Source: an uncultured Clostridia bacterium (GTDB lineage: Bacteria > Bacillota > Clostridia > Oscillospirales > Acutalibacteraceae). From it: 64,000 nt of DNA. A model generated the notes under the pieces. That model was given only the letters and a program-made list of their open reading frames with translations, did no database searches and was not told where the DNA came from. The DNA lies in assembly GCA_947168445.1 (NCBI GenBank), contig CAMVLW010000003.1, positions 1 to 64,000 on the forward strand. The letters are read 5' to 3'. Below, piece by piece: positions 1-64,000 of the stretch. The position numbers and the translations under genes are program-made. Numbering within the stretch: position 1 is the first letter of the stretch; the number at the start of each line of letters is the position of its first letter.

Positions 1-86
1 CCGCAAAACCGCAGTGACCATAGGCTTTCTTTTTGAACGGAGCTAACGCTTCCGCGCTTTTGCACGACATTGAATTATTAAAGATA

Positions 87-119
87 AATCCCCATACCGT
101 TTTTTGCGGTATGGGGATT
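87..119. terminator. Bidirectional rho-independent terminator
   Basis: A perfect 13-bp inverted repeat (87-99 and 107-119) encloses a 7-base loop. On the plus strand it is followed by a T-run at 124-131; on the minus strand a T-containing stretch follows. It lies just beyond the stop codon of the cohesin/dockerin gene and could also end a plus-strand transcript entering from the left. Bases 1-86 hold no supportable gene. Confidence 0.85.
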
Positions 120-139
120 CATTCTTTTTTTAATGCGAA

Positions 140-1711
140 TCAGCCCTGTCTGCCGAGCGTCACATCATATTCCGCGAGATAAAGCTGCAAATACGTTGCG
201 TCGTCAATCGTCACTTTGCCGTCGCCGTTGGTATCGGCGGCTTTCAAGGCGGTTCCTGTGAGAAGATTGAGTTGCGCGAGGTGCCGCTGGATTGCGGTGA
301 CGTCGCGGATTGTCAGCCTTAAATCGCCGTCGGCGTCACCGATGAGAAAACGCTTGGGAAGCACCTCGGTTTTGAGGTCGGTGTAGGTTGTTCCCTCAAG
401 GGTTACGGTTGCCTTATACTCCCGCTCGCCTTCCGCGGTGAGGGTGGGCTGCTTGGTGATTGTTGCTGTGATTACCGCGTTGACAATCTGCACATCATCA
501 CACTTTTCGCAGGAAAACTTCGCGGCTGCGCTTTCGTAGCCGTTCCACGTCCACTGAGGCGCGCTGTAGGTATGCGGCAGCTTTTCAATCACCTTGCCGT
601 AGGTGATTACTGTGCGGCAGCCGTTGCAGACGGTATCTCCTGTATAGCCTTCCTTGCTGCAGGTAGCGGCTGTTTTGTGTTCAATGTGAGTGCCGCCGAC
701 ATGATTATGAGGATTCTTTTCACCGTAGGTAAAGGTTTCCTTCCCGCGCACACCGCAGACAGCGCAGCTTTTGTAATAAACAGCGGCGCTTGAGCAGTTG
801 GCGCTTGCTTTCAAGTATTGCGGCAACGCCCGCTCAATGTACTGATGCCCCGCAAACGGCAAGGGTGCGTCGGAGCCGGAGACAATTTCGCCGCAGTCGG
901 AACAGATGGTGTACGCCTCGTGACCGTGCTTTACACATGTTGACGCTTCATAGGGCACAACTTCCGTTTTCAGGTGAGAGCAGAGCACCGTCAGTGTGCA
1001 GAAAGCCTGAAAGCCGCCGTCCTCGGCGGTGGCGGTGATGACAGCTTCGCCGTATTTGTGAAGCGTCACCACGCCGCCGCTGACGGCTGCAACAGAGGAA
1101 TCGCTGCTGCTCCAGGAAACATTCTTGTCAGTCGCGTTTTCCGGCGTAAAGACCGGGGTTAGCGTAACGGTTTTGTCGGCTGTATGCACGGTTGCGGCGG
1201 TGCGGTCAAGCGCAAGACCTGTCACCGGGAAAGGAACCAGCACGCCGCCGTTTTCGATTTGAAACGCGATATTCCGCTCTGCGATATTATACACGTCGTC
1301 GGGGTTGTAGGTGACGGAAATTGCGTGAAAACCGGACGGCGCATTTTGCGCAACGGTGAAATCAAGCGTGGCATAAACCATATCGCCTGTGGTGTTCTGC
1401 GCGCCGTTGAACCAGTTGAGGGTCACGGGACTTTGCAGCGTTTGCGGCTGCATGGACATGCCGCCGAGCGCCGGGTTGTAGGTGACGCCGCTGAGTGTAA
1501 GGGCAGAATCAAACTGCACTTTGAATTTGGCGGAGGCAATGCCGGGGTTGTTGTCAATGCGAATAGTCACGCTGACAGTCTCCCCGGGCTTTGCCTGCTC
1601 AGAAGAAACGGTGAAGGTGGGGGCGTTTGCTTCTGCCGCTGTAACAGGCGTTCCGTATGAAATTGACAGCAGCAAAAGGATTGCCAGCAAACTACTGATG
1701 ATTTTCTTCAT
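140..1711 (-). CDS. Exported cohesin- and dockerin-bearing adaptor protein
   Basis: This is a 523-residue surface protein. Residues 1-25 are a signal peptide ending near TAAEA. Residues about 30-157 match the ruminococcal cohesin pattern (FTVSS..AKPGE, NNPGIAS, VTLNWFNGA, DDVYNI). Residues 165-243 look like a bacterial Ig-like (BIG2) domain with the ATVHTAD and WSSSDSSVAAV signatures. Residues 244-450 hold repeated Cys-x-x-Cys(-Gly) modules (CSDCGE, CAVCG, CNGC, CEKCD) common in Clostridial surface proteins. Residues 456-518 form a type I dockerin with two calcium loops (GDADGD and DTNGDG). The gene follows the giant dockerin gene after 14 bases, with AGGAG 8 bases before its ATG, so the two are probably co-transcribed. 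The family role is to bind a dockerin through the cohesin and a second cohesin through its own dockerin. That it binds the giant neighbour is inferred. No enzyme domain is visible. Confidence 0.9.
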   Translation of the reverse strand: MKKIISSLLAILLLLSISYGTPVTAAEANAPTFTVSSEQAKPGETVSVTIRIDNNPGIASAKFKVQFDSALTLSGVTYNPALGGMSMQPQTLQSPVTLNWFNGAQNTTGDMVYATLDFTVAQNAPSGFHAISVTYNPDDVYNIAERNIAFQIENGGVLVPFPVTGLALDRTAATVHTADKTVTLTPVFTPENATDKNVSWSSSDSSVAAVSGGVVTLHKYGEAVITATAEDGGFQAFCTLTVLCSHLKTEVVPYEASTCVKHGHEAYTICSDCGEIVSGSDAPLPFAGHQYIERALPQYLKASANCSSAAVYYKSCAVCGVRGKETFTYGEKNPHNHVGGTHIEHKTAATCSKEGYTGDTVCNGCRTVITYGKVIEKLPHTYSAPQWTWNGYESAAAKFSCEKCDDVQIVNAVITATITKQPTLTAEGEREYKATVTLEGTTYTDLKTEVLPKRFLIGDADGDLRLTIRDVTAIQRHLAQLNLLTGTALKAADTNGDGKVTIDDATYLQLYLAEYDVTLGRQG

Positions 1712-1725
1712 TTTGTGAACTCCTG

Positions 1726-4700
1726 TTAATAAATTTCTACTTCCCAGCCCGACAGATACTGATACAGGCGGGTTAAATCCTTGTTGTTTACTTCGCCGTC
1801 GCCGTTGACGTCGAGCGTCATGTCCTCAACCTCAACATCCCAGTCGGTCAGATATTGGAACAGACGGGTTAAATCCCTGTTGTCCACCTGATAATCGCTG
1901 TTAATATCGCCCGGAAGAATGACTCTGTTCACGTCGATATTTTTCACCTTGCCGGCGCTGTCAATGGTAATCAGGGCGTTGTCTGCGCTGATTTTGATGA
2001 CCGAGGGGTCAAGGCTCAGAATATAGGTTCCCGAAATCACGTCGGTGAAGGTGTAGGTTGCCGTTCCGCCGACGATTTCGACAGTTGCGGTGTAGGTCAC
2101 GCTGCTGTCCGCCGCGTCGGTGAGAACGAGCACCGCGCCTGCCATGTCAGCCTTACTGTCATTGGAAGTAAGCTGACCGGAAACGGTGTAGCCCTGCACG
2201 TCCTTCATTTCGGCTGCGGTGCTGCTGTGTCTGACGACAGTGAGAGCACCGTCGGCTTCGCGCATGACCTGCACAATTTCAATGTACTGACCGTTCTGCA
2301 CGTTCTTAACGGTGAAGGAGGGCACTGCGCCTGCGTTTGTCCAGCCCGCGGGATTGAAGCTTTCTGCCGGGAAATCGTTTTCGGGCGCATTGTAAACCAC
2401 TCTGTAGTAAATATCGCCTGTGAGGGACAGTCCCCTTGCCTGCGCACCGTAAACGGTCACGCTGACGTCGCGCTTTCCTTCCACTTGCTCTGCTGTGACA
2501 GAGGTGAAGGGCTCGGCATATGTTTCTCTTTCGGGCTCGGCTTCGCTATAGCCTTCAACCGCCAGCGTCGCCGCTGCGGAACGTCCGCCCGCGGTGTTGA
2601 CGGCGACTGCCGAAAGTCTTGCATTCTGCGCGGGCTTGGCAAGCGTAACGGCAAAGCTGCCGTCGGGGTTGGGATTGAAGATGGCGGCAATGGCTTTTGC
2701 GGTGTAGGCTTCTTCGATACCATCGTCATTTTCTTCGGTGAAGTCGTTTTCGTAGGTCAGAATGACATAGACTGCGCCGGGTGCTGAACCGCTGACAGTA
2801 AGGGTGCCTTCACGCGCGCCGTCCGCAACGCTGATTGCGGGTGCTGCGGGTGCGGTAACATCAACAGTGACCTGAACCTGAGCGGTGTAAATCACCTTTC
2901 CGTCCTCAGTTGCCCAATTCACGGCGTCGTCGCCTGTGGAGAGGAGCGAGAGGAATACCGGGTCGCAGACTGCCGCGTCGAAGGAAATCTTCACGGTGCC
3001 GCTGTAAACGCCTGCGGGCGTGTTCGGGGCTGCCTTAATCACAAAGCCGCCGTTGAGCGCGCCGCCCGCGTTGAGCGTGAAGTCGCCGAAGCCGACGGGT
3101 GCCGCGGTGAGGTTTTCGTCCTCAAAGGTAAGCTCGGCGTTGATAACGCCAGCAAAAATGCCTGCGCTCTCGCTGACGGAAACACTGAGATTACCGAAAT
3201 AGCTGCCGTCGTCTGTTTGATTATTATTGTTGACAACGGTGGCTTTCTCTGTATGAACGGCGGTAATTGCCTTGTCAAAGGACGATACCACGCCCTCTAC
3301 GGTGATTCTGCCGTCAAAGCCTTCGGGCGTTGTCACGCGCACGGTGTAAGCGCCTGCCGCGCAATTTGTGAGCATTGCGTAGTCGCCTTCGTTGATGAAG
3401 GACTTCGCTTCAAGCGCCTCGCCGGAGGGTGAGAGAATTTCGACTGTCAGCTTGCCGTTGACGGGAGCCGCCGCGAAAATGCGGAGGTTTTGCCCCTGCT
3501 TAACAGTAATGCTGCCGGAGAGCGTCTGTGCGCCTGTCACCCAGCCGGAAACCAGCGTTCCCGCGCTGACCTTGCTGCGCATGGCGGCAAGCTGGCGCTC
3601 GGTGCCCGCGTAGAAGTGGAGCACAAAGGGTCCCTGCTCGGCGGCAATGGAAACGGTGGAGGGTTCGCTCGCGGCATAGCTGAGCACGGCGGAATAGCCT
3701 GTGCTGTCGAGCAATACGGAGCGCGGAATTGTAAATTCACCGATGAAGTCGGCGCTCTCTCCTGCCGGAATCAGAATACTGTTGCTGCTGAAATTCACCG
3801 AAGCAATCTTGCCTGCGGCGGTGAAAATGTCAACACCCGGACTGACGGCAACGGTTCTGCTGCCGTCGTTGCGGAAGGTGACAAGCACCTCTCCCCTGCC
3901 CTTTGCTTCGCCGTCGGGAATAACGACGTCCTTGATGGAATAGGTAATCAGTTCGGTGTTGAGCGGCGGGTCAAAGATGATTGCCTTGTCGAGAGCAAAA
4001 ATCAGATTGTAAATATCGTTTGCGATGGAGGCTTCCTTCATCACGGTGTTGCCCATGACAAGCGAGAGTTCCGCGATTGACAACGCGGTGAGAATGGAGC
4101 GCGTTTTCCACGCTTCATCAAGCTTGGTGAACACCTGGTCTGCCAAGCTGTCCCACGTTGCCGCCGCGCTTGCGCCGAGAGAAGCGGAGATGGCGTTGGG
4201 GCTCATGGTGAGCACCATCAAGCCGGAACGGACAATCAAATCATAGAGCGCCGCGGTGTAGTAATCGACGACGACCATGGAGTTTTCGGCGTTAATCACG
4301 TCGGTGTTTAGCAGCGCCTTTTGATAGTCGCGGAAGCTGAGCACATAGTTGGTGCTGATTTCAAGACTTGTGCTGTTGTTTTCGTTTAGCTGCCAGATGT
4401 CCAAATCCTTGTAGCGGCGCACGGAGTTTTGCTCGATATTCGCCGCAGCCGCCATCTTTTGCGACAGCGTTTCAAGATACTGCACAATTTCCTTGACAGG
4501 ATAGGAAGAATTCTGCGCGAGAGTCTGACTGTAGTGAGTGACAAGCAGCTGCGCTTCTCTGAGCTTCAGCATCGCGTCCTTGCGGATGTCGCGGAACACC
4601 TTCTTATCGTAGGTGTTGTCAAGATAGCCGTCGAGCGTTTTGCCGTTCTTCACGGTGCCGCTGCCGCGCATAAACGCGAGGAACTTTTCGGGCGTTGCCT

Positions 4701-7700
4701 GCTCGGTGATGGCTTCCACATAAACCTGCTCAAAGAGAGCCGCCATCACAGCGCTGACGTGGGCAATCATCCACGCGGAATCGGTCTGCTCGCTGCGCTC
4801 ATATTTGGCGCGCTGCATGTTGAGATACTTGACAAGATAGTCGGAAACGTCGCGCTTGTCGGAACCGCTGAGCGGCTTGAACGCGCCGGGCGCCTTTTCA
4901 TTTGACTTGACAATCGCTTCCTCAATCAGTTCCATGAGCGTTTTGACAAGCGGAGAGTCCTCACTCAACGCCCCGGTGGAAGCATCATTGCGCACCGCTT
5001 CATAGGTGTGGTAGTTAAGCTTGAGCGTAGCGTCGCCGAACGCGCCCATTGCCTTTGTCATTTCGTCCTTCTCATTGGCGAGTTGGACAAGCTTTAAGGT
5101 GTTGCCGATGAAATCAGCGAACGGCTTTGTCAACTCAAACTCCTTCGCCAGCTCCAAGCCTTCCTTGCCGAGAACCGCGATAATCGCGGGGGAACCCTTG
5201 TCCCAAGCGGAGCCGAGCGCGGTGGAGAACGCCTCTACCTTGGCTCTTACCTTGCGGAAGCTTTCCTTTGCGTCGTAAATGCTCTTTGCCTTTTTGACCT
5301 TATCGGCGGTGTCGGGGAAAATCTTCGCGAGGTAATCGTCGTTGAGGTCGGGATTCTCATAAACCGCCTTGACAGTCTCCCACGGCAAATCGAGATGGTT
5401 GTCTTTGAGGTATTTGTCAAAGTCCTTTTCGTACTCGCCGCGCAGGTGATGGTTGAGCATGATATGACCGCGCACCGTCAGAACGGTGTAGCCGAGTTCG
5501 TTAACCGAAAGATTGATTTTGCCGAGAATGTCATATGCCTTGTCAAGCTTGCGGATAATCTCGTCGTAGTTTTTCGCGCGGCTGTAATCGCCCGCCTGAT
5601 AGTCAAAGGCATTATAGCGCGCAAGCTGGATTTTATCAAACAGATAGCTATATAACTGCGCGATGTCCGCTCTGTTTTGCGACCACTCTTTGAGAATCGC
5701 TTCAAGCGCCGCTTCCACCTCGGGAAGCTTGCTTGCGTTGACGCCTGCCTGCGTGAGCAGACGGTTATAAATGGAAATCGCGTTACTCACCTTGGCGGAA
5801 AGTTCTTTGAACTTTGCCTCAATGTCATTAAGCTGAGCGACAAGTTCCGCGTAAACCGCCTTGGAGGGCTTGAAGCTGCCTAAGCCTTCAAGCAGCTTGA
5901 GGTTGCCCTGCACTTGGCTTACCTTGGCGGCGCCCGCTTTGATGGAATTCATAAACGGCTGGATATGTCCGATTACGTCGTCGGAAATATCGAAAACCGC
6001 GCCGAGCAGGAGCGTGCCGGTAAAGATTTGGTCAGTCAGCGACTTTTCTCCGCTGTCACCGCCGCCCACATCAAGCGAGGGCTTTTCGGTAGTGTGACCG
6101 CCCAGCTTGCCGAGAACGTCGTTGACGACAGTGGAAATGTAGGTCAGATACTTTTGAACGCCGACAATCACCTTGGCGGTCTGCATCATCTTAGCGTTGG
6201 TGTAGGCGTCCTCAACTCTGGTGCCGTAGTCGCCGACGGTGGCGTACATCAGAACCGACAGGCTTTCGGCGATTTCGTCAATCAGTTCGGCGATACGCGC
6301 GGGATTTTCCGTGCTTTCATTCTGCTCGCCGGGTGTGCAGCTGCCTGCCTTTTTGCCGTTGATGTAGATTTGCGGCTTGAAGTCGGTTTTTTGCGGCTGC
6401 TTGGGCAGCGGCAGCGGGTGCGGCTTGAGCGAGGTGGGAACACCGTTGTTGCTCTCGCCGATAACATCAACCCTGTAGATGATGTAAACGCTCTCGCCGG
6501 ATTTGAGCGGTTCGAGAATGATTTCATTGGGAACAGGGTTGTCGTCCCAGCTTAAATACCAGTCAACAAGATCCTCGGAGGAGGTGTCTGCGCCGGGATA
6601 ATCGGTCATGCTGCCGGTTGTGTAGGAGGAAAGCCGCGTTCTCTGCCCGTTGACGGACGGAATATCGAGAGAGGTCAGGCGGATTTCGTCCGAGGTGCCG
6701 AAGCCGGAGTTTGTGATAACGATTGCCACATAGTACACATCGGAATCGGGGTCAAGCTGGAAGGTCTGCTCATAGGTGGTCAGTTCCGCGGGAAGTTCCA
6801 CGTTCTGCACCACAGGGTCGGTGAAGCCGGTATAGGTTCTGCCGCCGCGCTTGAAGCTGTATTCCACCCACGCAAAGCTTGTGCCGGAGGAATCCCTGAG
6901 GTGATTGGCGGCTTGCTCCGCTTCCTCGGCGGTCATGTAGCCGCTGTCAATCAGATAAGTGAACATATCGTTGCTGTAAAGCTGCGAGAGCGGCTCCAAA
7001 TCAAAGGCAAGCGCAAAGCTGCCGCTGGCAAGGAGCGTGCCGACGTCGATTCCGTTGGCGGTGGCGAACTTGGCGAGAATTTCTTCCTCGCTCAGTCCCT
7101 CCCAGCCCTTGACGCGGTTTGCTTCCAGCACGGAGGGCGCCACATAGAAATCGGTGTTGTTCAGATTGGCGCCGGGAGCAAGATGACCGTTTTCATCGGG
7201 CATCATGTCGGAGATCATCACTCTGAATTCAAGTTCTTCAATCGCTTCAACGCTGCTTGGATTTTCAAAGCCGACGGTCAGCCGCGTATGCTCTTCGCCG
7301 GAGAGAATATCCTGCGCAAAGCCCAGCTTGAAGCCGTCGTTATTCTTTGAGGACGAATTGGGCGTTGAGGAGGTGCCGGAATTCGAGAGGAACTTTTTGC
7401 TGTAAACCTTGGAGTTCGCGTTGGAGCCTGTTGAGAATGCGCCCTGCAAGCGCTCGGTGGTGTAGACAGACGCGCAGCCCTCGTCGAGATAGTAGCCGTT
7501 GGGAACAAAGTCCACCTGAACGGGAATGGTGCGGGTAACGGTTTTCATTTCACTGAGGCTGCCCTCGGCAAATTCCAGCGCGCTCTTGCCCTCGATTACA
7601 ATCTCGAACTTGTAGAGCTTCGGAACATTGCCGGTGTAAAGCGGCACTCTGCCGTCCGGTGCGCCGGTATTTTCATCCGCGGGCGTAACGGTCAGCACTC

Positions 7701-10700
7701 TGCCGTCCCCGGAAACGGAAACCTTGTTATACAGGTGCCTAGTGAGATAGCCATAGGAATTCAGGCGGGTGTTCTCACGCTCCCACGCGGCGTAGTAGGT
7801 ATCCCAGCTATAGCCTTCGGGAAGCGTCAGGGTATAATTCACGCCGTCCTGCTCAACCGCCGCTTCGAGATAGAGCGCGGCGAGGTCGAGATTCCAGATG
7901 AAGTCAAAGGTTTCCTGCGGCGCGAGGGTGCCGACATAGAGGGTGTCGGTCAAGCCTTCGCCGCTCTTGAATTTGATATACTGCGAAGGAATGTCGCGCG
8001 GGTTGATTTTGACGGTAACGTCAGTCATGTTGTGCAGCGCGTTGCCCACCGTCAAATCGGAGTTCATAATCGCCAGACGGCTTGAAATCTTGCCGTTGTA
8101 GTAGGCGATTTCGATTTCATCAACCGGGTAGTCCGGCAGAAGGTCGGGCTTTTCGGATTCATAAGCGCCGCCGAACGCAAGCTGATACATGATATCCTCA
8201 TACGCGCCGTTCTTGACGGTGTAGGAATCCAGCGTCTTTTCGGTGGAGACGGCGGAGCGAATCACAAAGAGCTGCTGCTCCACGATAATACTTTCGGGAA
8301 CCGGGTCAATCACCGGGAGCACCTCGATTTGCTTGGTGACAGCCTTGATGCCGTTGCCGCTGACGCTGACGTTATAGGTGCCGGACGGAATATTTGTAAA
8401 TTGCACGGTGCCGCCCTGAGAGAGATTGCTGCCGACGGTCACGGCGGAACTGATGTCGCCGGAGTAGGACCTCGGGTCAACCGGCTGCACGCTGTAATCG
8501 GAAGCAACAGGACCGTAGAGGGTCACCTTGCCGTCGGTAATCACGGTGCCGTCGGCGGTGACGACCTTAATCACCTTGGTACCGATAGCATGAGCGGACA
8601 CATAAACCGTCACGGGTATTTGAACGGTATCAACGCCGTCCGCGCTGATGAACAGGGTCAAATCGTATCTGCTTGCGGTCACATTTTCCTGCGGCGCAAA
8701 GGTGACGGAAATCCGCGCAGCGCCCTCGGCTGTGCCGATATCATAGCCCTTGCAGTAGGGATAAACAGTGGTGGTGAGCGCGTCCTCAGAGGGAATACCG
8801 CCTGCCGTCACCAGGCTTGCCCACGGAACGGAGCAGCCGTTGCTGTCAAGCAGTTCGGCTTTGAGCCCGGTGAGGTTGCCGGTGCCGAGATTCACCACTC
8901 TGTAGCTAAAGGTTTTTACCTCGCCCGGAGAGGCGGAGGTTTTGACGGCGAGCGTTTCTTCCTCGCTCTCGTTGTCGAGGTTGAGGTTGGTAATCACCAT
9001 GACCGCCTTGGGAGCGGCAAGGGTCAGCGCAATGCGCTTGGTGAGGGTATAAGCGCCCTTGTCGGTCATCGCGTTCAGGGTGAGAATAACTTCATAATCA
9101 CCCGGCAGGCAGCCCTCCGCGTCAATTTGCAGCTTGTAGTCAAGCGCGTTGTAGTCAATGCCGCTGCCGTTGACGGAAACGCCGTCGGTGATGGCTTCGA
9201 GCAGGTCAGCGTGCTTTTCGTCGAGCACATACGCGTGACCGCCGGACATAAACTTGATGACAGGCGCTTTGGCGTTTTGCGCTTCAAGGCTGTTTGCGGC
9301 TGCTGTCAGGGTGACGCTGCGCAAATCAAGATAACCGATATTTTCCGCGGCGCCCTTCACGGTGGTTTTGTCGCCTGCGGTGACGGTAACTTCATTGACG
9401 CTCGCGAAGTATGCGCCGTAAACATAAATGCTCTCACTTGCGGTGCGGTTGGCGCCCGCGTTCTTCACGGTTGCCGCGATTCTCATTGCGCCGCCCGCGT
9501 TGGCGGGAAGTTCAATGCTGCGGACAAAGGTGCCGCTCTTGCTGAGAACGGTTGTGTATTTCCAAATCTGATTGCCAATCAGCGACAGTTCAATGGTGTC
9601 GCCCGAATCAAGTCCTTCGGTGGTGCCGCTGACATACACGGTATCCCCTGTTTTGTATGCGGAGGAATCCGTTTTGACGGTGACGGAAATCGCGGGTACA
9701 ACGGTGGAAGTAAAGCTGCTCGCGTCGGACATGCCGTTGAGGTTTGCGGTGGCAACCAGGCTGTGCTTGCCGAGCGTTACGCCGCTGAGGTCAAGCTGCG
9801 CGAGATAGCGGTCGGTTGAGGAATCGTAAACGGCGGTAGAAAGAATGTCTGTTCCTGCCACCATGACCTTGACCGTAGCAGCATCGGTATTCGGCTTTCC
9901 GTCGGAGCGGGTCAGTGATACGCGCACGGTGTTGTCGCTGTTCTGTGTGAGATACGCCGCGTCGCTTTCAATGGCAACGCTGATTCCGTCGGACACATTG
10001 AGCGTGCCGTCATATCTGACGCCGGAGCGTGAGGACATGATGATGTTGTATTCGGAATCGGCAAGCGCTGTGAGCGCATACGTACCTGTAGGAAGAACAT
10101 TTGCCGTCCAGTAAACAGTGGCGTCTGCCGAGGCACCGGGCAGAATCGCACGGTCAATGATGGATTCGCCAACCAGAATGCCCTGCGTAAAGAGCGATAC
10201 CTTGAACGCTCCTGCGGATTCAGCCGCGCCGTTGTTTTTCACGGTGACAACAGTTGTCATTTCCGCACCGAAGGCAGCCGTGCCGCTTGTGCTCATTTTG
10301 GTGATGACAAGCGCGGGCATTGCGCGGCTTTCGAGCACGTTGCCGTCCTGAACCGTTTCGGTAAAGGTATTGTTGAGCTCGTCGGTTTCGTCAACAACGG
10401 ACATTGCGTCGCACACGGCGGTAATGCGGTTCGCCGCTTCGTAATTCTTCCAGACAAGCTGCACTTCCTTGCTCTCGCCCGCCTGCACAGAACCAATCAG
10501 AGCCGCGCCGAGATAGCGTTCATCGGCATAGAAGGTTACGGTGGAGCTGTTTTCCGCAGGAGCCGCGCCGTTGTTTTTCACGATAGCGGTAATCACCGCG
10601 TCGGAGCCGCTTGCGGAAACGCTGACGCTTTCAACCGTCAAATCCGCCTTTTCAAAGGTGATGGTGCCGGCGTTATACGTCCATGTGTTATCGGAGCGGT

Positions 10701-13700
10701 CGGAATCAAGTGTGCGCGGATAGGGACCGTCGGCGGTGAAGGTAATCTGCTGCGAGCTGCCTTCCTCCGGCACAAAGCTGAGGGTGATTTCAGCCGTTTG
10801 ACCGGGTTCGAGGGAGTTGACATTCACGCTTGCCGCCCACTTGCCGTTGACACGGGCGGTAAGCGGGAACTCACCTGTTGCGTCATTGCCGGAGTTTTGA
10901 AGCGTAACGGTAAAGGAAATCGCTTTGCCCGACGGAATGTTCAGACTCTTTGCGGCAACCGCGCCGTTTTGGAGCGGCTTTCCTTCAAAGCTGACGGCGG
11001 TGATGCCGACATTCGGGAACACGGTTCTGCCGGAAGCGCCGTAAACAATCGCGCTGCGCTGGTTGTTGAATAGATCCGCTTCGTCAAAGGCGACGGAAAC
11101 ATCATTCGCCCTGACGGTGTAAACGTGGGAAGCGTTGTCGGCGGCAACGTCGGTAAACTGCACGTCCGCACACTGCACGGTGCGGGTTTCTCCGCCGATG
11201 GTGTAGGTTTTTTCGTAAACAGAGGTAATGCGCTGATAACCGAGATACACGTCGTCTCTGTAAAGGCTGACAATAAAGCTCGACGGAATCGGGTTTTCGG
11301 GCTTATCGTTCATCACGCGGGCAAAAATCACGATTTCTTCGCCCTTGTCCGCGGTGTTCGTCTTGGAAACAGGCGCGTTGTCAATGGTGATTTCCAGACC
11401 CTTTCCGATTTCGTTTGTCAGCGCGTCGGGAACAATGATGAGGTCGGGGCGGTCGTCGTTGACCGTGACCATCACATTGTGAATCGCGTAGGAATCGGTG
11501 GGCAAATCCTCCGCGTTGTAGCCCTTGGTAATCAGGGCGTTGGCGGTGCCGTTGTCATCGGTGACGGTGAGGGTCGCGATGTAGGTGCCGGACGCGGTGT
11601 AGATATGCGTCGGCGCAATGCCCCAGCCGGAGGAGCCGTCGCCGAAGTCCCAGACAAAGCTTTTAATCTGACCGTCGGGGTCATAGCTGCGCGAGCCGTC
11701 AAAGATAACGGTCTTGTTGACAACCGCGTTAAAGTCCACGCCCGCGTTGGCGGTGGGCAGCGCGTTAATCACGGTCTGAGCGCTCACGGCGTAATCCTCG
11801 GGATTTGCGGAGGTTCCCGCGCGGAACTCATAGACGCCCGCGGGCATTTCGGCATTGGCGTAAAGGTCGATAGTGAAATAGACAAGCTGCTCGTTATAGG
11901 AGTTGACGGTGACAGACTTCTTGTCCACCAAAGTGAAGCTGCCGGTTTTTCCGCTGACGACGGGTGCGCGGAACAGATAAACCATCACGCTCTCAGGCGT
12001 TTTGCCGGAGTTGTAAACGGTTGCCTGCACGCCGAGCGGCACAGAATCGTCCTCGTCGTGGAACTTGCCGGTGTCATAGAACACAGCGGTGCGTTCCAAC
12101 CGGTTAAACTTTTCAAGATAGGTAATCTTGCTGGTTTTCAGCTCCTTCACTGTGGTTGCGGAGCCATAGACCACCTTGTAAAAGCGCGGAAGAATGTTGC
12201 CGTTTTGGTCGCGGAGAATTTCGTCCACAACATAGAGCAGGTCTTTTTCCTCGCCGTCTACGGTGTAGGTGTCCTTCCAGTAATTGGCGAAGGAAAGGGA
12301 TACGGGCTCGCCTGTAAGGTCGGCGCTTGCATAGCGGTAAACCGCCGCGATGTTCATATCGGCAAAGTCATCCGACTCACCGAGCATGAGAATCTGATAG
12401 CGCAGAGGAGCGTTTTCTTCATTGCGGGCAGCCGCTTCAAGCGGTGCGGTGAAGGTGTAAGCGTCCTCCCCGCTCTTGCTGCCGCTGAGACCCTCGGGCA
12501 CAAAGACATTCACGCTGACATTGGTTGCGCTGTCGCGGATGTATTCGGGCAAGCCGTTGGTTCCGGCAATCACCTGCATGGTGTCCACATACTCGCCGGA
12601 GGTGTCGTCGAGAATCTGCACGCCGTCACGCGCGACGATGTGGGTGTTCACCTCGTCAATTAGGGAATCAAGTTCCACACCTTCGTAGGGCTTGTGGGTG
12701 ATGGTGGCGGTGAAGTTTCTGATTTCACCGTAAACATCCTTCAAATAGCCTTCCTCCAGCTCGGGAATCGTCCAGAGAATCGTAAAGTAGCCCCAAACCA
12801 TGTTGGGCAGGTCAGAGCCGTCATCGGCAAGACCGTTGTTTACGCCCGGAATGTCGCCGAGCACCAGACGGAAGGAATTGGTGTTGTAGGAGCCGAAGGA
12901 GGAACTGACAATCTCCCACACAGAGGTTAGCCCGGAGGTGTTGGAAACAATATCAAGCTGGCTGGAATCGAGAATCACGTTCTTGGCGGTGCCGCTGCCC
13001 TCGTTGGTGACGGAAACGCCCAGACGGAAGCTTGAATTCGGATAAATCTTGTGCGGCAGGTAGTAATCCACCTTGAGGCGCGGCTGCGGGTTGACGTTGA
13101 TTTCAACCGCGTCGGTGGTGGTGGTCACCAGCTTGCCGTTTACCATATAGGAAATGCGGGCGAATACCTGATAGGTTCTGCCTGCTTCGCCGCCCATGCC
13201 GATACTGGGGATAATTTTCCACTTGCCGGTGTAGGTGGAGCCGGAAGCTACGGAGGACTCAGATGTGCCCATGGTTTGGATAATATACACATTATCGGTG
13301 ATGTAGGACACTTCCTTGGTGACAGGGTCGGTGTACTGAATTACGACCTCGGTTGTCAGGCTGTCCAAATCGGCGTTCGGGTAGTTGTTGGTGATTTTCA
13401 GTTCTGCGTCAAACGCCTGACGCTCCAGAGATGCGGTCTGTGAAAGCGAGAGCTTCACCACCTCATACACGCCGCCGGAAACAGTTTCCTTATCCTTGAT
13501 ACGTCCGCCGGTTTCCTCCTGATAGATGAAGTAATCCATCTCCTCAAAGCCGCTGTCGTCGGGCATGTTGATTTCCATTTGCTGCTTTTCGCCGTCGCCG
13601 ATGACAACCTCCAAGTTGACCTTCTGCTTGCCGGGATTGTAAATCGGCACCTTGATTTGCGTGGTCTTGGGAGGATAAACAGGCAGCAGGGTGTCCTCGT

Positions 13701-16700
13701 CGTAGCTGACATAGCTGCCGGTGACGCGGAGCAGCGCCTTGTTTGCGCCGGCGTTTTCGTTCGCAAAGGTCGGCAAATCATAATAGCCGGGCTGCACCAG
13801 AAGCTGCACGGTTACGCTTGACATGGCGGGAATGGTGCCGATATAGCCTCCGCCGACAACAGAAATGCCGCTGACATTGCCGTCAATCACCGCAACCGCG
13901 TCAATCACATCAATCAGGCTGTGGTTGACGATTTTTGTTTCAAGCACCGCGGCGCTCTGCATGTTCTTTGCGATGGTGAACCACGGCATGGAAGAACCGA
14001 GCTTCGGCTCGGGAATTTTGACGCCGAGGTCAACCGTTAATTCAATCTCGTATTCATCAACGATAGTCGTTTCGGTGACCGTCCAGCTGATTTCAACCGG
14101 GACGGTTTCGAGCACGATTTCCTCATAGGCGGGCCGGGTCATCGGCATGATGTGCATTTCGCCGTTGAGGGTCTGCTTGCCCTTTGCCGACACGGTGTAA
14201 TCATACACGCCGATGGGCTTGTCAAAGAGCGAAGCCGTGCCGTTTTCGTCGGTGGTGAGAGAATAATTGAGATAGTAGGTGGTTTCTTTGCCGTTGATGT
14301 ACTGGGTGTAGGGGTCTCTGCCGTAGAGGGTAATCACAGCGCCGGAAACATTTTCGCCGAAGTCGTCGCGCACCTTGAACTGCACAGAGCCGTATTCGAG
14401 GGCGGTAACTTCAAGCCCTACGGGAATCGCAAGCGACACAACGCCGTTGGTCACAGTGACCGTATCCTGATACTTTCCGTACTGTACCGAGGCGGTGGGC
14501 GCCATGATGATGTTAAAGGAAAGGCTTTCGCCGGGTGCAAGGGTGGTTTTTTCGGGCTGCTCCGCCTTGATAAAGCCGAGAGAGCCGTTTTCAACCACGA
14601 TATTGCGCATGGTGGCAATGCCCTTGTTGGTGACGGTCACGGTTTTGGTGACGGTTGAACCGGGATTTGCCGCCGCGGTGATTGCCTTTTGGTCGGCGTA
14701 CAGCTTGGGAACGCCGGGGCGCATGCTCAGCTTAACCGTTGCGGTGGCTGTCGCGCCCTCGATGGAGCTGAACTGAATCATATACTCGGCGCTGTCGGCG
14801 CAGTCCTCGTCGGTGAAGAAGTTGAGCGTCACCGGGAAGAAGCTACCCGCGTCAAGCGTGGACTTGACGGTGGAGCTGTCGAGAACCGCGGTAATGCCGT
14901 CGTAGTCATTGCCGTTGAGCAGCACTGCCGAAACGCCTGTCAAGCCGCCGAAGCTCCCGTCCCACGCGCTGTTATAAAGCTTGACGCCGGCGGAGAAATC
15001 GGTATTCTTTGCGGCGGTGACGGTGGTGACGGAAGGCTTTGCTTCCATGCCGTAGATGGTGATGTCGCTGCCCTTGATGCCGCTGCCGAACGCCTTTTCA
15101 AAGGCATAGGCAGCAATACTCCACTTGCCCGCGTCTGTGTTGACGGACTTGAAGGAATAGGTGAAGTTACCGTTTTCGTCGGCGGTGAGGAACACGGTCT
15201 TTTCGCCGCGCCAATACATTTCGTAGCCGTCGGGAACATCACCGTTAATGACCGCACCGTCGGGCAGGCGCTCGCCGTAGTAGGGATAGAGGTTCATATC
15301 GAGCGCGATGGTTCCGGTGTAAGGCGTGTTGCCCACGCCCGCGCTGCCGGAAATGGTGATGATGTCGCCGGCAACATAGCTGTCAAGCGGCGTGGTGACG
15401 GAGCCGATGATGTCGTCAATGAACATCAGCTGCGTGTCATACTGCACGGTATAGCCCGCTCCCTGTGCAAAGTAGGTCAGGGTATACATGCCGCTTTCCA
15501 GTCCCTCGGTGAGAATGGAGCCGGAGAATTTGCCGGTTCCGTTGTCGGTGAGCACTGCCTCGCGGAAAATGCCGCTGTCGGAATTGTATTCCAGACGGAC
15601 AGAAATCATCGCGCCGTCCGCCACGCTGTTGAGCAGGCGGTTGGGCTTGGAAGCGAGCGACATTTCGCCGCTGACGGTAATCGCGTACTCGGAGCCGACA
15701 AAGATATTCGCGCCGAAGTCGGCGTCCTCGCCGCTCTTGTTCGGGCTGACTTTCAGAGTCAAGCCGTCCCTGACGGTGAATTCGTAGCTGTAGGCATAGC
15801 TGCCGAAGGAGGTATCAACTGTCGCCCAGTCGAGCGGCAGATAGTAGGTGGTGTCAAAGTCGGCGCCGTTGCCCTTTTCAAGGGTTAAGAGCAAACGCCA
15901 GCTGCCGGAGGAGGCGGGATTCCAGTTGAGAATCTGCACCGAGGTGCTGTTGCCCTGAATTCCGTTGTAGTTGCCGGAGGAAACCACGTTCCATTTGGTG
16001 GGAGCGCCATCGGAATCAAGCTTGTTCGCCCAAAGCTTCAGCACATAGGGCTGATAAAGCGTGGCGACGCTTCTGTTGGATACGCGGACAAGGAAGCTTG
16101 CGCTGCTGCCCCAGTCGATGGTGTCGGCAGGCGCCCATGACACGTCGGAGAGCCACAAATCGGGCTTAATTACGGTGATGTCAACGGTTTCTTCGCTGTC
16201 CTCCGAGGGTGTTTCAAGCACCGCAAGGTCGCTGTCGGTGACAACGCTGACGGTGTGAACGCCGTCGCTCACCACCCATTTCGCGGTGATTCCTGTAGCA
16301 TACGGAACGCCCTTTTTGAGGGTGTCCGCGCTGACCTTGACGGTCTTGATGATTTTGCCGTCAATATAGAAGCGGACATTGACCGCCTTGGAAATATCGG
16401 TGTTCGGCGTGAGGGCAGCGGTCAGTGTGAGAGTGCCGCCCTGCGCGATTCTGCCGCCGGTCATGCCGGTGGGATATTCAACGGTGAGTTCTGTCGCAAT
16501 TTCCGCCTTGTCAACCGTGAACGCGGCGGTTTCAAAGGAAACGGCGTTGTCGGAGGAATCGGTTTCGACAAGCAGCGGGTCGTCTGCGGCGATAAGCACA
16601 GTGTGCTTGCCGGAAACAGGTGCTTCGTAGAAATTCACGGCTCTCGAAGCGCCCGGCGCGAGCGTGACAGAAAGTGTATCCGCAAGCGCACCGTCAAGAT

Positions 16701-19700
16701 AGAGCGAAACGGTAAAGCTTGCGCTTGCTCTGCCGGAGTTGGCGACGGTCGCGGAGTAAATCACCTTTTCTTCCGAGGTGAGCGCCGCGGTTTTGTCGAG
16801 CGTGGCGGCATTGCGCCAGTCGCCGTTTGTCACCGCGATTTCGGCAAAATCGGTCTGCTGCGCGTTGTAGCTGACGGTTTTGCTGTTGTTTTGCTTGTTA
16901 GATTCCTTGAGGGTGTCAAGCAGATCGTTGGCAACAATCTTGATAATCTGCGCGCCCTTTTCGGCGGTGTAGGTAAAGGAAACGGTTTTCTCCTCCCCTA
17001 CTGCAAGTCCGCCGCTGATGGTCTGATAGCCGCGGTAAACGCCGTTGAGATAGAAGCCCGCAAGGAACGCCATATCGGCGGGAACCACACCGAACGCCGC
17101 TTCGCTGTTGACAATCGCCGCGTCAACGCGCACGGTGTCATTTTCCTGAATGGTGTTGCTGCCGCTGACAAGCGTATATTCGCCGTCGGTCGCGCCCATT
17201 CTGTAAACCGTAATGGCGGAAACGAGCAAATCGGGTCGTCTGTCGATAACCCTGACCGCCTTGGTGACAGAGGAGGAAGCGCCTCTCTGGTCGGTGGCGG
17301 TGAGAGTAACGGTGTAGTCGCCCGGGGTTAAGTAACGGTGGGTAATGGTTTTGCCGTTCTTCACGGCGCCGTCGCCCATGTTCCAGACAAAGGTGAGATT
17401 TTCGCTCTCGCCGTCGTCGCTGTCAGTGGACAATGCGGCGCTGTAGGTTTCGGTATCCGAGGAGTCGACCGTCGCCTTTGCGGTGATCACCGCATGCGGC
17501 GCGTGGTTGACGGGATAAGCGCTTGTGACAATATCCTTCGCGCAGGCTTCGGCTGTAAAGGTCAGCGCCGCCGCGCTTTCGGGAACGGTGAAGTCAAAGG
17601 TGAAGGAATGGCTGCCGGGTGCAAGACCGGAGAAGTCCTTTTCCGCGACGGTGACAATCGAATTGCCTGTATTCGCTTTCAAAACAAGCGTGCCTGCCGC
17701 CTTTGCGGGACCGTTATTCGTGAAATTCACGGTAATCTTCATCAGTTGTCCGGCTGTGGGAACCGCCACATTGAGCATAACGGATTTAAACTCAATGGAA
17801 AATACCGAGGTAGGAACCGCGCTGACGGGACCCGCCGCAGCGGAAATGTTGCCCGCTCTGTCAACGGAGCGGAACCAATAGTAATAGCGAACGCCGTCGC
17901 TCAATCCGCTGTCCGAATAGCTGCCGGACGCGGTTTCTCCCACGCTTTCAAGCGTATAGGGATCGGCATTGGAATCGGTGGAACGCAGAATTTGGGTATA
18001 ATAAACGTCCGTTGGCGCCGCCGTAAAGCTGAGAGTAACGGTTCCGCCGCTCATGCCGTCCTGCGCCTTTAAATTGGTGGGGGCTGCGGGCGGAACGGAG
18101 TCGTATTTATATTTTGCGTAATACCAAGAGGAAGCGTAAGCCGCGCCGCCGTTGTTTTCGGCATTGACGCGCACGGCGAACCAAGCGCCCTCCTGCAAGC
18201 CCGCAAGCGCGGAGAAGTCAATGGTTGTCGCCGCTTGGAACGCGCGGTGACCGAAGCCCGCGAGCATGGTTTGGTCAATTTCAATCTGCTCAATGCCGTC
18301 GGTAATCACGGCAAGGGGCTGCCATGTGAGGGTTTCATCCGGCTCAACGGCGGAGCTTGTGCCGATGTAGGCGTATTCAAAGGTGAAGCGCTTGACGCGG
18401 ATTCTGTCGGAAGCGACGGCGGTGACGGTTAAGTCGCCGTTGAAGCTGGAAGAACGCAGCGGGTCGAGATACACAACCGTCGGCGGCGTCTTTTGCTCGC
18501 CCGGAAGCGCGGTGACGATGTTGGAGAATTCTCCCAAGGTATCGCCCGCAAGCGCGCGCACCTTATACCGGTAAGCAACGGTCGGGTCAAGCTCGTCGTC
18601 CACATAAACGCTGTCGGCATTGGTGATTTCCGCCAGCAACTCAAACGCGCCGTTGTTTTCCGCGCGGTAAATCTGATAGCCGGTCACGTCAAGGCGGAGC
18701 ACCGACTGCCAGCCGAGTGCGATTTTGCGTTCACCCGGCTCTGCCATAAGTGAAGCGGGCGCCGCAACACTGTCGCCCAAGGCGTACGCGTTGGTGATCC
18801 ACTCGCTCTTGTTGCCTGTGGGGTCGAGCACACGGAAGCGCACGAAGATATTCTGCGATGCGCCCGCGCGCACCTTGGAGAAGTCCACGGTGACGTTTCT
18901 GCCGTCAAGTTCGCCGTGATAGAGTTCGGCATAAACGGCGTTCACGTCGTCATAACTCTTCCATTCCACTATCACAGAGGACACCTTCACGTTGTCATAG
19001 GCTTCGAGGGTGAAGGTCTGCGAGGTTGAAATATGCGCTTTTTCAGCGGGTGATACCGCTCTGAGAACCGGCGCGGAATCATCCCTAATCATTGAAACAG
19101 CCTGCTCTGTCACTGCCGCTTCGCTTGTCACCTGCTGACCCGCAACGGTTGAGGCGGCGACAACGGCGTAATAATACGCGGTGCCGACCTGCGCTGTGAT
19201 GTCGTTATAGGAGCGCGCGGTGGTTTCTGCAATCAGATTGCCGTCGCTGACAATATTCTGCTGAGCGGTGCTTCTGTAAATATAATAGGTTTCGGTGTTG
19301 GACACATTTTCCCAACGGATGTTGATTTTTCCGATTTCGGAGGAGGAAGTGACATACTCCGGCGCAAAAAGCTTTAAGCCGATTTCAAACGTCAGCAGCT
19401 TGCTGCCGAAGTTTGCGCTACCGTAATATTCGGCATAAATATTTTGTATGCCAATCCATGAGGAATCGGTTGCGGGAACGGTGTATTCCACAACAGCTGT
19501 GCCGCCGGCATTGAATCTGCCCTCGGCAAAGTAGCGCTTGTTGTTGTCGATGACTCTGTAGAGCCGCAGGACAACGCCTTGCTTTGCAACGGTGGAGACT
19601 GCCGTAAAGGTGAGCCTGTCGCCGAGCATAACGCTGTCAAGGCTGTCTGTTCCGTTCACCTTTACGGTGAGGTCATACTTCTCCTCACCCGCGAACAAAA

Positions 19701-22700
19701 CTCCCGTATTCAAAAAGCTGCTGCGGTTGCCCGCGAGGTCAACAGCGCTGAGCAGATAGACATAATATCTGCCGGAGGAAATGCCGTTTTCAGCGCTTCT
19801 CGCGGCGGTATCGGTGGAAATGACGGAATAATAATACTGATTCGCGTAGGTTTCGGGGTCGCCTGCGAGGTTCTGCGCCTTTTCCAATCCGGAGAACTCA
19901 TAGCGGCGCACCTCAATTTGGTTGAGCGCTTCAATGCCCGCGGGAATTGTCCAGCTGACATTTGCGACAAGGCGCTCGTAGCTGTATTCGCTGTTCGGTC
20001 CGTTGACCGCAATCGTGCCGCCGATTGTGCCGCCGCTGAGGTCGGGCGCGGAATTGTCAACCGTAATCGGGGTTTCAAAATAATCGCTGAGGTTCGAGAA
20101 ATCGGTGACGGTCAGCGTGAGTTTGTAGGAGCCGTCGGGAATATAGCGCTTTCCGCTTTCATCTGTCAGAGCGGCTGCTCCGGCGTAATCACCCAAATCA
20201 AGGGTGTTGAGCGTTGCGCCCTCATTGCAGCGCACGCCGATGATACCGTTGTCATAATTGCGGCGGTAGCCCCAATAGTAGGTGCTTGTGTCGGTGACGT
20301 CATACGTCCATTCGGCATAGACATTGCCTGCCGCGTCAATCACGGTGACAAGCAGGGTGTGGACATAGTTGTTATCCACCGCGTCAGCCTTAAAGTTAAT
20401 ATTGCCGTTGGTGTTGGTGCCTGCGAGGGTGGTGGTGTCGGCGCTGAATTTGCCCTCGGGAGCGGTAATATCGGCAAGCGGTGTGATGTTCTGCGATTTG
20501 GCGGTTTTGTCACCGAGACCGCCGGTGGAGGTGAGCACGCTCACCATGAAATAATAAGCGCCGGTGTATTTTGACGCGTCAAGCGGAATGAAGGCGCTTG
20601 TCTCGCCGGGGGCAACGTCGGTTTCGGAGAACAGACTGTTGCCGTTTGCTTTATAGGCATACATGCGGTAGCCGTATTCGGGCGTGCCGTCCAAAACGCC
20701 CTCGGGCAACGCGACCTTGTTCCAACTGACGGTCGCGCCTGCGTTTTTGGCGGTGACGGAAAGACCTGTGGGCGGGTCGATTTTGACATAGGTATAGGCT
20801 GCGGTTTTGACAAGCGACTTGTTGCCGGCGGAATCAAGCGCGTAGGCAACAAGTTCAACGGTATCGCCGTTTTGAAGCGCAATACCTCTGTAATTTCCGT
20901 TATAGTCGCCGTCGTTGTTGTAATACAGCCGGCTGATGTTAACGGACGCGGTGACGGAAGAAATTCTGTCGGTAGGATACGCGCTCAGGGCATAGCCGCC
21001 GTTGTGATTCGCGTCGTATGAATCGCTCTTGAACCAGCTGCCGCCGTTGACGCGGTATTCAATCACGACCTCTTTAACGAGCTGGTCGTCGCTGACATTC
21101 ACGGAAATCACCGAGGAATTGTCCACGTTGACCTTGCCGGAGGTGTTGATAATCTCGCTGATTTCGGGCGCGCCTTCGTCGTCGAGCAGCTTGATAGCGG
21201 GCGTGCTCAGGGTGCAGACCCACACCACATCGGAGCCGTCAAAAATATCGGACTGCCACTTTTCCATGGCAACGGAATTGTCCTTGACGAGCTTTGCGTA
21301 GAAGATATAGTATCTTTCGGGGCGCAGGTAGTATTCGTCATAGTTCGGCTCAACCGGCAGCTTGTCGTTGCGGGTAAAGCGGTAGGTCAATTCGCCGTTG
21401 ACAATATAATCGGTGATATTGATGGTAGAGTTGCCGTCACTGCGGACAGAATAATATTCTACCTTGGCGTAGTCGAGAATATGGTCGAGGAAATCGTTCA
21501 TCATTTCCTCGGTGAGGTTCACGCTCTTCCAGTACGGAATGAAAACGTCGCAGATTTGCTGCCGTGTGTAGCTGTCAAACTCAGGCACGAGCGGCTCGAT
21601 ATAGAAACGGTCGGTGCCTGCGGTGACCTTCAGCGGGTCAAGCGGCGTTCTTTTTACGTCGTTTTCATAAACCCTGAATTCCTCATAGCGCCAGTCGGAG
21701 GTATTGCCTGCGGTATCGGTGACACGGACGCCGGCATAATAGACGCCGGGCATAACGTACTTCAGGCTGTAGTCGGCGCAGAAGGTGCGCTCGCCGTTAA
21801 ACTGCACGTCAGCCTTGGGATAGTAGTAGGTTGCAGGCTCCGGGAAGCCCTCGGCAGGTGTGTAAACATAACTTCCCTCTTCCCCGCTGCGGGTGAAGTA
21901 GGCGATGTTCAGGCTGTAGAGCCTTCCGTCGTCCCACGCTCTGACGCTGGTGTAGCGGTTGCCGTAACCGCCTTGGCTGTTGTTGTATGCGGAAATGCCT
22001 CTGACAACCGGCGCTTGTGTGTCTGCACCGGCGGAGAGGTTTTTCTTATAGACATAATCGAGCGCAATGTCGTAATCGTCATACGCTTCCTGCCGCTGTC
22101 TGACGGTGAAGGTGGGATATTGCAGCGGATCAACGTAAACAAGTCTGCTGCCGTTTTCGGCAGAGGTGCTGTCATAGCGGTACCAGCCGGTGTCGCCGAA
22201 CCATTTGCCGTTTTCATCATAGAAATCGAAGTCAAAGCGGTAACCGGGCTTGGGCGTCCAATGGATAACAACGCCGGAGGAAGCCTGCGTCACGGTGTAA
22301 TCCTGCGGCGCGGGAATTTCCTCTGCAAGAACGGTGAAGGTTTTAACCGCCTTGTTGCCGTTTGCGTCGGTAACGGTGTAGCGGAAGGTGTATTCGTTTC
22401 CGGGTGTGAGAGAAACATAGCGCAGCGTTTTTTTGAAGGTATAGTCCTTGGTGCGCACGCTGTCGCTGCTGTCAATGCGCTGATACTGCTCGTCGCTCTC
22501 GGATGAAAGCTTGTAATCGAGCAAATATGATTTTACTCTTTGGTTATCGGTTGCATTGGTGAAGATGGTGCAGGCGTTGGAAATGTTATCCGTTTCAACA
22601 CCGCCCGGAAGGAGGAAATAGAAGTCGTTGATCACAGGCGCTTCATCATCCTCGGGAAGCACATAGAGCGGTGAAGAATATTCGGTTCTGAACCAGCCTG

Positions 22701-25700
22701 TGTTGTTGTGTCGGTCAAACACGCCGTAGTTCCACTGCCCCCACTGACCTTTCAGATAAATTTCCGCGAGATAGATGTATTCGGTGCCGGCTTCAAGATT
22801 GTCGCTGAGGTCAAAGCCAATCCAGCCGCTGTCGGCGTGGATATCGCCGACTCTCGAATAGTCGCTTGCATTTCTGGCTCTGCGCCAAACCCTGACATAA
22901 TCATAGTTGCTGTTGTCCTCAAGATATGCCTTGATAACAGCCTTTGCCTGCGCTTCGGTTCCGTCTGCCGAGCCGGTGATGCTTTCGATGGTTTTTCCCT
23001 TGTTGACGGTGATGTAGGTGAAAAGCTCGTCAACGGTTTTGTCGGGAACGGTGATGTTATTTACGTCAATCTCCATGCCGTCCATCCTCGGCGTGACCTT
23101 TAAGCCGCCGAGACGCGGATAGGTGAAGTCGCCCTCGTTTGTTACACAGTGGGCACGGAAATAGACAATCGCCTTTTGACCTGCCGAAGAAGCTTCATCG
23201 GCATAGAAGGTCAACCGCCAGTCGCCGGCGGTGAGGAACGGTCCGCTGTCATACCAAATGCCGTCGGGATACGGAAGATTGAACCAGCAGTCGTCAATCG
23301 TGACATACGCGCCGTTTTCAAGCTTTTGCAGCTTGACATTCACGCTGCATTCGGAATCAAAGACGCCATTGTGCCGGATGGTGCGCAAATAATCAAAGAA
23401 ATATTTGTAGCCGGCGGGTACGGTAATATCCACAGACTGGCTCATGCCGTCCGCTACAACCGGAAGATAGTATTCAGCGGAGGACTGATTATTGGCAACC
23501 TCGGGCAGCGCAAAGGCTTCAACCTCGGTGGATTCGATAAACTGCATGCCGTTTGAGGATTTTCCCCAATACATCGCGCTTTCGTCAACGCTCGCCTCCC
23601 ACACCGCCATAGCGGTAAAGGTAAGGTTGCGGTCAAACTGAACCGGTGCGGTGTACTCATAATAGCTGTTGGCGTCGCTGACGCGCGTGCCCAAATCGAC
23701 ATTGTATTTTAATGAATAGTAAAGCTTTGCGCTTTCGGATTCTGTTGAAAGCGTAATGGTGTTGCCGTCAACGGTGACAACAGGCAGCGAGGGCACGCTG
23801 CGAATATAGCCTCGGTTGTCGGATGAGAAATAATACACCTCATTGCCAACGGTCACACGCGCGCCGGCACGCAGATAAACGCCCCAAGCCTTGCGGTAAT
23901 CGGGATTATCCGAAAGCTGCGCAATATCGGCAAGCGTGATTTCACCGGGGACGAACAAGGCGGAGCTTTCCCCGAGGGTGCCGTCGTCGTTAAAAACGCG
24001 GGAATAATAGGATGGAGTATAATAATACTCAACGCTGATTTCCTCTCCGGGGAAGAACACATCCCAATCGGTTTTATTGATATAGAGCCTGCCGGTTTTG
24101 TCGATGATAACGTCCTCGCTTCCGCTCAGGCTGCTCCAAGCGTAGGCGGTTCTGTTGCCGTTTTCGTCAACCGCGTACATATCAAAAATGCCCGCGTAGC
24201 CGAAAAAGCCTGAGTAAACGCTGCCGAGCGTGCCGGTCTCGGGGTGATAGACCGCCGCCTTGATTCTGACAACGGGCTTTTCGGAACCGACATAGACAAC
24301 GGAGCGGTTGCTTTGAACAGACGGTGAACTGAGCGTCGGCGCTGCGGGCTCCGAGCCGTCTGTCGTCAGGTTATAGTAAATCACGGCGTCGCTGTTCAGG
24401 CTGACGGGGTACAGATAATAGCCGCGGTCGGAAATATACTTTTCGCCCATGTCCGTCACAGCGCCGTTAAAGAAAACTCTGTCGTCGGCTGTCGCTGTGA
24501 AGTTTTTCAGCCTGACATGGTAAACTCTCAGATAATCGGGACGGATTGTCAGCGTATAAGTGCCTGCGGGAACGGCGCTGCTGCTGTAAAAATGAAGCCG
24601 TCCGCCCGACTCTGTATTCGCGAGAATATCCAGGCGGGTTCCCACCGCGTCGTCGAGATAGGGATAATAGATATCGTAACCGGCATAACCGCCGTCCTGA
24701 ACCGTTTCGCGGTAAATATCAAAGGAGATGATTCCCGGCTCGGTCAGGGTGAAGGAAATGGTCTGCGGCTTTTCAACAACCGCACCTTCGCCGTTATCCA
24801 TCTCGCTGACGTAGAAATCAAGCGTATCGGTGAAGGAATACGGCGCGGAAAGCGTGCCGAGCGCATACACGCCGCCCTCGGCAATCACTTCGGTTTCGGC
24901 GGAATAGCTGCCGTCGCTGTAGCTCACAGCGCGGACGCGGCGGTTGAGCCCGCCGAGAGAAAACGCGCCTGTGTAGGGCTTTCTGGTAGCGGAATCCACC
25001 GGACTGGTGCCGTCAACGGTGTAGTAGATTGCACCGCCGTCATTCACAATCGTCACCGTGCCGTTTGTGGCGGTAATGCGCGGCGCGGAAGCGGAAACGG
25101 TGATGTTCATTTGCGACACACTGCCGTTAATGCTCTCGGTGCCGTTGGATAGCTTGGAAAACGCCCTGACGGTGACGACCTCGCCCTTGCTGTAGTCAGC
25201 CGTGCTGATGGGTCCCGTGTAGAGCGTGCCGTTCTGCACCGGGTCGCTGCCGTCGAGGGTATAGTAAATTTCGGAGGTGTAATTTTCGGGAACACCGGAG
25301 CTTTGCAGGGTGATTTCCGACGAAGCTGTGCTGCCGGACGCGCCGGTGTCAGCTAAACGAATCAGCGGCAATTCATAGATAACAAAGCTGCCGTCCTCGC
25401 CCGCATAGCCTGTGTTGGTTTCGCTGTCAACCAAAATGGCATAGAGCGCCACATCGTCAACATTGATTTCCCCACTGACATCAAAGGTGCCGTCCGCCTT
25501 TGTCCAGCCGTCGAGCGTTTTGAGATTGCCGATTTTGCCCACGCTGTAATAAACCGAGTCGTAATTGCCGCCGTAAAGCGACTTGGCACTCAGCTTGCAG
25601 GGATAATATAACACGTCGGTTTCGTCTAACTCATTGGAGAAAACAGGAGAAGGCGTGAGCGTAAGCGGATAGCTGCCCTCGCAAACAGCGGAGGTATAGA

Positions 25701-26862
25701 CCGCCTCGCCGTTTTTCTCATACACACAGATTCCCTTATAATTTAAGGAAACATCGCCGCTGAGCTTGTCGAGCATTTCATTGAGATAGCCCGGCTCGCT
25801 GTCGGACAGCTTGAAATCGTAGTCGTCTGCTGTCGGAACAGCCGCTTCTTCATTCACAGCCACCTTGAGATAATAAGTCTGTGTGATGTTTTTAACGGTT
25901 GCGCCGGAAAGATTGAGATAATCGGTCATGCGAAGGTTGTAGGTTCCTTCGCCGCCGTACATGCCGATTTTCCGCTCGCAATCGAGCTCCCAGAAGTTCG
26001 TGCTGACAAACGTGCCCTTGATTGCCTTGCCGCTTTCGTCGGTCATAACAGCGGCAACGCGGGCGTAATTGTCGGCAAAGGGAATGGTCACGTGGTCGGT
26101 GTATTCCGTCCAGCCGCTGTCCTCCGCCGTGAAATCAAAGGCGGGGTCGGCTTTGTAGGCTTCAATCGCGGAATTCTGCGCGGTGAAATACACCTTTGCG
26201 CCCTCGGGCTCGTTGGCGGTGGTGAGGGTCACTGTGTCGCCGGGCGTGAGGTAATACTCATTCGCGAGCTCGCTTGTTCCCCACCGTGCAAACAGTCCGC
26301 TGCCGGTGCCGAAGGTAATTCTCGGCGCAAACGGAAGGGCTTCATCCGCGTCGGTTTCGGGCGTGACAGATGGGGTGTCCTTGGGATTTTCGGGACTGAG
26401 CGGCGTATTGCCGTCGCCGGGCTTGGTAACGGGAACCGTGTCGGTTCTCGTTCCGGGCGCGTCAAGGCGCGCCGGATTGCCCACAACCGCCTGCTGTGAA
26501 ATATCAGTGATAACAACGGAATAATCGCCGTTGTTGCTCTCTGATGTTTCCTCTGCGGCAGCGAGCGCTTCAAAGCCGGGAAGGAATACATTCTGCACAA
26601 CGGCGTTTGTCATCTCGGCAAAACTCTGCGCCGCTGCTTTTTCGGCGGCTGCGGCGCCGGGCAGAATGATTTGTCCGCTGCCTGTATTCTGCGGTTTCTC
26701 CTCAACAGCCTGCGGCAAAACCGGGTTCTCCGCCACAGGCGGCGACTCCGTACTTCGCTCAACCGCATTGAAAACAAACGGCGCATGAATACATGCTCCC
26801 GCCGACAGCGCCGCTGTCAGCAGCAGCGCCATCGTTTTTTTCAATAATCGTTTTTTCTTCAT
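1726..26862 (-). CDS. Giant 8378-residue multidomain surface protein with C-terminal dockerin
   Basis: This is one uninterrupted 25 kb reading frame. Residues 1-33 form a signal peptide with a KKKRLLKK start. Two chitobiase-C-like modules (IYYTLDGSDP and IYYTVDGTSP) lie near residues 524-640. Many Ig/FN3-like modules follow. PKD domains with WNMGDG and WDFGDGSS motifs lie near 3120-3218 and 5037-5120. CARDB-like modules start with phrases such as PDLLVSAITV and ADLTVESVSV. Two carboxypeptidase-regulatory-like beta modules lie further on. Residues about 6850-7630 are strongly helical and possibly coiled-coil. The protein ends (8315-8378) in a dockerin with GDINSDYQVD and DVNGDGEVN loops and almost identical F-helices. 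No catalytic motif was recognised. The ATG at 26862 follows GAGGTG by 6 bases. A role as a long adhesin, filament or stalk attached through a cohesin is inferred from architecture; the neighbouring cohesin protein is the obvious partner. Confidence 0.92.
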   Translation of the reverse strand: MKKKRLLKKTMALLLTAALSAGACIHAPFVFNAVERSTESPPVAENPVLPQAVEEKPQNTGSGQIILPGAAAAEKAAAQSFAEMTNAVVQNVFLPGFEALAAAEETSESNNGDYSVVITDISQQAVVGNPARLDAPGTRTDTVPVTKPGDGNTPLSPENPKDTPSVTPETDADEALPFAPRITFGTGSGLFARWGTSELANEYYLTPGDTVTLTTANEPEGAKVYFTAQNSAIEAYKADPAFDFTAEDSGWTEYTDHVTIPFADNYARVAAVMTDESGKAIKGTFVSTNFWELDCERKIGMYGGEGTYNLRMTDYLNLSGATVKNITQTYYLKVAVNEEAAVPTADDYDFKLSDSEPGYLNEMLDKLSGDVSLNYKGICVYEKNGEAVYTSAVCEGSYPLTLTPSPVFSNELDETDVLYYPCKLSAKSLYGGNYDSVYYSVGKIGNLKTLDGWTKADGTFDVSGEINVDDVALYAILVDSETNTGYAGEDGSFVIYELPLIRLADTGASGSTASSEITLQSSGVPENYTSEIYYTLDGSDPVQNGTLYTGPISTADYSKGEVVTVRAFSKLSNGTESINGSVSQMNITVSASAPRITATNGTVTIVNDGGAIYYTVDGTSPVDSATRKPYTGAFSLGGLNRRVRAVSYSDGSYSAETEVIAEGGVYALGTLSAPYSFTDTLDFYVSEMDNGEGAVVEKPQTISFTLTEPGIISFDIYRETVQDGGYAGYDIYYPYLDDAVGTRLDILANTESGGRLHFYSSSAVPAGTYTLTIRPDYLRVYHVRLKNFTATADDRVFFNGAVTDMGEKYISDRGYYLYPVSLNSDAVIYYNLTTDGSEPAAPTLSSPSVQSNRSVVYVGSEKPVVRIKAAVYHPETGTLGSVYSGFFGYAGIFDMYAVDENGNRTAYAWSSLSGSEDVIIDKTGRLYINKTDWDVFFPGEEISVEYYYTPSYYSRVFNDDGTLGESSALFVPGEITLADIAQLSDNPDYRKAWGVYLRAGARVTVGNEVYYFSSDNRGYIRSVPSLPVVTVDGNTITLSTESESAKLYYSLKYNVDLGTRVSDANSYYEYTAPVQFDRNLTFTAMAVWEASVDESAMYWGKSSNGMQFIESTEVEAFALPEVANNQSSAEYYLPVVADGMSQSVDITVPAGYKYFFDYLRTIRHNGVFDSECSVNVKLQKLENGAYVTIDDCWFNLPYPDGIWYDSGPFLTAGDWRLTFYADEASSAGQKAIVYFRAHCVTNEGDFTYPRLGGLKVTPRMDGMEIDVNNITVPDKTVDELFTYITVNKGKTIESITGSADGTEAQAKAVIKAYLEDNSNYDYVRVWRRARNASDYSRVGDIHADSGWIGFDLSDNLEAGTEYIYLAEIYLKGQWGQWNYGVFDRHNNTGWFRTEYSSPLYVLPEDDEAPVINDFYFLLPGGVETDNISNACTIFTNATDNQRVKSYLLDYKLSSESDEQYQRIDSSDSVRTKDYTFKKTLRYVSLTPGNEYTFRYTVTDANGNKAVKTFTVLAEEIPAPQDYTVTQASSGVVIHWTPKPGYRFDFDFYDENGKWFGDTGWYRYDSTSAENGSRLVYVDPLQYPTFTVRQRQEAYDDYDIALDYVYKKNLSAGADTQAPVVRGISAYNNSQGGYGNRYTSVRAWDDGRLYSLNIAYFTRSGEEGSYVYTPAEGFPEPATYYYPKADVQFNGERTFCADYSLKYVMPGVYYAGVRVTDTAGNTSDWRYEEFRVYENDVKRTPLDPLKVTAGTDRFYIEPLVPEFDSYTRQQICDVFIPYWKSVNLTEEMMNDFLDHILDYAKVEYYSVRSDGNSTINITDYIVNGELTYRFTRNDKLPVEPNYDEYYLRPERYYIFYAKLVKDNSVAMEKWQSDIFDGSDVVWVCTLSTPAIKLLDDEGAPEISEIINTSGKVNVDNSSVISVNVSDDQLVKEVVIEYRVNGGSWFKSDSYDANHNGGYALSAYPTDRISSVTASVNISRLYYNNDGDYNGNYRGIALQNGDTVELVAYALDSAGNKSLVKTAAYTYVKIDPPTGLSVTAKNAGATVSWNKVALPEGVLDGTPEYGYRMYAYKANGNSLFSETDVAPGETSAFIPLDASKYTGAYYFMVSVLTSTGGLGDKTAKSQNITPLADITAPEGKFSADTTTLAGTNTNGNINFKADAVDNNYVHTLLVTVIDAAGNVYAEWTYDVTDTSTYYWGYRRNYDNGIIGVRCNEGATLNTLDLGDYAGAAALTDESGKRYIPDGSYKLTLTVTDFSNLSDYFETPITVDNSAPDLSGGTIGGTIAVNGPNSEYSYERLVANVSWTIPAGIEALNQIEVRRYEFSGLEKAQNLAGDPETYANQYYYSVISTDTAARSAENGISSGRYYVYLLSAVDLAGNRSSFLNTGVLFAGEEKYDLTVKVNGTDSLDSVMLGDRLTFTAVSTVAKQGVVLRLYRVIDNNKRYFAEGRFNAGGTAVVEYTVPATDSSWIGIQNIYAEYYGSANFGSKLLTFEIGLKLFAPEYVTSSSEIGKINIRWENVSNTETYYIYRSTAQQNIVSDGNLIAETTARSYNDITAQVGTAYYYAVVAASTVAGQQVTSEAAVTEQAVSMIRDDSAPVLRAVSPAEKAHISTSQTFTLEAYDNVKVSSVIVEWKSYDDVNAVYAELYHGELDGRNVTVDFSKVRAGASQNIFVRFRVLDPTGNKSEWITNAYALGDSVAAPASLMAEPGERKIALGWQSVLRLDVTGYQIYRAENNGAFELLAEITNADSVYVDDELDPTVAYRYKVRALAGDTLGEFSNIVTALPGEQKTPPTVVYLDPLRSSSFNGDLTVTAVASDRIRVKRFTFEYAYIGTSSAVEPDETLTWQPLAVITDGIEQIEIDQTMLAGFGHRAFQAATTIDFSALAGLQEGAWFAVRVNAENNGGAAYASSWYYAKYKYDSVPPAAPTNLKAQDGMSGGTVTLSFTAAPTDVYYTQILRSTDSNADPYTLESVGETASGSYSDSGLSDGVRYYYWFRSVDRAGNISAAAGPVSAVPTSVFSIEFKSVMLNVAVPTAGQLMKITVNFTNNGPAKAAGTLVLKANTGNSIVTVAEKDFSGLAPGSHSFTFDFTVPESAAALTFTAEACAKDIVTSAYPVNHAPHAVITAKATVDSSDTETYSAALSTDSDDGESENLTFVWNMGDGAVKNGKTITHRYLTPGDYTVTLTATDQRGASSSVTKAVRVIDRRPDLLVSAITVYRMGATDGEYTLVSGSNTIQENDTVRVDAAIVNSEAAFGVVPADMAFLAGFYLNGVYRGYQTISGGLAVGEEKTVSFTYTAEKGAQIIKIVANDLLDTLKESNKQNNSKTVSYNAQQTDFAEIAVTNGDWRNAATLDKTAALTSEEKVIYSATVANSGRASASFTVSLYLDGALADTLSVTLAPGASRAVNFYEAPVSGKHTVLIAADDPLLVETDSSDNAVSFETAAFTVDKAEIATELTVEYPTGMTGGRIAQGGTLTLTAALTPNTDISKAVNVRFYIDGKIIKTVKVSADTLKKGVPYATGITAKWVVSDGVHTVSVVTDSDLAVLETPSEDSEETVDITVIKPDLWLSDVSWAPADTIDWGSSASFLVRVSNRSVATLYQPYVLKLWANKLDSDGAPTKWNVVSSGNYNGIQGNSTSVQILNWNPASSGSWRLLLTLEKGNGADFDTTYYLPLDWATVDTSFGSYAYSYEFTVRDGLTLKVSPNKSGEDADFGANIFVGSEYAITVSGEMSLASKPNRLLNSVADGAMISVRLEYNSDSGIFREAVLTDNGTGKFSGSILTEGLESGMYTLTYFAQGAGYTVQYDTQLMFIDDIIGSVTTPLDSYVAGDIITISGSAGVGNTPYTGTIALDMNLYPYYGERLPDGAVINGDVPDGYEMYWRGEKTVFLTADENGNFTYSFKSVNTDAGKWSIAAYAFEKAFGSGIKGSDITIYGMEAKPSVTTVTAAKNTDFSAGVKLYNSAWDGSFGGLTGVSAVLLNGNDYDGITAVLDSSTVKSTLDAGSFFPVTLNFFTDEDCADSAEYMIQFSSIEGATATATVKLSMRPGVPKLYADQKAITAAANPGSTVTKTVTVTNKGIATMRNIVVENGSLGFIKAEQPEKTTLAPGESLSFNIIMAPTASVQYGKYQDTVTVTNGVVSLAIPVGLEVTALEYGSVQFKVRDDFGENVSGAVITLYGRDPYTQYINGKETTYYLNYSLTTDENGTASLFDKPIGVYDYTVSAKGKQTLNGEMHIMPMTRPAYEEIVLETVPVEISWTVTETTIVDEYEIELTVDLGVKIPEPKLGSSMPWFTIAKNMQSAAVLETKIVNHSLIDVIDAVAVIDGNVSGISVVGGGYIGTIPAMSSVTVQLLVQPGYYDLPTFANENAGANKALLRVTGSYVSYDEDTLLPVYPPKTTQIKVPIYNPGKQKVNLEVVIGDGEKQQMEINMPDDSGFEEMDYFIYQEETGGRIKDKETVSGGVYEVVKLSLSQTASLERQAFDAELKITNNYPNADLDSLTTEVVIQYTDPVTKEVSYITDNVYIIQTMGTSESSVASGSTYTGKWKIIPSIGMGGEAGRTYQVFARISYMVNGKLVTTTTDAVEINVNPQPRLKVDYYLPHKIYPNSSFRLGVSVTNEGSGTAKNVILDSSQLDIVSNTSGLTSVWEIVSSSFGSYNTNSFRLVLGDIPGVNNGLADDGSDLPNMVWGYFTILWTIPELEEGYLKDVYGEIRNFTATITHKPYEGVELDSLIDEVNTHIVARDGVQILDDTSGEYVDTMQVIAGTNGLPEYIRDSATNVSVNVFVPEGLSGSKSGEDAYTFTAPLEAAARNEENAPLRYQILMLGESDDFADMNIAAVYRYASADLTGEPVSLSFANYWKDTYTVDGEEKDLLYVVDEILRDQNGNILPRFYKVVYGSATTVKELKTSKITYLEKFNRLERTAVFYDTGKFHDEDDSVPLGVQATVYNSGKTPESVMVYLFRAPVVSGKTGSFTLVDKKSVTVNSYNEQLVYFTIDLYANAEMPAGVYEFRAGTSANPEDYAVSAQTVINALPTANAGVDFNAVVNKTVIFDGSRSYDPDGQIKSFVWDFGDGSSGWGIAPTHIYTASGTYIATLTVTDDNGTANALITKGYNAEDLPTDSYAIHNVMVTVNDDRPDLIIVPDALTNEIGKGLEITIDNAPVSKTNTADKGEEIVIFARVMNDKPENPIPSSFIVSLYRDDVYLGYQRITSVYEKTYTIGGETRTVQCADVQFTDVAADNASHVYTVRANDVSVAFDEADLFNNQRSAIVYGASGRTVFPNVGITAVSFEGKPLQNGAVAAKSLNIPSGKAISFTVTLQNSGNDATGEFPLTARVNGKWAASVNVNSLEPGQTAEITLSFVPEEGSSQQITFTADGPYPRTLDSDRSDNTWTYNAGTITFEKADLTVESVSVSASGSDAVITAIVKNNGAAPAENSSTVTFYADERYLGAALIGSVQAGESKEVQLVWKNYEAANRITAVCDAMSVVDETDELNNTFTETVQDGNVLESRAMPALVITKMSTSGTAAFGAEMTTVVTVKNNGAAESAGAFKVSLFTQGILVGESIIDRAILPGASADATVYWTANVLPTGTYALTALADSEYNIIMSSRSGVRYDGTLNVSDGISVAIESDAAYLTQNSDNTVRVSLTRSDGKPNTDAATVKVMVAGTDILSTAVYDSSTDRYLAQLDLSGVTLGKHSLVATANLNGMSDASSFTSTVVPAISVTVKTDSSAYKTGDTVYVSGTTEGLDSGDTIELSLIGNQIWKYTTVLSKSGTFVRSIELPANAGGAMRIAATVKNAGANRTASESIYVYGAYFASVNEVTVTAGDKTTVKGAAENIGYLDLRSVTLTAAANSLEAQNAKAPVIKFMSGGHAYVLDEKHADLLEAITDGVSVNGSGIDYNALDYKLQIDAEGCLPGDYEVILTLNAMTDKGAYTLTKRIALTLAAPKAVMVITNLNLDNESEEETLAVKTSASPGEVKTFSYRVVNLGTGNLTGLKAELLDSNGCSVPWASLVTAGGIPSEDALTTTVYPYCKGYDIGTAEGAARISVTFAPQENVTASRYDLTLFISADGVDTVQIPVTVYVSAHAIGTKVIKVVTADGTVITDGKVTLYGPVASDYSVQPVDPRSYSGDISSAVTVGSNLSQGGTVQFTNIPSGTYNVSVSGNGIKAVTKQIEVLPVIDPVPESIIVEQQLFVIRSAVSTEKTLDSYTVKNGAYEDIMYQLAFGGAYESEKPDLLPDYPVDEIEIAYYNGKISSRLAIMNSDLTVGNALHNMTDVTVKINPRDIPSQYIKFKSGEGLTDTLYVGTLAPQETFDFIWNLDLAALYLEAAVEQDGVNYTLTLPEGYSWDTYYAAWERENTRLNSYGYLTRHLYNKVSVSGDGRVLTVTPADENTGAPDGRVPLYTGNVPKLYKFEIVIEGKSALEFAEGSLSEMKTVTRTIPVQVDFVPNGYYLDEGCASVYTTERLQGAFSTGSNANSKVYSKKFLSNSGTSSTPNSSSKNNDGFKLGFAQDILSGEEHTRLTVGFENPSSVEAIEELEFRVMISDMMPDENGHLAPGANLNNTDFYVAPSVLEANRVKGWEGLSEEEILAKFATANGIDVGTLLASGSFALAFDLEPLSQLYSNDMFTYLIDSGYMTAEEAEQAANHLRDSSGTSFAWVEYSFKRGGRTYTGFTDPVVQNVELPAELTTYEQTFQLDPDSDVYYVAIVITNSGFGTSDEIRLTSLDIPSVNGQRTRLSSYTTGSMTDYPGADTSSEDLVDWYLSWDDNPVPNEIILEPLKSGESVYIIYRVDVIGESNNGVPTSLKPHPLPLPKQPQKTDFKPQIYINGKKAGSCTPGEQNESTENPARIAELIDEIAESLSVLMYATVGDYGTRVEDAYTNAKMMQTAKVIVGVQKYLTYISTVVNDVLGKLGGHTTEKPSLDVGGGDSGEKSLTDQIFTGTLLLGAVFDISDDVIGHIQPFMNSIKAGAAKVSQVQGNLKLLEGLGSFKPSKAVYAELVAQLNDIEAKFKELSAKVSNAISIYNRLLTQAGVNASKLPEVEAALEAILKEWSQNRADIAQLYSYLFDKIQLARYNAFDYQAGDYSRAKNYDEIIRKLDKAYDILGKINLSVNELGYTVLTVRGHIMLNHHLRGEYEKDFDKYLKDNHLDLPWETVKAVYENPDLNDDYLAKIFPDTADKVKKAKSIYDAKESFRKVRAKVEAFSTALGSAWDKGSPAIIAVLGKEGLELAKEFELTKPFADFIGNTLKLVQLANEKDEMTKAMGAFGDATLKLNYHTYEAVRNDASTGALSEDSPLVKTLMELIEEAIVKSNEKAPGAFKPLSGSDKRDVSDYLVKYLNMQRAKYERSEQTDSAWMIAHVSAVMAALFEQVYVEAITEQATPEKFLAFMRGSGTVKNGKTLDGYLDNTYDKKVFRDIRKDAMLKLREAQLLVTHYSQTLAQNSSYPVKEIVQYLETLSQKMAAAANIEQNSVRRYKDLDIWQLNENNSTSLEISTNYVLSFRDYQKALLNTDVINAENSMVVVDYYTAALYDLIVRSGLMVLTMSPNAISASLGASAAATWDSLADQVFTKLDEAWKTRSILTALSIAELSLVMGNTVMKEASIANDIYNLIFALDKAIIFDPPLNTELITYSIKDVVIPDGEAKGRGEVLVTFRNDGSRTVAVSPGVDIFTAAGKIASVNFSSNSILIPAGESADFIGEFTIPRSVLLDSTGYSAVLSYAASEPSTVSIAAEQGPFVLHFYAGTERQLAAMRSKVSAGTLVSGWVTGAQTLSGSITVKQGQNLRIFAAAPVNGKLTVEILSPSGEALEAKSFINEGDYAMLTNCAAGAYTVRVTTPEGFDGRITVEGVVSSFDKAITAVHTEKATVVNNNNQTDDGSYFGNLSVSVSESAGIFAGVINAELTFEDENLTAAPVGFGDFTLNAGGALNGGFVIKAAPNTPAGVYSGTVKISFDAAVCDPVFLSLLSTGDDAVNWATEDGKVIYTAQVQVTVDVTAPAAPAISVADGAREGTLTVSGSAPGAVYVILTYENDFTEENDDGIEEAYTAKAIAAIFNPNPDGSFAVTLAKPAQNARLSAVAVNTAGGRSAAATLAVEGYSEAEPERETYAEPFTSVTAEQVEGKRDVSVTVYGAQARGLSLTGDIYYRVVYNAPENDFPAESFNPAGWTNAGAVPSFTVKNVQNGQYIEIVQVMREADGALTVVRHSSTAAEMKDVQGYTVSGQLTSNDSKADMAGAVLVLTDAADSSVTYTATVEIVGGTATYTFTDVISGTYILSLDPSVIKISADNALITIDSAGKVKNIDVNRVILPGDINSDYQVDNRDLTRLFQYLTDWDVEVEDMTLDVNGDGEVNNKDLTRLYQYLSGWEVEIY

Positions 26863-26892
26863 AACAGCACCTCAATAATCCTTAATGCAAGT

Positions 26893-26913
26893 GCAATTTC
26901 TGACGGAAATTGC
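26893..26913. promoter_or_regulatory. Inverted repeat in the leader of the giant gene
   Basis: GCAATTTC and GAAATTGC form perfect 8-bp arms around a 5-base spacer, 31 bases before the start codon of the giant gene and downstream of its putative promoter. It could be an operator or a leader hairpin. A TTCTGAC heptamer in it recurs 20 bases away at 26917-26923. Its function is not shown by sequence alone. Confidence 0.45.
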
Positions 26914-26952
26914 GTGTTCTGACAAACAGCAATATCCTATCATTACTCTTTC

Positions 26953-26981
26953 ACTTTAGCATATTAATACCTATAGGTCAA
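26953..26981 (-). promoter_or_regulatory. Putative sigma-A promoter of the giant gene
   Basis: Read on the minus strand, TTGACC (26976-26981) and TAAAGT (26953-26958) are separated by 17 bases. The -35 is good and the -10 moderate. The predicted leader is about 85 nt and contains the 26893-26913 inverted repeat. Confidence 0.5.
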
Positions 26982-26986
26982 GGATA

Positions 26987-27077
26987 TTACACAAAAAAGC
27001 CATTGCATGTGTGTGAAAACTATGAAATTCGCGCAAGGTTTTTCCTTTGTATGATTTAGACTTGCCAAATTGTGTAA
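26987..27077. promoter_or_regulatory. Inverted octamer pair spanning the divergent intergenic region
   Basis: TTACACAA at 26987-26994 and its exact reverse complement TTGTGTAA at 27070-27077 lie between the giant gene promoter and the regulator gene. ACCTATA-like sequence accompanies both copies (palindromic ACCTATAGGT near 26970, AACCTATA near 27076). Paired sites in a divergent region next to an HTH gene suggest operators, but this is inference. Confidence 0.35.
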
Positions 27078-27081
27078 CCTA

Positions 27082-27110
27082 TATACTTTTCACAAGGCAA
27101 AGGGTATAAT
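27082..27110 (+). promoter_or_regulatory. Candidate promoter of the tandem-HTH regulator
   Basis: A consensus TATAAT -10 lies at 27105-27110. The best-spaced -35 (TATACT at 27082-27087, 17-base spacer) is poor, which would fit a promoter needing an activator or being autoregulated. Confidence 0.4.
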
Positions 27111-27145
27111 GATTATATCTGTGATTCTGAAATTGAGGGGTTATT

Positions 27146-28900
27146 ATGACGTTCAGCGAATTACTCAAGCAGTATATCACCCGGCTTGACACCACCTACA
27201 GCCGTCTTGCAAAGGCTTCGGGTCTGAGTGTGAGCGCTGTTTCCAACTATGTCAAGGGCGAGCGCGAGCCGAACTATGAAAGCGAGCAAACGGAAAAGCT
27301 GATAAAAGGCATTTTGGTTCTCGCCGAAGAAAAGAATCTTGATATTGACGAGCAAGAGCTGCGCATGGCGTTTATGGGCACAGCCAAAAACGGCTTGCCG
27401 ATTGAATATGACGTTTATCTGCACAATCTGAACACGCTGCTGAAAACGCTTGAAATCAAGGGCAGCACGCTTGCCAAGGCGCTTTCGTATGACGCTTCTC
27501 ACATTTCAAAGGTGCTTGCCGGACAGCGGAGACCTGCCGATATTGGAAAATTCACCGCGCGCGTTGCCGCTTATGTGTCGCAGTTTTACGGTTCGGAGCA
27601 GGAAATCGCCGCCATTGCCGCACTGATGGACGCGGACGCTAAGGAAATCCAAAATCCCCGCGAACGCTGCGCGGTTGTCACCGAATGGCTCGGCACAAAT
27701 ATGAGCCTTGACAGAAACGACCCGGTTTCCGGATTTTTGGACAAGATGAATACGTTTCATCTGGACGACTATATTCAGGCAATTCATTTTAACGACATTA
27801 AAATGCCTTCGGTTCCGTTTCAACTGCCGGGAACCAAGCATTATTACGGCTTGAAGGAAATGATGGACGCCGAGTTGGATTTTATGAAGGCAACAGTTCT
27901 GTCAAAATCCATGAAGGACTGTATTTTATACAGCGACATGCCGATGACCGAAATGGCAAAGGATTCCGAATTTCCGAAAAAGTGGATGTTCGGGCGCGCC
28001 ATGATGTTGAAAAAGGGCTTGCGCATGCACATTATTCACGACGTCAACCGTCCGTTTTACGAGATGATGCTGGGCTTGGAAAGTTTTATCCCGATGTATA
28101 TGACCGGGTTGATTTCGCCGCATTATCTGACCGAATCCCAAGGCGGCGTGTTTAACCACCTTCTCTATGTTTCGGGAGCTGCCGCTCTGGAGGGCAATGC
28201 TGTTTCGGGACACCATGCGGCAGGAAAATACACGCTCTATAAATCTAAGGATGATGTGCAGCATTTTCGCACCAGAGCCGAACATCTTCTGAAAAAATCA
28301 AAGCCGCTGATGGAGATTTACCGCAGCGACAGGAAGGAAGAATTTGAGGGACGGCTTAAATCGCTGTGGCAGGAAGGCGACCGGAGAGTGGTGAATTGCA
28401 GTCTGCCGCTCTACACAATGGAAGAAACACTGTTAGAGCAGATTTTGCGGCACAACGCGCTCAGCGACGCTGACAAGGAACCAATCCGCCGTTACCGCGC
28501 CGAGTATCTCGCCATCACCGAAAAGCTGCTCGCGGAGAACAAAATCAGGCTGTCGGTTCCGCTGCTCAACGAGGAACAATTTGCGCAAATGCCGCTGACG
28601 CTTGCGTTGTCCGAGTTGTTTATTGAAACAGACGTCGTCTACCGCTATGAGGAATACAAGGCGCACTTGGAACAGACAAAGGCGTTTGCCGAAGCGTTTC
28701 CGAATCTCACGGTGGAATTTGATCCTGAGCCCGCGTTTCGCAATATTTCTTATACCGTTATCGGCAGCAAGCATGTCATTGTATCGAAAAACAAATTTCC
28801 GACCATTCACTTTGTGATTCATCACCGCAAGATGGTGCAGGCGTTCCAAAGCTTTATTCCGCCGCTTGCGCCGCCGGACTCACGCCGCATTTTTTATTAA
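27146..28900 (+). CDS. Transcriptional regulator with two helix-turn-helix segments and a large uncharacterised C-terminal region
   Basis: This 584-residue protein has two XRE-like HTH segments near its N terminus. The first covers about residues 17-42 (SRLAKASGLSVSAVSNYVKG) and the second about 109-135 (STLAKALSYDASHISKVLAG); both are followed by an R-x-P turn. They suggest a protein that contacts DNA through two linked HTHs in one chain. Residues about 165-584 match no family I recognise; they are mixed alpha/beta without signal peptide or membrane segment, so the protein is cytoplasmic. The ATG at 27146 follows GAGGGG by 5-6 bases. The gene is divergent from the giant surface gene, and inverted repeats fill the 283-base gap, so control of itself and of the giant gene is a natural inference. 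A perfect palindromic terminator follows the stop codon. The HTH call is firm, the target is not. Confidence 0.8.
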   Translation: MTFSELLKQYITRLDTTYSRLAKASGLSVSAVSNYVKGEREPNYESEQTEKLIKGILVLAEEKNLDIDEQELRMAFMGTAKNGLPIEYDVYLHNLNTLLKTLEIKGSTLAKALSYDASHISKVLAGQRRPADIGKFTARVAAYVSQFYGSEQEIAAIAALMDADAKEIQNPRERCAVVTEWLGTNMSLDRNDPVSGFLDKMNTFHLDDYIQAIHFNDIKMPSVPFQLPGTKHYYGLKEMMDAELDFMKATVLSKSMKDCILYSDMPMTEMAKDSEFPKKWMFGRAMMLKKGLRMHIIHDVNRPFYEMMLGLESFIPMYMTGLISPHYLTESQGGVFNHLLYVSGAAALEGNAVSGHHAAGKYTLYKSKDDVQHFRTRAEHLLKKSKPLMEIYRSDRKEEFEGRLKSLWQEGDRRVVNCSLPLYTMEETLLEQILRHNALSDADKEPIRRYRAEYLAITEKLLAENKIRLSVPLLNEEQFAQMPLTLALSELFIETDVVYRYEEYKAHLEQTKAFAEAFPNLTVEFDPEPAFRNISYTVIGSKHVIVSKNKFPTIHFVIHHRKMVQAFQSFIPPLAPPDSRRIFY

Positions 28901-28932
28901 TTTTAATGAAGATTGTTATGAAAAATTTCGCA

Positions 28933-28962
28933 AAAGGGAGCTGTCGCGCGACAGCTCCCTTT
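28933..28962. terminator. Perfect 30-bp palindromic bidirectional terminator
   Basis: A 15+15 bp perfect palindrome with AAA and TTT flanks lies between the convergent regulator gene and the PrsW-like gene. It would form a strong hairpin followed by a short T-run in both directions. Confidence 0.85.
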
Positions 28963-28974
28963 CTTAATTTTGAA

Positions 28975-29637
28975 TTATTCTGTTGTTGCGTTAACCGCCT
29001 TTTTTTTGTTTTTCACTCTGATTACCAGCGCGATAACAATCGGGACGTAGGTTAAGAGCGGCAGCACAAAGCCAAAGTATTTCAGCCAATCGGTGGATTG
29101 AACGAGCATATTGAAAATGCCGTGGTAGATAATCGCCATCAACAGCAGCGCAAAGGTGCCGCAGTAGAACAGCTTTTTTTTCTGTTTGACAAAGCTCATG
29201 CCGAAGCCGACTGCCGCGGTGCAAATGCCGTGCATCAGCGCGGTTGAGAAGCCTCTGACAATAGCCCATTCGATGGAAACAGAGTCCAAGCTGGTGATAA
29301 GAATATAGGTATTCTCAAACAGCGCAAAGCCGATGCCGACGGCAAAGGACGCCGCAAGCAGCTTTTTGCGGTTATCTGTAATAACAAACGCATAAATCAA
29401 AACCGGGATTGCTTTTATGATTTCCTCTGTCGCCGGGGTGACAGTGGTGGTGACATACAGCGCGTCATAGTCCAAAAGCCGCAGCATAAGACCGTTGACT
29501 TCGGAAATAAACAGCGCGGCGCTGATACCTATCAGCAAAAAGACCATGATTCTGCGCGAGGATTTTTCAATCAGCGGCAGACTGAGCAGCAGCGGGACGA
29601 ACATACAAATGTAAAGAATGTAAATCATGTTTTCCAT
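28975..29637 (-). CDS. PrsW-like intramembrane metalloprotease
   Basis: This 220-residue polytopic protein has about seven hydrophobic segments and carries the motifs of the PrsW/CPBP-type membrane proteases: E71-E72-x-x-K75 (ATEEIIK), ALFEN at 105-109, HG at 136-137 and YHGIFN with H172. In known family members such as PrsW of Bacillus, these residues form a metal site in the membrane, and the protease cleaves anti-sigma factors (site-1) or processes membrane peptides. The gene overlaps the upstream membrane protein gene by 13 bases and has its GGGGG-type ribosome site inside that gene, so the two are translated together. It is the last gene of the minus-strand surface cluster. That it cuts the membrane-anchored proteins encoded upstream, or a regulator of them, is inferred. 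Its N-terminal 20 residues are very hydrophobic and form the first membrane helix. Confidence 0.75.
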   Translation of the reverse strand: MENMIYILYICMFVPLLLSLPLIEKSSRRIMVFLLIGISAALFISEVNGLMLRLLDYDALYVTTTVTPATEEIIKAIPVLIYAFVITDNRKKLLAASFAVGIGFALFENTYILITSLDSVSIEWAIVRGFSTALMHGICTAAVGFGMSFVKQKKKLFYCGTFALLLMAIIYHGIFNMLVQSTDWLKYFGFVLPLLTYVPIVIALVIRVKNKKKAVNATTE

Positions 29638-30284
29638 TTTTCAATCCCCCTTACCACTGTCGGAATCATTGCCGCTGTGACAATGCCGGTGACGCAGCAG
29701 CTAATCAGCGTCAAAAGCTCGTTGTCACGGCTCAGGGCAACACATTCCGTGAAAATTGCCGCCGTATAAATCAAAGCCAAAAGATTGTATTTTCTCAGAC
29801 ATTTTACAACGCCGAACTCAACATCCGGGAAAATCAGGTGCTTCAGGTTGAAATAAGAAGCCGACATCGCAAACAGGGTCAGCACCGCGCCCAAAATCTT
29901 CCATAAAGTCGGAATATCACTCAGCAGGAACAAAACGACATACATCGCAACAATCACCACGGGAGCGGCAATCGCAATCAGTCTGTACTTCTTTAATTCC
30001 TTTGAGCCTTCGTCAACAAGAGAATCGACGGTTCCGTAATTGGCTGAGAAGAAAAACATCAGACTTCCGATTAAACCCAAAAATCCGAGTTGGAAATGAT
30101 CCGATAAGGTTCCGCCGGTCATCAGACGGACGATATTAAACAGTCTGCCGAAGGTTATACAACCAAGGGAAAGCGTAATCATCTGCGCATAAAGAGCCTT
30201 TTTGGGGCGGAAGAATTGGATTCCTCCGTAAATAAACCCTGCAAGAGCACATACGCAAACAATGATGTTTGCAATTAAATACAT
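29625..30284 (-). CDS. Polytopic membrane protein of unknown function
   Basis: The product has about 219 residues with roughly seven predicted membrane helices and short loops; the longest loop (about residues 86-101, DSLVDEGSKELKKYR) is charged. I do not recognise a family. The layout of seven helices without an attached catalytic domain recalls 7TM sensor or carrier modules, but no signature supports this. Two starts are possible: ATG at 30284 (11 bases after GGAGG) and TTG at 30290 (5 bases after it). The gene lies behind a terminator that ends the upstream 1678-residue gene and is tightly coupled to the PrsW-like protease by a 13-base overlap. The pair may therefore act together, for example as protease and membrane partner; this is inference. 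Confidence 0.7.
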   Translation of the reverse strand: MYLIANIIVCVCALAGFIYGGIQFFRPKKALYAQMITLSLGCITFGRLFNIVRLMTGGTLSDHFQLGFLGLIGSLMFFFSANYGTVDSLVDEGSKELKKYRLIAIAAPVVIVAMYVVLFLLSDIPTLWKILGAVLTLFAMSASYFNLKHLIFPDVEFGVVKCLRKYNLLALIYTAAIFTECVALSRDNELLTLISCCVTGIVTAAMIPTVVRGIEKWKT

Positions 30285-30318
30285 ACTCAAGTGTACCTCC
30301 TTTTGATATTTTCTGCGA

Positions 30319-30361
30319 AAAGCACTTTACAGGGCTGTGAAAAACAGCCCTGTTGTGCTTT
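30319..30361 (-). terminator. Extended terminator hairpin after the 1678-residue gene
   Basis: Inner arms CAGGGCTG/CAGCCCTG (30330-30337, 30345-30352) and outer arms AAAGCAC/GTGCTTT (30319-30325, 30355-30361) form a long hairpin just downstream of the stop codon at 30380. Only 34 bases separate it from the next gene, so that gene depends on readthrough or on a promoter inside this segment. Confidence 0.75.
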
Positions 30362-30379
30362 AAAATAATGTTATTTTGC

Positions 30380-33300
30380 TTACAGTTCCAAGTACAGCTT
30401 GTTCTCTGTCACTGTTTCTGTGCTGTAGCCGCCGGTGATTTCAGCAGAAGGCTTGACGTTGCCATCTTCGCGCTGGGCAAACATGGTGATGCGGTTGTCG
30501 CTCATCATGTGATCTTTATCAAAGCTGATAGCGCCCTCGTTGAATTCAACGGGCTCCTTGTTGTTGCTCTTCATCACGTATTCCCACGGCAGGATTTTCT
30601 TGTCGGCACCGGTTGACGCCGAAGCCATCTCCTGAGAATAAGGAACATAGTCATACAACGCAAAGCCGATTTTTGTCAGAGGAGAAAGCAGATACCTCTT
30701 CGGCATAGTGGAGAGAATGGCGTCCTTATCGTCCCTCACTCTTTGGTTGTAATCATCGGCAACGTACATTGAGGTGTAGTACATGTAAATCTTGGGACCG
30801 TTTGTTCCCTCGTTGAGGTCTGTGGGCACGTATTGTTTGTTGACATACTTTGCCACCGGCGCGTAGTGAATTTGGTGGCGTTCCGTCATAATGCCTTCCG
30901 GATGGAATTCCTCACCGACCGTGCAGACAACGTCATAAATCGCCTCATAAAGCTGCGCCTGCTTTTCTGCATCTCTTGCCGAAGCATTTGCCTTGCTGTC
31001 TATCTCCTCTTCATTCAGCGAGAAGCCGCGGTAGCCCAGATAAACGTACTTTCCGCCGGCGCCTTGGTTGAGGTTGAGGTCACAGAACTCGGTACAGCCC
31101 TGCTCCAGCAGTCCCAGCTGCGCTTGTGTTGCAGTGTCCCCGGACGCAGCAAATATCTTGTTGAAATAGGAGGTTGTTACGTCGTACTTCGCGTGGATAA
31201 AGACCGCGTGCTTCGGATTGCCGAAAGGCACGGCAGCATTCACCTTGGTTTTGCCCCTTTCATCCTTACTGATAATGTCAGCCCGATCAACGACAAGAGC
31301 CGTGGAATAGCCGGAGATAAATACCGTGTCGCTGACTTCAATCTCGGTAATCGGCTTGCCGGGAATGGTTCCTTGGTTAAAAGAATAATAGACAAAGTAG
31401 GTTTCGCCGTCGTTCATTTTAATCGGATTTTCATTAGAAGCACAGTAGTAAACCGCTCTGTCAATCTGCATCTGATTCGCAACCGTCTTTTCTCTGGTCC
31501 TGTAAAGCAAAACGCTGCGGATTGCCTTGTCGGGATCGTCTGTTCTGGCAACGCTGAGATAAGCTGCCGGGTCGCCGCCCTTGGGAGGCACGGGATCATC
31601 GCCTGCCTTCAAGAACTTATACCAAGCCTTGGTTGGATTGCCCGCTAAATCGAACGGAATCATTTCATCGGAGCCGGCGCCTGCGGCGTCCGTCATTGCC
31701 TTCAAATCAACCTGCTTATCGAAAGCTTTCTTTTCGTCATCCGTTGGTTCCTTGTTTTTATTTGCCAATGTTTTTTTGACGTCTTCTCTTACGGCGGAAC
31801 CGACAAAGATTCTGGAAATATACTTTTTCCGCTCAACCGGGTGCTTGACATACATATAAACCGAGGTGCCTGCCTTATGGTAATGGCTTCCGTTCTTATC
31901 ATCAGAATCGTCCGGGTCGCCGTCGTCGTCTGTCCATGACGGATAAGAAATATTAAACGGCGTCAGGTTGTAGGGATCCTTTAAATCCTGAATCGAGAAG
32001 AAATCTCCGCTCGGTGTGTTTCCGGCAAGCGTTTTGTCGCCGGAAACATCGCAGGTAAGCTTGCCGTTGTTGTTCACGCCCTGATGTGCGGTTGTGCTGA
32101 CAACAACATCATCAAGCGTCAGGCGCTGACGGTTCTTGACATAACCCGAAACATAGATGTTTGTCGGAAGCAGCGTCAGTTTTCCGTCTGCTATCGAAAA
32201 ATTACCCTGCGATTCCCTTGTGAAGCCCTCTGAAACCTCCGTATTCGCACCCATAAGTCCATTGGGCGCCATATACGCATTTTCGGGCGAGATACCTCGC
32301 AGCACTCTCTTGCTGGCTACCGAACGCTGCGTCACAACAGACGCCGCCACATAGCTGGCGGATGAGTCCGCGGCTGCGGAAACATTGGCGGAATAACTCA
32401 CCGCTTTTTGGAAGCTGAGAGGAAGACTTGAAGTGTACGGCGAACCTCTGAGCACCTGCACATCTGTCAGCGCACGGTAGGGGTTGTAGCTCCAGGTGTA
32501 ATACATGCGCATGTATTTTTGGTTGCTGTCTATGATGTAGCCCTTATAGAAATAGGACTCGGCAATGTTTACGCCCTTGGTCGCGCTCGGCTCTTCGGTA
32601 TTGTGAATACCGGAAAGGGTGTCGAACAGCTGGCTGATTTTTGCCAACGTATTCATACCGGTATATGCCGCCTCTTTTTCCGAATCCGCGCCGAAGCCGA
32701 AAAAGATGCCGGAAAGATATTTTGTACCCGAGGTGTAGGTGGTTTCGGGTTCATAATACATATAGCGCTTTGCGTTGTCCCATGTGTCGTCCTCATCCGT
32801 AGCATATCCGGTATAGTTGTAGGCGTACTGCTGCGTTCTGCCCCAATCCTTGTCGCCGGCATAGCTGAAACGTGTTGTAGCGAAGTTATACGGAAGTCCG
32901 CTGAAGGTAGTGACAGGCTCCCAGCCGGGCTTCGCCTCGCTGTGGGAGGACACCAAATGAAGATGTCCGACTTCAATCGGCGTACCTGCGTTGAATTGCT
33001 TGGTGATATACAGTCCATCCAAATCCGCCGGGTATTTGCTGTCTTCATTCGTGCTGTCCGCCGGATACCCCAGAGAACCGGAGCAGCCGTAGGTGATTTC
33101 TCCGAATTTTACTTCGCCCTTGGACTGGAAGGTTCCCACTCTGATGTCACGAATCGCGAAATTGGGATCGGTTGTGGTGGTGTAAGCGAGGTAGGTGTAC
33201 TGGCTCTCGCCCAGCGACTCCTTTCTTTCATCGGCACAGAGATTCTGGTCAAGGATTTTGAATTTGCCGTCTTTTTTGTAAATCTTTGCTTTTACGGTTT

Positions 33301-35416
33301 GAGGATCCTTGCCGGATGCCACGATAATGTCGGAATAGTAGACTATTGTGCCGCTGCCTGCCTGCTGTTCGGTGCCGGTGTTTTCGGCTGCTGAGCGGTT
33401 AGCCAAAGATTCCTCGGTGCGGTAATTGATAAAGATACCGTTTACGTCGTCAGACTTGGCGCCGGTGTTGCAGTTGCCGGGCGTCATCTGACCGAAGAAG
33501 CTTGTCGTTTCATAACCGTTTACCTTATTACCGTCACCGTAGACGATATTGAAAACATTGCCGTTTTCGTCTGCGCGAATCGGGCTGCCGGCTCTTGGGT
33601 CATCAGTGGTATACATGCAAACCCAGCCGTTTTGCGCCTTATAGCCGTTAATGTCGGCAATCCGGTTTTGATTATCCCTGACCGCCTTATATATCAGGTT
33701 GACGTTCTGTCCGTTTTCACTCTTGGTATCAACCGCGAAATCCGCCATTTCGGTGTATTCCTTCGGTTGGCTTTTCAAAACCGCCTCGACAATGAGCGAA
33801 ACAATCAGGAAAATAAGGGTGAACGCCAGTACTACCAGCGTGAAGATAAATGACCAGCTGCTGACGAGTGTTGAAAAGGCAATCGCCTTGGCAGCGACGG
33901 CTGCAATGCCGGTGGTAGCCGCGGCGGTTGCGGCTTTAATCGTGAGGATTGCGCCTGCAATGCCGAACTTGCCGGCGAGCCATGTCAGGATAAAGATTCC
34001 CGAGCTGGCGATATTAATCCACTTGAGGACGTCGTTGATGGTTTTCTTTGCGCCCTCCCACTTTTCCATAGCCGTCTTTTTATCCACCAGCTGCTGGGCA
34101 GCGCTGCGGCGGATGGCGTCAGAGGTAAACGCGACCTTTTTGTCCGCCAATTGGGGATTGGTGTTTACCCAGATAGAGAAGGACTCGGTGCCCATCAAAT
34201 CCTTTACCTTTGACTTGGCACGGTTAAGAATTTTGATAGCGTCTGCGTTCTCCTTGTTTTCACCGATGTTGCCGATCAGCGGAAGCAGACCGACCACGCC
34301 AATCATTTTTCTCTGCGCGTTGGACATCGGCTCCAAAACAGGATACAGTCTTCTGAGGTTTACCTGTTCGCTGTTCTTTTTACCGATGTCAACAAGATAT
34401 TCTCCCAGCGGCTTGCCTTCAAACGCCATTTGCTGGTTGAGTTGCTCATATGCGTTGACGAACGCCATTGCACGGTCTTCGTTGGTCGGTTCGTCGGTGT
34501 TCTCCACCACGTCATCCATATTGGCGTTTTCCGCTTCGTCAACATAATCGCCGTCATCATAGGAAAGCCTTGCGTTTTCATAATCGGTGGCGAACTGCTG
34601 GAGCTGCTTGAAAAACGCCTTTGCGTCGTCGCCCATCTCCTTGTCATAGACCGCAAGCTCATCATCTGAGGTTTTTTTGCTTTCGATGATCTTCCAAAGC
34701 GCGCTGTTCTTGACCTTGTTCGCCCATGAAATATCAATTTCTTCGCCTGTTTTTTCATCCTTTCCCTTTTCCAGCGGCGTGAGTCCGGTGGCGAGGAAAT
34801 TGGAAATGGCGCTGATTGCGCCTGTGCTGGCGCGGGTAATCAGCTTGGCATAGAAATCTTCGTCGGCTTTGTCTTGTATGATATAATCACCAAGTCCGAT
34901 ATTCTCTTTTTCGGGAATACAGAACAGGTTCAGTCCGATATAGGCTTCCTTTGCCTTGGGGCTGCCGTCCTCGTAGTTGGAGATAAATTCGCTTGCGGCA
35001 TCATACATGATTTCAGCCGCGCCTGCGTTGTCCTTTTCAAGCTTCGCGTTCGCTTCGGCGTAGTCCTTGATTTCATAACCGCCGTTCATGTGAAGCAGCT
35101 TGATGTCATAAAGCGCAAGATTTTTATTATCGGTGAGCTTGTAGCCCATCACAACAGCGTCCTTGCCTGTGCCTGCGTTCAGGTCTTTCTTTGCGCATAC
35201 ATAGCCGTCGCCTTCGCAAAGCTTAATCGCTTCAGCTTCTGTTTTCGCCTGAAACACCTTGACTTCGGAGATATAATACACCTTGTTTGCCGCTAACACT
35301 TTGCCGAGCATTTGGACAGGGTATTCCAGCGCAAAGCAAACAACCAAAATGAGGGCGATTGTTTTGATAGCAAAGAAAATGGTTTTTCTCAAATGATGTT
35401 CTTTTGTACTAATCAT
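30380..35416 (-). CDS. 1678-residue membrane-anchored repeat protein, large relative of the three cluster paralogs
   Basis: Residues 12-36 are an N-terminal membrane segment or uncleaved signal. A module at about 46-118 (YYISEVKV ... DLNAGTG ... VVMGYK ... LYDIKLL) matches the N-terminal module of the three neighbouring paralogs. A helical region follows with shared landmarks (LRRLYPVLEPMS, VAFTSDAIRRSAAQQ). Two or three membrane helices lie at about 465-545, and then a long beta-rich region. In it the same kind of module recurs in degenerate form at least four times, best preserved near the C terminus (DLNLNQGAGGKYVYLGYR). The pattern DLN-x-G-GG-VYLGY ... AI-DI resembles MABP-type beta-prism modules; this is my inference. 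Unlike its relatives it lacks a C-terminal membrane anchor. The ATG at 35416 was chosen because GGCGGTGAAGG precedes it and it overlaps the upstream stop by 8 bases; the longer reading frame to 35497 lies inside the upstream gene. Function unknown. Confidence 0.85.
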   Translation of the reverse strand: MISTKEHHLRKTIFFAIKTIALILVVCFALEYPVQMLGKVLAANKVYYISEVKVFQAKTEAEAIKLCEGDGYVCAKKDLNAGTGKDAVVMGYKLTDNKNLALYDIKLLHMNGGYEIKDYAEANAKLEKDNAGAAEIMYDAASEFISNYEDGSPKAKEAYIGLNLFCIPEKENIGLGDYIIQDKADEDFYAKLITRASTGAISAISNFLATGLTPLEKGKDEKTGEEIDISWANKVKNSALWKIIESKKTSDDELAVYDKEMGDDAKAFFKQLQQFATDYENARLSYDDGDYVDEAENANMDDVVENTDEPTNEDRAMAFVNAYEQLNQQMAFEGKPLGEYLVDIGKKNSEQVNLRRLYPVLEPMSNAQRKMIGVVGLLPLIGNIGENKENADAIKILNRAKSKVKDLMGTESFSIWVNTNPQLADKKVAFTSDAIRRSAAQQLVDKKTAMEKWEGAKKTINDVLKWINIASSGIFILTWLAGKFGIAGAILTIKAATAAATTGIAAVAAKAIAFSTLVSSWSFIFTLVVLAFTLIFLIVSLIVEAVLKSQPKEYTEMADFAVDTKSENGQNVNLIYKAVRDNQNRIADINGYKAQNGWVCMYTTDDPRAGSPIRADENGNVFNIVYGDGNKVNGYETTSFFGQMTPGNCNTGAKSDDVNGIFINYRTEESLANRSAAENTGTEQQAGSGTIVYYSDIIVASGKDPQTVKAKIYKKDGKFKILDQNLCADERKESLGESQYTYLAYTTTTDPNFAIRDIRVGTFQSKGEVKFGEITYGCSGSLGYPADSTNEDSKYPADLDGLYITKQFNAGTPIEVGHLHLVSSHSEAKPGWEPVTTFSGLPYNFATTRFSYAGDKDWGRTQQYAYNYTGYATDEDDTWDNAKRYMYYEPETTYTSGTKYLSGIFFGFGADSEKEAAYTGMNTLAKISQLFDTLSGIHNTEEPSATKGVNIAESYFYKGYIIDSNQKYMRMYYTWSYNPYRALTDVQVLRGSPYTSSLPLSFQKAVSYSANVSAAADSSASYVAASVVTQRSVASKRVLRGISPENAYMAPNGLMGANTEVSEGFTRESQGNFSIADGKLTLLPTNIYVSGYVKNRQRLTLDDVVVSTTAHQGVNNNGKLTCDVSGDKTLAGNTPSGDFFSIQDLKDPYNLTPFNISYPSWTDDDGDPDDSDDKNGSHYHKAGTSVYMYVKHPVERKKYISRIFVGSAVREDVKKTLANKNKEPTDDEKKAFDKQVDLKAMTDAAGAGSDEMIPFDLAGNPTKAWYKFLKAGDDPVPPKGGDPAAYLSVARTDDPDKAIRSVLLYRTREKTVANQMQIDRAVYYCASNENPIKMNDGETYFVYYSFNQGTIPGKPITEIEVSDTVFISGYSTALVVDRADIISKDERGKTKVNAAVPFGNPKHAVFIHAKYDVTTSYFNKIFAASGDTATQAQLGLLEQGCTEFCDLNLNQGAGGKYVYLGYRGFSLNEEEIDSKANASARDAEKQAQLYEAIYDVVCTVGEEFHPEGIMTERHQIHYAPVAKYVNKQYVPTDLNEGTNGPKIYMYYTSMYVADDYNQRVRDDKDAILSTMPKRYLLSPLTKIGFALYDYVPYSQEMASASTGADKKILPWEYVMKSNNKEPVEFNEGAISFDKDHMMSDNRITMFAQREDGNVKPSAEITGGYSTETVTENKLYLEL

Positions 35417-36923
35417 TTCCTTCACCGCCTTCCGTTGCTTTTTTCTTTTTCTTTTGATAGATAACCAATCCTGCCGCGCCGGCGATACCGGCAGCACCGA
35501 GAATTGTCACCGCGTAAAAGCCGCCTTCGCTGAAAACGGAGCCGCTTGTTACCATCTTGGCTTCAACCGTTCTTGACTCCCGTGTGGTAAGGTTGCCCTT
35601 GTCAGCGATAAAATACTGCTTTTGATATTGACTGACCCACTCGGAAACCATAACGCTGCTGCTGCCTGTTGAGCCGAGGTGAACCTCTGAGCCCTTATAC
35701 AGTCCGGCGTTGATAATGCGGGCTTTTCCGAGCGTGTAGTTATTCAGCGCCAGGTTGTTAACAGCCGCTTCCTTGGCGGAATTCTGCTTAATCAGCGTGA
35801 GTCCCTTGAGCGTGAGGTTGTAGCGGCCGTCCACATAAACGCCGCCGCCTTCATCGCCTGCGCTGTTGCCGACAATCTCACAGCTTGAAAGCGCAATGTT
35901 GTCGTCATTGATATACAGCGCGCCGCCGTCTTTCTTGGCGGAATTTCCGCGGAACTTGCAGTTGTGGAACACAATCGCCTGATTATATTCGGGGTTGTCG
36001 TTGATATAAACTGCGCCGCCGTCCTGGTTTGCCTCATTGCCCGCGAAAATACAGTTTTGAGCTGTTAATACCGTCGCCACATATTTTGAGGTATCATGAG
36101 CGGTGTAAATCGCGGCACCCTGTTCGCGGCAATGGTTGCCGGAAAAAATCACTCTGTCCAGATAGATATTGCCGCGCAGCGAGTAGATGGCGGCGCCGTC
36201 GTCCTCGCTGTAGCAATCGTCAATCTTGGCGTTTGAAATATTGATGGTGCCCTTGTTCATATAAATGCCGCCGCCGCAGCAGTTATCAGCACTGTCAACG
36301 GTTTGGCAGCCGTAAATTCTGCCGCCGGTCATGGTGAATTTTGTGTTAGAGGAGTTGCCGTCAAGATAAACGCCGCCGCCGTCCTCGTCGGTGATGCACT
36401 TATAAATGGTGCCGCCCTCCATACGGAATTCGCCGTCCTCGTCAATGTGAACGCCGCCGCCTGTGTTGGTGCTTGCACCGCCGGTAATCACGCCGCCCCT
36501 TACGCCGTCATAGCCCGCAGCCTTGGGATTGCTGTCGCGCACGGTCAAGACGGCGTTCTTTTCTACCTTGAAAACCTCGCCGTTGCGTTGCTTTTCCTCT
36601 AAGCTGCGCTTAATGTAATGACCGTTGAGGTCGATGGTGATACGCATGCCGGCGCCCACGGTATACAGCACGTTTTCTTCCCAGTTGGAGCCGAGGGTGA
36701 TAACGGTTTCTTTGGCGTTGTTCGCGTTGTTAAATGCAGCGAGCCAAGCTTCTTTGGGGGTGTTGTAATGATTTGACGAAATCACCTTGCCATCTTGAAT
36801 CACCTCGACATTCGCTCCCGAGGTGACGGTTTTTGCGTCAACCGCGCCTGCCGTCGGAACCGCAATTGCCGCAAGGAACAAACTTACCGCAGGAATGACC
36901 GGGATAAACTTTTTAAACTTCAT
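35409..36923 (-). CDS. Membrane-anchored beta-helix surface protein (short)
   Basis: This 504-residue protein has a signal peptide (residues 1-29, ending near TAGAVDA). A right-handed parallel beta-helix covers about residues 108-408, shown by recurring GGGVYLDG, GGGIYMNKG, GAAIYS, GGAVYIND and GGALYIND turns and N-x-A/S ladders. One membrane helix near 468-491 is followed by a KKKKK tail. There is no LPXTG sorting motif, so anchoring is by the membrane helix. Beta-helix repeats of this type occur in Pmp-like adhesins and polysaccharide-acting proteins; no catalytic residues stand out. The ATG at 36923 is preceded by AAAGGAG 9 bases upstream, which lies in the end of the preceding gene. The 66 bases before it in frame belong to that gene. 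It sits between a larger beta-helix protein and the 1678-residue protein in one operon, suggesting a common surface structure. Confidence 0.85.
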   Translation of the reverse strand: MKFKKFIPVIPAVSLFLAAIAVPTAGAVDAKTVTSGANVEVIQDGKVISSNHYNTPKEAWLAAFNNANNAKETVITLGSNWEENVLYTVGAGMRITIDLNGHYIKRSLEEKQRNGEVFKVEKNAVLTVRDSNPKAAGYDGVRGGVITGGASTNTGGGVHIDEDGEFRMEGGTIYKCITDEDGGGVYLDGNSSNTKFTMTGGRIYGCQTVDSADNCCGGGIYMNKGTINISNAKIDDCYSEDDGAAIYSLRGNIYLDRVIFSGNHCREQGAAIYTAHDTSKYVATVLTAQNCIFAGNEANQDGGAVYINDNPEYNQAIVFHNCKFRGNSAKKDGGALYINDDNIALSSCEIVGNSAGDEGGGVYVDGRYNLTLKGLTLIKQNSAKEAAVNNLALNNYTLGKARIINAGLYKGSEVHLGSTGSSSVMVSEWVSQYQKQYFIADKGNLTTRESRTVEAKMVTSGSVFSEGGFYAVTILGAAGIAGAAGLVIYQKKKKKATEGGEGND

Positions 36924-36930
36924 TAGCTGT

Positions 36931-39900
36931 CTACTCCTTTCCCACCGGTTTCTTTTTCTTTCTGGATGAATAGATAACAGAGGTGACAATGGCTGCCAGC
37001 AAAACGCCGCTGCCGATATAAAGCATAATGGTACCGTCGGAGAAGATGGAGGAGGATGTTGACGCAGCCTTTACAGACTTCCAAATGGCATACAGGATAA
37101 CTTTTCCGCCCTTTTTCGAAGTAAGGTTGGTAACGGTCGCGTCCCTTTCATACATCGTGCCACTGCCGTCCGGCTGGGTGTTCCAGCCGACAAAGGTATA
37201 GTTGGTGCGTCTTAAAGTATGCGCCGGAAGCTGCTTCGGTTCGTCATAAAGGAAGGATGTGTTCACCGCCGAGCCCGAAACATCACTTTTTACTCTGCCG
37301 CTTGATGTAACCTTAGTACCACCGTTCTTATTAAATTCTACCGAATAATAGTTGGGCGCCAGAATTGCGTTCAGGGTAACGGAATCGTTAATAAAGGTAA
37401 AATCAAAATTCTGGATATAGTCGCCTGTCGCTTCGTTTGTTTCGGACAAATCATCATACTTGATGCCGGTATCGTCGTCGAATGACTCAATATAATATCC
37501 CTCGGGAACCTTTAGATTAGCAGCATGTACGGTGTCGCGCGAGCTGCCTGACGCATGAAATACTTCCTTGCCGTTCACGACAACACTCAGATGCAGCAGA
37601 AAGACGAATTTGACGTTAATCGGCTTGGTGATGGTCGGATAGACGTTGCTGCCGGACTTGAAGGTCATGTTGTAGGTGCTGTGGTGAATACTGTTATATG
37701 TGCTGCTCACTCTCCACTTGTAGCCCGAATTGTCAACCGGCTCAATGGTGTCCTCTCCGGGGAAGGAGACATTTTCCATGGTAATGTCGGAGCTTTTCAC
37801 CGTCCATTTGACGCGGTACTGGTCGACTGCCGAAACGGTAACGACGCCGCTGGTGTCAATTTGTTTTGGCGTGTCAATTTCAAAATCTTCGGGATAGGGA
37901 TATTTGTCGCCGCCGATGTTAATTCTTGTGTTCTTTCTTTCGTCGCCGTACACCTTATGGACAACGTGGTGGGAAGCGACGTTGACGTTGTTGATTTTAA
38001 CGGTAACGTCGGCTTCGAAGTCACGCGGAATCAGATCGGTGCCAAAGGATGTGATTACGTCAACCGAGCTTGGGAAGTAGTTGGGATCACAGTCATAAGT
38101 ATAGTTAATAGACTTGCCGTCTTCGTCAATAGATGTATGGAAATCATACGAGGTATGCAGCAGCGTTTCGTTGCCTATTCCCTTGTTCTCCTTGCCGTAG
38201 ATATGGAAATAGGCATAGTCCCAAGCGTCCGCGTCGTCGGTCACCTTGAGATAAATTTCAACATGATAGTTGTTGCGGTCACCTGACTTCATGGTGGTAA
38301 TCAGCTTAACCTCTTTGTTTTCTTCGCGGTCAACTTTGCTTTGATTGTTATCGCAGTAGAAAACATCCGCGGGAGCGCTTTCATTATATTGACCGTAGCC
38401 CGAAGTGGCGTTATAGTTGTCGATGCCGGGAGGCGTGATGCCGATTGATGAACCGATGTAGAATTGTCCCTGAATCTGGATAGGCTTGAATTCTCTGAAC
38501 CAGAGATTGGAGGAATTGCCGTTTGTTGTGCTGTCGGTGATTCTTGTTCTGCCGCCCAAGAGAATGAGGGAGCCGGCATGGAAATGGATTCCCGCGCCGC
38601 CGCTGAAGGCGCGGCAGTTGCTAATATCTCCGGCTTGTATGGTCAGCGTTCCGCTTGTATCCATATAAATGCCGCCGCCGCAGTTGTCCGCCGTGCAGCC
38701 GTTGATGGTGCAGCGGGTCAGGCTGAGCGTTCCGTGCGAATTCAAAGCGCCGCCGTTGGTTTTGCACGTGTTATTCGTCATGGTCACGTCGCTCAACGTG
38801 GCGGTTGTGCCGGAGTTTGCCCACAATGCGCCGCCCGCCTCGGAAGAAGTATTATTATTCATCGTTGCCTTCTTCACGGTCAGGGCGCCCTTGCGAAGAT
38901 GAATGCCCGCGCCGGTTTTTCCGTCATTGTTGTTGACGTTGGTGTTATCCAATACCGTGTTGCTGCCGTCAATATACAAGCCGCCGCCCCAGCCGGAGGC
39001 CTCGTTCGCGGCAATCGTACAATCGGTCAGCGTCATATTCTTGTGGTTGGTGACGCCGCCGCCGTTAACCGCATCTTTGTTTTGGGTGATATCCGTGTTG
39101 GTGATGGTTGCGTCGCCTGATGACCAGATTCCGCCGCCGCCGCCTTTGTTGTCGAGAGTGGCGTTGCTCTTGATTTTACAGCCGGAAATTGTCAGCTTGC
39201 CTAAGTTGGCGATACCGCCGCCGTCCTTGCCTTTGTTATTGGCGATTTCACAATTATTCAGCGTAGCGGATGAATTTGCGTCTATATACAGCGCGCCGCC
39301 GTTTTCGTAGCCTATGTTATTCTTGAATCTGCAATTTGTCGCCTCGATGGTGCTGTTTTCCAGATAAACACCGCCGCCGAGTTTTCCCGTGTTATCGGTG
39401 ATATTCATGCCCTTCAGAATCAGATTGCTGTTATTGAGAACACGAAAAGCGCTGCCGAGGCCAACGCTGTCGGCGCCTGTCACCGTGGAGGTGCCTTCGT
39501 TGCCGGACCCGATAAGCGTCAGGGTGGAACCGTTGTCAATCTTGATAGCGGTGGGACCCCCTCTGAGCAGCTTTATGGAATAGCCGTTGGTTTTAATCAC
39601 ATGGGCTTTTCCGTCGATGACATACAGCGTGTCTTTCAGTTCAATATTGTCCTTCAAGCTGATTTCTGTATTTCTCAGCGCTGTTCTCAGTGTTTCTTCT
39701 GTTTTGACTTCGGTTTCGGTATCTTCAAACGACTCGAAGTAGAATAAAGGGAGAATCGGAAATGTATTTGGTTCCCTTTCTACTCTTTCCAGTGTGACCG
39801 CACGGTCAAAGACGAATGCGGTGTCGGTTTCCTGATAGAACTCACCGTCAAGATAGGCGATCATCTTTCTATAAACTTTTTTATCATAGAAATTAAGATT

Positions 39901-40092
39901 TTTTATTGACGTTCCTTCTTCAAAATAGTCGCCTATTTCAAGGTTTAAGACCTTTGCTGATGCACCCTTATAGTATTCTCTTGCAGAAACGGAGGAAATG
40001 CCGATTGAAGCCATGCTCATGCACAAAAGGAGTACAAGCAAAACTGACAAAAGGCGCTTTGCTAATGATTTTCTTTTTTTCACCTTGCTCAC
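36931..40092 (-). CDS. Membrane-anchored beta-helix surface protein with InlB-type repeat (long)
   Basis: The product has about 1053 residues: signal peptide at 1-37 (lysine-rich start, LLSVLLVLLLC core, SVSA end), then a parallel beta-helix over about 150-550 with recurring GGGVYLEN, GGALYIDA, GGGIANLG, GGGLYIDG, GGALWANSG and GGGIYMD turns. Ig-like beta regions follow. A Listeria-Bacteroides (InlB B-type) repeat lies near 916-1003 (VEFNKNGGT ... YTFVGWNTQPDGSG ... ILYAIWK). A membrane helix near 1014-1042 and an RKKKK tail end the protein. The InlB repeat and beta-helix point to an adhesive or structural surface role; no enzyme motif was seen. The start is uncertain: GTG at 40092 (AAAGGAG 12 bases upstream) or GTG at 40083 (AAAGGA about 10 bases upstream). 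The longer ATG frame at 40161 would lie inside the upstream gene and begins with its charged tail sequence. It follows the upstream gene by about 25 bases. Confidence 0.85.
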   Translation of the reverse strand: MSKVKKRKSLAKRLLSVLLVLLLCMSMASIGISSVSAREYYKGASAKVLNLEIGDYFEEGTSIKNLNFYDKKVYRKMIAYLDGEFYQETDTAFVFDRAVTLERVEREPNTFPILPLFYFESFEDTETEVKTEETLRTALRNTEISLKDNIELKDTLYVIDGKAHVIKTNGYSIKLLRGGPTAIKIDNGSTLTLIGSGNEGTSTVTGADSVGLGSAFRVLNNSNLILKGMNITDNTGKLGGGVYLENSTIEATNCRFKNNIGYENGGALYIDANSSATLNNCEIANNKGKDGGGIANLGKLTISGCKIKSNATLDNKGGGGGIWSSGDATITNTDITQNKDAVNGGGVTNHKNMTLTDCTIAANEASGWGGGLYIDGSNTVLDNTNVNNNDGKTGAGIHLRKGALTVKKATMNNNTSSEAGGALWANSGTTATLSDVTMTNNTCKTNGGALNSHGTLSLTRCTINGCTADNCGGGIYMDTSGTLTIQAGDISNCRAFSGGAGIHFHAGSLILLGGRTRITDSTTNGNSSNLWFREFKPIQIQGQFYIGSSIGITPPGIDNYNATSGYGQYNESAPADVFYCDNNQSKVDREENKEVKLITTMKSGDRNNYHVEIYLKVTDDADAWDYAYFHIYGKENKGIGNETLLHTSYDFHTSIDEDGKSINYTYDCDPNYFPSSVDVITSFGTDLIPRDFEADVTVKINNVNVASHHVVHKVYGDERKNTRINIGGDKYPYPEDFEIDTPKQIDTSGVVTVSAVDQYRVKWTVKSSDITMENVSFPGEDTIEPVDNSGYKWRVSSTYNSIHHSTYNMTFKSGSNVYPTITKPINVKFVFLLHLSVVVNGKEVFHASGSSRDTVHAANLKVPEGYYIESFDDDTGIKYDDLSETNEATGDYIQNFDFTFINDSVTLNAILAPNYYSVEFNKNGGTKVTSSGRVKSDVSGSAVNTSFLYDEPKQLPAHTLRRTNYTFVGWNTQPDGSGTMYERDATVTNLTSKKGGKVILYAIWKSVKAASTSSSIFSDGTIMLYIGSGVLLAAIVTSVIYSSRKKKKPVGKE

Positions 40093-40117
40093 TTCCTTTA
40101 TAATCTCCTTTGCCGGA

Positions 40118-42502
40118 TTACGAAATTCCGGCGTTTTCTTTTCTTTTTCTGGCTGATACAATTAACAGCGCCATTAAACCGCCGCCGACAAGTAAGCCGA
40201 TAATCGCTCCGAGCGCAATGGAACCGCCGGAGAACAGGGAGCCTGCCGCTGTTTGCTCCTTGACAGCAGCGACGTCGCGCTTAAAGTAAACATAGGTGCC
40301 GCCATAGGGGTCGTTGTAGCTGTATTTGTTTTTTTCGTCGGTAAGGTTTTGCACCGCCGTTTCACCGAACATGTGAATACCGGTGTCATAACCCTCAGGA
40401 GCGCCGCTGCCCAGCTTCATCTTCAGGGAATCCGCGAGAATCGGCGTACCGTCCTCATATTTCACGCTGTAGAGAGCAAGCCACTGCTGTCCGACATCGC
40501 CGTTGAGGTCGGCGCGGTCTTTGAGAATTTCGTGGTTTTTCTTTTCAACCGCACTTCCGCCTCCGTCGGTGCGGTTGCAGGTGACGACCTTGTAATAGGC
40601 GGTCTGGTTTTTAATCATCACCGTTTGCTTTTTGCCGTTGATGGTTTGGTCTTCGGTGATGTCAGCCTGCTCAACAATGTATTTGGGAATCGGCGCAAAA
40701 TCGACCTTGTAATACGCCATCAGTTCCGAGATAGTGGTGTAGATGGAAATACCTGCCAGCACCACCATTGCAATGGTGAAGCCCATAGCGAGATACCTGC
40801 ATACCGTTGACTTGGAAGCGAACTGTTTTAACGCATCTTTATATTTGTCGCTGGTTTCGATATTCTTTACGGTTCTTTCCAGTCCCTTCAATCTCACACT
40901 TGCCGCAATGCCTCTGGGATTTTGACTCCGGAAGTCCGCTAAATTCTGTTGTGCCTGTTTCAGCTCCGCAAATATGGAGGGTTCCATTTTGGAAGCAATC
41001 ACCGTACCAACTGCCGCGACGCCGGCTGCCGCCGTGCACATCCACATTGCAATGCCTAAGCCGCTGAGTTCAAAGGTGGATTTTACTTCCTGAGCGGCAG
41101 CCTTCGCGCGCAGCGCGTCATTTGTCAGCGCAACGCCGCCCTTTTCATAAATTTCACGGTTAACATCCTGATAGATGGAAGCGGGCTGAATACCGTCTAA
41201 CTTTGCGTCCTTAAAGCCGCTTTCGTCCGAAATTGCCATGACAATCATATCCTTGATGGAAATAAAGTCCAAGCCCGCCAGCTGACCGCCGGAAAGCGCG
41301 TCTACCATCGGATACAGAGCGCGGATATTTTTATCGCCGTTGAATTCCGCCACGTTCTTTTGGAAGAAATCCAACAGGTTTGTTTTGCCATAGTTGGTTG
41401 AGGCAAGGTGGTCGTGAGTAACAATATCCTCCGCCGCCATACCGCCCTGAACAACGGTTCCCTGATCCTTATACATCTTGACGGCAGCGTCCTGAACTTC
41501 CTTATCGGTTGAGTTGTCGGTCAGGGTGACGTTTGTTTCAGCGGAAACCGGCGTTTCGGCAACTTCATCCAACGAGTCAAGCGCGTTGTCATAGTTGAGC
41601 AGTATTTCGTTAAAGGCGCTCCACTTGTCGCGGATTTTCTTGGCGTCGTCGTTATATTTTTTGTCAAGCTCTTTGTTGATGTCAGTGGGAGTGAGAGTGG
41701 GATTTTCTTTTTTGATTTCTTCGGACAGCTTTTCAAGGCTTGTGTTCTGAAAGCGGTCAAGCCATGTGTCGTCTGAGGAGTCAGAAGCCTTTGTCAGCTC
41801 GGTTTCCATCAGCTGCACCGCCTGTCCGTTGCCCTGCATTAACAGGGTGACGATGTCGCAGTGGTTTTTCTTTTCGGTGTCGGACAGCTTGTTGTAGGCT
41901 TCGTCGCCCATCTCATACTTTGTCGGGTTGACGAGCAAATCACCCAGCGGTCTGCCACCGGTGTCGTCGTCGGTCAGCTTGTTAAGCAGGGTTTTGAAGT
42001 AGCTTGCGCGCTTGTAGTTAGCGGAATCCTGCGGCTTTTTCAGGTTTGCGCGGTATTCGTTGAGCGTTGCTACAAAACGGCTGACAAACGGTTTGATTTG
42101 AGAATCCATCTGAGTCTGCATCAGCTTGTCATAGTCCTCATAGCTGTAGCCGCCGTTCATGTTCATGACCGCAAGATCGGTCACCGCGTCGCTTGCGTCG
42201 TCGGTGGTTTTGTAGCCGAGATAGACGATTTTCTGGTTGGGACCCTGTTTGAGAGGACTCTTGGCGCCCGCGTCCTTGTTAAGATCGGCATATTCGCCTT
42301 GGTCGTCGGCAAGAATGGTGTAGCCGTCTGCCAAAAGCTCCTTTGAGGCTTCGTCAGAGGTTTTGCCCATGCCAACCTTGACCTCGCTGATATACTTCTT
42401 TCCGTTGCTCTCCGCGGCAGAAGCAATTACCTGTGCCGGAGCGAGCACCAGCATTGACACACAAAGCAATGCTGATGTAATCACTGTCACAAATTTTTTC
42501 AT
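40118..42502 (-). CDS. Exported three-helix membrane protein, cluster paralog C
   Basis: This 794-residue protein belongs to a family I cannot name. Residues 1-30 are a signal peptide. Residues 36-125 form the module shared by the cluster (KYISEVKVG ... ADLNKDAG ... VYLGYKTT ... AVTDLAVMNMNGGYS). Residues about 126-475 are helical and well conserved among paralogs (IRALYPMVDALS, NREIYEKGGVAL). Membrane helices lie near 481-505, 565-595 and 754-784. Between the first two is a charged, coiled-coil-like segment that differs among paralogs; topology predicts it to be cytoplasmic. A conserved external domain lies between helices two and three (FAPIPKYIVEQADITE ... WLALYSVKYEDGTPILAD). The protein ends in a basic tail (SARKRKENA). 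The ATG at 42502 follows GGAGG by 8 bases. An in-frame upstream extension is promoter sequence. It is the first gene of the promoter-proximal group leading to the beta-helix genes. Confidence 0.85.
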   Translation of the reverse strand: MKKFVTVITSALLCVSMLVLAPAQVIASAAESNGKKYISEVKVGMGKTSDEASKELLADGYTILADDQGEYADLNKDAGAKSPLKQGPNQKIVYLGYKTTDDASDAVTDLAVMNMNGGYSYEDYDKLMQTQMDSQIKPFVSRFVATLNEYRANLKKPQDSANYKRASYFKTLLNKLTDDDTGGRPLGDLLVNPTKYEMGDEAYNKLSDTEKKNHCDIVTLLMQGNGQAVQLMETELTKASDSSDDTWLDRFQNTSLEKLSEEIKKENPTLTPTDINKELDKKYNDDAKKIRDKWSAFNEILLNYDNALDSLDEVAETPVSAETNVTLTDNSTDKEVQDAAVKMYKDQGTVVQGGMAAEDIVTHDHLASTNYGKTNLLDFFQKNVAEFNGDKNIRALYPMVDALSGGQLAGLDFISIKDMIVMAISDESGFKDAKLDGIQPASIYQDVNREIYEKGGVALTNDALRAKAAAQEVKSTFELSGLGIAMWMCTAAAGVAAVGTVIASKMEPSIFAELKQAQQNLADFRSQNPRGIAASVRLKGLERTVKNIETSDKYKDALKQFASKSTVCRYLAMGFTIAMVVLAGISIYTTISELMAYYKVDFAPIPKYIVEQADITEDQTINGKKQTVMIKNQTAYYKVVTCNRTDGGGSAVEKKNHEILKDRADLNGDVGQQWLALYSVKYEDGTPILADSLKMKLGSGAPEGYDTGIHMFGETAVQNLTDEKNKYSYNDPYGGTYVYFKRDVAAVKEQTAAGSLFSGGSIALGAIIGLLVGGGLMALLIVSARKRKENAGIS
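40479..40665. repeat. 187-bp identical tract, copy in paralog C
   Basis: Every base matches 43037-43223 in paralog B on direct reading. The tract encodes part of the external domain between membrane helices two and three. Paralog A differs at many positions here. Confidence 0.85.
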
Positions 42503-42550
42503 ACTATGTACCTCCGAATAAAAATATAAACAGTATTTTATTACATCATT

Positions 42551-42585
42551 ATCATAACATACGTTGGGGGACAATTAGGGGACAA
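42551..42585 (-). promoter_or_regulatory. Promoter with 11-bp-period direct repeat upstream of paralog C
   Basis: On the minus strand two TTGTCCCC octamers (42578-42585 and 42567-42574) repeat with an exact 11-base period. Eleven bases lie between the nearer repeat and a TATGAT -10 (42551-42556). No normal -35 exists at 17 bases, so the repeats probably bind an activator. The same arrangement, with the same spacings, lies at 47641-47675. Confidence 0.65.
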
Positions 42586-42608
42586 ATCGGCGTGATTTTT
42601 TCCGATTT

Positions 42609-42652
42609 AAAAAAATTTTTCGGCGGGCATACGTTTTGCCGTATGTCCGCCG
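42609..42652 (-). terminator. Strong terminator after paralog B
   Basis: Arms 42621-42633 and 42640-42652 pair over 13 bases with one G/A mismatch (a possible G-U pair in RNA). On the minus strand AAAAATTTTTTT follows at once. It ends the A-B transcript 27 bases after the stop of paralog B and separates it from the promoter of paralog C. Confidence 0.9.
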
Positions 42653-42678
42653 GAGGTTATTTGTGTTTTTCAGTTGTT

Positions 42679-45111
42679 TTAGGCTGCGTTTGTTTTCTTC
42701 TTTCTGCCGGCAATCCTTGTGATGATAAAGGTAATCAGGCAGCCCGCAGCCAAGCCGATGACCGCTCCGAGCACAAGAGAGCCGCCGGAGAACACAGAGC
42801 CGGCAGTTTGAGTGTCCGCGGAAACAACGTCACGCTTAAAGAAAACGTAGGTGCCCTCATTGGGGTCGTTGTAGCAGATGTCACCCTTGGTGGTGGTGAG
42901 GTTTTGCGCCGCTGTTTCACCGAACATGTGAATTCCGGTATCATAACCCTCAGGCGCGGGACCGTCGCCCAGCTTCACCTTTAAGGAATCCGCGAGAATC
43001 GGCGTGCCGTTATTGTATTTCACGCTGTAGAGCGCCAGCCACTGCTGTCCGACATCGCCGTTGAGGTCGGCGCGGTCTTTGAGAATTTCGTGGTTTTTCT
43101 TTTCAACCGCACTTCCGCCTCCGTCGGTGCGGTTGCAGGTGACGACCTTGTAATAGGCGGTCTGGTTTTTAATCATCACCGTTTGCTTTTTGCCGTTGAT
43201 GGTTTGGTCTTCGGTGATGTCAGTCTTTTCAACGATGTATTTGGGAATCGGCGCGAAATCGACCTTGTAGTATTCCATCAGTTCCGTGATGGTGGTGTAG
43301 ATGGAATAGCCTGCCAATATGACTCCTGCGATAGCAAAGCCGACTGAGAGATATTTGCAGATGTTTGATTTTAAAGCAAACGCTCTTGTCGCCTTTTTAT
43401 ACGCTTCTTCAGAAGGTCCTAATCGTTCAATTCTTTCCAGCGCAATAGCCTGTTTGTCTTTGTATATGTCTCTGATAATTCCAAAACCAAACTCACTTTC
43501 GGGTTTTGCAAGTTCTCGATTTATATAATTGAGCGCATTTCTGGCCTCGTTTAATTTTGCAACGTCTGCTTGCAGCCGGAGCATGCTTTCACTCGGTTTA
43601 AGACTCTTAAACGCAGCTAATGACGCTATCGCCGCGGCTGTGGAAGCCGCTGTGCAGCTCCAAAGAACGATTCCTGTCGTGCTCAGCGCAAAGGCAGGTT
43701 TCGGATTCTGTGAGCTCGCCTGTGCACGTATTGCATCGCTTGTCAGCGCAACGCCGCCCTTTTCATAAATTTCGCGGTTAACGTCTTGAAAGATTGAAAC
43801 CGGCTCCACATTGCTTATTTTCGCATCATTAAAGCTGTTTTTGTCAGCGACAGCCATCATGATCATATCCTTGACGGAGAGAAAATCCAGTCCGGCAATC
43901 TGACCGCTGGAAAGCGCGTCAACAATCGGATACAAATTGCGGATATTTTTTTCGCTGGTAAATTCCGACACGTCCTTTTGGAAGAATTCCAAGAGCGTGC
44001 CCTTGCCGTATTTGGACGCTTCAAGAAAATCGTGCGCAATGATGTCCTCAGCCGCCATGCTGCCCTTGACCACGTCCGCCTGGGATACATACGCGTCGGC
44101 AACTGCTTCTTTGATTTCTTGTTCGGACGAATCATCGTTCACCTTGATTTCTTTTACTTCCGTCTCAACAGCCTCGTCCAACTCATCGAGAGCATTATCG
44201 TAATTGAGCAGAATCTCATTGAAGGCGCTCCACTTGTCGCGGATTTTCTTGGCGGCGTCGTTATACTTTTTGTCAAGCTCCTTGTTGATGTCAGTGGGAG
44301 TGAGAGTGGGATTTTTCTCTTTAATCTCTTGTGTAAGAGCGTTTAAATCGGTTTTCAAAAATCTGTCAAGCCATGTGTCGTCTGAGGAGTCCGACGCCTT
44401 TGTCAGCTCGGTTTCCATCAGTTGTATCGACTCTCCCTTGCCCTGCATCAACAGAGTGAGAATGTCGCAGTGGTTCTTCTTCTCGGTGTCGGACAGCTTA
44501 TTGTAAGCTTTATCGCCCATTTCGTATTTTGTTTGGTTCACCAGCAAATCGCCCAGCGGTCTGCCGCCGGTGTCGTCGTCAGTCAGCTTGTTAAGCAGGC
44601 TTTTGTAATAATTCGCGCGCTTGAAGTTGACGGAATCCTGCGGCTTTTGCAGATTTGCGCGGTATTCGTTGAGCGTTGCGATAAAGCGGTCAACAAACGG
44701 CTTAATCTGGGAATTCATCTGGGTATTCATCAGATCCTCATATTCCTGATAGCTGAATCCGCCTTTCATGTTCATCACTGCAAGGTCGGTCACCGCGTCG
44801 CCTGCATCGCCGGTGGTTTTGTAGCCGAGATAGACAATCTTCTGGTTGGGACCTTGTTTGAGAGGACTCTTGGCGCCCGCGCCCTCGTTAAGATTGGCAT
44901 ATTCGCCTTGGTCGTTGGCAAGAATCGTGTAGCCCTCTGCCAAAAGCTCCTTTGAAGCTTCGTCTGAGGTTACACCCATGCCAACCTTCACCTCGCTGAT
45001 GTATTTCTTTGCGTTGCTCTCCGCCGCGGAAGCAATCATCTGCGCGGGACCAACTGCCAGCATTGACACACAGAGCATTGCCGAGGTGATGCCGGTTAAA
45101 AGCTTTTTCAT
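42679..45111 (-). CDS. Exported three-helix membrane protein, cluster paralog B
   Basis: This 810-residue member of the same family has the signal peptide (MKKLLTGITSAMLC start), the N-terminal KYISEVKVG/VYLGYKTT module, the long helical external region, and membrane helices near 472-500, 584-615 and 770-797. A divergent charged segment lies between the first two helices (LQADVAKLNEARNAL and onward). The external domain before the last helix is conserved and the tail is basic (RIAGRKKKTNAA). The ATG at 45111 is preceded by GGAG with 8 bases spacing; a TTG two codons upstream is less likely. The gene starts 24 bases after paralog A with no terminator between, so they form one operon. Its DNA is a patchwork: one tract is identical to A, the adjoining one identical to C. 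Function is unknown; export and membrane anchoring are clear from sequence. Confidence 0.85.
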   Translation of the reverse strand: MKKLLTGITSAMLCVSMLAVGPAQMIASAAESNAKKYISEVKVGMGVTSDEASKELLAEGYTILANDQGEYANLNEGAGAKSPLKQGPNQKIVYLGYKTTGDAGDAVTDLAVMNMKGGFSYQEYEDLMNTQMNSQIKPFVDRFIATLNEYRANLQKPQDSVNFKRANYYKSLLNKLTDDDTGGRPLGDLLVNQTKYEMGDKAYNKLSDTEKKNHCDILTLLMQGKGESIQLMETELTKASDSSDDTWLDRFLKTDLNALTQEIKEKNPTLTPTDINKELDKKYNDAAKKIRDKWSAFNEILLNYDNALDELDEAVETEVKEIKVNDDSSEQEIKEAVADAYVSQADVVKGSMAAEDIIAHDFLEASKYGKGTLLEFFQKDVSEFTSEKNIRNLYPIVDALSSGQIAGLDFLSVKDMIMMAVADKNSFNDAKISNVEPVSIFQDVNREIYEKGGVALTSDAIRAQASSQNPKPAFALSTTGIVLWSCTAASTAAAIASLAAFKSLKPSESMLRLQADVAKLNEARNALNYINRELAKPESEFGFGIIRDIYKDKQAIALERIERLGPSEEAYKKATRAFALKSNICKYLSVGFAIAGVILAGYSIYTTITELMEYYKVDFAPIPKYIVEKTDITEDQTINGKKQTVMIKNQTAYYKVVTCNRTDGGGSAVEKKNHEILKDRADLNGDVGQQWLALYSVKYNNGTPILADSLKVKLGDGPAPEGYDTGIHMFGETAAQNLTTTKGDICYNDPNEGTYVFFKRDVVSADTQTAGSVFSGGSLVLGAVIGLAAGCLITFIITRIAGRKKKTNAA
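42727..43011. repeat. 285-bp identical tract, copy in paralog B
   Basis: Reads identically to 45184-45468 in paralog A (offset 2457). It encodes the end of the external domain and the last membrane helix. Confidence 0.9.
43037..43223. repeat. 187-bp identical tract, copy in paralog B
   Basis: Identical to 40479-40665 in paralog C (offset 2558). It begins only 25 bases after the tract that matches paralog A instead. Confidence 0.85.
44828..45027. repeat. 200-bp identical tract, copy in paralog B
   Basis: Identical to 47324-47523 in paralog A (offset 2496). It encodes most of the N-terminal module just after the signal peptide. Confidence 0.85.
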
Positions 45112-45135
45112 AACCAATTCTCCTTTTTTCCTGAC

Positions 45136-47607
45136 TTATTCGGCTTTTTCCTTCTTCTTTTTGCCGACAATCCTTGTGATGACAAAGGTAATCAGGCAGC
45201 CCGCAGCCAAGCCGATGACCGCTCCGAGCACAAGAGAGCCGCCGGAGAACACAGAGCCGGCAGTTTGAGTGTCCGCGGAAACAACGTCACGCTTAAAGAA
45301 AACGTAGGTGCCCTCATTGGGGTCGTTGTAGCAGATGTCACCCTTGGTGGTGGTGAGGTTTTGCGCCGCTGTTTCACCGAACATGTGAATTCCGGTATCA
45401 TAACCCTCAGGCGCGGGACCGTCGCCCAGCTTCACCTTTAAGGAATCCGCGAGAATCGGCGTGCCGTTTTTGTATTTCACGCTGTAGAGCGCCAGCCACT
45501 GCTTGCCGACGTCGCCGTTGAGGTCGGCGCAGTCTTTCAGAATTTCATGGTTCTTCTTTTCAACATTGGTGCCGCCGCCGTCGGTGCGGTTGCAGGTGAC
45601 GACCTTGTAGTAAGCGGTCTGATTTTGAATCATCACCGTTTGCTTTTTGCCGTTGATGGTTTGGTCTTCGGTGATGTCAGCCTGCTCAACAATGTATTTG
45701 GGAATCGGAGAGAAATCGACCTTGTAGTACTCCATCATTTCCGTGATGGTAGTGTAGATGGAATAACCGGCAAGAAATGCCATGGCAATTGTAAAGCCGG
45801 CGGCAATATATCTGGAAATGTTAGATTTGGACACAACCTCTTTCATTGCGTTCTGATACTCTTTTGTGTTTGAATAGTTTTCGATATTCTTTATAGATGA
45901 TTTTATGCCCTGTTCTCTCATGTCGAGCATGTGCTGCGTCACGGAGTTACCCGGATCATTTTGAAGCATCTGCTCAAACCTGAGATAATCATTCTGTGCA
46001 TTTGTCAAGCTGTTTTGCAACTGTTGCATCCTCTGCTCAACGATTTTGTTGACAGTTCTTGTAACACTCGTAGTCGGCTTGATAGAGGAACCGATAATCA
46101 AGGAACCGGCTGCCGCCATTCCGGCGAAAGCAGTACAGCCCCAGAGCACACAGCCCAGTTTGCTCAGTTCAAAGGTTGTTTCCGTCTGCTGAGCGGCAGC
46201 CTTTGCGCGCAGCGCTTCGTTTGTCAGCGCCACGCCGCCTTTTTCGTAGATTTCACGGTTGACGTCCTGGAAAATGGAAGCCGACTCCATCTTGCTTGAA
46301 TCAACGTCATCAAAACCGCCGTCAATTGAAATGGCAATCATCATCAAATCCTTGATGGAAAGGAAGTCAAGACCTGCCAGCTGTCCGTCGGAGAGCGCAT
46401 CTACCATCGGATACAGATTACGGATGTTTTTCTCACTGCTGAATTCCGCAGCGTTCTTTTGGAAGAATTCCAGAAGTGTGCCTTTGCCGTATTTATTCAC
46501 TTCAAGGAAATCGTGAGCGGCAATATCCTCTGCCGATCTGCCTGCCTTGATCATCGCTCCCTGGGAATTGTACGCTTCTGCAGCCACTTCGGTAACTTCC
46601 TCTTTGGTTGGGTTATCGCTAAGCTTGACCTCTTTTTTGTCGGCTTCTTCTTCCATTTCGTCAAGCAGTTCGTCCGCTCTGTCATTCGCGTCATCATAAT
46701 TGAGCAGAACCTCATTGAAGGCGCTCCACTTGTCGCGGATTTTCTTGGCGGCGTCGTTATACTTTTTGTCAAGCTCCTTGTTAATCTCTGTGGGTGTAAG
46801 AGTGGGATTTTCATCCTTAATCTCTTTCGAAAGAGAATTCAAGTCGGTTTGCACAAAGCGGTCAAGCCATGTGGTGTCGGAGGAGTCAGCCGCCTTGGTC
46901 AGCTCGGTTTCCATCAGCTGCACCGCCTGTCCGTTGCCCTGCATTAAAAGGGTAAGAATGTCACAGTGGTTTTTCTTTTCTGTGTCGGACAGCTTGTTGT
47001 AGGCTTCGTCGCCCATTTCGTACTTTGTCTGATTGACCAGCAAATCACCCAAGGGTCTGTTGCCGGTGTCGTCGTCGGTCAGCTTGTTGAGCAGGGTTTT
47101 GTAGTAATTCGCACGCTTGTAGTTAGCGGAATCCTGCGGCTTTTTAAGATTTTCGCGGTATTCGTTGAGCGTTGCGATAAAACGGTCTACAAACGGCTTG
47201 ATTCTGGTGTTCATGTGGTTGTTCATCAGCGTTTCGTAGTCCTCAAAGCTGTAGCCGCCCCTCATGTTCATGACCGCAAGGTCGGTGACAGCGTCTTTCG
47301 CGTTGTCGGTGGTTTTGTAGCCCAGATAGACAATCTTCTGGTTGGGACCTTGTTTGAGAGGACTCTTGGCGCCCGCGCCCTCGTTAAGATTGGCATATTC
47401 GCCTTGGTCGTTGGCAAGAATCGTGTAGCCCTCTGCCAAAAGCTCCTTTGAAGCTTCGTCTGAGGTTACACCCATGCCAACCTTCACCTCGCTGATGTAT
47501 TTCTTTGCGTTGCTCTCCGCCGCAGAAGCGATTACCTGCGTGGGAGCAATAAACAGCATTGCCATACAGAGCACAGCTGAAGTTATGGCTGTCAGTATTT
47601 TTTTCAT
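45136..47607 (-). CDS. Exported three-helix membrane protein, cluster paralog A
   Basis: This 823-residue protein is the first gene of the minus-strand cluster. It has a signal peptide (MKKILTAITSAVLCMAM), the KYISEVKVG ... LNEGAG ... VYLGYKTT ... AVTDLAVMNM module at about 36-125, and a helical external region with NIRNLYPMVDALS and NREIYEKGGVALTNEALR landmarks. Membrane helices lie near 482-506, 597-626 and 784-811; between the first two is a long charged coiled-coil-like segment (KIVEQRMQQLQNSLTNAQND and onward). The conserved external domain and a KKKKEKAE tail follow. The ATG at 47607 follows AGGAGG by 7 bases. A promoter with 11-bp direct repeats lies just upstream. I know no named family; homology to paralogs B and C and to the 1678-residue protein is evident. 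A secreted, membrane-tethered multi-subunit structure is inferred. Confidence 0.85.
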   Translation of the reverse strand: MKKILTAITSAVLCMAMLFIAPTQVIASAAESNAKKYISEVKVGMGVTSDEASKELLAEGYTILANDQGEYANLNEGAGAKSPLKQGPNQKIVYLGYKTTDNAKDAVTDLAVMNMRGGYSFEDYETLMNNHMNTRIKPFVDRFIATLNEYRENLKKPQDSANYKRANYYKTLLNKLTDDDTGNRPLGDLLVNQTKYEMGDEAYNKLSDTEKKNHCDILTLLMQGNGQAVQLMETELTKAADSSDTTWLDRFVQTDLNSLSKEIKDENPTLTPTEINKELDKKYNDAAKKIRDKWSAFNEVLLNYDDANDRADELLDEMEEEADKKEVKLSDNPTKEEVTEVAAEAYNSQGAMIKAGRSAEDIAAHDFLEVNKYGKGTLLEFFQKNAAEFSSEKNIRNLYPMVDALSDGQLAGLDFLSIKDLMMIAISIDGGFDDVDSSKMESASIFQDVNREIYEKGGVALTNEALRAKAAAQQTETTFELSKLGCVLWGCTAFAGMAAAGSLIIGSSIKPTTSVTRTVNKIVEQRMQQLQNSLTNAQNDYLRFEQMLQNDPGNSVTQHMLDMREQGIKSSIKNIENYSNTKEYQNAMKEVVSKSNISRYIAAGFTIAMAFLAGYSIYTTITEMMEYYKVDFSPIPKYIVEQADITEDQTINGKKQTVMIQNQTAYYKVVTCNRTDGGGTNVEKKNHEILKDCADLNGDVGKQWLALYSVKYKNGTPILADSLKVKLGDGPAPEGYDTGIHMFGETAAQNLTTTKGDICYNDPNEGTYVFFKRDVVSADTQTAGSVFSGGSLVLGAVIGLAAGCLITFVITRIVGKKKKEKAE
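45184..45468. repeat. 285-bp identical tract, copy in paralog A
   Basis: Identical to 42727-43011 in paralog B; divergence resumes at 45469. Confidence 0.9.
47324..47523. repeat. 200-bp identical tract, copy in paralog A
   Basis: Identical to 44828-45027 in paralog B; the first difference is at 47524. Confidence 0.85.
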
Positions 47608-47640
47608 TATCGTACCTCCTAAACAAATGTTTACATGCTT

Positions 47641-47675
47641 ATCATACCACACGTTGGGGGACAATTGGGGGACAA
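47641..47675 (-). promoter_or_regulatory. Promoter with 11-bp-period direct repeat upstream of paralog A
   Basis: TTGTCCCC octamers on the minus strand at 47668-47675 and 47657-47664 repeat with an 11-base period. Eleven bases separate the nearer one from a TATGAT -10 at 47641-47646. Sequence and spacing match the element before paralog C, while the leaders further downstream differ, which argues for a functional site. Confidence 0.7.
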
Positions 47676-47718
47676 AAAGGAATATTTTTTATTATTTTTT
47701 GAAAAATATTAATTCTTC

Positions 47719-47747
47719 TTGTTTTGTTTGCATTTATATAGTATAAT
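47719..47747 (+). promoter_or_regulatory. Sigma-A type promoter of the SpoIIE-type phosphatase gene
   Basis: TTGTTT (47719-47724), a 17-base spacer and a consensus TATAAT (47742-47747) lie 57 bases before the ATG. It is divergent from the direct-repeat promoter of paralog A, with 43 bases between them. Confidence 0.65.
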
Positions 47748-47804
47748 AAACTGGTAAATATCATCGCGGCACTTACTCCGTCCGCAAAAAGGTCGTGACA
47801 GAAA

Positions 47805-49457
47805 ATGGAGAACAAAAAATTCACGAAAAGCCTTGCATTCAAAACAATGCTGCGGCTGTTTCTCACTGTAATCGTTTTATCGCTTGTCGCCAGCGCAGTT
47901 ATCGGCGTAATTACGTATGTCAATCTGTCGGCTGAGCTGCGGGACTATGCCTATGACGCGGCGCGAAAGGGAACGGCGCTGACCTCGGCAGACGCCGACG
48001 AGGACATTCACGCCAATATTGAAAGATATACGAAAACAGGGCATACCGACGAGAATTACAAAAATATCTTCCTGAATCTTCTGCTGATTAATGATGATTA
48101 TGAATTGCAGCGCTGCGACATTTTTATTCCCTACGAGAATCATATCACCTACCTGATGTCCACCACCGACAAGACAGCGGGCGAATCTCTGAATAAGGAG
48201 GCTCCCTATTACGGCAGCGAAAAGGACTATGTTTTAAAGGCGATTGAGGCGTCAACCAACACGGAATTAGACCCCGAAAAATCAAAAAAGGAAAATATTT
48301 ACACCGACAACGTCAAGGACGGCGTGAAGGTCGTGACCTATTATACGCCGGTGCTTGACAAAAACGGAAATGTTGCCGCTGTGTTTGCGGCAAGCTATTC
48401 CACCGACAAGGTCGTAGCCGTCATCTTCCGCACGATTGCCGGACTGATTGGCGTATCGCTTGCCGTTATGCTTATCTCGATGATTGTCTTTTTCTTCTCT
48501 ATCCGCAAGCATGTCATTAAGCCTGTTACCAACCTGACCAAGTCTGTACGCAAGGCAAAGGAGAGCGTTGAAAACCATCAGGCTGTGACGACGAATATCC
48601 GCACCGGCGATGAAATTGAGGAGCTTGCCGTTGCCTTTGAGGACATGAGCCGTGATTTGATTGGCTACATTGACGAAAACACCAGAATCACCGCCGAAAA
48701 GCAGCGCATTGATACCGAGTTGAGCTTGGCGACCGGAATTCAGGCAGGCATGCTGCCCGACAAATTCCCGGCGTTCCCGGACAGAAAGGATTTCGACATT
48801 TACGCTTCAATGAAGCCGGCTAAGGAAGTCGGCGGCGACTTCTACGACTTCTTTATGATTGACGAGGACAGACTGGGAATCGTCATGGCGGACGTATCCG
48901 GCAAGGGTGTGCCGGCAGCGCTGTTTATGATGCACTCCAAAATTCTGCTGAAAAGCTACACCCTGATGAAGCAAACGCCAAAGGCGGCGCTGGAGGAAGT
49001 GAACCGTCAAATTTGCGAGAACAATCCCGAAGAGATGTTCGTCACCGTTTGGCTGGGCGTGCTGGATTTAAAAACAGGCATGTTTACCGCTGTTAACGCG
49101 GGTCACGAAAGACCCGCCGTGAAGCAGGAAGGCGAGCACTTTGAGCTCTTTAAGGACAAGCACGGCGTTGTGGTCGGCTATATGGACGGCGTCCGCTTTA
49201 AAGAATATGAATTGCAGCTGACCAAGGGCGCAAAGCTGTTCCTCTATACCGACGGTGTTGCCGAAGCCACCGACGCGCACGAGGAGCTGTTCGGCACCGA
49301 CCGCATGATTGAAGCGCTGCGCTCCGCCGAGGACAAGTCGCCCAAGGAAATTCTTGAGACGGTTGACGCGGCGGTTGATGCATTTGTCGGCACCGCGCCG
49401 CAGTTTGACGACTTAACCATGCTGTGTATCGAGTACAAGGGAGCAAACGAAGAATAA
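47805..49457 (+). CDS. Membrane sensor with HAMP and SpoIIE/PP2C-type serine phosphatase domain
   Basis: This 550-residue protein is RsbU/RsbP-like in its output. Membrane helices near 17-40 and 198-222 flank an external Cache-like sensor of about 150 residues. A HAMP linker covers about 223-285. The SpoIIE/PP2C catalytic domain runs from about 305 to 545, with the usual motifs: ATGIQAGMLPD, EVGGDFYDFF (first metal-binding acidic pair), MADVSGKGVPAALFM, NAGHERPAV and the closing DDLTML. Family members dephosphorylate a phospho-STAS protein so that it can capture an anti-sigma factor; the STAS gene lies directly downstream. The ligand of the sensor is unknown. The start at 47805 has only a weak AAAGG ribosome site. 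An imperfect hairpin lies between it and the STAS gene. No serine kinase/anti-sigma gene lies in the window. Confidence 0.88.
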   Translation: MENKKFTKSLAFKTMLRLFLTVIVLSLVASAVIGVITYVNLSAELRDYAYDAARKGTALTSADADEDIHANIERYTKTGHTDENYKNIFLNLLLINDDYELQRCDIFIPYENHITYLMSTTDKTAGESLNKEAPYYGSEKDYVLKAIEASTNTELDPEKSKKENIYTDNVKDGVKVVTYYTPVLDKNGNVAAVFAASYSTDKVVAVIFRTIAGLIGVSLAVMLISMIVFFFSIRKHVIKPVTNLTKSVRKAKESVENHQAVTTNIRTGDEIEELAVAFEDMSRDLIGYIDENTRITAEKQRIDTELSLATGIQAGMLPDKFPAFPDRKDFDIYASMKPAKEVGGDFYDFFMIDEDRLGIVMADVSGKGVPAALFMMHSKILLKSYTLMKQTPKAALEEVNRQICENNPEEMFVTVWLGVLDLKTGMFTAVNAGHERPAVKQEGEHFELFKDKHGVVVGYMDGVRFKEYELQLTKGAKLFLYTDGVAEATDAHEELFGTDRMIEALRSAEDKSPKEILETVDAAVDAFVGTAPQFDDLTMLCIEYKGANEE

Positions 49458-49494
49458 AGGCAACACCGCACACCGGAATGATGCGGTATTGCCT
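49458..49494 (+). promoter_or_regulatory. Intercistronic hairpin between phosphatase and STAS genes
   Basis: Arms 49458-49470 and 49482-49494 pair with one mismatch (12 of 13). No T-run follows, so this is more likely an RNA-processing or attenuation element than a full terminator. It may set the ratio of phosphatase to STAS protein. Confidence 0.5.
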
Positions 49495-49533
49495 ATCATT
49501 TCAGCGAAACATAAAAGAATAAGAGGAATCTAG

Positions 49534-49830
49534 ATGGAAATCACAATAAGCACAAACGAAACCGAATTGACAATCAGCCCTAACGGCCGCATAGACACCG
49601 CGACAGCCGGAGAGCTGCAATCGGTGGTAAATGACAATATCAGCGGCGTGACCAAGCTGACCTTTGATTTTAAAAACCTGAGTTACCTTTCTTCCTCCGG
49701 TTTGAGAGTGCTGCTGAGCACCCAAAAAATCATGAACAAGCAGGGAACAATGCGGTTTATCAACGTCAACAGCGACGTCATGGATATTTTTGACATGACC
49801 GGTTTGTCGGACGTCTTTCAAATAGTGTAA
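49534..49830 (+). CDS. STAS-domain anti-sigma factor antagonist
   Basis: This 98-residue single-domain protein is of the RsbV/SpoIIAA class. It shows the fold pattern TISPNGRIDTATAGELQ, then FDFKNLSYLSSSGLRVLL; the serine in the SSSGLRVLL loop is the usual phosphorylation site of the family. When unphosphorylated, such proteins bind an anti-sigma kinase and release sigma factor. GAGG lies 7 bases before the ATG. It follows the SpoIIE-type phosphatase by 76 bases in the same direction, so the phosphatase is its probable activator. The cognate anti-sigma kinase and sigma factor are not in this window and must be elsewhere if the circuit is classical. Confidence 0.9.
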   Translation: MEITISTNETELTISPNGRIDTATAGELQSVVNDNISGVTKLTFDFKNLSYLSSSGLRVLLSTQKIMNKQGTMRFINVNSDVMDIFDMTGLSDVFQIV

Positions 49831-49884
49831 TTCCTGACAGAAAACAGACCGCTTGTCTGCTTTTATTAGACAATGCGTTATGAC

Positions 49885-49922
49885 AAAAGCTGCCGCAGGC
49901 TGACATGCTTGCGGCAGCTTTT
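49885..49922. terminator. Bidirectional terminator between STAS and response regulator genes
   Basis: Thirteen-base perfect arms (49885-49897 and 49910-49922) start with AAAA and end with TTTT, serving the plus-strand STAS gene and the minus-strand response regulator gene that converge here. Confidence 0.88.
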
Positions 49923-49925
49923 TCG

Positions 49926-50726
49926 TTAATAGTAGTTTTCAAGATGATAGATATAAACCTCTGCCCAGCTATACTGATTGAGGAATTCTCCCCGGTACAA
50001 ATCACGGGCTTCCGGCTTTCGTTCCAGATAATCGTAATAATCGCACTGAATCAAATTGGTGTTGACGGAATAGGCGTTGCGGCTGTGCTCAAGAACCTCC
50101 TCCATCTGATATTTGGAGAGGTCTTTTTTGAGGGACTGAACGGCTTTTTTCAGGTGCTCAAAGCTTTTTTGCTCGCTGCTCTCTTCAAAAATATTGGCGC
50201 AGATTTCTCCTCTGGTGGCGGAGGTGCCTCTCAGACAAACGAGATAAGCAAACAGCTCCTTGCCCTTTTGCCGCGAAAACTTGACCGGCTTTTCTCCGAA
50301 GAACACCTCAAAATTTCCGAAGCATTTGACATGCAGCGCTTTTTTCGCGGTCTGCCCTGCCCCGATTGGCTTGCGCAGGTTGTTAAGGGCTTCCCGCAGC
50401 TCGTTGTCGTCAACCGGCTTGAGCAGATAGGCGCTGACATAAAGCCGCAGCGCGTCCAGCGCGTATTCCCTGTATGCCGTCACCATGATGATATTAATAT
50501 CGGGATGATAGCTTTTGATTGTCTGCGCAAGCTCCAGACCGGTTTTTCCGGGCATATTGATGTCCAAAAACGCAATGTCTATCTTATTGTTATGTATTTG
50601 CTCAATAGCTGTGTCGTAGTTCTGCGCAAAAAAGAACACGTTTTCGTCCGACGGCGCCACTCTTTCGATGGCAAATTTCAAATCGTAGCGCATACTCATT
50701 TCGTCGTCTGCTATCAGTATATTCAT
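49926..50726 (-). CDS. Response regulator with SARP/OmpR-like winged-helix output
   Basis: This 266-residue protein has a receiver domain (1-120) with acidic pocket D7-D8, phosphoacceptor D55 in FLDINMPG, a conserved threonine in MVTAYRE and lysine in LLKPVDD. Residues about 130-266 show a winged-helix of the SARP type (VKCFGNFEVFF, FSRQKGKELFAYLVCLRG, EHLKKAVQSLKKDL), with the start of a BTAD-like helical part (CDYYDYLER ... YRGEFLNQYSWAE). It is not a LytTR output, although its kinase is LytS-like. SARP and OmpR-type outputs typically bind direct repeats with 11-bp period near the -35. The gene starts 18 bases after the kinase stop, with GGAGGGG ahead of its ATG, so the two form an operon. 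Regulation of the nearby TTGTCCCC-repeat promoters is inferred, not shown. Confidence 0.88.
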   Translation of the reverse strand: MNILIADDEMSMRYDLKFAIERVAPSDENVFFFAQNYDTAIEQIHNNKIDIAFLDINMPGKTGLELAQTIKSYHPDINIIMVTAYREYALDALRLYVSAYLLKPVDDNELREALNNLRKPIGAGQTAKKALHVKCFGNFEVFFGEKPVKFSRQKGKELFAYLVCLRGTSATRGEICANIFEESSEQKSFEHLKKAVQSLKKDLSKYQMEEVLEHSRNAYSVNTNLIQCDYYDYLERKPEARDLYRGEFLNQYSWAEVYIYHLENYY

Positions 50727-50744
50727 GTCTAACCACCCCTCCGG

Positions 50745-52040
50745 TTATTGGCTTGCTTCGGGTATCACAATAACCGCCCGCGTGCCTTTTCCCGGCGTGC
50801 TTTCAATGATAAGCTCGCCCTTGCACATAATTTCCACTCTGTTTCTGGTGTTCGCAATACCGACAGAGTTCTTTCCCTTGGTTTGCAGTTCGTTAACATC
50901 AAAGCCCGCGCCGTTGTCCTCGATTGACACAATCCGCTTTTCTCCGTCGCTTTTGGTGGTGATTCGAATGACGCCGTTTTCACTTTGACCGCTCTTGAAG
51001 CCGTGGTGAACAGCGTTTTCCGCCAAGGTCTGGATAGAAAAGGGCGGAACGTCAAAATCGGTCGCGTTGATGTTGTACTCGCACTTGATGCCGTCTCCGA
51101 AGCGCTTCGACTGGATAAGCAGATAGTTTTTGACAATGTCCAGCTCTGTTTCAACCGAAATGCAGTCCTCCTCTGTCAGATAATCGGTAATGCCCCTGAG
51201 ATAATTGGAGAACTCCGTCACCGTTTCCGCCGCTTCGTTCGGCGCTGTCAGGCATTGAAAGCGGATGAGCGCCAGCGTGTTGAAGATAAAGTGCGGCTTC
51301 ATCTGTTGGTTGACGAGCTTTAGCTTTTCTTCGCTCAGCTTTTTCTCCTTTTCTATCAAGGACTGCACATAGCTCGTTTCATAGGAAATGAACAGGATAA
51401 TGACCGAGATAACAATGGCAAAGGTGACAAAGGGCGTTTCCGGGTAAAACAGCTTGATGATGATACCGATAAGCGGCAGGGTCAAAAAGGAAACAACCGC
51501 CACTCTTTCGATAATCAGCATGTATTTGCTGTATTGCATCGCAACTGCCAGCGTGGAGACAATGCCCGTGAAGCCAATCAAACTCGGCAGCCAGAAAAGA
51601 TACGGCATACGCACATAACGGCTTGCGTCGTCGATGCGGAAAATGAACGGAACGATTTCATTGATAATCAGCAGCACCGCACCGAATATAAAGATACCCC
51701 ATTCTACCAATTCCCAATAAAGCTTAAAGCCGCCGGAGCGTTTGTAGATGATTTGGGAAACATACTGCGCCGCAAGCGGAATACTCAGAAAGCTGAGAAA
51801 ATAGACGCCAAAGGTCGCCCATCTTTCAACGGCGTTTCCCACCTTTGAAGCGTCGCCGCGAAAAAGAATAGAGATACCGTCGCATAACATCAGCGCCGCC
51901 GAACAAAGCATGGCAAGCATCAGCTTGCGCGCGCCGGATTTGTCGAAATATCTTGTTAAAAGAATGGTCAGCGCAGCAATCAAGCTGAAAAAAGCGCCCC
52001 ACATCTCAATGGAAAAATACACGCTCTGAATCGTAGTCAT
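50745..52040 (-). CDS. LytS-type sensor histidine kinase with 7TM-like N-terminal domain
   Basis: This 431-residue kinase starts with about seven membrane helices (residues 10-225) and no large external loop. Then come a short coiled-coil, an H-box of the His_kinase (LytS/YehU) family with H250 in QMKPHFIFNTL, an N-box (LAENAVHHGFK) and ATP-lid glycines (IEDNGAGFD, TPGKGTRAVI). Members phosphorylate a response regulator in trans; the partner gene follows by 18 bases. The 7TM region resembles histidine-kinase 7TM sensor modules seen in Clostridia; the signal is unknown. The ATG at 52040 is preceded by AAGGAGG with 9 bases spacing. A TATAAT -10 lies 58 bases upstream. No truncation or missing key residue was seen. 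Confidence 0.88.
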   Translation of the reverse strand: MTTIQSVYFSIEMWGAFFSLIAALTILLTRYFDKSGARKLMLAMLCSAALMLCDGISILFRGDASKVGNAVERWATFGVYFLSFLSIPLAAQYVSQIIYKRSGGFKLYWELVEWGIFIFGAVLLIINEIVPFIFRIDDASRYVRMPYLFWLPSLIGFTGIVSTLAVAMQYSKYMLIIERVAVVSFLTLPLIGIIIKLFYPETPFVTFAIVISVIILFISYETSYVQSLIEKEKKLSEEKLKLVNQQMKPHFIFNTLALIRFQCLTAPNEAAETVTEFSNYLRGITDYLTEEDCISVETELDIVKNYLLIQSKRFGDGIKCEYNINATDFDVPPFSIQTLAENAVHHGFKSGQSENGVIRITTKSDGEKRIVSIEDNGAGFDVNELQTKGKNSVGIANTRNRVEIMCKGELIIESTPGKGTRAVIVIPEASQ

Positions 52041-52097
52041 CCGCCTGTTCCTCCTTTTTTACCGCATACGGCATACCCCTAATGCATATACATTTAT

Positions 52098-52126
52098 ATT
52101 ATACTACATTTTTTTCATATATTCTA
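52098..52126 (-). promoter_or_regulatory. Candidate promoter of the kinase/regulator operon
   Basis: On the minus strand TATAAT (52098-52103) is a consensus -10; the 17-base-spaced -35 (TAGAAT, 52121-52126) is poor. The palindrome at 52133-52147 lies immediately upstream. Confidence 0.5.
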
Positions 52127-52132
52127 TAGGGG

Positions 52133-52147
52133 GTTCCAGTATGGAAC
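52133..52147. promoter_or_regulatory. Palindrome upstream of the kinase promoter
   Basis: GTTCCAGTATGGAAC has perfect 6-bp arms around GTA. It lies just beyond the weak -35 of the kinase operon and upstream of the divergent CmpB-like gene, a position that suits an activator site. The binding protein is unknown. Confidence 0.35.
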
Positions 52148-52268
52148 ACAAAAAGTTTTAAAAAATACAATGTTTTTTATTGCTTTGTTACGAAACGGTT
52201 GTTATTTTGCGGACAATGCGCTGGTAAGTGCCAAAAAGCGCTGATTTCCATGCGTTTCTATTGATTTT

Positions 52269-52297
52269 TTGCATAATTATGTTAATATTAATATAGA
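52269..52297 (+). promoter_or_regulatory. Candidate promoter of the CmpB-like gene
   Basis: TTGCAT (52269-52274), a 17-base spacer and TATAGA (52292-52297) lie about 40 bases ahead of the start codon. Confidence 0.45.
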
Positions 52298-52337
52298 TAT
52301 AAAAGGGGTATAGATTATCACATTTGGAGAGGATATG

Positions 52338-53807
52338 ATGAGGCTTTTTACAGAATCCCTGTGGGTTTTTATCTTGTTTTCGTTTTTGGGCTGGGCAGCC
52401 CGGTTTGCGTATCAGTCCATTAAGGAACGCCGCGTAATCAATCCGGGCTTTTTGACGCTTCCATTTATGCCGTCAATCGGCTTGGGCTTTGTGCTGCTTT
52501 ATGTGTTTTTGCTGCGGCTGGACAACATCATCATGCTGTTTTTTACTTCGTCGCTGATTTTGACGCTGTTCAAATATTTTTCGGCAAGAATGTTTGAACG
52601 CTCGTTTGGCTTTAAATGGAAGGATTATTCGGACAGCAAGTACAAGCTCAACGCATATGTCAGCATTTGGGAGCCGCTTGCCTATGGACTGACAGGCGTT
52701 CTGGCGGTAAAGCTTGCGTTTCTTCCGATAAAGCCGCTGGTGTTGTCAATGCCGCTTTGGGTCGCGCTTTTGATTCCCGCGGCGGTTATCGGTCTGATTA
52801 TTGCCGACACGGTTATTTCGTTTATCACGATTGTCAAGCTGCGCAAAAATCTGAAGCAGATGGAGGATATTTCCAAGCTGTTAGGTGACAACAGTTCAGA
52901 GATTCCTGACGAAGCGCTCCGGGAAGAATATGAACACAAGATGATTAAGAGTTCGCGGTTCCGGCTCAGACTCATCAAGGCGTTCCCGGATATGGAATCC
53001 TTTGACTATGAAAAGCAGCTTTCCAACCTCAAAGAGTATTACGACCTTGTAAAAAAGCGGAACAACGAGGTGTATGAAAAGCGGATTGAAAAGAAGGAGG
53101 ACCGCCCGTTTGCCTACGGACTCAGCTTTTCAAAGCTGTTTTGGCTGTTTGTTATCGGCAGTGTGTTCGGAACCGTTTTGGAAACCGTCTGGGCGCTGTT
53201 TGCGGAAGGTCATTTTGAAATGAGAGTCGGCTGGGTACTGGGACCGTTTATTCCCGTTTACGGCGGCGGCGCTGTGGCAATCACACTTTGTCTGTATAAG
53301 CTGCACAGCAAAAACGACGTGATTGTTTTTGTGTTCTCTGCCGTGATTGGCGCGACGTTTGAATACCTCTGCTCCTTTTTTCAAGAGAAGTTTTTGGGCA
53401 CTATCAGCTGGGATTACAGCGACACGCTGTTTAATATTGACGGCAGAACCAATTTGATGTTTGCGCTTATCTGGGGCTTTTTGGGGCTGGTGTGGCTGCG
53501 GTATCTATATCCGCTTATCAGCCGGCTGATTGAACGGATTCCGAAAAAGCCGGGCAAGATTCTCACTGTGATTCTTTGTATCTTCATGGCAATTGACGGC
53601 GTGCTGTCGCTTGCCGCCATTGACCGGAAAAACAAACGCGCCGAGGGAATCCCGCCTAAAACGGTTATCGGTCAGTTCTGCGACGCGGTGTTCCCGGACG
53701 AATATATGGAATTTATTTATCCGCACATGGGCACAAAGGAAACCTTTGCCAAGGAGCGGGAAATGAAGGCGAAAAAAGCCGCGCATGAGCGCCAAAAGAA
53801 CGCATAA
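52338..53807 (+). CDS. CmpB-like (putative ABC-transporter type IV) membrane protein
   Basis: The product has about 489 residues and is polytopic. The first half has about five to six membrane helices; a charged, possibly coiled-coil stretch covers about 185-265; the second half carries the CmpB-type pattern (LFWLFVIGSVFGTVLETVWAL, GWVLGPFIPVYGGGAV, FEYLCSFFQEKFLG, WDYSDTLFNIDGRTN). The N-terminal half repeats parts of that pattern (FSFLGWAARFAYQSI ... NPGFLTLPFMPSIG), so the protein looks like a fusion of two such units. The family is widely annotated as putative ABC permease, but no ATPase gene is adjacent and transport is unproven. The second of two consecutive ATGs (52338) is preferred, because GGAGAGG lies 5 bases before it and only 2 before the ATG at 52335. 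A strong terminator follows. Confidence 0.75.
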   Translation: MRLFTESLWVFILFSFLGWAARFAYQSIKERRVINPGFLTLPFMPSIGLGFVLLYVFLLRLDNIIMLFFTSSLILTLFKYFSARMFERSFGFKWKDYSDSKYKLNAYVSIWEPLAYGLTGVLAVKLAFLPIKPLVLSMPLWVALLIPAAVIGLIIADTVISFITIVKLRKNLKQMEDISKLLGDNSSEIPDEALREEYEHKMIKSSRFRLRLIKAFPDMESFDYEKQLSNLKEYYDLVKKRNNEVYEKRIEKKEDRPFAYGLSFSKLFWLFVIGSVFGTVLETVWALFAEGHFEMRVGWVLGPFIPVYGGGAVAITLCLYKLHSKNDVIVFVFSAVIGATFEYLCSFFQEKFLGTISWDYSDTLFNIDGRTNLMFALIWGFLGLVWLRYLYPLISRLIERIPKKPGKILTVILCIFMAIDGVLSLAAIDRKNKRAEGIPPKTVIGQFCDAVFPDEYMEFIYPHMGTKETFAKEREMKAKKAAHERQKNA

Positions 53808-53831
53808 AGAACGCATAATACTCAAAACGAC

Positions 53832-53876
53832 AAACTCCCAAAAGCCGCCGGAAGGTGACTTTTGGGAGTTTTTTTG
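53832..53876 (+). terminator. Rho-independent terminator of the CmpB-like gene
   Basis: Arms 53832-53844 and 53859-53871 pair perfectly over 13 bases and run into a T-tract that ends at 53875. Confidence 0.9.
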
Positions 53877-53891
53877 CGAAAAGACAGACAT

Positions 53892-53919
53892 AAAAAAGAG
53901 GTGCGCTGACGCGCACCTC
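53892..53919 (-). terminator. Rho-independent terminator of the anchored surface protein gene
   Basis: GAGGTGCGC/GCGCACCTC arms (53898-53906, 53911-53919) around TGAC are followed on the minus strand by TTTTTT. Confidence 0.9.
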
Positions 53920-53938
53920 AATTAAACGAACGATTAAA

Positions 53939-54979
53939 TTAATAATCTCTTCTTCTTCTTGCGAGGAAGAATACGCCGATAGCAGCCAGCATTACGCCGC
54001 CGAGGATGAAGTAGATGGTGTCATTCTCGCCGGAGGAAACGGTGCTGGAAGTGGAGCTGCCGGAGCTGCTGCTGCCGGAGGAAGAAGAACCGCCGGTAGT
54101 AGAAGAACCGGAAGAAGAGCTGCTGCCGGAAGAAGAATCACTGCCGGAACCGCTGCTGCTCTCTGCGGACAGAGTGGACTTGGAAGCGTCCCAAGCAAGC
54201 TCTGCGCCTGCAGCCTTTGCCTTTGCAACCTGCTCCTCAACCTGAGACTTGCTCAGACCAAGAGTCTTAGCGGTATCGTCGATAGTCTGCTGCTCGTCCT
54301 TGCCGTTGAACTTGATAGCGTTCTTGATGCTCTTGTTGTCGGTGGTGCTGATGAAGGTATAGAATACGCTGACAGCATCCTGACCGGGCCAATAGGTGTC
54401 ACCGATGATGTTACCGATGGAGGTAATCATCAGGGGGTTGCCGTTCTTGCCGCTCTTCCACTTAACCTCGAAGCTCTTCTTGTTAGAGTCAACGTCGTTT
54501 TCTACCATGTTGCCGGTGCAATAAGCGGTGTCGCCGAAGTTGTCAGGAGTGATAATCAGGTTACAGGTCTGTACGCCCCAGTCAGAGGTGAAGATGCAGA
54601 AGGTGTGGTCGCTGAGGGTGTACTTATCGGAAAGGTCGAAGGACCAAAGATTGCCGCTGTCGTTCTTCATGTTACCCTTCTTGGAACCCCAAGTGATAAG
54701 CTCGGAACCGTTGTCGTTCAAGTAGAACGTAATCTTCTCGTTTTTCCAGTCAGACGGAACTTCGAAATAAACCATATTGCCTGCGCCGGTGCTTTCGGAA
54801 CCCTCATCCGCGCCTACTGCGGAATTGTCGTCTGCGCCTACTGCGGAATTATCATCCGCGCCAACGGATACAGCGTCTTCTGCTGCAACCGCATCGTCAG
54901 CTTCTGCCGCGTTAGCAACAACAGCAGTGCCGCCGATCATCATAGCAGCGAGCATAATGCTTGCTATTTTCTTGAACAT
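53939..54979 (-). CDS. Membrane-anchored surface protein with carbohydrate-binding-like domain
   Basis: This 346-residue protein has a signal peptide (1-24, VVANAA end), an acidic stretch with an 8-residue tandem repeat (VGADDNSA), and a beta domain at about 68-210. Tryptophan and tyrosine placement there (MVYFEVPSDWKNEKITFYL ... LWSFDL ... FTSDWGVQTCNL) resembles starch-binding CBM26-like modules of Clostridia. A small helical segment follows (TAKTLGLSKSQVEEQVAKA), then a long Ser/Gly linker (about 270-318), one membrane helix (322-340) and the tail ARRRRDY. There is no LPXTG motif; the anchor matches those of the cluster at 30-47 kb. The ATG at 54979 follows AGGAGGAG by 8 bases, and a good promoter lies upstream. 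Carbohydrate binding is inferred; it could equally bind another surface polymer. Confidence 0.8.
   Translation of the reverse strand: MFKKIASIMLAAMMIGGTAVVANAAEADDAVAAEDAVSVGADDNSAVGADDNSAVGADEGSESTGAGNMVYFEVPSDWKNEKITFYLNDNGSELITWGSKKGNMKNDSGNLWSFDLSDKYTLSDHTFCIFTSDWGVQTCNLIITPDNFGDTAYCTGNMVENDVDSNKKSFEVKWKSGKNGNPLMITSIGNIIGDTYWPGQDAVSVFYTFISTTDNKSIKNAIKFNGKDEQQTIDDTAKTLGLSKSQVEEQVAKAKAAGAELAWDASKSTLSAESSSGSGSDSSSGSSSSSGSSTTGGSSSSGSSSSGSSTSSTVSSGENDTIYFILGGVMLAAIGVFFLARRRRDY
54811..54858. repeat. Two tandem 24-bp repeats coding for VGADDNSA
   Basis: Units 54811-54834 and 54835-54858 differ at three positions and encode the acidic octapeptide repeat behind the signal peptide. A third, partial coding copy (VGADEG) adjoins. 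Such repeats expand or shrink by slippage. Confidence 0.8.
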
Positions 54980-55011
54980 TTGAAACTCCTCCTAAAAATT
55001 GTCCATTGTCC

Positions 55012-55026
55012 GAGAATACAATTCTC
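55012..55026 (-). promoter_or_regulatory. Short palindrome near the predicted transcript start
   Basis: GAGAAT-ACA-ATTCTC forms a 6-bp-arm palindrome about 10 bases after the -10 of the surface protein gene. It could be an operator or a 5' hairpin that stabilises the mRNA. Confidence 0.4.
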
Positions 55027-55035
55027 AGTAAAATT

Positions 55036-55064
55036 ATTATACAATAAAAGTTACAAAACTTCAA
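55036..55064 (-). promoter_or_regulatory. Sigma-A promoter of the anchored surface protein gene
   Basis: TTGAAG (55059-55064), 17 bases, TATAAT (55036-55041) on the minus strand. No terminator is visible between alaS and this promoter, so readthrough from alaS is also possible. Confidence 0.7.
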
Positions 55065-55133
55065 TACTTTTATAAAAATTTTGTCCGTCGCATTTCACAA
55101 GAATTGAAGATTTGGTTTGTCCATTTTTACAAC

Positions 55134-57767
55134 TTATTTCAGCATGGAAAGCACGGTTTCCTTCACGGATTGCAGCGCTTCGGCAATTTTTCCGGCGTCC
55201 TTGGCGCCCGCCATAGCGAGCTCCGGCTTGCCGCCGCCGTTGCCGCCCGCAATCTGCGCAACCGCCTTAACCAGCTTTCCGGCGTGAGCGCCCGCCTTGA
55301 CAGCGTCCTTTCCGCAGGCTACGGCAAAGTTGATTTTGCCGCCGTTTTCGGTTGCCGCGACAACCACCGCCGAAGGATTCTCCGCCTTGGCGTTCTCGCA
55401 CATGCTGCGCAGCACGTCGGCGCTGATGTCCTTAACGGAGCCGGTGTAGACGGACAGACCGCCGATTTCAACCGGGTTGGCAAAAATCTTTTCCATCTGC
55501 ATTGCGGCAAGCTTGGCGTTGAGGCGCTCAATTTCCTTTTGCTGGGATTTAAGCTGCTCCGCAGCCTTCATTGCACCCTCAATCAGCGCGTTGGGGTTGC
55601 TGATTTTGAGTGCGGAAGCGGCGCCTACCAAAATTCTGCGCGCTTCGTGAATGTAGGTGAGCATACCCATGCCGGTGACGGCTTCAATTCTTCTGACACC
55701 CGCGGCAACGGAGCCCTCCTGACGAATTTTGAACAAGCCGATGTTTGCGGTGTTGGTAACATGCGTACCGCCGCAGAACTCAATGGAGAAATCGCCTGCG
55801 CTGACAACGCGCACAGTGTCGCCGTACTTTTCTCCGAACAGCGCCATCGCGCCGAGCTTTTTGGCTTCTTCAATCGGCATTTCGCGGGTGACGACGGGAA
55901 TGGCTTCAAGGATTTTCTGGTTGACAATATCCTCAACCTTCGCCAGTTCTTCATAGGTCATTGCCTCAAAATGCGTGAAGTCAAACCGGAAATAGCTGTC
56001 GGTGACAAGCTGACCCGCCTGCTGAACGTGGTTGCCGAGCACCTCGCGCAGCGCTGCCTGAAGCAAATGGGCGGAGGTGTGGTTGCGCATGATGTCGCTG
56101 CGGCGCATGGAATCAACGTCGGCGGTCATAACATCGCCCACGGTAAAGCCGCCCTCCTTGACGGTGACGGTATGCAGGAAAATGTTGCCGGAAACGTCCT
56201 TGACGGTATCAACAACCTCTGCCTTGCAGTTGTGGTTGAAAAGCGTGCCGGTGTCGCCGACCTGTCCTCCGCTCTCGGCATAGAAGGGTGTGGAATCGAG
56301 CACGACGAGCACGCTGTCTCCCTCTCCTGCCGCTTCAACGCGCTCGCCCTCCTTGACAATGGCAAGCACCTTGGATTCAATGGTGAGGTCGCCGTAGCCG
56401 ACGAAGTCCGTCTTGGGAATATCGGTCAAATCGGTGGAGTCGCTGATCCAAGCGTCAGCGCCGGCGTTCTTTCTCGCGTCACGCGAGCGTTTTTTCTGCT
56501 CCTTTAGCAGTTCCTCAAAGCGTTCAACGTCAACGCCGATATGCTTCTCCGCCAAAATTTCGCGGGTGAGGTCAATCGGGAAACCGTAGGTATCGTTCAG
56601 ACGGAAGGCGTCCTCGCCGCTGATGGTGGTGATGTCGTCTGCCTCCATCAGGTGCTGCAGCACCTTGAAGCCCTGGTCAATGGTCTTGGCAAAGCTTTCC
56701 TCCTCAACGCGAATCACCTTGGTGATGAACTCCTCTTTTTCCTTCAGTTCGGGATAAGCGGTGAGGTTTTCCTTGATAACGGTGTCGCAGACTTTATAGA
56801 GGAACGGTTCCTCATAGCCGAGCAGTCTGCCGTGACGCGCCGCACGGCGCAGCAGACGGCGCAGCACATAGCCCTTGCCTTCGTTGGAGGGCATAACGCC
56901 GTCGCCAATCATGAAGGTGGTGGAGCGGATATGGTCGGTGATAACGCGCAAGGAGATGTCTTTCTTTTCGTCCTCGCCGTATTTCACGCCGGTAATTTCG
57001 CAGATGTGCTTCATGATGTTCTGCACGGTGTCAACGAGGAACAGGTTGTCAACCTCCTGCATGACGCAGGCAAGACGCTCCAGACCCATGCCGGTGTCGA
57101 TATTGGGGTGGTCAAGCGGCGTGTATGTTCCTTTGCCGTCGCTTTCAAACTGGGTAAATACGAGGTTCCAAACCTCAACAAAGCGGTCGCACTCGCAGCC
57201 GACATGACAATCGGGCTTGCCGCAGCCTTTTTCAGGTCCGCGGTCAAAATAGATTTCGGAACAGGGTCCGCAGGGACCGGAGCCATGCTCCCAGAAGTTA
57301 TCCTCTTTGCCGAGGCGCACCATATGAGAGGGGTCTACGCCGACCTCCTTTGTCCAGATGTCATATGCTTCGTCGTCGTCCTGATAGATGGAAACGTAGA
57401 GTTTTTCCTCCGGCAGTTCCAATACCTTTGTGAAAAATTCCCACGCCCACGCGGTTGCTTCGCGCTTGAAATAGTCGCCGAACGAGAAGTTTCCGAGCAT
57501 TTCAAAGAAGGTGCCGTGACGGGCGGTGATGCCGACGCGCTCGATGTCGGGCGTGCGGATACATTTTTGGCAGGTGGTCACGCGCTTGCGCGGCGGCGTG
57601 ATTTCACCTGTAAAATACTTCTTCATGGGAGCCATGCCGCTGTTAATCAGCAGAAGGCTGTTGTCGTCCTTCGGAACCAGCGAAAAGCTCGGAAGGCGAA
57701 GGCATCCCTTGCTCTCAAAAAATGAAAGGAACTTTTCTCTGAGTTCGTTAAGTCCTGTCCATTGCAT
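55134..57767 (-). CDS. alaS: Alanyl-tRNA synthetase
   Basis: This 877-residue cytoplasmic enzyme attaches alanine to tRNA-Ala and has the normal length for the family. The class II catalytic core occupies about 1-240, with LLINSGMAPMKKYFTG, CQKCIRTPDIERVG and RHGTFFEMLGNFSFGDYFK. The anticodon-independent tRNA-binding region runs to about 460. The editing domain (about 555-690) has its zinc-type ligands in NHTSAHLLQ and CGGTHV. The C-terminal coiled-coil and C-Ala domain start near 720 (AAEQLKSQQKEIERLNAKL) and end with the glycine-rich GGNGGGKPELAMAGAKD. The ATG at 57767 follows AAAAGGAG by about 10 bases. It is the last gene of the housekeeping operon, 65 bases after the U32 gene; these 65 bases hold no convincing terminator. 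Nothing unusual was seen. Confidence 0.98.
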   Translation of the reverse strand: MQWTGLNELREKFLSFFESKGCLRLPSFSLVPKDDNSLLLINSGMAPMKKYFTGEITPPRKRVTTCQKCIRTPDIERVGITARHGTFFEMLGNFSFGDYFKREATAWAWEFFTKVLELPEEKLYVSIYQDDDEAYDIWTKEVGVDPSHMVRLGKEDNFWEHGSGPCGPCSEIYFDRGPEKGCGKPDCHVGCECDRFVEVWNLVFTQFESDGKGTYTPLDHPNIDTGMGLERLACVMQEVDNLFLVDTVQNIMKHICEITGVKYGEDEKKDISLRVITDHIRSTTFMIGDGVMPSNEGKGYVLRRLLRRAARHGRLLGYEEPFLYKVCDTVIKENLTAYPELKEKEEFITKVIRVEEESFAKTIDQGFKVLQHLMEADDITTISGEDAFRLNDTYGFPIDLTREILAEKHIGVDVERFEELLKEQKKRSRDARKNAGADAWISDSTDLTDIPKTDFVGYGDLTIESKVLAIVKEGERVEAAGEGDSVLVVLDSTPFYAESGGQVGDTGTLFNHNCKAEVVDTVKDVSGNIFLHTVTVKEGGFTVGDVMTADVDSMRRSDIMRNHTSAHLLQAALREVLGNHVQQAGQLVTDSYFRFDFTHFEAMTYEELAKVEDIVNQKILEAIPVVTREMPIEEAKKLGAMALFGEKYGDTVRVVSAGDFSIEFCGGTHVTNTANIGLFKIRQEGSVAAGVRRIEAVTGMGMLTYIHEARRILVGAASALKISNPNALIEGAMKAAEQLKSQQKEIERLNAKLAAMQMEKIFANPVEIGGLSVYTGSVKDISADVLRSMCENAKAENPSAVVVAATENGGKINFAVACGKDAVKAGAHAGKLVKAVAQIAGGNGGGKPELAMAGAKDAGKIAEALQSVKETVLSMLK

Positions 57768-57832
57768 TGTGAATTACTCCTTTTATGATGAAATAATGGC
57801 AGCGAAGCTGTCGATTCATATACAATATAGAT

Positions 57833-59053
57833 TTATACTCTCTTGCGCCTGAGAACAGACCCCGCGGGAATCGCCCGGTCGGTCTGCATGGTGAGAATTT
57901 CCATCGGGTGCGGCGCACTGTCAACGCTCTCCCCTTCTCCGTTTTTAAGGCTCAGACATTTGACCAAAAACGGAATTCCGCCCGGCGGCAGCGCGTCGAG
58001 GGTGTCGCCCACCCAGAATTTGTTGCGCTGGGAAATAACAGCGGTGTGTTCGTCAACACATTCCTCACATACCGCCGCATTGTCATAATGACGGATATAG
58101 CCGCCGTCGCCTGTCACCTGCCCCGGCTCTGTGCCAAAGTAAAAGCCGGTGTTGTATTCGCGGTGGCTGATTTTTTCAAGTTCCTCTTTAATCCACGCGG
58201 GGAGTGTAAAGGGGTCGCCCTGTTCCGCGTAAGCGTCAACCGCCTTGCGGTAAGCGTTGGTAGTGACGGCGGTGTAATACGCCGACTTTGCCCTGCCCTC
58301 GATTTTGAAGCTTGAAATACCCGCCTTAACCAGTTCGGGAATGTGCTCAATCATGCACAAATCGCGTGAATTATAGAGGTAAGTGCCGCCGTTTTCCTCC
58401 TCAACGGGGAAAAACTGACCGTCGCGCTTTTCTTCAAACAGATGATACTTCCAACGGCAGGGCTGCGCACAGTCGCCGTGGTTGGCGTCGCGCCCGGTGA
58501 GATAGCTGGAAATCAGGCACCTGCCTGAAAAGGAAACGCACATGGCGCCGTGCACAAAGCACTCGATTTCAAGTTCCTTTGGCACCTTGGCGCGCATTTC
58601 GGCAATTTCATCAAGCGGAATCTCCCTCGCCAGCACCACGCGCGAGGCTCCCATGTTGTAGAGCACATTCGCGGCGGCATAGTTGGTGACGCCCGCTTGC
58701 GTGGAAATATGCCGCGCCACGTTGGGCGCGTATTTTTTTGCCGCTTCAAACACGCCGAGGTCGGCGATTATCAGCGCGTCCACGCCGCAGTCCTGCGCCG
58801 TTTCGAGAAAGCCGGGCAGCGCGCCCAGTTCGCCGTTGTGCGGCAGAATGTTGCAGGTGAGGTGGATTTTTTTATTCATGGAATGAGCGAGGGCACACGC
58901 CTGCCGCAGCTCTTCTTCATCAAAATTGCGCGGAGAGGAGCGCATGCCAAAGCTTTTTCCCGCGAGAAATACCGCGTCGGCGCCAAAGGACAGCGCCGCC
59001 TTGAGACTCTCAAAGTCTCCCGCGGGAGAAAGAATTTCAGGTTTGGTTATCAT
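57833..59053 (-). CDS. Peptidase U32 family protein, probable tRNA U34 hydroxylation factor (TrhP type)
   Basis: This 406-residue protein carries the U32 hallmark at about 168-205: ECFVHGAMCVSFSGRCLISS, TGRDANHGDCAQPCRWKY, with the conserved cysteines of the family. The N-terminal TIM-barrel-like part starts PEILSPAGDFESLKAAL and has a GADAVFLAGK motif. U32 proteins of this type (YrrO/TrhP, YegQ) are needed for 5-hydroxyuridine formation at tRNA position 34; older annotations say collagenase-like protease. The start codon overlaps the MltG stop codon (ATGA), showing translational coupling. In Clostridia, U32 genes are frequently next to mltG and related genes, which agrees with this call. The length matches the YrrO-like single-gene form. 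Confidence 0.88.
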   Translation of the reverse strand: MITKPEILSPAGDFESLKAALSFGADAVFLAGKSFGMRSSPRNFDEEELRQACALAHSMNKKIHLTCNILPHNGELGALPGFLETAQDCGVDALIIADLGVFEAAKKYAPNVARHISTQAGVTNYAAANVLYNMGASRVVLAREIPLDEIAEMRAKVPKELEIECFVHGAMCVSFSGRCLISSYLTGRDANHGDCAQPCRWKYHLFEEKRDGQFFPVEEENGGTYLYNSRDLCMIEHIPELVKAGISSFKIEGRAKSAYYTAVTTNAYRKAVDAYAEQGDPFTLPAWIKEELEKISHREYNTGFYFGTEPGQVTGDGGYIRHYDNAAVCEECVDEHTAVISQRNKFWVGDTLDALPPGGIPFLVKCLSLKNGEGESVDSAPHPMEILTMQTDRAIPAGSVLRRKRV

Positions 59054-60375
59054 TTAATATACTCCAGATTCGCCTCGTGCTCATAGATGGTGGACGCATA
59101 GTACGGATTGCCGTCCTTGTCGTGGCAGAAATAGTAGTAGCTGCTTTCAAACGGCAGCAGCGCCGCCTTAATCGCCTCGTTGCCGGGGTTGCAAATGGGT
59201 CCCGGCGGCAAGCCCTTGAGGGTGTAAGTATCGTAACGGCTCTTGTAGTTTTTGCCTGCCGTAGCGGGCAGCTTGTCCGCGCTGCGGTAGGGATAGTATT
59301 TGGTAGAGTCAAGGCTCAGAGAGGAAACACCCATGTCCGCGTCGGCTGTCAGGCGGTTGTGAAGAATTGACGAAACATAATACATATCCTCTTTGTTCGC
59401 CGCCTCCGCCTGCACAATGGAGGCGATGGTGAGAATCTGGTCGAGGGTGTAGGAGGTTCCTGTCTTTTCCATCATCTTGTTGACGGAATAAAGCTTGTCG
59501 TAGCCGTCGAACGCCTGCTTGGTGTAAAGCTTGCTCTCAAAGTTGTTGAGGAACTTGTAGATAATGCTCATGGGGTCGTCGTTCTGATAGAACTCGTATT
59601 TATCGGGATAGAGGTAGCCTTCCAGCTTATAGTAACGCTCGCCGGCATTCTTGATGTCCTTGAGGAAGTCAAAATCCTCGTCAAAGCTGTCGGACGCGCA
59701 AAGCTGCAAAAACTTTTCCTTGTCGCCGAGCGCCTTTTCCTCCACCAGCTTGTCAGCGATTTCCACCACGCTCATACCTTCGATAATCGTGACCTCAACG
59801 GTGTCGGTACGGCTGGACTTGCCCTGAAGATTGGTGAGAATCGCCTGATAGTCCATATTCTTTGTGAGTTCGTAGGTGCCGCCCGCAAATTCATCGCCGG
59901 ATTTGGTGATTCTGGCGAACATCTTAAAGTAGCCGCCCTCGTTAATCACGCCGGTGCGCACCAGTTCGTCGGTCACGGTGTCAAGGCTCGCCTTGGCGGG
60001 AATCGTCACCGAAACGGAAGAGTTGTCGCTGCGGTTAATCGCCAGCAGGTCGTTCATGCCGGTGACGATATAGGTCGCGACCATCACACCGACCAAGAAC
60101 ACGGACACCAGCCACATAATGCGGAAAATGCGCCGGTTGTGCTTGTTGCGGGCGCGCAGCGCTTTCTTCTGCTCGCGCTCGCGCTTTTTCAGCGATTTTT
60201 TGGATTCGCGCGCAATCTGCTCCTTTACGTCCTGTCCGCTGTAGGAATTGATTTCCTGCGGCTCGCGGTCAGAGGGATTGTCGCTGTCGTAGCCGCCGGA
60301 GACATTCATGCGGAAGTTTTCCGCTCTTCTGCGGCGCTGCTCCTCTACGCTGCGGTTGTTTTGATTCTGTTCCAT
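59050..60375 (-). CDS. mltG: Endolytic murein transglycosylase MltG
   Basis: This 441-residue protein has an N-terminal cytoplasmic part of about 85 residues that is very basic (SKKSLKKREREQKKALRARN), one membrane helix near 88-110, a LysM-like segment (SVTIPAKASLDTVTDELV, VTIIEGMSVVEIADKLV) and the YceG/MltG catalytic domain with ASIVQAEAANKEDMYYVSSI, LHNRL, LSLDSTKYY and YDTYTLKGLPPGPICNPG. It cuts nascent glycan strands outside the membrane and helps end glycan polymerisation. GAGGTG lies 5 bases before the ATG. It starts 11 bases after the cyclo-ligase gene and overlaps the U32 gene by 4 bases. Confidence 0.95.
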   Translation of the reverse strand: MEQNQNNRSVEEQRRRRAENFRMNVSGGYDSDNPSDREPQEINSYSGQDVKEQIARESKKSLKKREREQKKALRARNKHNRRIFRIMWLVSVFLVGVMVATYIVTGMNDLLAINRSDNSSVSVTIPAKASLDTVTDELVRTGVINEGGYFKMFARITKSGDEFAGGTYELTKNMDYQAILTNLQGKSSRTDTVEVTIIEGMSVVEIADKLVEEKALGDKEKFLQLCASDSFDEDFDFLKDIKNAGERYYKLEGYLYPDKYEFYQNDDPMSIIYKFLNNFESKLYTKQAFDGYDKLYSVNKMMEKTGTSYTLDQILTIASIVQAEAANKEDMYYVSSILHNRLTADADMGVSSLSLDSTKYYPYRSADKLPATAGKNYKSRYDTYTLKGLPPGPICNPGNEAIKAALLPFESSYYYFCHDKDGNPYYASTIYEHEANLEYIK

Positions 60376-60386
60376 TCATACACCTC

Positions 60387-60971
60387 TTACTGATTGCGGT
60401 TCACAAACCGCTCTGTCACCAAAATGTCGGTGTGTCTGTCGTGCGCTCCGCGCGGAAGCTGCTTGACAGTATATTTTGCATAACAAATTCCCGCGGTCAC
60501 ACCGCCGAAATTGTCGAGAAAACGGTCGTAATAGCCCTTGCCGAAGCCCACACGGTAGCCCTCTAAATCAAAACACAGTCCGGGCACAATGCAAAGCCCC
60601 GAAGAAAAGTCCGTCACGCGCTCGCATTTTTGCGCGTCGGGCTCCAAAAGCGAGAACATGCCGCTGATTAAGTCGTCCGTGGAGCGGATATAGTAGAAAT
60701 CCAGCTTGCCGGATTTATCCACACAGCGCGGCACGGCAACGCGCTTGCCCTTTTTGAACGCGTCGGAAATCATCTGCGATGTGTCGCACTCAATCGGGGT
60801 TGACACAAAGATAAAAAGCGTCTGCGCCTGCGCATACTCCGGCAAAGAAAGCACCAGTTCCGTGAGTCCCCTGTCGAGCCTTTCTTTGACGTCGGGCGGA
60901 CAGGCGGCGCGAAGCTTCTTGTATTTTGCGCGCAGCCTTCTCTTTTCCTCTTTGACGTTGATTAGAAACAT
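60387..60971 (-). CDS. 5-formyltetrahydrofolate cyclo-ligase
   Basis: This 194-residue cytoplasmic enzyme converts 5-formyl-THF to 5,10-methenyl-THF with ATP. Family motifs are LRAKYKKLR near the N terminus, FIFVSTPIECDTSQM, VAVPRC, and the substrate/ATP loop PGLCFDLEGYRVGFGKGYYDRFL near 130-153. The ATG at 60971 lies inside the end of the DJ-1/PfpI gene (10-base overlap) and has no clear ribosome site, so it probably depends on translational coupling. The length is normal. The gene name could be mthfs or ygfA/fau by analogy; I give none. Confidence 0.93.
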   Translation of the reverse strand: MFLINVKEEKRRLRAKYKKLRAACPPDVKERLDRGLTELVLSLPEYAQAQTLFIFVSTPIECDTSQMISDAFKKGKRVAVPRCVDKSGKLDFYYIRSTDDLISGMFSLLEPDAQKCERVTDFSSGLCIVPGLCFDLEGYRVGFGKGYYDRFLDNFGGVTAGICYAKYTVKQLPRGAHDRHTDILVTERFVNRNQ

Positions 60972-61501
60972 TGCATATCACTGAGCACCTTGTCGGCGGC
61001 TTCCTTGGAAACAGCATAGCTGACTATTGCATGACCGAATTCTATGGCGCAGCCCGCGCCCTTGGCGGTGATAACGCTGCCGTCGGTTTCCACATGCCTG
61101 CCGGTTGCGTTGGCGCCCGTCAAGTCCTTTTCAAAGCCGGGGAAACAGGTGGCGTTTTTGCCGTTGAGCAATCCCATGTGACCGAAAATGGACGGTGCGG
61201 CGCAAATCGCGGCAACAAGCTTGCCGTTATCATAGCAATGCTGCACGAACGCGAGCACCTGCTCGCTCGCTTCAAGATTGAGCGTGCCGGGCATACCGCC
61301 GGGAAGAATCACGCCCTCGACTTCATCATATGAAAGATTGGACAAATCCATGTCAGGCTTGACGGTGACGCCGTGGGAACTGGTGACATATTCACCTGTC
61401 ACGCCGACGGTTTTGACGTTGAGCTTGGCGCGGCGCATGATGTCGAGCGGCGCCATTGCCTCGGTGATTTCAAAGCCTTCCGCTAAAAACAAATAATACA
61501 T
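60962..61501 (-). CDS. DJ-1/PfpI family protein
   Basis: This 179-residue single-domain protein of the ThiJ/YajL/DJ-1 class has the nucleophile-elbow cysteine C100 in LVAAICAAPS, the acidic partner in the N-terminal FEITEA (about E14), and the GVILPGG loop. Relatives act as glyoxalase/deglycase-like or redox chaperones; the precise activity of this one cannot be told from sequence. AAGGAAGG lies 6 bases before the ATG. It sits in the housekeeping operon, with its stop overlapping the cyclo-ligase start. Confidence 0.92.
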   Translation of the reverse strand: MYYLFLAEGFEITEAMAPLDIMRRAKLNVKTVGVTGEYVTSSHGVTVKPDMDLSNLSYDEVEGVILPGGMPGTLNLEASEQVLAFVQHCYDNGKLVAAICAAPSIFGHMGLLNGKNATCFPGFEKDLTGANATGRHVETDGSVITAKGAGCAIEFGHAIVSYAVSKEAADKVLSDMQCF

Positions 61502-61515
61502 ACTGAGCCTTCCTT

Positions 61516-62310
61516 TCAGCTTAATGTGATTCCGATATAAAACTGCTTGGGTAATGCTGTGTTATCGAGCGGGCGAATCATGCCGCAGCGGTACGGCTGC
61601 GCTTTTTGAAACAGCGGATTCTCTCCCCCGCCAATCAGAGTGAAGCGCCTCACGCCGTTTTGATACAGCAGCGCTTTTAATTCCTTAATATCATTATAAA
61701 TCGCGTAGAACACAACGGTATGTCCGCCGTCCTGCTCGCAGAACGCAAGCGCGCTGCGGCTTTTGAGCACCCTCACGCCATAGCAGGCGTAGTATTGCGC
61801 CGCGAAATCAACAAAATCTTTATTCCACAAAAGAAAATTATCGCCGTTGCAGACGGCTTGCAGCCGCGCAGCATCCGGCTCGCCCGGTTCAAAGGTTCCG
61901 TCCTCAGAATTGAGTGTAACTGACGAAGCAGCGCCGTTTGGCAGATACCCCAGCCGCGCATAAAAGCGGTAGAGTCCGTCGTCGGCAGGCAGCAGCGCGG
62001 AAAAGCTGTCGCCGCGCCGTTTGGCGTCATCAAGGGCGAATTTTACCAAAGCGGACATGATACCCTTGCCGCGATATGCGGGCAGCGTTGCCGCGCCGCA
62101 AAGGTAATGCGCCTTTTTGCCGCAGAGCGTGCAGTCAATCAGATACAGCGCCGCGATTGGCTGATTCTCATGCTCAGCGAGATAGCCGTGCGTATCCGAT
62201 AAGTTTCTTTTAAAGAATAAATCCACCGCCTCGCGGCTTTCTTCAAAGCAACTGAGCCACAACTCGGTTACTGCGGAAAGGTCGCGGGCGTTCATTTGTC
62301 TGTAAATCAT
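61516..62310 (-). CDS. GNAT family N-acetyltransferase
   Basis: This 264-residue protein has a complete GNAT core in its first half: the acetyl-CoA loop LPAYRGKGIMSALV (about residues 77-90) preceded by the beta-strand LCGAAT, and the ADDGLYRFYARLGY segment. The second half (about 150-264) is like the C-terminal SCP2-like part of Eis-type acetyltransferases, though shorter. The substrate is unknown. The start codon overlaps the stop of the DUF2156 gene (ATGA), so the two are coupled. Confidence 0.88.
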   Translation of the reverse strand: MIYRQMNARDLSAVTELWLSCFEESREAVDLFFKRNLSDTHGYLAEHENQPIAALYLIDCTLCGKKAHYLCGAATLPAYRGKGIMSALVKFALDDAKRRGDSFSALLPADDGLYRFYARLGYLPNGAASSVTLNSEDGTFEPGEPDAARLQAVCNGDNFLLWNKDFVDFAAQYYACYGVRVLKSRSALAFCEQDGGHTVVFYAIYNDIKELKALLYQNGVRRFTLIGGGENPLFQKAQPYRCGMIRPLDNTALPKQFYIGITLS

Positions 62311-63197
62311 GAGATTGGGGTCGCGTTGAAGCGGTCAAGAATAATCGCGGGATGGTAAGAAAGCTTCGCCTTGCGCAAGCCCTCCATATCCATATCCTCC
62401 TCGCGGTTGATATATTCGTAGCGCGTCAGCGTTTTGGCAAATTCGTTGTTGATAACCGCGTAAATGCCGTCGTATTCGCGCAGCGCTTTTTCAAAGATAA
62501 CGTCAAAGCATTTCGGGGAAATTTCGTTGCCCATAGTCATCGCAACGGGCTTGCGGTCAACATAAAGCAACGCGCCGTGCATGTGAAGTTCCTCAAACTC
62601 CTCACAGGCTTTTTTGAACACGGCATATTCGCCGTACTGACGGTAATCAATGTCATTTTCGGCGCACCACAGCTTCATGACCTCAAGCGCGTCGGCAAGA
62701 TTTTGTCTGTCCATTGTCTGAAAACAGGTCAAGTCGGCATAGGTGCGGTAGAATTTGGAAATATGGTTGCGCTTGGCGTGGTACTTTTTTCCCGCCAAGG
62801 TCGCCAAATCGCGCGAGGTGTAGATATAATCCTGGTTGCCCGGCTCGCGGCGGTAGGAAAAGCGGTTCGGGAACAGTTCCTCCAGCTTGTCGCGCTCCTG
62901 CCGCGTCATGTAGGCGAAATACACCGACTGACCGCGTTCCTTCGCGTCGGCAAAAACAGCCTCAATTGCGCCCGCGACGTTCCTTCCGCTCGGCAGGCAG
63001 TAGCCCCACACGCGCTCTTCATCGCGGAAATACGCCTTAATCAGCGTGCCGTCAAACACCGCGACGCGCAGCAAATACTCCTCGTTCCAGAGATAGCCGT
63101 TGACAAAATTGCGCTCGCAGCCGAGCGCGTCGGTATAATCATAGTATGTCTTGTATTCTTCGAGTTTTTCCTTTTGAAGCGGTTGAAAATCTAACAT
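62307..63197 (-). CDS. DUF2156 protein, lipid lysyltransferase C-terminal-like
   Basis: This 296-residue cytoplasmic protein has the fold pattern of the GNAT-like domain in phosphatidylglycerol lysyltransferases (LPG_synthase_C/DUF2156): LAGKKYHAKRNHISKF near 133-148, then a helical stretch, and KPVAMTMGNEISPKCFDVIFEKA and INREEDMDMEGLRKAKLSYHPA near the C terminus. Without the membrane domain of MprF it may aminoacylate something else or act as a peptidyl/aminoacyl transferase; function is open. It overlaps tmk by 7 bases and the GNAT gene by 4, so translation is coupled in both directions. Two GNAT-like folds next to each other suggest related small-group transfer tasks, but this is inference. 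Confidence 0.85.
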   Translation of the reverse strand: MLDFQPLQKEKLEEYKTYYDYTDALGCERNFVNGYLWNEEYLLRVAVFDGTLIKAYFRDEERVWGYCLPSGRNVAGAIEAVFADAKERGQSVYFAYMTRQERDKLEELFPNRFSYRREPGNQDYIYTSRDLATLAGKKYHAKRNHISKFYRTYADLTCFQTMDRQNLADALEVMKLWCAENDIDYRQYGEYAVFKKACEEFEELHMHGALLYVDRKPVAMTMGNEISPKCFDVIFEKALREYDGIYAVINNEFAKTLTRYEYINREEDMDMEGLRKAKLSYHPAIILDRFNATPIS

Positions 63198-63859
63198 AAA
63201 TAGGGCTGAACCACGCTTTCTATCTCTTGGGCAATGTCCTGAATCGGGCGGATGGCGCCGTTTTCACAGCAGTTGATAATGTGCCAGCCGCATTTTTCAG
63301 CGGCATAAAGTGCGCTGTCGCGGCAGGTGAGGAGAAATTGCAGGTTGCTTTCGTGCAAATCCTTTTTGCTGTTGTCGCCGCCGTAGCGCTGTTCCATCAG
63401 CTTTTGCGACACATCAGGCGCAACGTCAAGATAAATCACCGCGTCGGGACGCGGGAGTTCCAGCTTGTTGTACTCAAAATCCTCCTGCCAGCTAATGAAG
63501 CCGTCGCGCTGCTCAGGGCTGACCTTCGCCATCTGATAGATGATGTTGGAGGTGCAGTAGCGGTCGCTGAGGAGCACCGCGCCGTTTTCGGCGTCGTGCT
63601 TCCAGCCGCGCAAAAAGCTCGCCGCGCGGTCTACCGCATAAAACGCAGAGGCGGCATAGGCGTTGACGTCCTCCGGCTTGCTGCCGAATTCGCCGCCGAG
63701 ATACATCTTCACAAGCGCCGAGCCGGGGCTGTCGTAGTCGGGAAATGTCAGCTGCTTTACAGGCAATCCGTGCTCTTTCAGCTTATCCGCCAATATTTTT
63801 GTTTGAGTCGCCTTGCCGCTGCCGTCAAGCCCTTCTATCACAATCAATTTTGACTGCAT
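63191..63859 (-). CDS. tmk: Thymidylate kinase
   Basis: This 222-residue dTMP kinase phosphorylates dTMP to dTDP in the cytoplasm. The P-loop is IEGLDGSGKATQTK, with alanine following the lysine where many homologs have S/T. The dTMP-binding FPDYDSPGS and DRYCTSN segments are present, and the lid is near LMEQRYGGDNSKKD. GAGGGG is 6 bases before the ATG, with AAAGGAGG partially overlapping. A consensus promoter lies 50-80 bases upstream. It is the first gene of the operon running to alaS. Confidence 0.93.
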   Translation of the reverse strand: MQSKLIVIEGLDGSGKATQTKILADKLKEHGLPVKQLTFPDYDSPGSALVKMYLGGEFGSKPEDVNAYAASAFYAVDRAASFLRGWKHDAENGAVLLSDRYCTSNIIYQMAKVSPEQRDGFISWQEDFEYNKLELPRPDAVIYLDVAPDVSQKLMEQRYGGDNSKKDLHESNLQFLLTCRDSALYAAEKCGWHIINCCENGAIRPIQDIAQEIESVVQPYLC

Positions 63860-63908
63860 TTTTGCCCCTCCTTTGAACCCTATGACTCCATTTTACATAA
63901 TTATTAGT

Positions 63909-63937
63909 ATTATAACAGTTTTCACCGAATTTTGCAA
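63909..63937 (-). promoter_or_regulatory. Sigma-A promoter of the tmk-alaS operon
   Basis: On the minus strand TTGCAA (63932-63937), exactly 17 bases, and a consensus TATAAT (63909-63914) lie about 50 bases before the tmk start. The bases to the right of it, 63938-64000, hold no gene that I can support. Confidence 0.75.
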
Positions 63938-64000
63938 GGTATATCGCCCATATCGTAAAAGAAAATATATGCAAAAAGACTGTCCGGAGAAAAACTCTCC

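Follow-up and report, generated by a model that had tools for sequence, protein, structure and literature searches.

A conserved cluster of predicted beta-prism and beta-helix surface proteins with a shared C-terminal signal and a PrsW-family protease, mainly in rumen and gut Clostridia

Introduction

A contig from an uncultured Clostridia bacterium of the Acutalibacteraceae (GenBank assembly GCA_947168445.1, contig CAMVLW010000003.1) raises the question of whether eight neighbouring genes belong to a single cell-surface system, and of what the membrane protease encoded among them might do there. The window analysed here is the first 64,000 nucleotides of this contig, and the eight genes lie on its minus strand between 28975 and 47607. 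A first-pass annotation had described them as three paralogs, a 1678-residue relative, two beta-helix proteins, a polytopic membrane protein and a PrsW-like protease, together forming a candidate undescribed surface apparatus; the open reading frames of the window confirm this gene content. Within the mostly non-subscription literature covered, no publication was recognised on this cluster or on the sorting of protein tails by PrsW.

Organization of the gene cluster

The paralogs PARa (45136..47607, 823 residues), PARb (42679..45111, 810 residues) and PARc (40118..42502, 794 residues), each counted from its ATG and each on the minus strand like the five genes that follow, show 71% identity to the first row of the paralog comparison. 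Their common architecture comprises a signal peptide, an MABP beta-prism predicted to be interrupted by an inserted helical region that includes a transmembrane (TM) hairpin, and a C-terminal signal with a TM segment and a basic tail. Two exported beta-helix proteins with C-terminal signals are encoded next: BH1076 (36931..40092), which contains List_Bact_rpt and matches PF13229 at E 2.2e-19 in a Pfam scan of its 1076-residue frame, and BH526 (35409..36923), which matches Chlam_PMP repeats at E 2.5e-8 in its 526-residue frame. BH1076 probably starts at GTG 40092 and BH526 probably at ATG 36923, where its homologs begin, rather than at the first TTG of either frame. The 1678-residue protein BIG (30380..35416) has an N-terminal module homologous to PAR, with a TM hairpin, followed by several predicted MABP-type beta-prisms, and it is indeed a relative of the paralogs, as searches in both directions show (E 1.7e-7; reverse E 1.7e-12). 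The last two genes encode TM221 (29625..30290), a polytopic membrane protein without a Pfam family, and the PrsW-family intramembrane protease with which it is paired (28975..29637). Of the membrane segments described earlier, the N-terminal hydrophobic stretches and the C-terminal TM segments with basic tails were recovered, but BIG lacks a C-terminal TM segment. The label “three-helix” likewise suits the hydrophobic segments of the paralogs, but not in the sense of a three-helix bundle.

Conservation and carriers

Conserved synteny of the paralogs, beta-helix genes and protease had been put forward as the mark of a single system, and it is found in related genomes. In 57 of 58 testable related loci the gene immediately upstream of BIG encodes a beta-helix protein, PAR is present in 43 of 56 (several of the 13 PAR-less loci begin inside BIG at a contig end), and TM221 or PrsW occurs in 32 of 51, a count made within a 10-kb flank, with the pair just outside that flank in at least three of the 19 loci scored as lacking it (L099, L106, L115). 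TM221 adjoins PrsW in 34 of 35 cases, the second beta-helix gene also recurs around BIG, and the partners remain the same across families at 20–40% identity. PAR is carried by 11 of 98 related genomes and BIG by 12; every PAR-bearing relative (11/11) has BIG, and the BIG of an additional genome, G057, is cut by a contig end.

Because this synteny holds and all 11 genomes with PAR have BIG, the proposal of one undescribed system is supported, and the eight genes are one conserved system. Full inseparability does not follow, as three other genomes have TM221–PrsW with no PAR found there. The carriers are mainly rumen and gut Clostridia with some Bacilli, and include a cultured strain, Eubacterium xylanophilum ATCC 35991. 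In one cluster of this species (L088/L185) no TM221–PrsW pair is adjacent; one PrsW is encoded elsewhere in that genome. A search of viral contigs gave 39 pattern matches, none of which was confirmed, and no match was found among plasmids.

A predicted split beta-prism in PAR and BIG

No Pfam or NCBIfam model matches PAR or BIG above its cut-off, and both would therefore now be annotated as hypothetical proteins. To the earlier statement that none of the proteins matches an annotated secretion, pilus or polysaccharide system, the MABP fold has to be added: as modelled, PAR and BIG carry MABP-type beta-prisms, and for BIG a sequence profile agrees. In structure comparison the PAR model matches 8b6u with Z 12.4 (139 residues aligned, rmsd 2.3) and MVB12B (3tow) with Z 9.7, the next unrelated row having Z 4.2, while the BIG model reaches Z 14.2 with 8b6u/8b6v and 10.4 with 3tow, against 2.9 for the next unrelated row. 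Foldseek gave no PDB match at E ≤ 0.001 for either model. The profile of the last BIG prism matches Mpf2Ba1 at E 2.1e-5 through DLN-GAGG repeats, and the asparagine of its DLN-type motif is conserved across the three repeats, in 45, 43 and 46 of 46 rows respectively. Such a motif in each of the three repeats of the MABP/beta-tripod domain is described in a published account (PMC10344926). In PAR, a [DN]LN motif has its asparagine in 52 of 57 rows and a DLN motif in 47 of 57, the third repeat being a degenerate NL(T/N).

The later BIG prisms occupy about 200–240 model residues each. The PAR prism is not a contiguous domain of some 150 residues, as its 139 aligned residues are spread over residues 34–775, and the model interrupts it with a helical insertion of about 510 residues containing the membrane hairpin. 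This model is of moderate quality, with a pLDDT of 73 overall and under 50 in the hairpin region. When the two halves of the PAR prism were joined, their profile found no MABP chain (best E 0.53), so that the split prism of PAR is supported by the model, the DLN motifs and the homology to BIG rather than by a sequence match.

Other matches fall in helical stretches. HMG_box appears in 9 of 19 PAR rows, with a best E of 3e-4 that does not reach its cut-off, and we regard it as fortuitous. The whole PAR profile, compared with PDB sequences, matches PDCD10 at E 0.007.

A shared C-terminal signal

Three unrelated families, PAR, BH1076 and BH526, end in one signal that is otherwise rare, (A/G)S-x-F-(S/G)-x-G followed by a TM segment and a basic tail. 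On the minus strand of the window it lies at 45139..45276 in PARa (AGSVFSGG, TM, KKKK), 42682..42819 in PARb, 40121..40258 in PARc, 36934..37074 in BH1076 (SSSIFSDG, TM, RKKKK) and 35418..35573 in BH526 (SGSVFSEGG, TM, KKKKK). The signal is private to the cluster: in the window's genome a tail profile finds exactly these five proteins, all at E 4e-19 or better, and the next match (E 2.8e-4) covers only the TM and basic part, while 20 of 22 motif-covering matches in six other genomes fall inside clusters. After nine rows without a C-terminal TM segment were dropped, the strict motif is present in 41 of 62 PAR, 41 of 56 BH526 and 26 of 29 BH1076 tails, leaving 21 PAR and 15 BH526 tails without it, as against 1 of 42 other TM-tailed reading frames used as a control. 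The key residue of the motif, its phenylalanine, covaries between PAR and BH526: it occurs in both at 23 of 35 loci, in BH526 only at one, in PAR only at none and in neither at 11, counts that take no account of kinship, whole clusters being inherited together. LPXTG precedes the TM segment in none of the five window tails. Five sortases are encoded in the window's genome, and other anchoring routes therefore exist.

The TM221–PrsW pair

The identification of a PrsW-like protease is borne out, as PF13367 matches at E 1.1e-17 with 64.6 bits against a cut-off of 23.5. By regular expression, 32 of 35 cluster PrsW proteins of at least 200 residues contain EExxK, FxxxE and two HG/HA motifs, which we take to be the conserved catalytic motifs of PrsW; the other three lack one or both HG/HA motifs. 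PrsW proteases are known mainly as signalling enzymes. The enzyme encoded here is the likely candidate for processing the tail signal, and this signal, absent from the first-pass annotation, gives its proposed action on the cluster proteins indirect support. TM221 is rare within the class: of 391 genomes, 4 encode it, counting the window's own. A signal-bearing protein adjoins two of the four TM221–PrsW pairs that stand alone, in one case with a different ectodomain (G104:C23, 251 residues) and in the other with a beta-helix-like one (G201, 483 residues); no such neighbour was found within the stretch read around the remaining pairs, G207 and G215.

Operator and regulatory neighbours

A tandem operator, TTGTCCC-N4-TTGTCCC, lies on the minus strand upstream of PARa (47658..47675) and of PARc (42568..42585), and these are the only two exact matches in the genome. 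A looser form precedes 10 of 39 PAR genes against 6 of 540 other reading frames. With two mismatches allowed, five more places match in the genome, against 10 for a reversed-pattern control; these are background, and no regulon beyond the cluster was therefore found. Three recurrent neighbours are regulatory: a divergent SpoIIE-type PP2C phosphatase with a HAMP region (47805..49457, plus strand), a response regulator (49926..50726, minus strand) and a histidine kinase (PF06580; 50745..52040, minus strand). Histidine kinase or response regulator HMMs match in 16 of 79 loci and SpoIIE in 10 of 79. The response regulator is a candidate for the operator-binding protein and would pair with the tandem site; a SARP-like DNA-binding domain, suspected in it by eye, was absent from its Pfam matches at E up to 10.

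Proposed role and alternatives

We put at a little under an even chance the proposal that the cluster is one dedicated cell-surface system, with tails processed by TM221–PrsW, two-component control and a role in adhesion. PAR and BIG would be exported, placing MABP-type prisms together with the beta-helix proteins on the outer face, where the membrane hairpins of PAR and BIG and the C-terminal TM tails of PAR, BH1076 and BH526 would anchor them. TM221–PrsW would most likely recognise the tail signal and cleave in or at the membrane, so that the proteins are freed or anchored anew while they assemble, in a manner analogous to sortase-like enzymes. The two-component pair may activate the operon by way of the tandem TTGTCCC site, and a membrane or glycan surface is the probable target of the assembly, as in adhesion or attachment in the rumen or gut. 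On a bolder reading, TM221–PrsW could be a new kind of sortase-like enzyme, in which an intramembrane protease of the PrsW family works with an obligate polytopic partner. It would recognise a tail signal not described before in Gram-positive bacteria and use it to build a surface organelle of its own from split MABP prisms and beta-helices; we consider this somewhat less likely than not.

The main rival assigns TM221–PrsW to signalling: with the histidine kinase, response regulator and SpoIIE phosphatase it would sense the state of the envelope and switch the operon, the tails being ordinary anchors that are alike through packing with a common membrane partner. The recurrence of these regulatory genes fits such a role, as does G207, where the order is histidine kinase, response regulator, TM221 and PrsW, accompanied by small proteins and a SpoIIE gene, with no adjacent signal-bearing protein and no PAR found in the genome, and so does the role of Bacillus subtilis PrsW in RsiW cleavage (PMC3482391). 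We nevertheless regard it as rather unlikely, as the tail is common to unrelated ectodomains and recurs beside stand-alone TM221–PrsW, and no anti-sigma factor was recognised by Pfam among the eight proteins.

A further rival is contact-dependent antagonism or pore formation, in which MABP prisms would target a membrane that the helical hairpin insertion enters. In its favour, MACPF proteins face the membrane with this same prism (PMC10344926, PMC7593815). Alpha-pore-former chains are listed weakly for the PAR model, at a non-significant Z of 3.2 or less that we do not take as evidence. This reading is improbable: no MACPF or toxin domain is among the Pfam matches listed at E up to 10 (25 of 32 families for PAR), the insertion being modelled as helical, partly at low confidence; no immunity gene was recognised; the window paralogs are similar rather than polymorphic; and the hairpin is needed to return the C-terminal half of the prism to the outside, as in a resident membrane protein. 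That independent surface genes are held together by chance or gene transfer would agree with the patchy distribution of PAR and BIG among the relatives, but it is already unlikely, and in our estimate very remote, given the same partners across diverged families with a shared tail signal and operator.

If the dedicated surface system is real, PrsW proteases would gain a role in Gram-positive surface building with a defined substrate signal, and the split MABP prism with its hairpin would be a new way for bacteria of the rumen, where attachment matters, to display a membrane-binding domain of the ESCRT/perforin type. The defined signal together with the cultured E. xylanophilum strain would make the PrsW question directly testable.

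Comparison with known systems

The MABP/beta-tripod proteins (ESCRT-I MVB12B, 3TOW; the MACPF proteins Mpf2Ba1, 8B6U, and Photorhabdus 2QP2; MPEG1) have in common with PAR and BIG the beta-prism (Z 9.7–14.2) and a DLN metal-loop motif that recurs in repeats. According to a review, MPEG1 has a TM-anchored ectodomain, thought to be shed by proteolysis, and the cluster proteins resemble it in this anchoring. In contrast to MACPF proteins, PAR and BIG have no recognised MACPF domain, and in contrast to MABP proteins the prism is split by the helical insertion and hairpin in PAR and, by homology, in the first module of BIG, which strings several prisms together. The Chlamydia Pmp and right-handed beta-helix adhesins share Chlam_PMP and beta-helix repeats with BH526 and BH1076, which instead have a single-TM tail with a basic end and no recognised autotransporter barrel. 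The cluster PrsW shares PF13367 and the EExxK, FxxxE and histidine motifs with the RsiW site-1 protease and PrsW-fused toxins, but is a stand-alone protein of 220 residues paired with TM221 rather than toxin-fused, and no RsiW-like substrate was recognised. The tripartite C-terminal sorting systems (sortase/LPXTG, archaeosortase, rhombosortase and myxosortase/MYXO-CTERM) likewise place a short motif, a TM segment and a basic tail on unrelated exported proteins, and their signal is confined to proteins whose genes accompany, or lie near, that of a single intramembrane protease. The cluster motif differs from theirs in containing neither LPXTG nor an invariant cysteine, and the candidate enzyme is a PrsW-family protein with a TM221 partner; MrtJ/JDVT-CTERM was likewise proposed from a two-gene neighbourhood (PMC11980579).

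Gene content and conservation

The eight minus-strand genes (28975-47607) claimed by the first-pass annotation are present as described and run, from upstream to downstream, PARa, PARb, PARc, BH1076, BH526, BIG, TM221 and PrsW. The three PAR proteins are exported paralogs of about 800 aa each (71% identity to the first row), BH1076 and BH526 are beta-helix proteins, BIG (1678 aa) carries an N-terminal module homologous to the paralogs, TM221 is a polytopic membrane protein and PrsW a PF13367 protease. Above cut-off, Pfam recognises only beta-helix, Chlam_PMP, List_Bact_rpt and PrsW parts in the cluster, and an NCBIfam scan of PAR and BIG gave no model above cut-off. The paralogs are closely alike except at the loop joining two hairpin helices (PARa residues ~510-604), which differs widely from one paralog to the next and has a predicted cytoplasmic location.

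PAR was found in 11 and BIG in 12 of 98 related genomes searched, with all carriers belonging to the window's genus and BIG present in every PAR-bearing genome. A BIG profile run against an 84,980-species collection returned 160 pattern matches, including 101 confirmed relatives, and yielded 79 distinct loci. Most carriers are MAGs from gut or rumen (Ruminococcus-like, Lachnospiraceae, Eubacterium and Clostridia); Erysipelotrichaceae are also represented, and three copies lie in Eubacterium xylanophilum ATCC 35991. All 79 loci were read with HMMs trained on the first 20: BIG is directly preceded upstream by a beta-helix gene at 57 of the 58 loci with enough sequence, PAR is present at 43 of 56 testable loci, and PrsW adjoins TM221 in 34 of 35. 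TM221 or PrsW was scored at 32 of 51 loci, a count that treats L099, L106 and L115 as lacking them where the pair lies just beyond the fetched flank; the L088 cluster has no local pair, one being encoded elsewhere in the same genome. No match to the cluster was found on plasmids, and none was confirmed on viral contigs. Two loci, L107 (15127-22776) and L117 (14737-22413), encode ~2550-residue proteins that match the BH1076 HMM and have no C-terminal transmembrane (TM) segment.

Both PARa and PARc are preceded by two TTGTCCC copies 11 bp apart and then a TATGATAA-like box, and this exact tandem pattern occurs twice genome-wide, both times in the cluster. Related tandem TTGTC repeats lie upstream of 10 of 39 PAR starts versus 6 of 540 other ORFs; many PAR genes are operon-internal, a position where no operator is expected. 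The neighbouring response regulator would be the obvious candidate to bind this operator.

Elsewhere in the window, a single exported protein of 8378 residues (1726-26862, minus strand) ends in what by eye is a dockerin-like repeat and adjoins a cohesin, Big_2 and dockerin protein (143-1711), suggesting a very large protein of scaffold type in a cellulosome-like context.

Predicted fold of PAR and BIG

The AlphaFold2 model of PARa (57 sequences, pLDDT 73) is mostly confident at residues 35-115, in the helical region and at 630-775, and not in the hairpin region. Within 34-775, a range that gives the ends only, VIA-align fitted 139 PARa residues to Mpf2Ba1's C-terminal prism at Z 12.4 (rmsd 2.3, 27% identity); 2qp2 (Z 11.9) and the human MVB12B MABP domain (Z 9.7) followed, the next row being at Z 4.2. 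As both ends of the model align to one target domain (residues 335-482), and DLN-type motifs flank the helical insertion, one before and two after, the model is read as an MABP-type beta-prism split by that insertion. The DLN triad of Mpf2Ba1 is metal-coordinating, according to an excerpt of PMC10344926.

The C-terminal 1130 residues of BIG gave a model (pLDDT 86.6, pTM 0.79) with at least two MABP-type prisms, at model residues 866-1103 (Z 14.2) and 141-344 (Z 12.7). The last prism by itself, used as a sequence profile, reached Mpf2Ba1 (E 2.1e-5) through its DLN-GAGG repeats; a profile of the joined PAR prism halves had no significant match, nor did Foldseek alone with the PAR and BIG models. 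In PAR, the signal peptide would be followed by a half prism and the helical region outside the cell, a hairpin across the membrane, the second prism half outside, and the tail TM segment with its basic end inside.

A tail signal common to unrelated proteins

PAR, BH526 and BH1076 have unrelated ectodomains and like tails, in which (A/G)S-x-F-(S/G)-x-G precedes a TM segment with a basic end. After exclusion of truncated, short (<280 aa) and X-holding rows, and then of nine rows without a C-terminal TM segment, the strict motif is present in 41 of 62 PAR, 41 of 56 BH526 and 26 of 29 BH1076 tails. Among 35 loci with PAR and BH526, both keep the strict F-motif in 23, both lose it in 11 and PAR alone loses it in one, kinship being ignored. 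Only 1 of 42 other ORFs with a TM segment and basic tail matches, by position an antisense frame.

A tail profile matched five proteins strongly in the window's genome (E 4e-19 or better), all in the cluster, and five more weakly, over the TM and basic part only. In six further genomes 25 matches passed E 0.01 and 22 spanned the motif: two are orphans and 20 fall within clusters, a placement read directly or from identical contig coordinates for 19 and from frame length for the other. An exported protein at 53939-54979 (minus strand), which matches CBM26 weakly and an LPXTG-type anchor despite having no visible LPXTG, lacks this signal. L141, L146 and L148, of one cluster type, have an extra exported protein (546-666 aa ORFs) beside PrsW in the BH1076 position; its start is like that of PAR and its tail has ASVFG/ASIFG.

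TM221 was found in 4 of 391 genomes of the class, the window's included, and PAR was searched for and not found in the other three (G201, G207, G215). Two of four stand-alone TM221-PrsW pairs are linked to the tail signal. One (L182, G104:C23, 4905-8644) adjoins a 251-aa exported orphan whose resemblance to PAR is confined to the tail and, weakly, the signal peptide; another (L193, G201:C210, 6143-9782) accompanies a 483-aa beta-helix-like protein ending in PASIFGEG and a TM segment. No signal-bearing protein lies beside the pair within the stretch read in G207 and G215, and the 180-aa orphan of G101:C9 has no pair nearby.

Interpretation and comparison with known systems

It is well supported, and very probable, that the cluster encodes one dedicated surface system. 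The most economical reading of TM221-PrsW, which we hold tentatively, is that it acts on the tail signal, since a private signal common to unrelated proteins adjoins a private enzyme. The main rival, a PrsW that serves signalling instead of tail processing, draws on the company of histidine kinase or response regulator matches in 16 and SpoIIE matches in 10 of the 79 loci, and above all on G207. There (L194, G207:C11, 232-10241) the order is histidine kinase, response regulator, TM221 and PrsW; next come a SpoIIE phosphatase and small proteins resembling, by eye, STAS/anti-sigma partners, and this pair may be a signalling version of TM221-PrsW.

As MABP domains elsewhere bind lipids, according to part of a review, and the cluster is carried chiefly by bacteria of the gut and rumen, our guess at function is attachment to a surface or membrane, with a glycan, host or microbial target. 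The cluster is built of parts with known folds; the apparent novelty lies in the tail signal, the pairing with TM221-PrsW and the split prism. In the literature library searched, no paper was recognised as an account of the cluster or of a tail signal dependent on PrsW. Assigning the tail signal to TM221-PrsW uses the kind of argument that led to the discovery of MrtJ/JDVT-CTERM and myxosortase, as set out in a section of PMC11980579. A distant kinship of PrsW with the CPBP proteases is described in PMC3482391 (in extract); myxosortase belongs to that family.

Follow-up and report, generated by a model that had tools for sequence, protein, structure and literature searches.

A tandem 11-bp repeat as the predicted operator of a two-component system beside a surface-protein gene cluster in Clostridia

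Two promoters of the window, by which we mean the whole 64,000-nucleotide stretch of DNA analysed, carry the same octamer twice with a period of 11 bp, and the question raised by this locus is whether the repeat is an operator and, if so, which protein reads it. In our view it very probably serves as operator for the two-component system encoded at 49926-52040, whose response regulator (RR), once phosphorylated, would bind as a pair where the -35 is missing and recruit RNA polymerase. The features on which the discussion turns are as follows.

42567-42585, minus strand: box 1, proposed tandem operator, TTGTCCCC-TAA-TTGTCCCC
42551-42559, minus strand: extended -10 of the box 1 promoter, TG-T-TATGAT, 10 bp past the second octamer
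47657-47675, minus strand: box 2, proposed tandem operator, TTGTCCCC-CAA-TTGTCCCC
47641-47649, minus strand: extended -10 of the box 2 promoter, TG-G-TATGAT
40118-42502, minus strand: paralog 1, first gene past box 1; 794 aa, secreted, with a C-terminal membrane anchor
45136-47607, minus strand: paralog 3, first gene past box 2; 823 aa
42679-45117, minus strand: paralog 2, about 19 bp behind paralog 3 and in its transcription unit, without a box of its own
42617-42656, minus strand: hairpin of 17 bp followed by a T-rich tail, which probably terminates the box 2 unit ahead of the box 1 unit
36931-40020, minus strand: beta-helix surface protein, downstream of paralog 1, lacking its own box and probably transcribed together with paralog 1 from box 1
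30380-36923, minus strand: two more genes for surface proteins, at 35409-36923 and 30380-35416, with which the box 1 unit may end
47805-49830, plus strand: genes of a SpoIIE-type phosphatase and of a STAS protein, running divergently from box 2
49926-50726, minus strand: RR, proposed binder of the boxes; 266 aa, receiver and SARP/OmpR-type winged helix, recognition helix EHLKKAVQSLKKDL
50745-52040, minus strand: histidine kinase, partner of the RR; PF06580 and HATPase_c

Both exact repeats announced by the original prediction are present, on the minus strand, and neither promoter has a -35 hexamer 17 bp upstream of its -10, as had also been stated. The gap between repeat and TATGAT had been given as 11 bases and is actually 10 at both promoters (TTGTCCCC-CAACGTATGT-TATGAT and TTGTCCCC-CAACGTGTGG-TATGAT); both also have an extended -10 (TGn), a feature that had gone unmentioned. 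A genome-wide motif scan, which had been suggested as a check, was done on the whole draft genome (1.95 Mb, 85% complete): box 1 and box 2 are the only matches to TTGTCCCC-N3-TTGTCCCC with two mismatches or fewer, and the remaining ones all need three mismatches and occur at the rate of the reversed-pattern control. Since dinucleotide shuffles of the window gave 0.47 matches expected at up to three mismatches, and two matches were reached in 8 of 100 shuffles, the count of matches in the window is by itself modest evidence. Nor do the two copies prove much, because the promoters head paralogous genes (71-73% protein identity) and are not independent. What is decisive for the reality of the box is its exactness, together with its conservation across other species.

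Within the genus, the promoters of the paralog genes of other species share the box despite diverged surroundings: the octamers and the -10 are nearly invariant, with a median ungapped identity of the flanks of 0.38; each octamer position carries about 1.73 bits of information, positions upstream 0.5 and positions downstream 0.46, and the extended -10 has TGnTA at all sites. Matches were found in 16 of the 161 genus genomes, the reversed control pattern giving two matches. Among 29 distinct contexts that were read, two stop at a contig edge (one of them, in G173, is a one-mismatch match that may be due to chance), and each of the 27 sites with a readable downstream gene lies upstream of a member of one protein family, the secreted paralog of about 820 aa; no unrelated target gene was found behind any of these 27. 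Triple TTGTCCCC repeats, again with the 11-bp period, occur at 235-264 of L010 (G005:C29) and, in a genome of the Lachnospiraceae, at about 6547-6576 of L128 (G188:C94); they recall the operator of the SARP-LAL regulator PimR, which is described as having three repeats (PMC5930380).

Outside the genus, a scan of the contigs of species-representative genomes with the longer pattern TTGTCCCC-N3-TTGTCCCC-N5-TRTGnTA gave 27 stretches. Their record titles place all of them in Clostridia; Lachnospiraceae are among them, as is a cultured species, Eubacterium xylanophilum ATCC 35991. The gene order in the latter is kinase, two small membrane proteins, box, paralog, regulator and second paralog; its RR is at 63% to that of the window, and no other RR of the family was matched in its genome. 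Two exact sites are present in this species, one at the paralog and one at a gene of the beta-helix type. The box is also found in Lachnospiraceae immediately upstream of homologues of the beta-helix protein, which it does not head in the window, so that operon layouts differ although the target set is conserved. One of the few sites not heading a surface-protein gene is at position 146 of L116 (G185:C71), where a perfect TTGTCCCC box with an extended -10 lies upstream of an acetyltransferase-like gene. The two small membrane proteins have homologues at 28975-30290 of the window (minus strand), one a PrsW-like intramembrane protease, the other a small membrane protein as well; the pair is kept with the kinase and the regulator in Lachnospiraceae clusters (E. 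xylanophilum L106, G185:C3, G187:C45, G188:C55), which suggests a role in signalling or in surface-protein processing.

The RR itself has the two parts of an OmpR/PhoB-type regulator, a receiver with its phosphorylation site and a winged helix of the Trans_reg_C type. The receiver matches Response_reg (E 5e-22), and the residues of the phosphorylation site (D55, D7/D8, T83, K103) are invariant in ten orthologues; Trans_reg_C of Pfam is matched by 11 of 14 members of the RR family (best 1e-6), the window RR alone being without such a match. Whole-chain Foldseek matches belong to the OmpR/PhoB family (BaeR, VanR, CosR, PhoP), and the structures first found with a profile of the DNA-binding domain are EmbR (E 1e-4) and then AfsR (E 1e-3). 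The receiver and the winged helix of the structure model are usable, the last 20 residues are not, and a second structural aligner was uninformative on the winged helix because it mostly matched receiver domains. The regulator had been called SARP-like in the original prediction. For the DNA-binding domain, with EmbR and AfsR nearest, this is right; it does not extend to the BTA domain, of about 150 residues in AfsR (PMC10936776), since Pfam gave no BTAD match and the chain stops a few tens of residues past the winged helix, and we do not file the protein as a SARP for this reason. Above the threshold used, the window's genome has two RRs of the family, of which that at 49926-50726 alone carries the KK helix. 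The RR gene is interrupted in L144 (G137:C24; an in-frame stop) and in L145 (G067:C176; split frames), either by decay or by assembly error.

The arrangement of the two promoters recurs throughout the regulator family. We scanned 75 regions around family RRs (968 kb) for any octamer repeated at a given period and followed after 10 bp by an extended -10: there were 47 promoters at period 11, 0 or 1 at each of the periods 9, 10, 12, 13 and 14, and none at period 11 in control regions from the same genomes (298 kb). The gap of 10 bp to the -10 is fixed in every octamer class, and the sites are mostly 0.3-3 kb away from the RR gene, with one located 30 bp upstream of the RR gene itself (G018) and another 57 bp upstream of the RR's kinase (G035). 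For twelve held-out RR regions from other genera of the order, the geometry was predicted beforehand; period 11 gave 5 sites and other periods 0-1, half of the twelve regions being without a site by the rules of the scan. Three regions with octamers of the TTGCAAAG class, L195, L196 and L202 (G021:C58, G023:C75, G076:C33), have three to four promoters each within about 0.4-0.7 kb, and some promoters of this class are apparently serial, upstream of one secreted-protein gene. No 11-bp repeat promoter was found in eight regions (L271-L278) near proteins of about 670-790 aa from other genera or families, which have the same DNA-binding domain and a common helix, RYRKVALRLKNTL, and for this reason we do not claim the geometry rule for them.

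A mechanism is suggested by comparison with SARP-type operators. These are described as 11-bp direct repeats that overlap the -35 and leave about 8 bp between the 3' repeat and the -10; AfsR is seen in its complex as two protomers side by side, each on the first 8 bp of an 11-bp repeat, the last 3 bp being free (PMC10936776). The boxes have the period of 11, a gap to the hexamer of 10 bp from the octamer or 7 bp from the full 11-mer, and no -35. From the likeness of the RR domain and the matching geometry of the AfsR complex, we propose an AfsR-like activation. The kinase would phosphorylate the RR, and phosphorylation, judging from the response-regulator architecture, would promote binding. 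Two RR molecules would then sit head to tail on the same face of the helix, each on one TTGTCCCC; if the hexamer is assumed at -12 to -7, the octamers would lie at about -41 to -23, in place of the -35, and the two 11-mers would span -41 to -20 with their centre at -30.5. The bound RR would recruit sigma-A RNA polymerase to an extended -10 promoter that may be weak on its own. Another possibility is that the same RR acts as a repressor, blocking RNA polymerase at an intrinsically active promoter: the box is located within the promoter, and an extended -10 is able to work in the absence of a -35. We regard this as unlikely, because the gap kept in every octamer class and the absence of a -35 are what is expected of an activator replacing the -35, and because AfsR, with the same layout, activates.

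That this RR, rather than some other protein, reads the box is suggested by the way in which the octamer follows the recognition helix. The helix EHLKKAVQSLKKDL pairs with TTGTCCCC, LLQTYIYAMIKSL with TTGCAAAG, QFDVILRSMRQTL with TTGTTGGA, YLRQLTKDL and YVRQLFFDL with TTGTTACG or TTGTCACG, and YLQTLISAMMKSL with TTGTTGTA-like octamers, most octamers beginning to differ at position 5. Placed on the RR tree, the box classes need 17 changes (minimum 13, shuffled mean 28.5), a figure as low being reached in 0 of 200 shuffles. When the best-matching repeat is used for RRs with several sites, octamer distance correlates with helix distance (r 0.49) and with receiver-domain distance (0.33); the partial r is 0.42 for the helix given the receiver, as high in 0 of 2000 permutations, and -0.20 for the receiver given the helix. 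Among held-out regulators, those with class-C (DV) helices had xxTTGGACA repeats in 4 out of 4 cases, with a fifth seen later in G185:C3, and one with a window-like scaffold but RQ instead of KK had the octamer TTGTCACG, as in other RQ regulators. This correlation across related proteins appears to tie K193/K194 to octamer positions 5-8. K194 aligns with AfsR T88 in the profile alignment of the DNA-binding domains, and T88 contacts the base at repeat position 5 (PMC10936776).

Box and regulator are also inherited together. The box occurs in 16 of the 161 genus genomes, a close RR orthologue (67% or more to the window RR) in 16, and both in 14, which gives a Fisher p of 2.8e-16 on related, non-independent species; co-occurrence cannot alone single out the RR, because box, RR and targets sit in one gene cluster in the genus. 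As for the exceptions, the box of G081, which lacks a close RR, is in a promoter region identical to that of G174 (L077, G081:C131; L090, G174:C105), possibly because of a mis-binned contig or a recent transfer, and no box was found in G006 and G137, both with the RR, the contigs ending near the expected place. A close RR orthologue was sought twice, and not found, in three Lachnospiraceae MAGs with TTGTCCCC boxes, G185, G186 and G187; the last has, in a syntenic cluster, a sister-clade regulator that might read the same box. The boxes of these three MAGs would fit a different reader, some other DNA-binding protein or alternative sigma factor that was inherited along with the cluster, for example one under the control of the SpoIIE/STAS pair, the genes of which are conserved neighbours in the genus and recur beside the box in several genomes. 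We judge this somewhat less likely still than repression, since box, RR and kinase are all present at the E. xylanophilum locus with no SpoIIE/STAS genes in the 8 kb read there, the octamers change together with the helix of the RR, and the -10 is of the ordinary sigma-A type. The remaining explanation, that the promoters were simply copied along with the paralogs that they head and that the repeat is functionless, is hardly credible in spite of the similarity of these genes, being already contradicted by the near invariance of octamers and -10 amid diverged flanks and by the recurrence of the box in another family.

With the RR as the preferred reader, the idea of a local regulon of the neighbouring kinase and regulator, put forward in the original prediction, is supported by the co-occurrence in the 161 genomes, the conservation with the same RR in a second family, the lack of an unrelated target among the genus sites and the clade-by-clade covariation of octamer and helix. 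As also foreseen, the boxes head both parts of the paralog cluster. Box 2 would turn on paralogs 3 and 2, a unit probably ended by the hairpin at 42617-42656; box 1 would turn on paralog 1 and probably also the surface-protein genes behind it, down to 30380, as no strong minus-strand terminator was seen before 30353. Pfam and NCBIfam scans of the paralogs found nothing except a sub-threshold HMG_box match, and their structure model (mean pLDDT 55.7) was too poor for a search of relatives. Further along the minus strand, 1726-26862 is a single open reading frame of 8378 codons, which adjoins a cohesin/Big_2/dockerin protein at 140-1711.

A predicted DNA target is hereby assigned to a class of RRs common in rumen and gut Clostridia, for which we found no described operator, and no paper on the regulators, in the open-access literature, and an orphan family of large surface proteins is tied to a sensor kinase. 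The series of regulator-operator pairs is a natural one, in which few helix residues appear to set specificity. We see about even chances for a wider generalization: a large, apparently undescribed Clostridia family of BTA-less SARP-like RRs would use one frame, octamer-N3-octamer-N10-extended -10, and two or three helix residues (K193/K194 in the window, R87/T88 of AfsR in the alignment) would set octamer positions 5-8, with KK giving TTGTCCCC, RQ giving TTGTCACG or TTGTTACG, DV giving TTGTTGGA, and QT giving TTGTTGTA or, as LLQTYIYA, TTGCAAAG. If this is true, operators and regulons could be predicted from protein sequence.

Among known systems, three invite comparison. The PF06580 histidine box is more usual in kinases that work with LytTR regulators, and the RR receiver also matches LytR and BtsR models, so that the pair recalls LytS/LytR-type systems; in contrast to these, Pfam scans find no LytTR domain in the RR, and the operator is an 11-bp direct repeat. 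The combination of receiver and winged helix, with direct repeats replacing the -35, is that of OmpR/PhoB-family RRs (PhoB, VanR, KdpE, M. tuberculosis PhoP), but the window RR has no Pfam match to Trans_reg_C and a DNA-binding domain nearer to SARPs. The closest parallel in geometry is AfsR and the SARP activators: the afs box of afsS consists of two 11-bp direct repeats over the -35 and close to the -10, with its centre at -29.5 (PMC10936776), versus about -30.5 here, and the DNA-binding domains are the nearest by profile. In the AfsR complex, sigma region 4 docks on the protein (PMC10936776). Unlike AfsR and the SARPs, the regulator described here belongs to Clostridia hosts, would act at a promoter with a strong extended -10, ends in a short tail instead of a BTA domain, and has a receiver preceding its DNA-binding domain and a histidine kinase encoded next to it.
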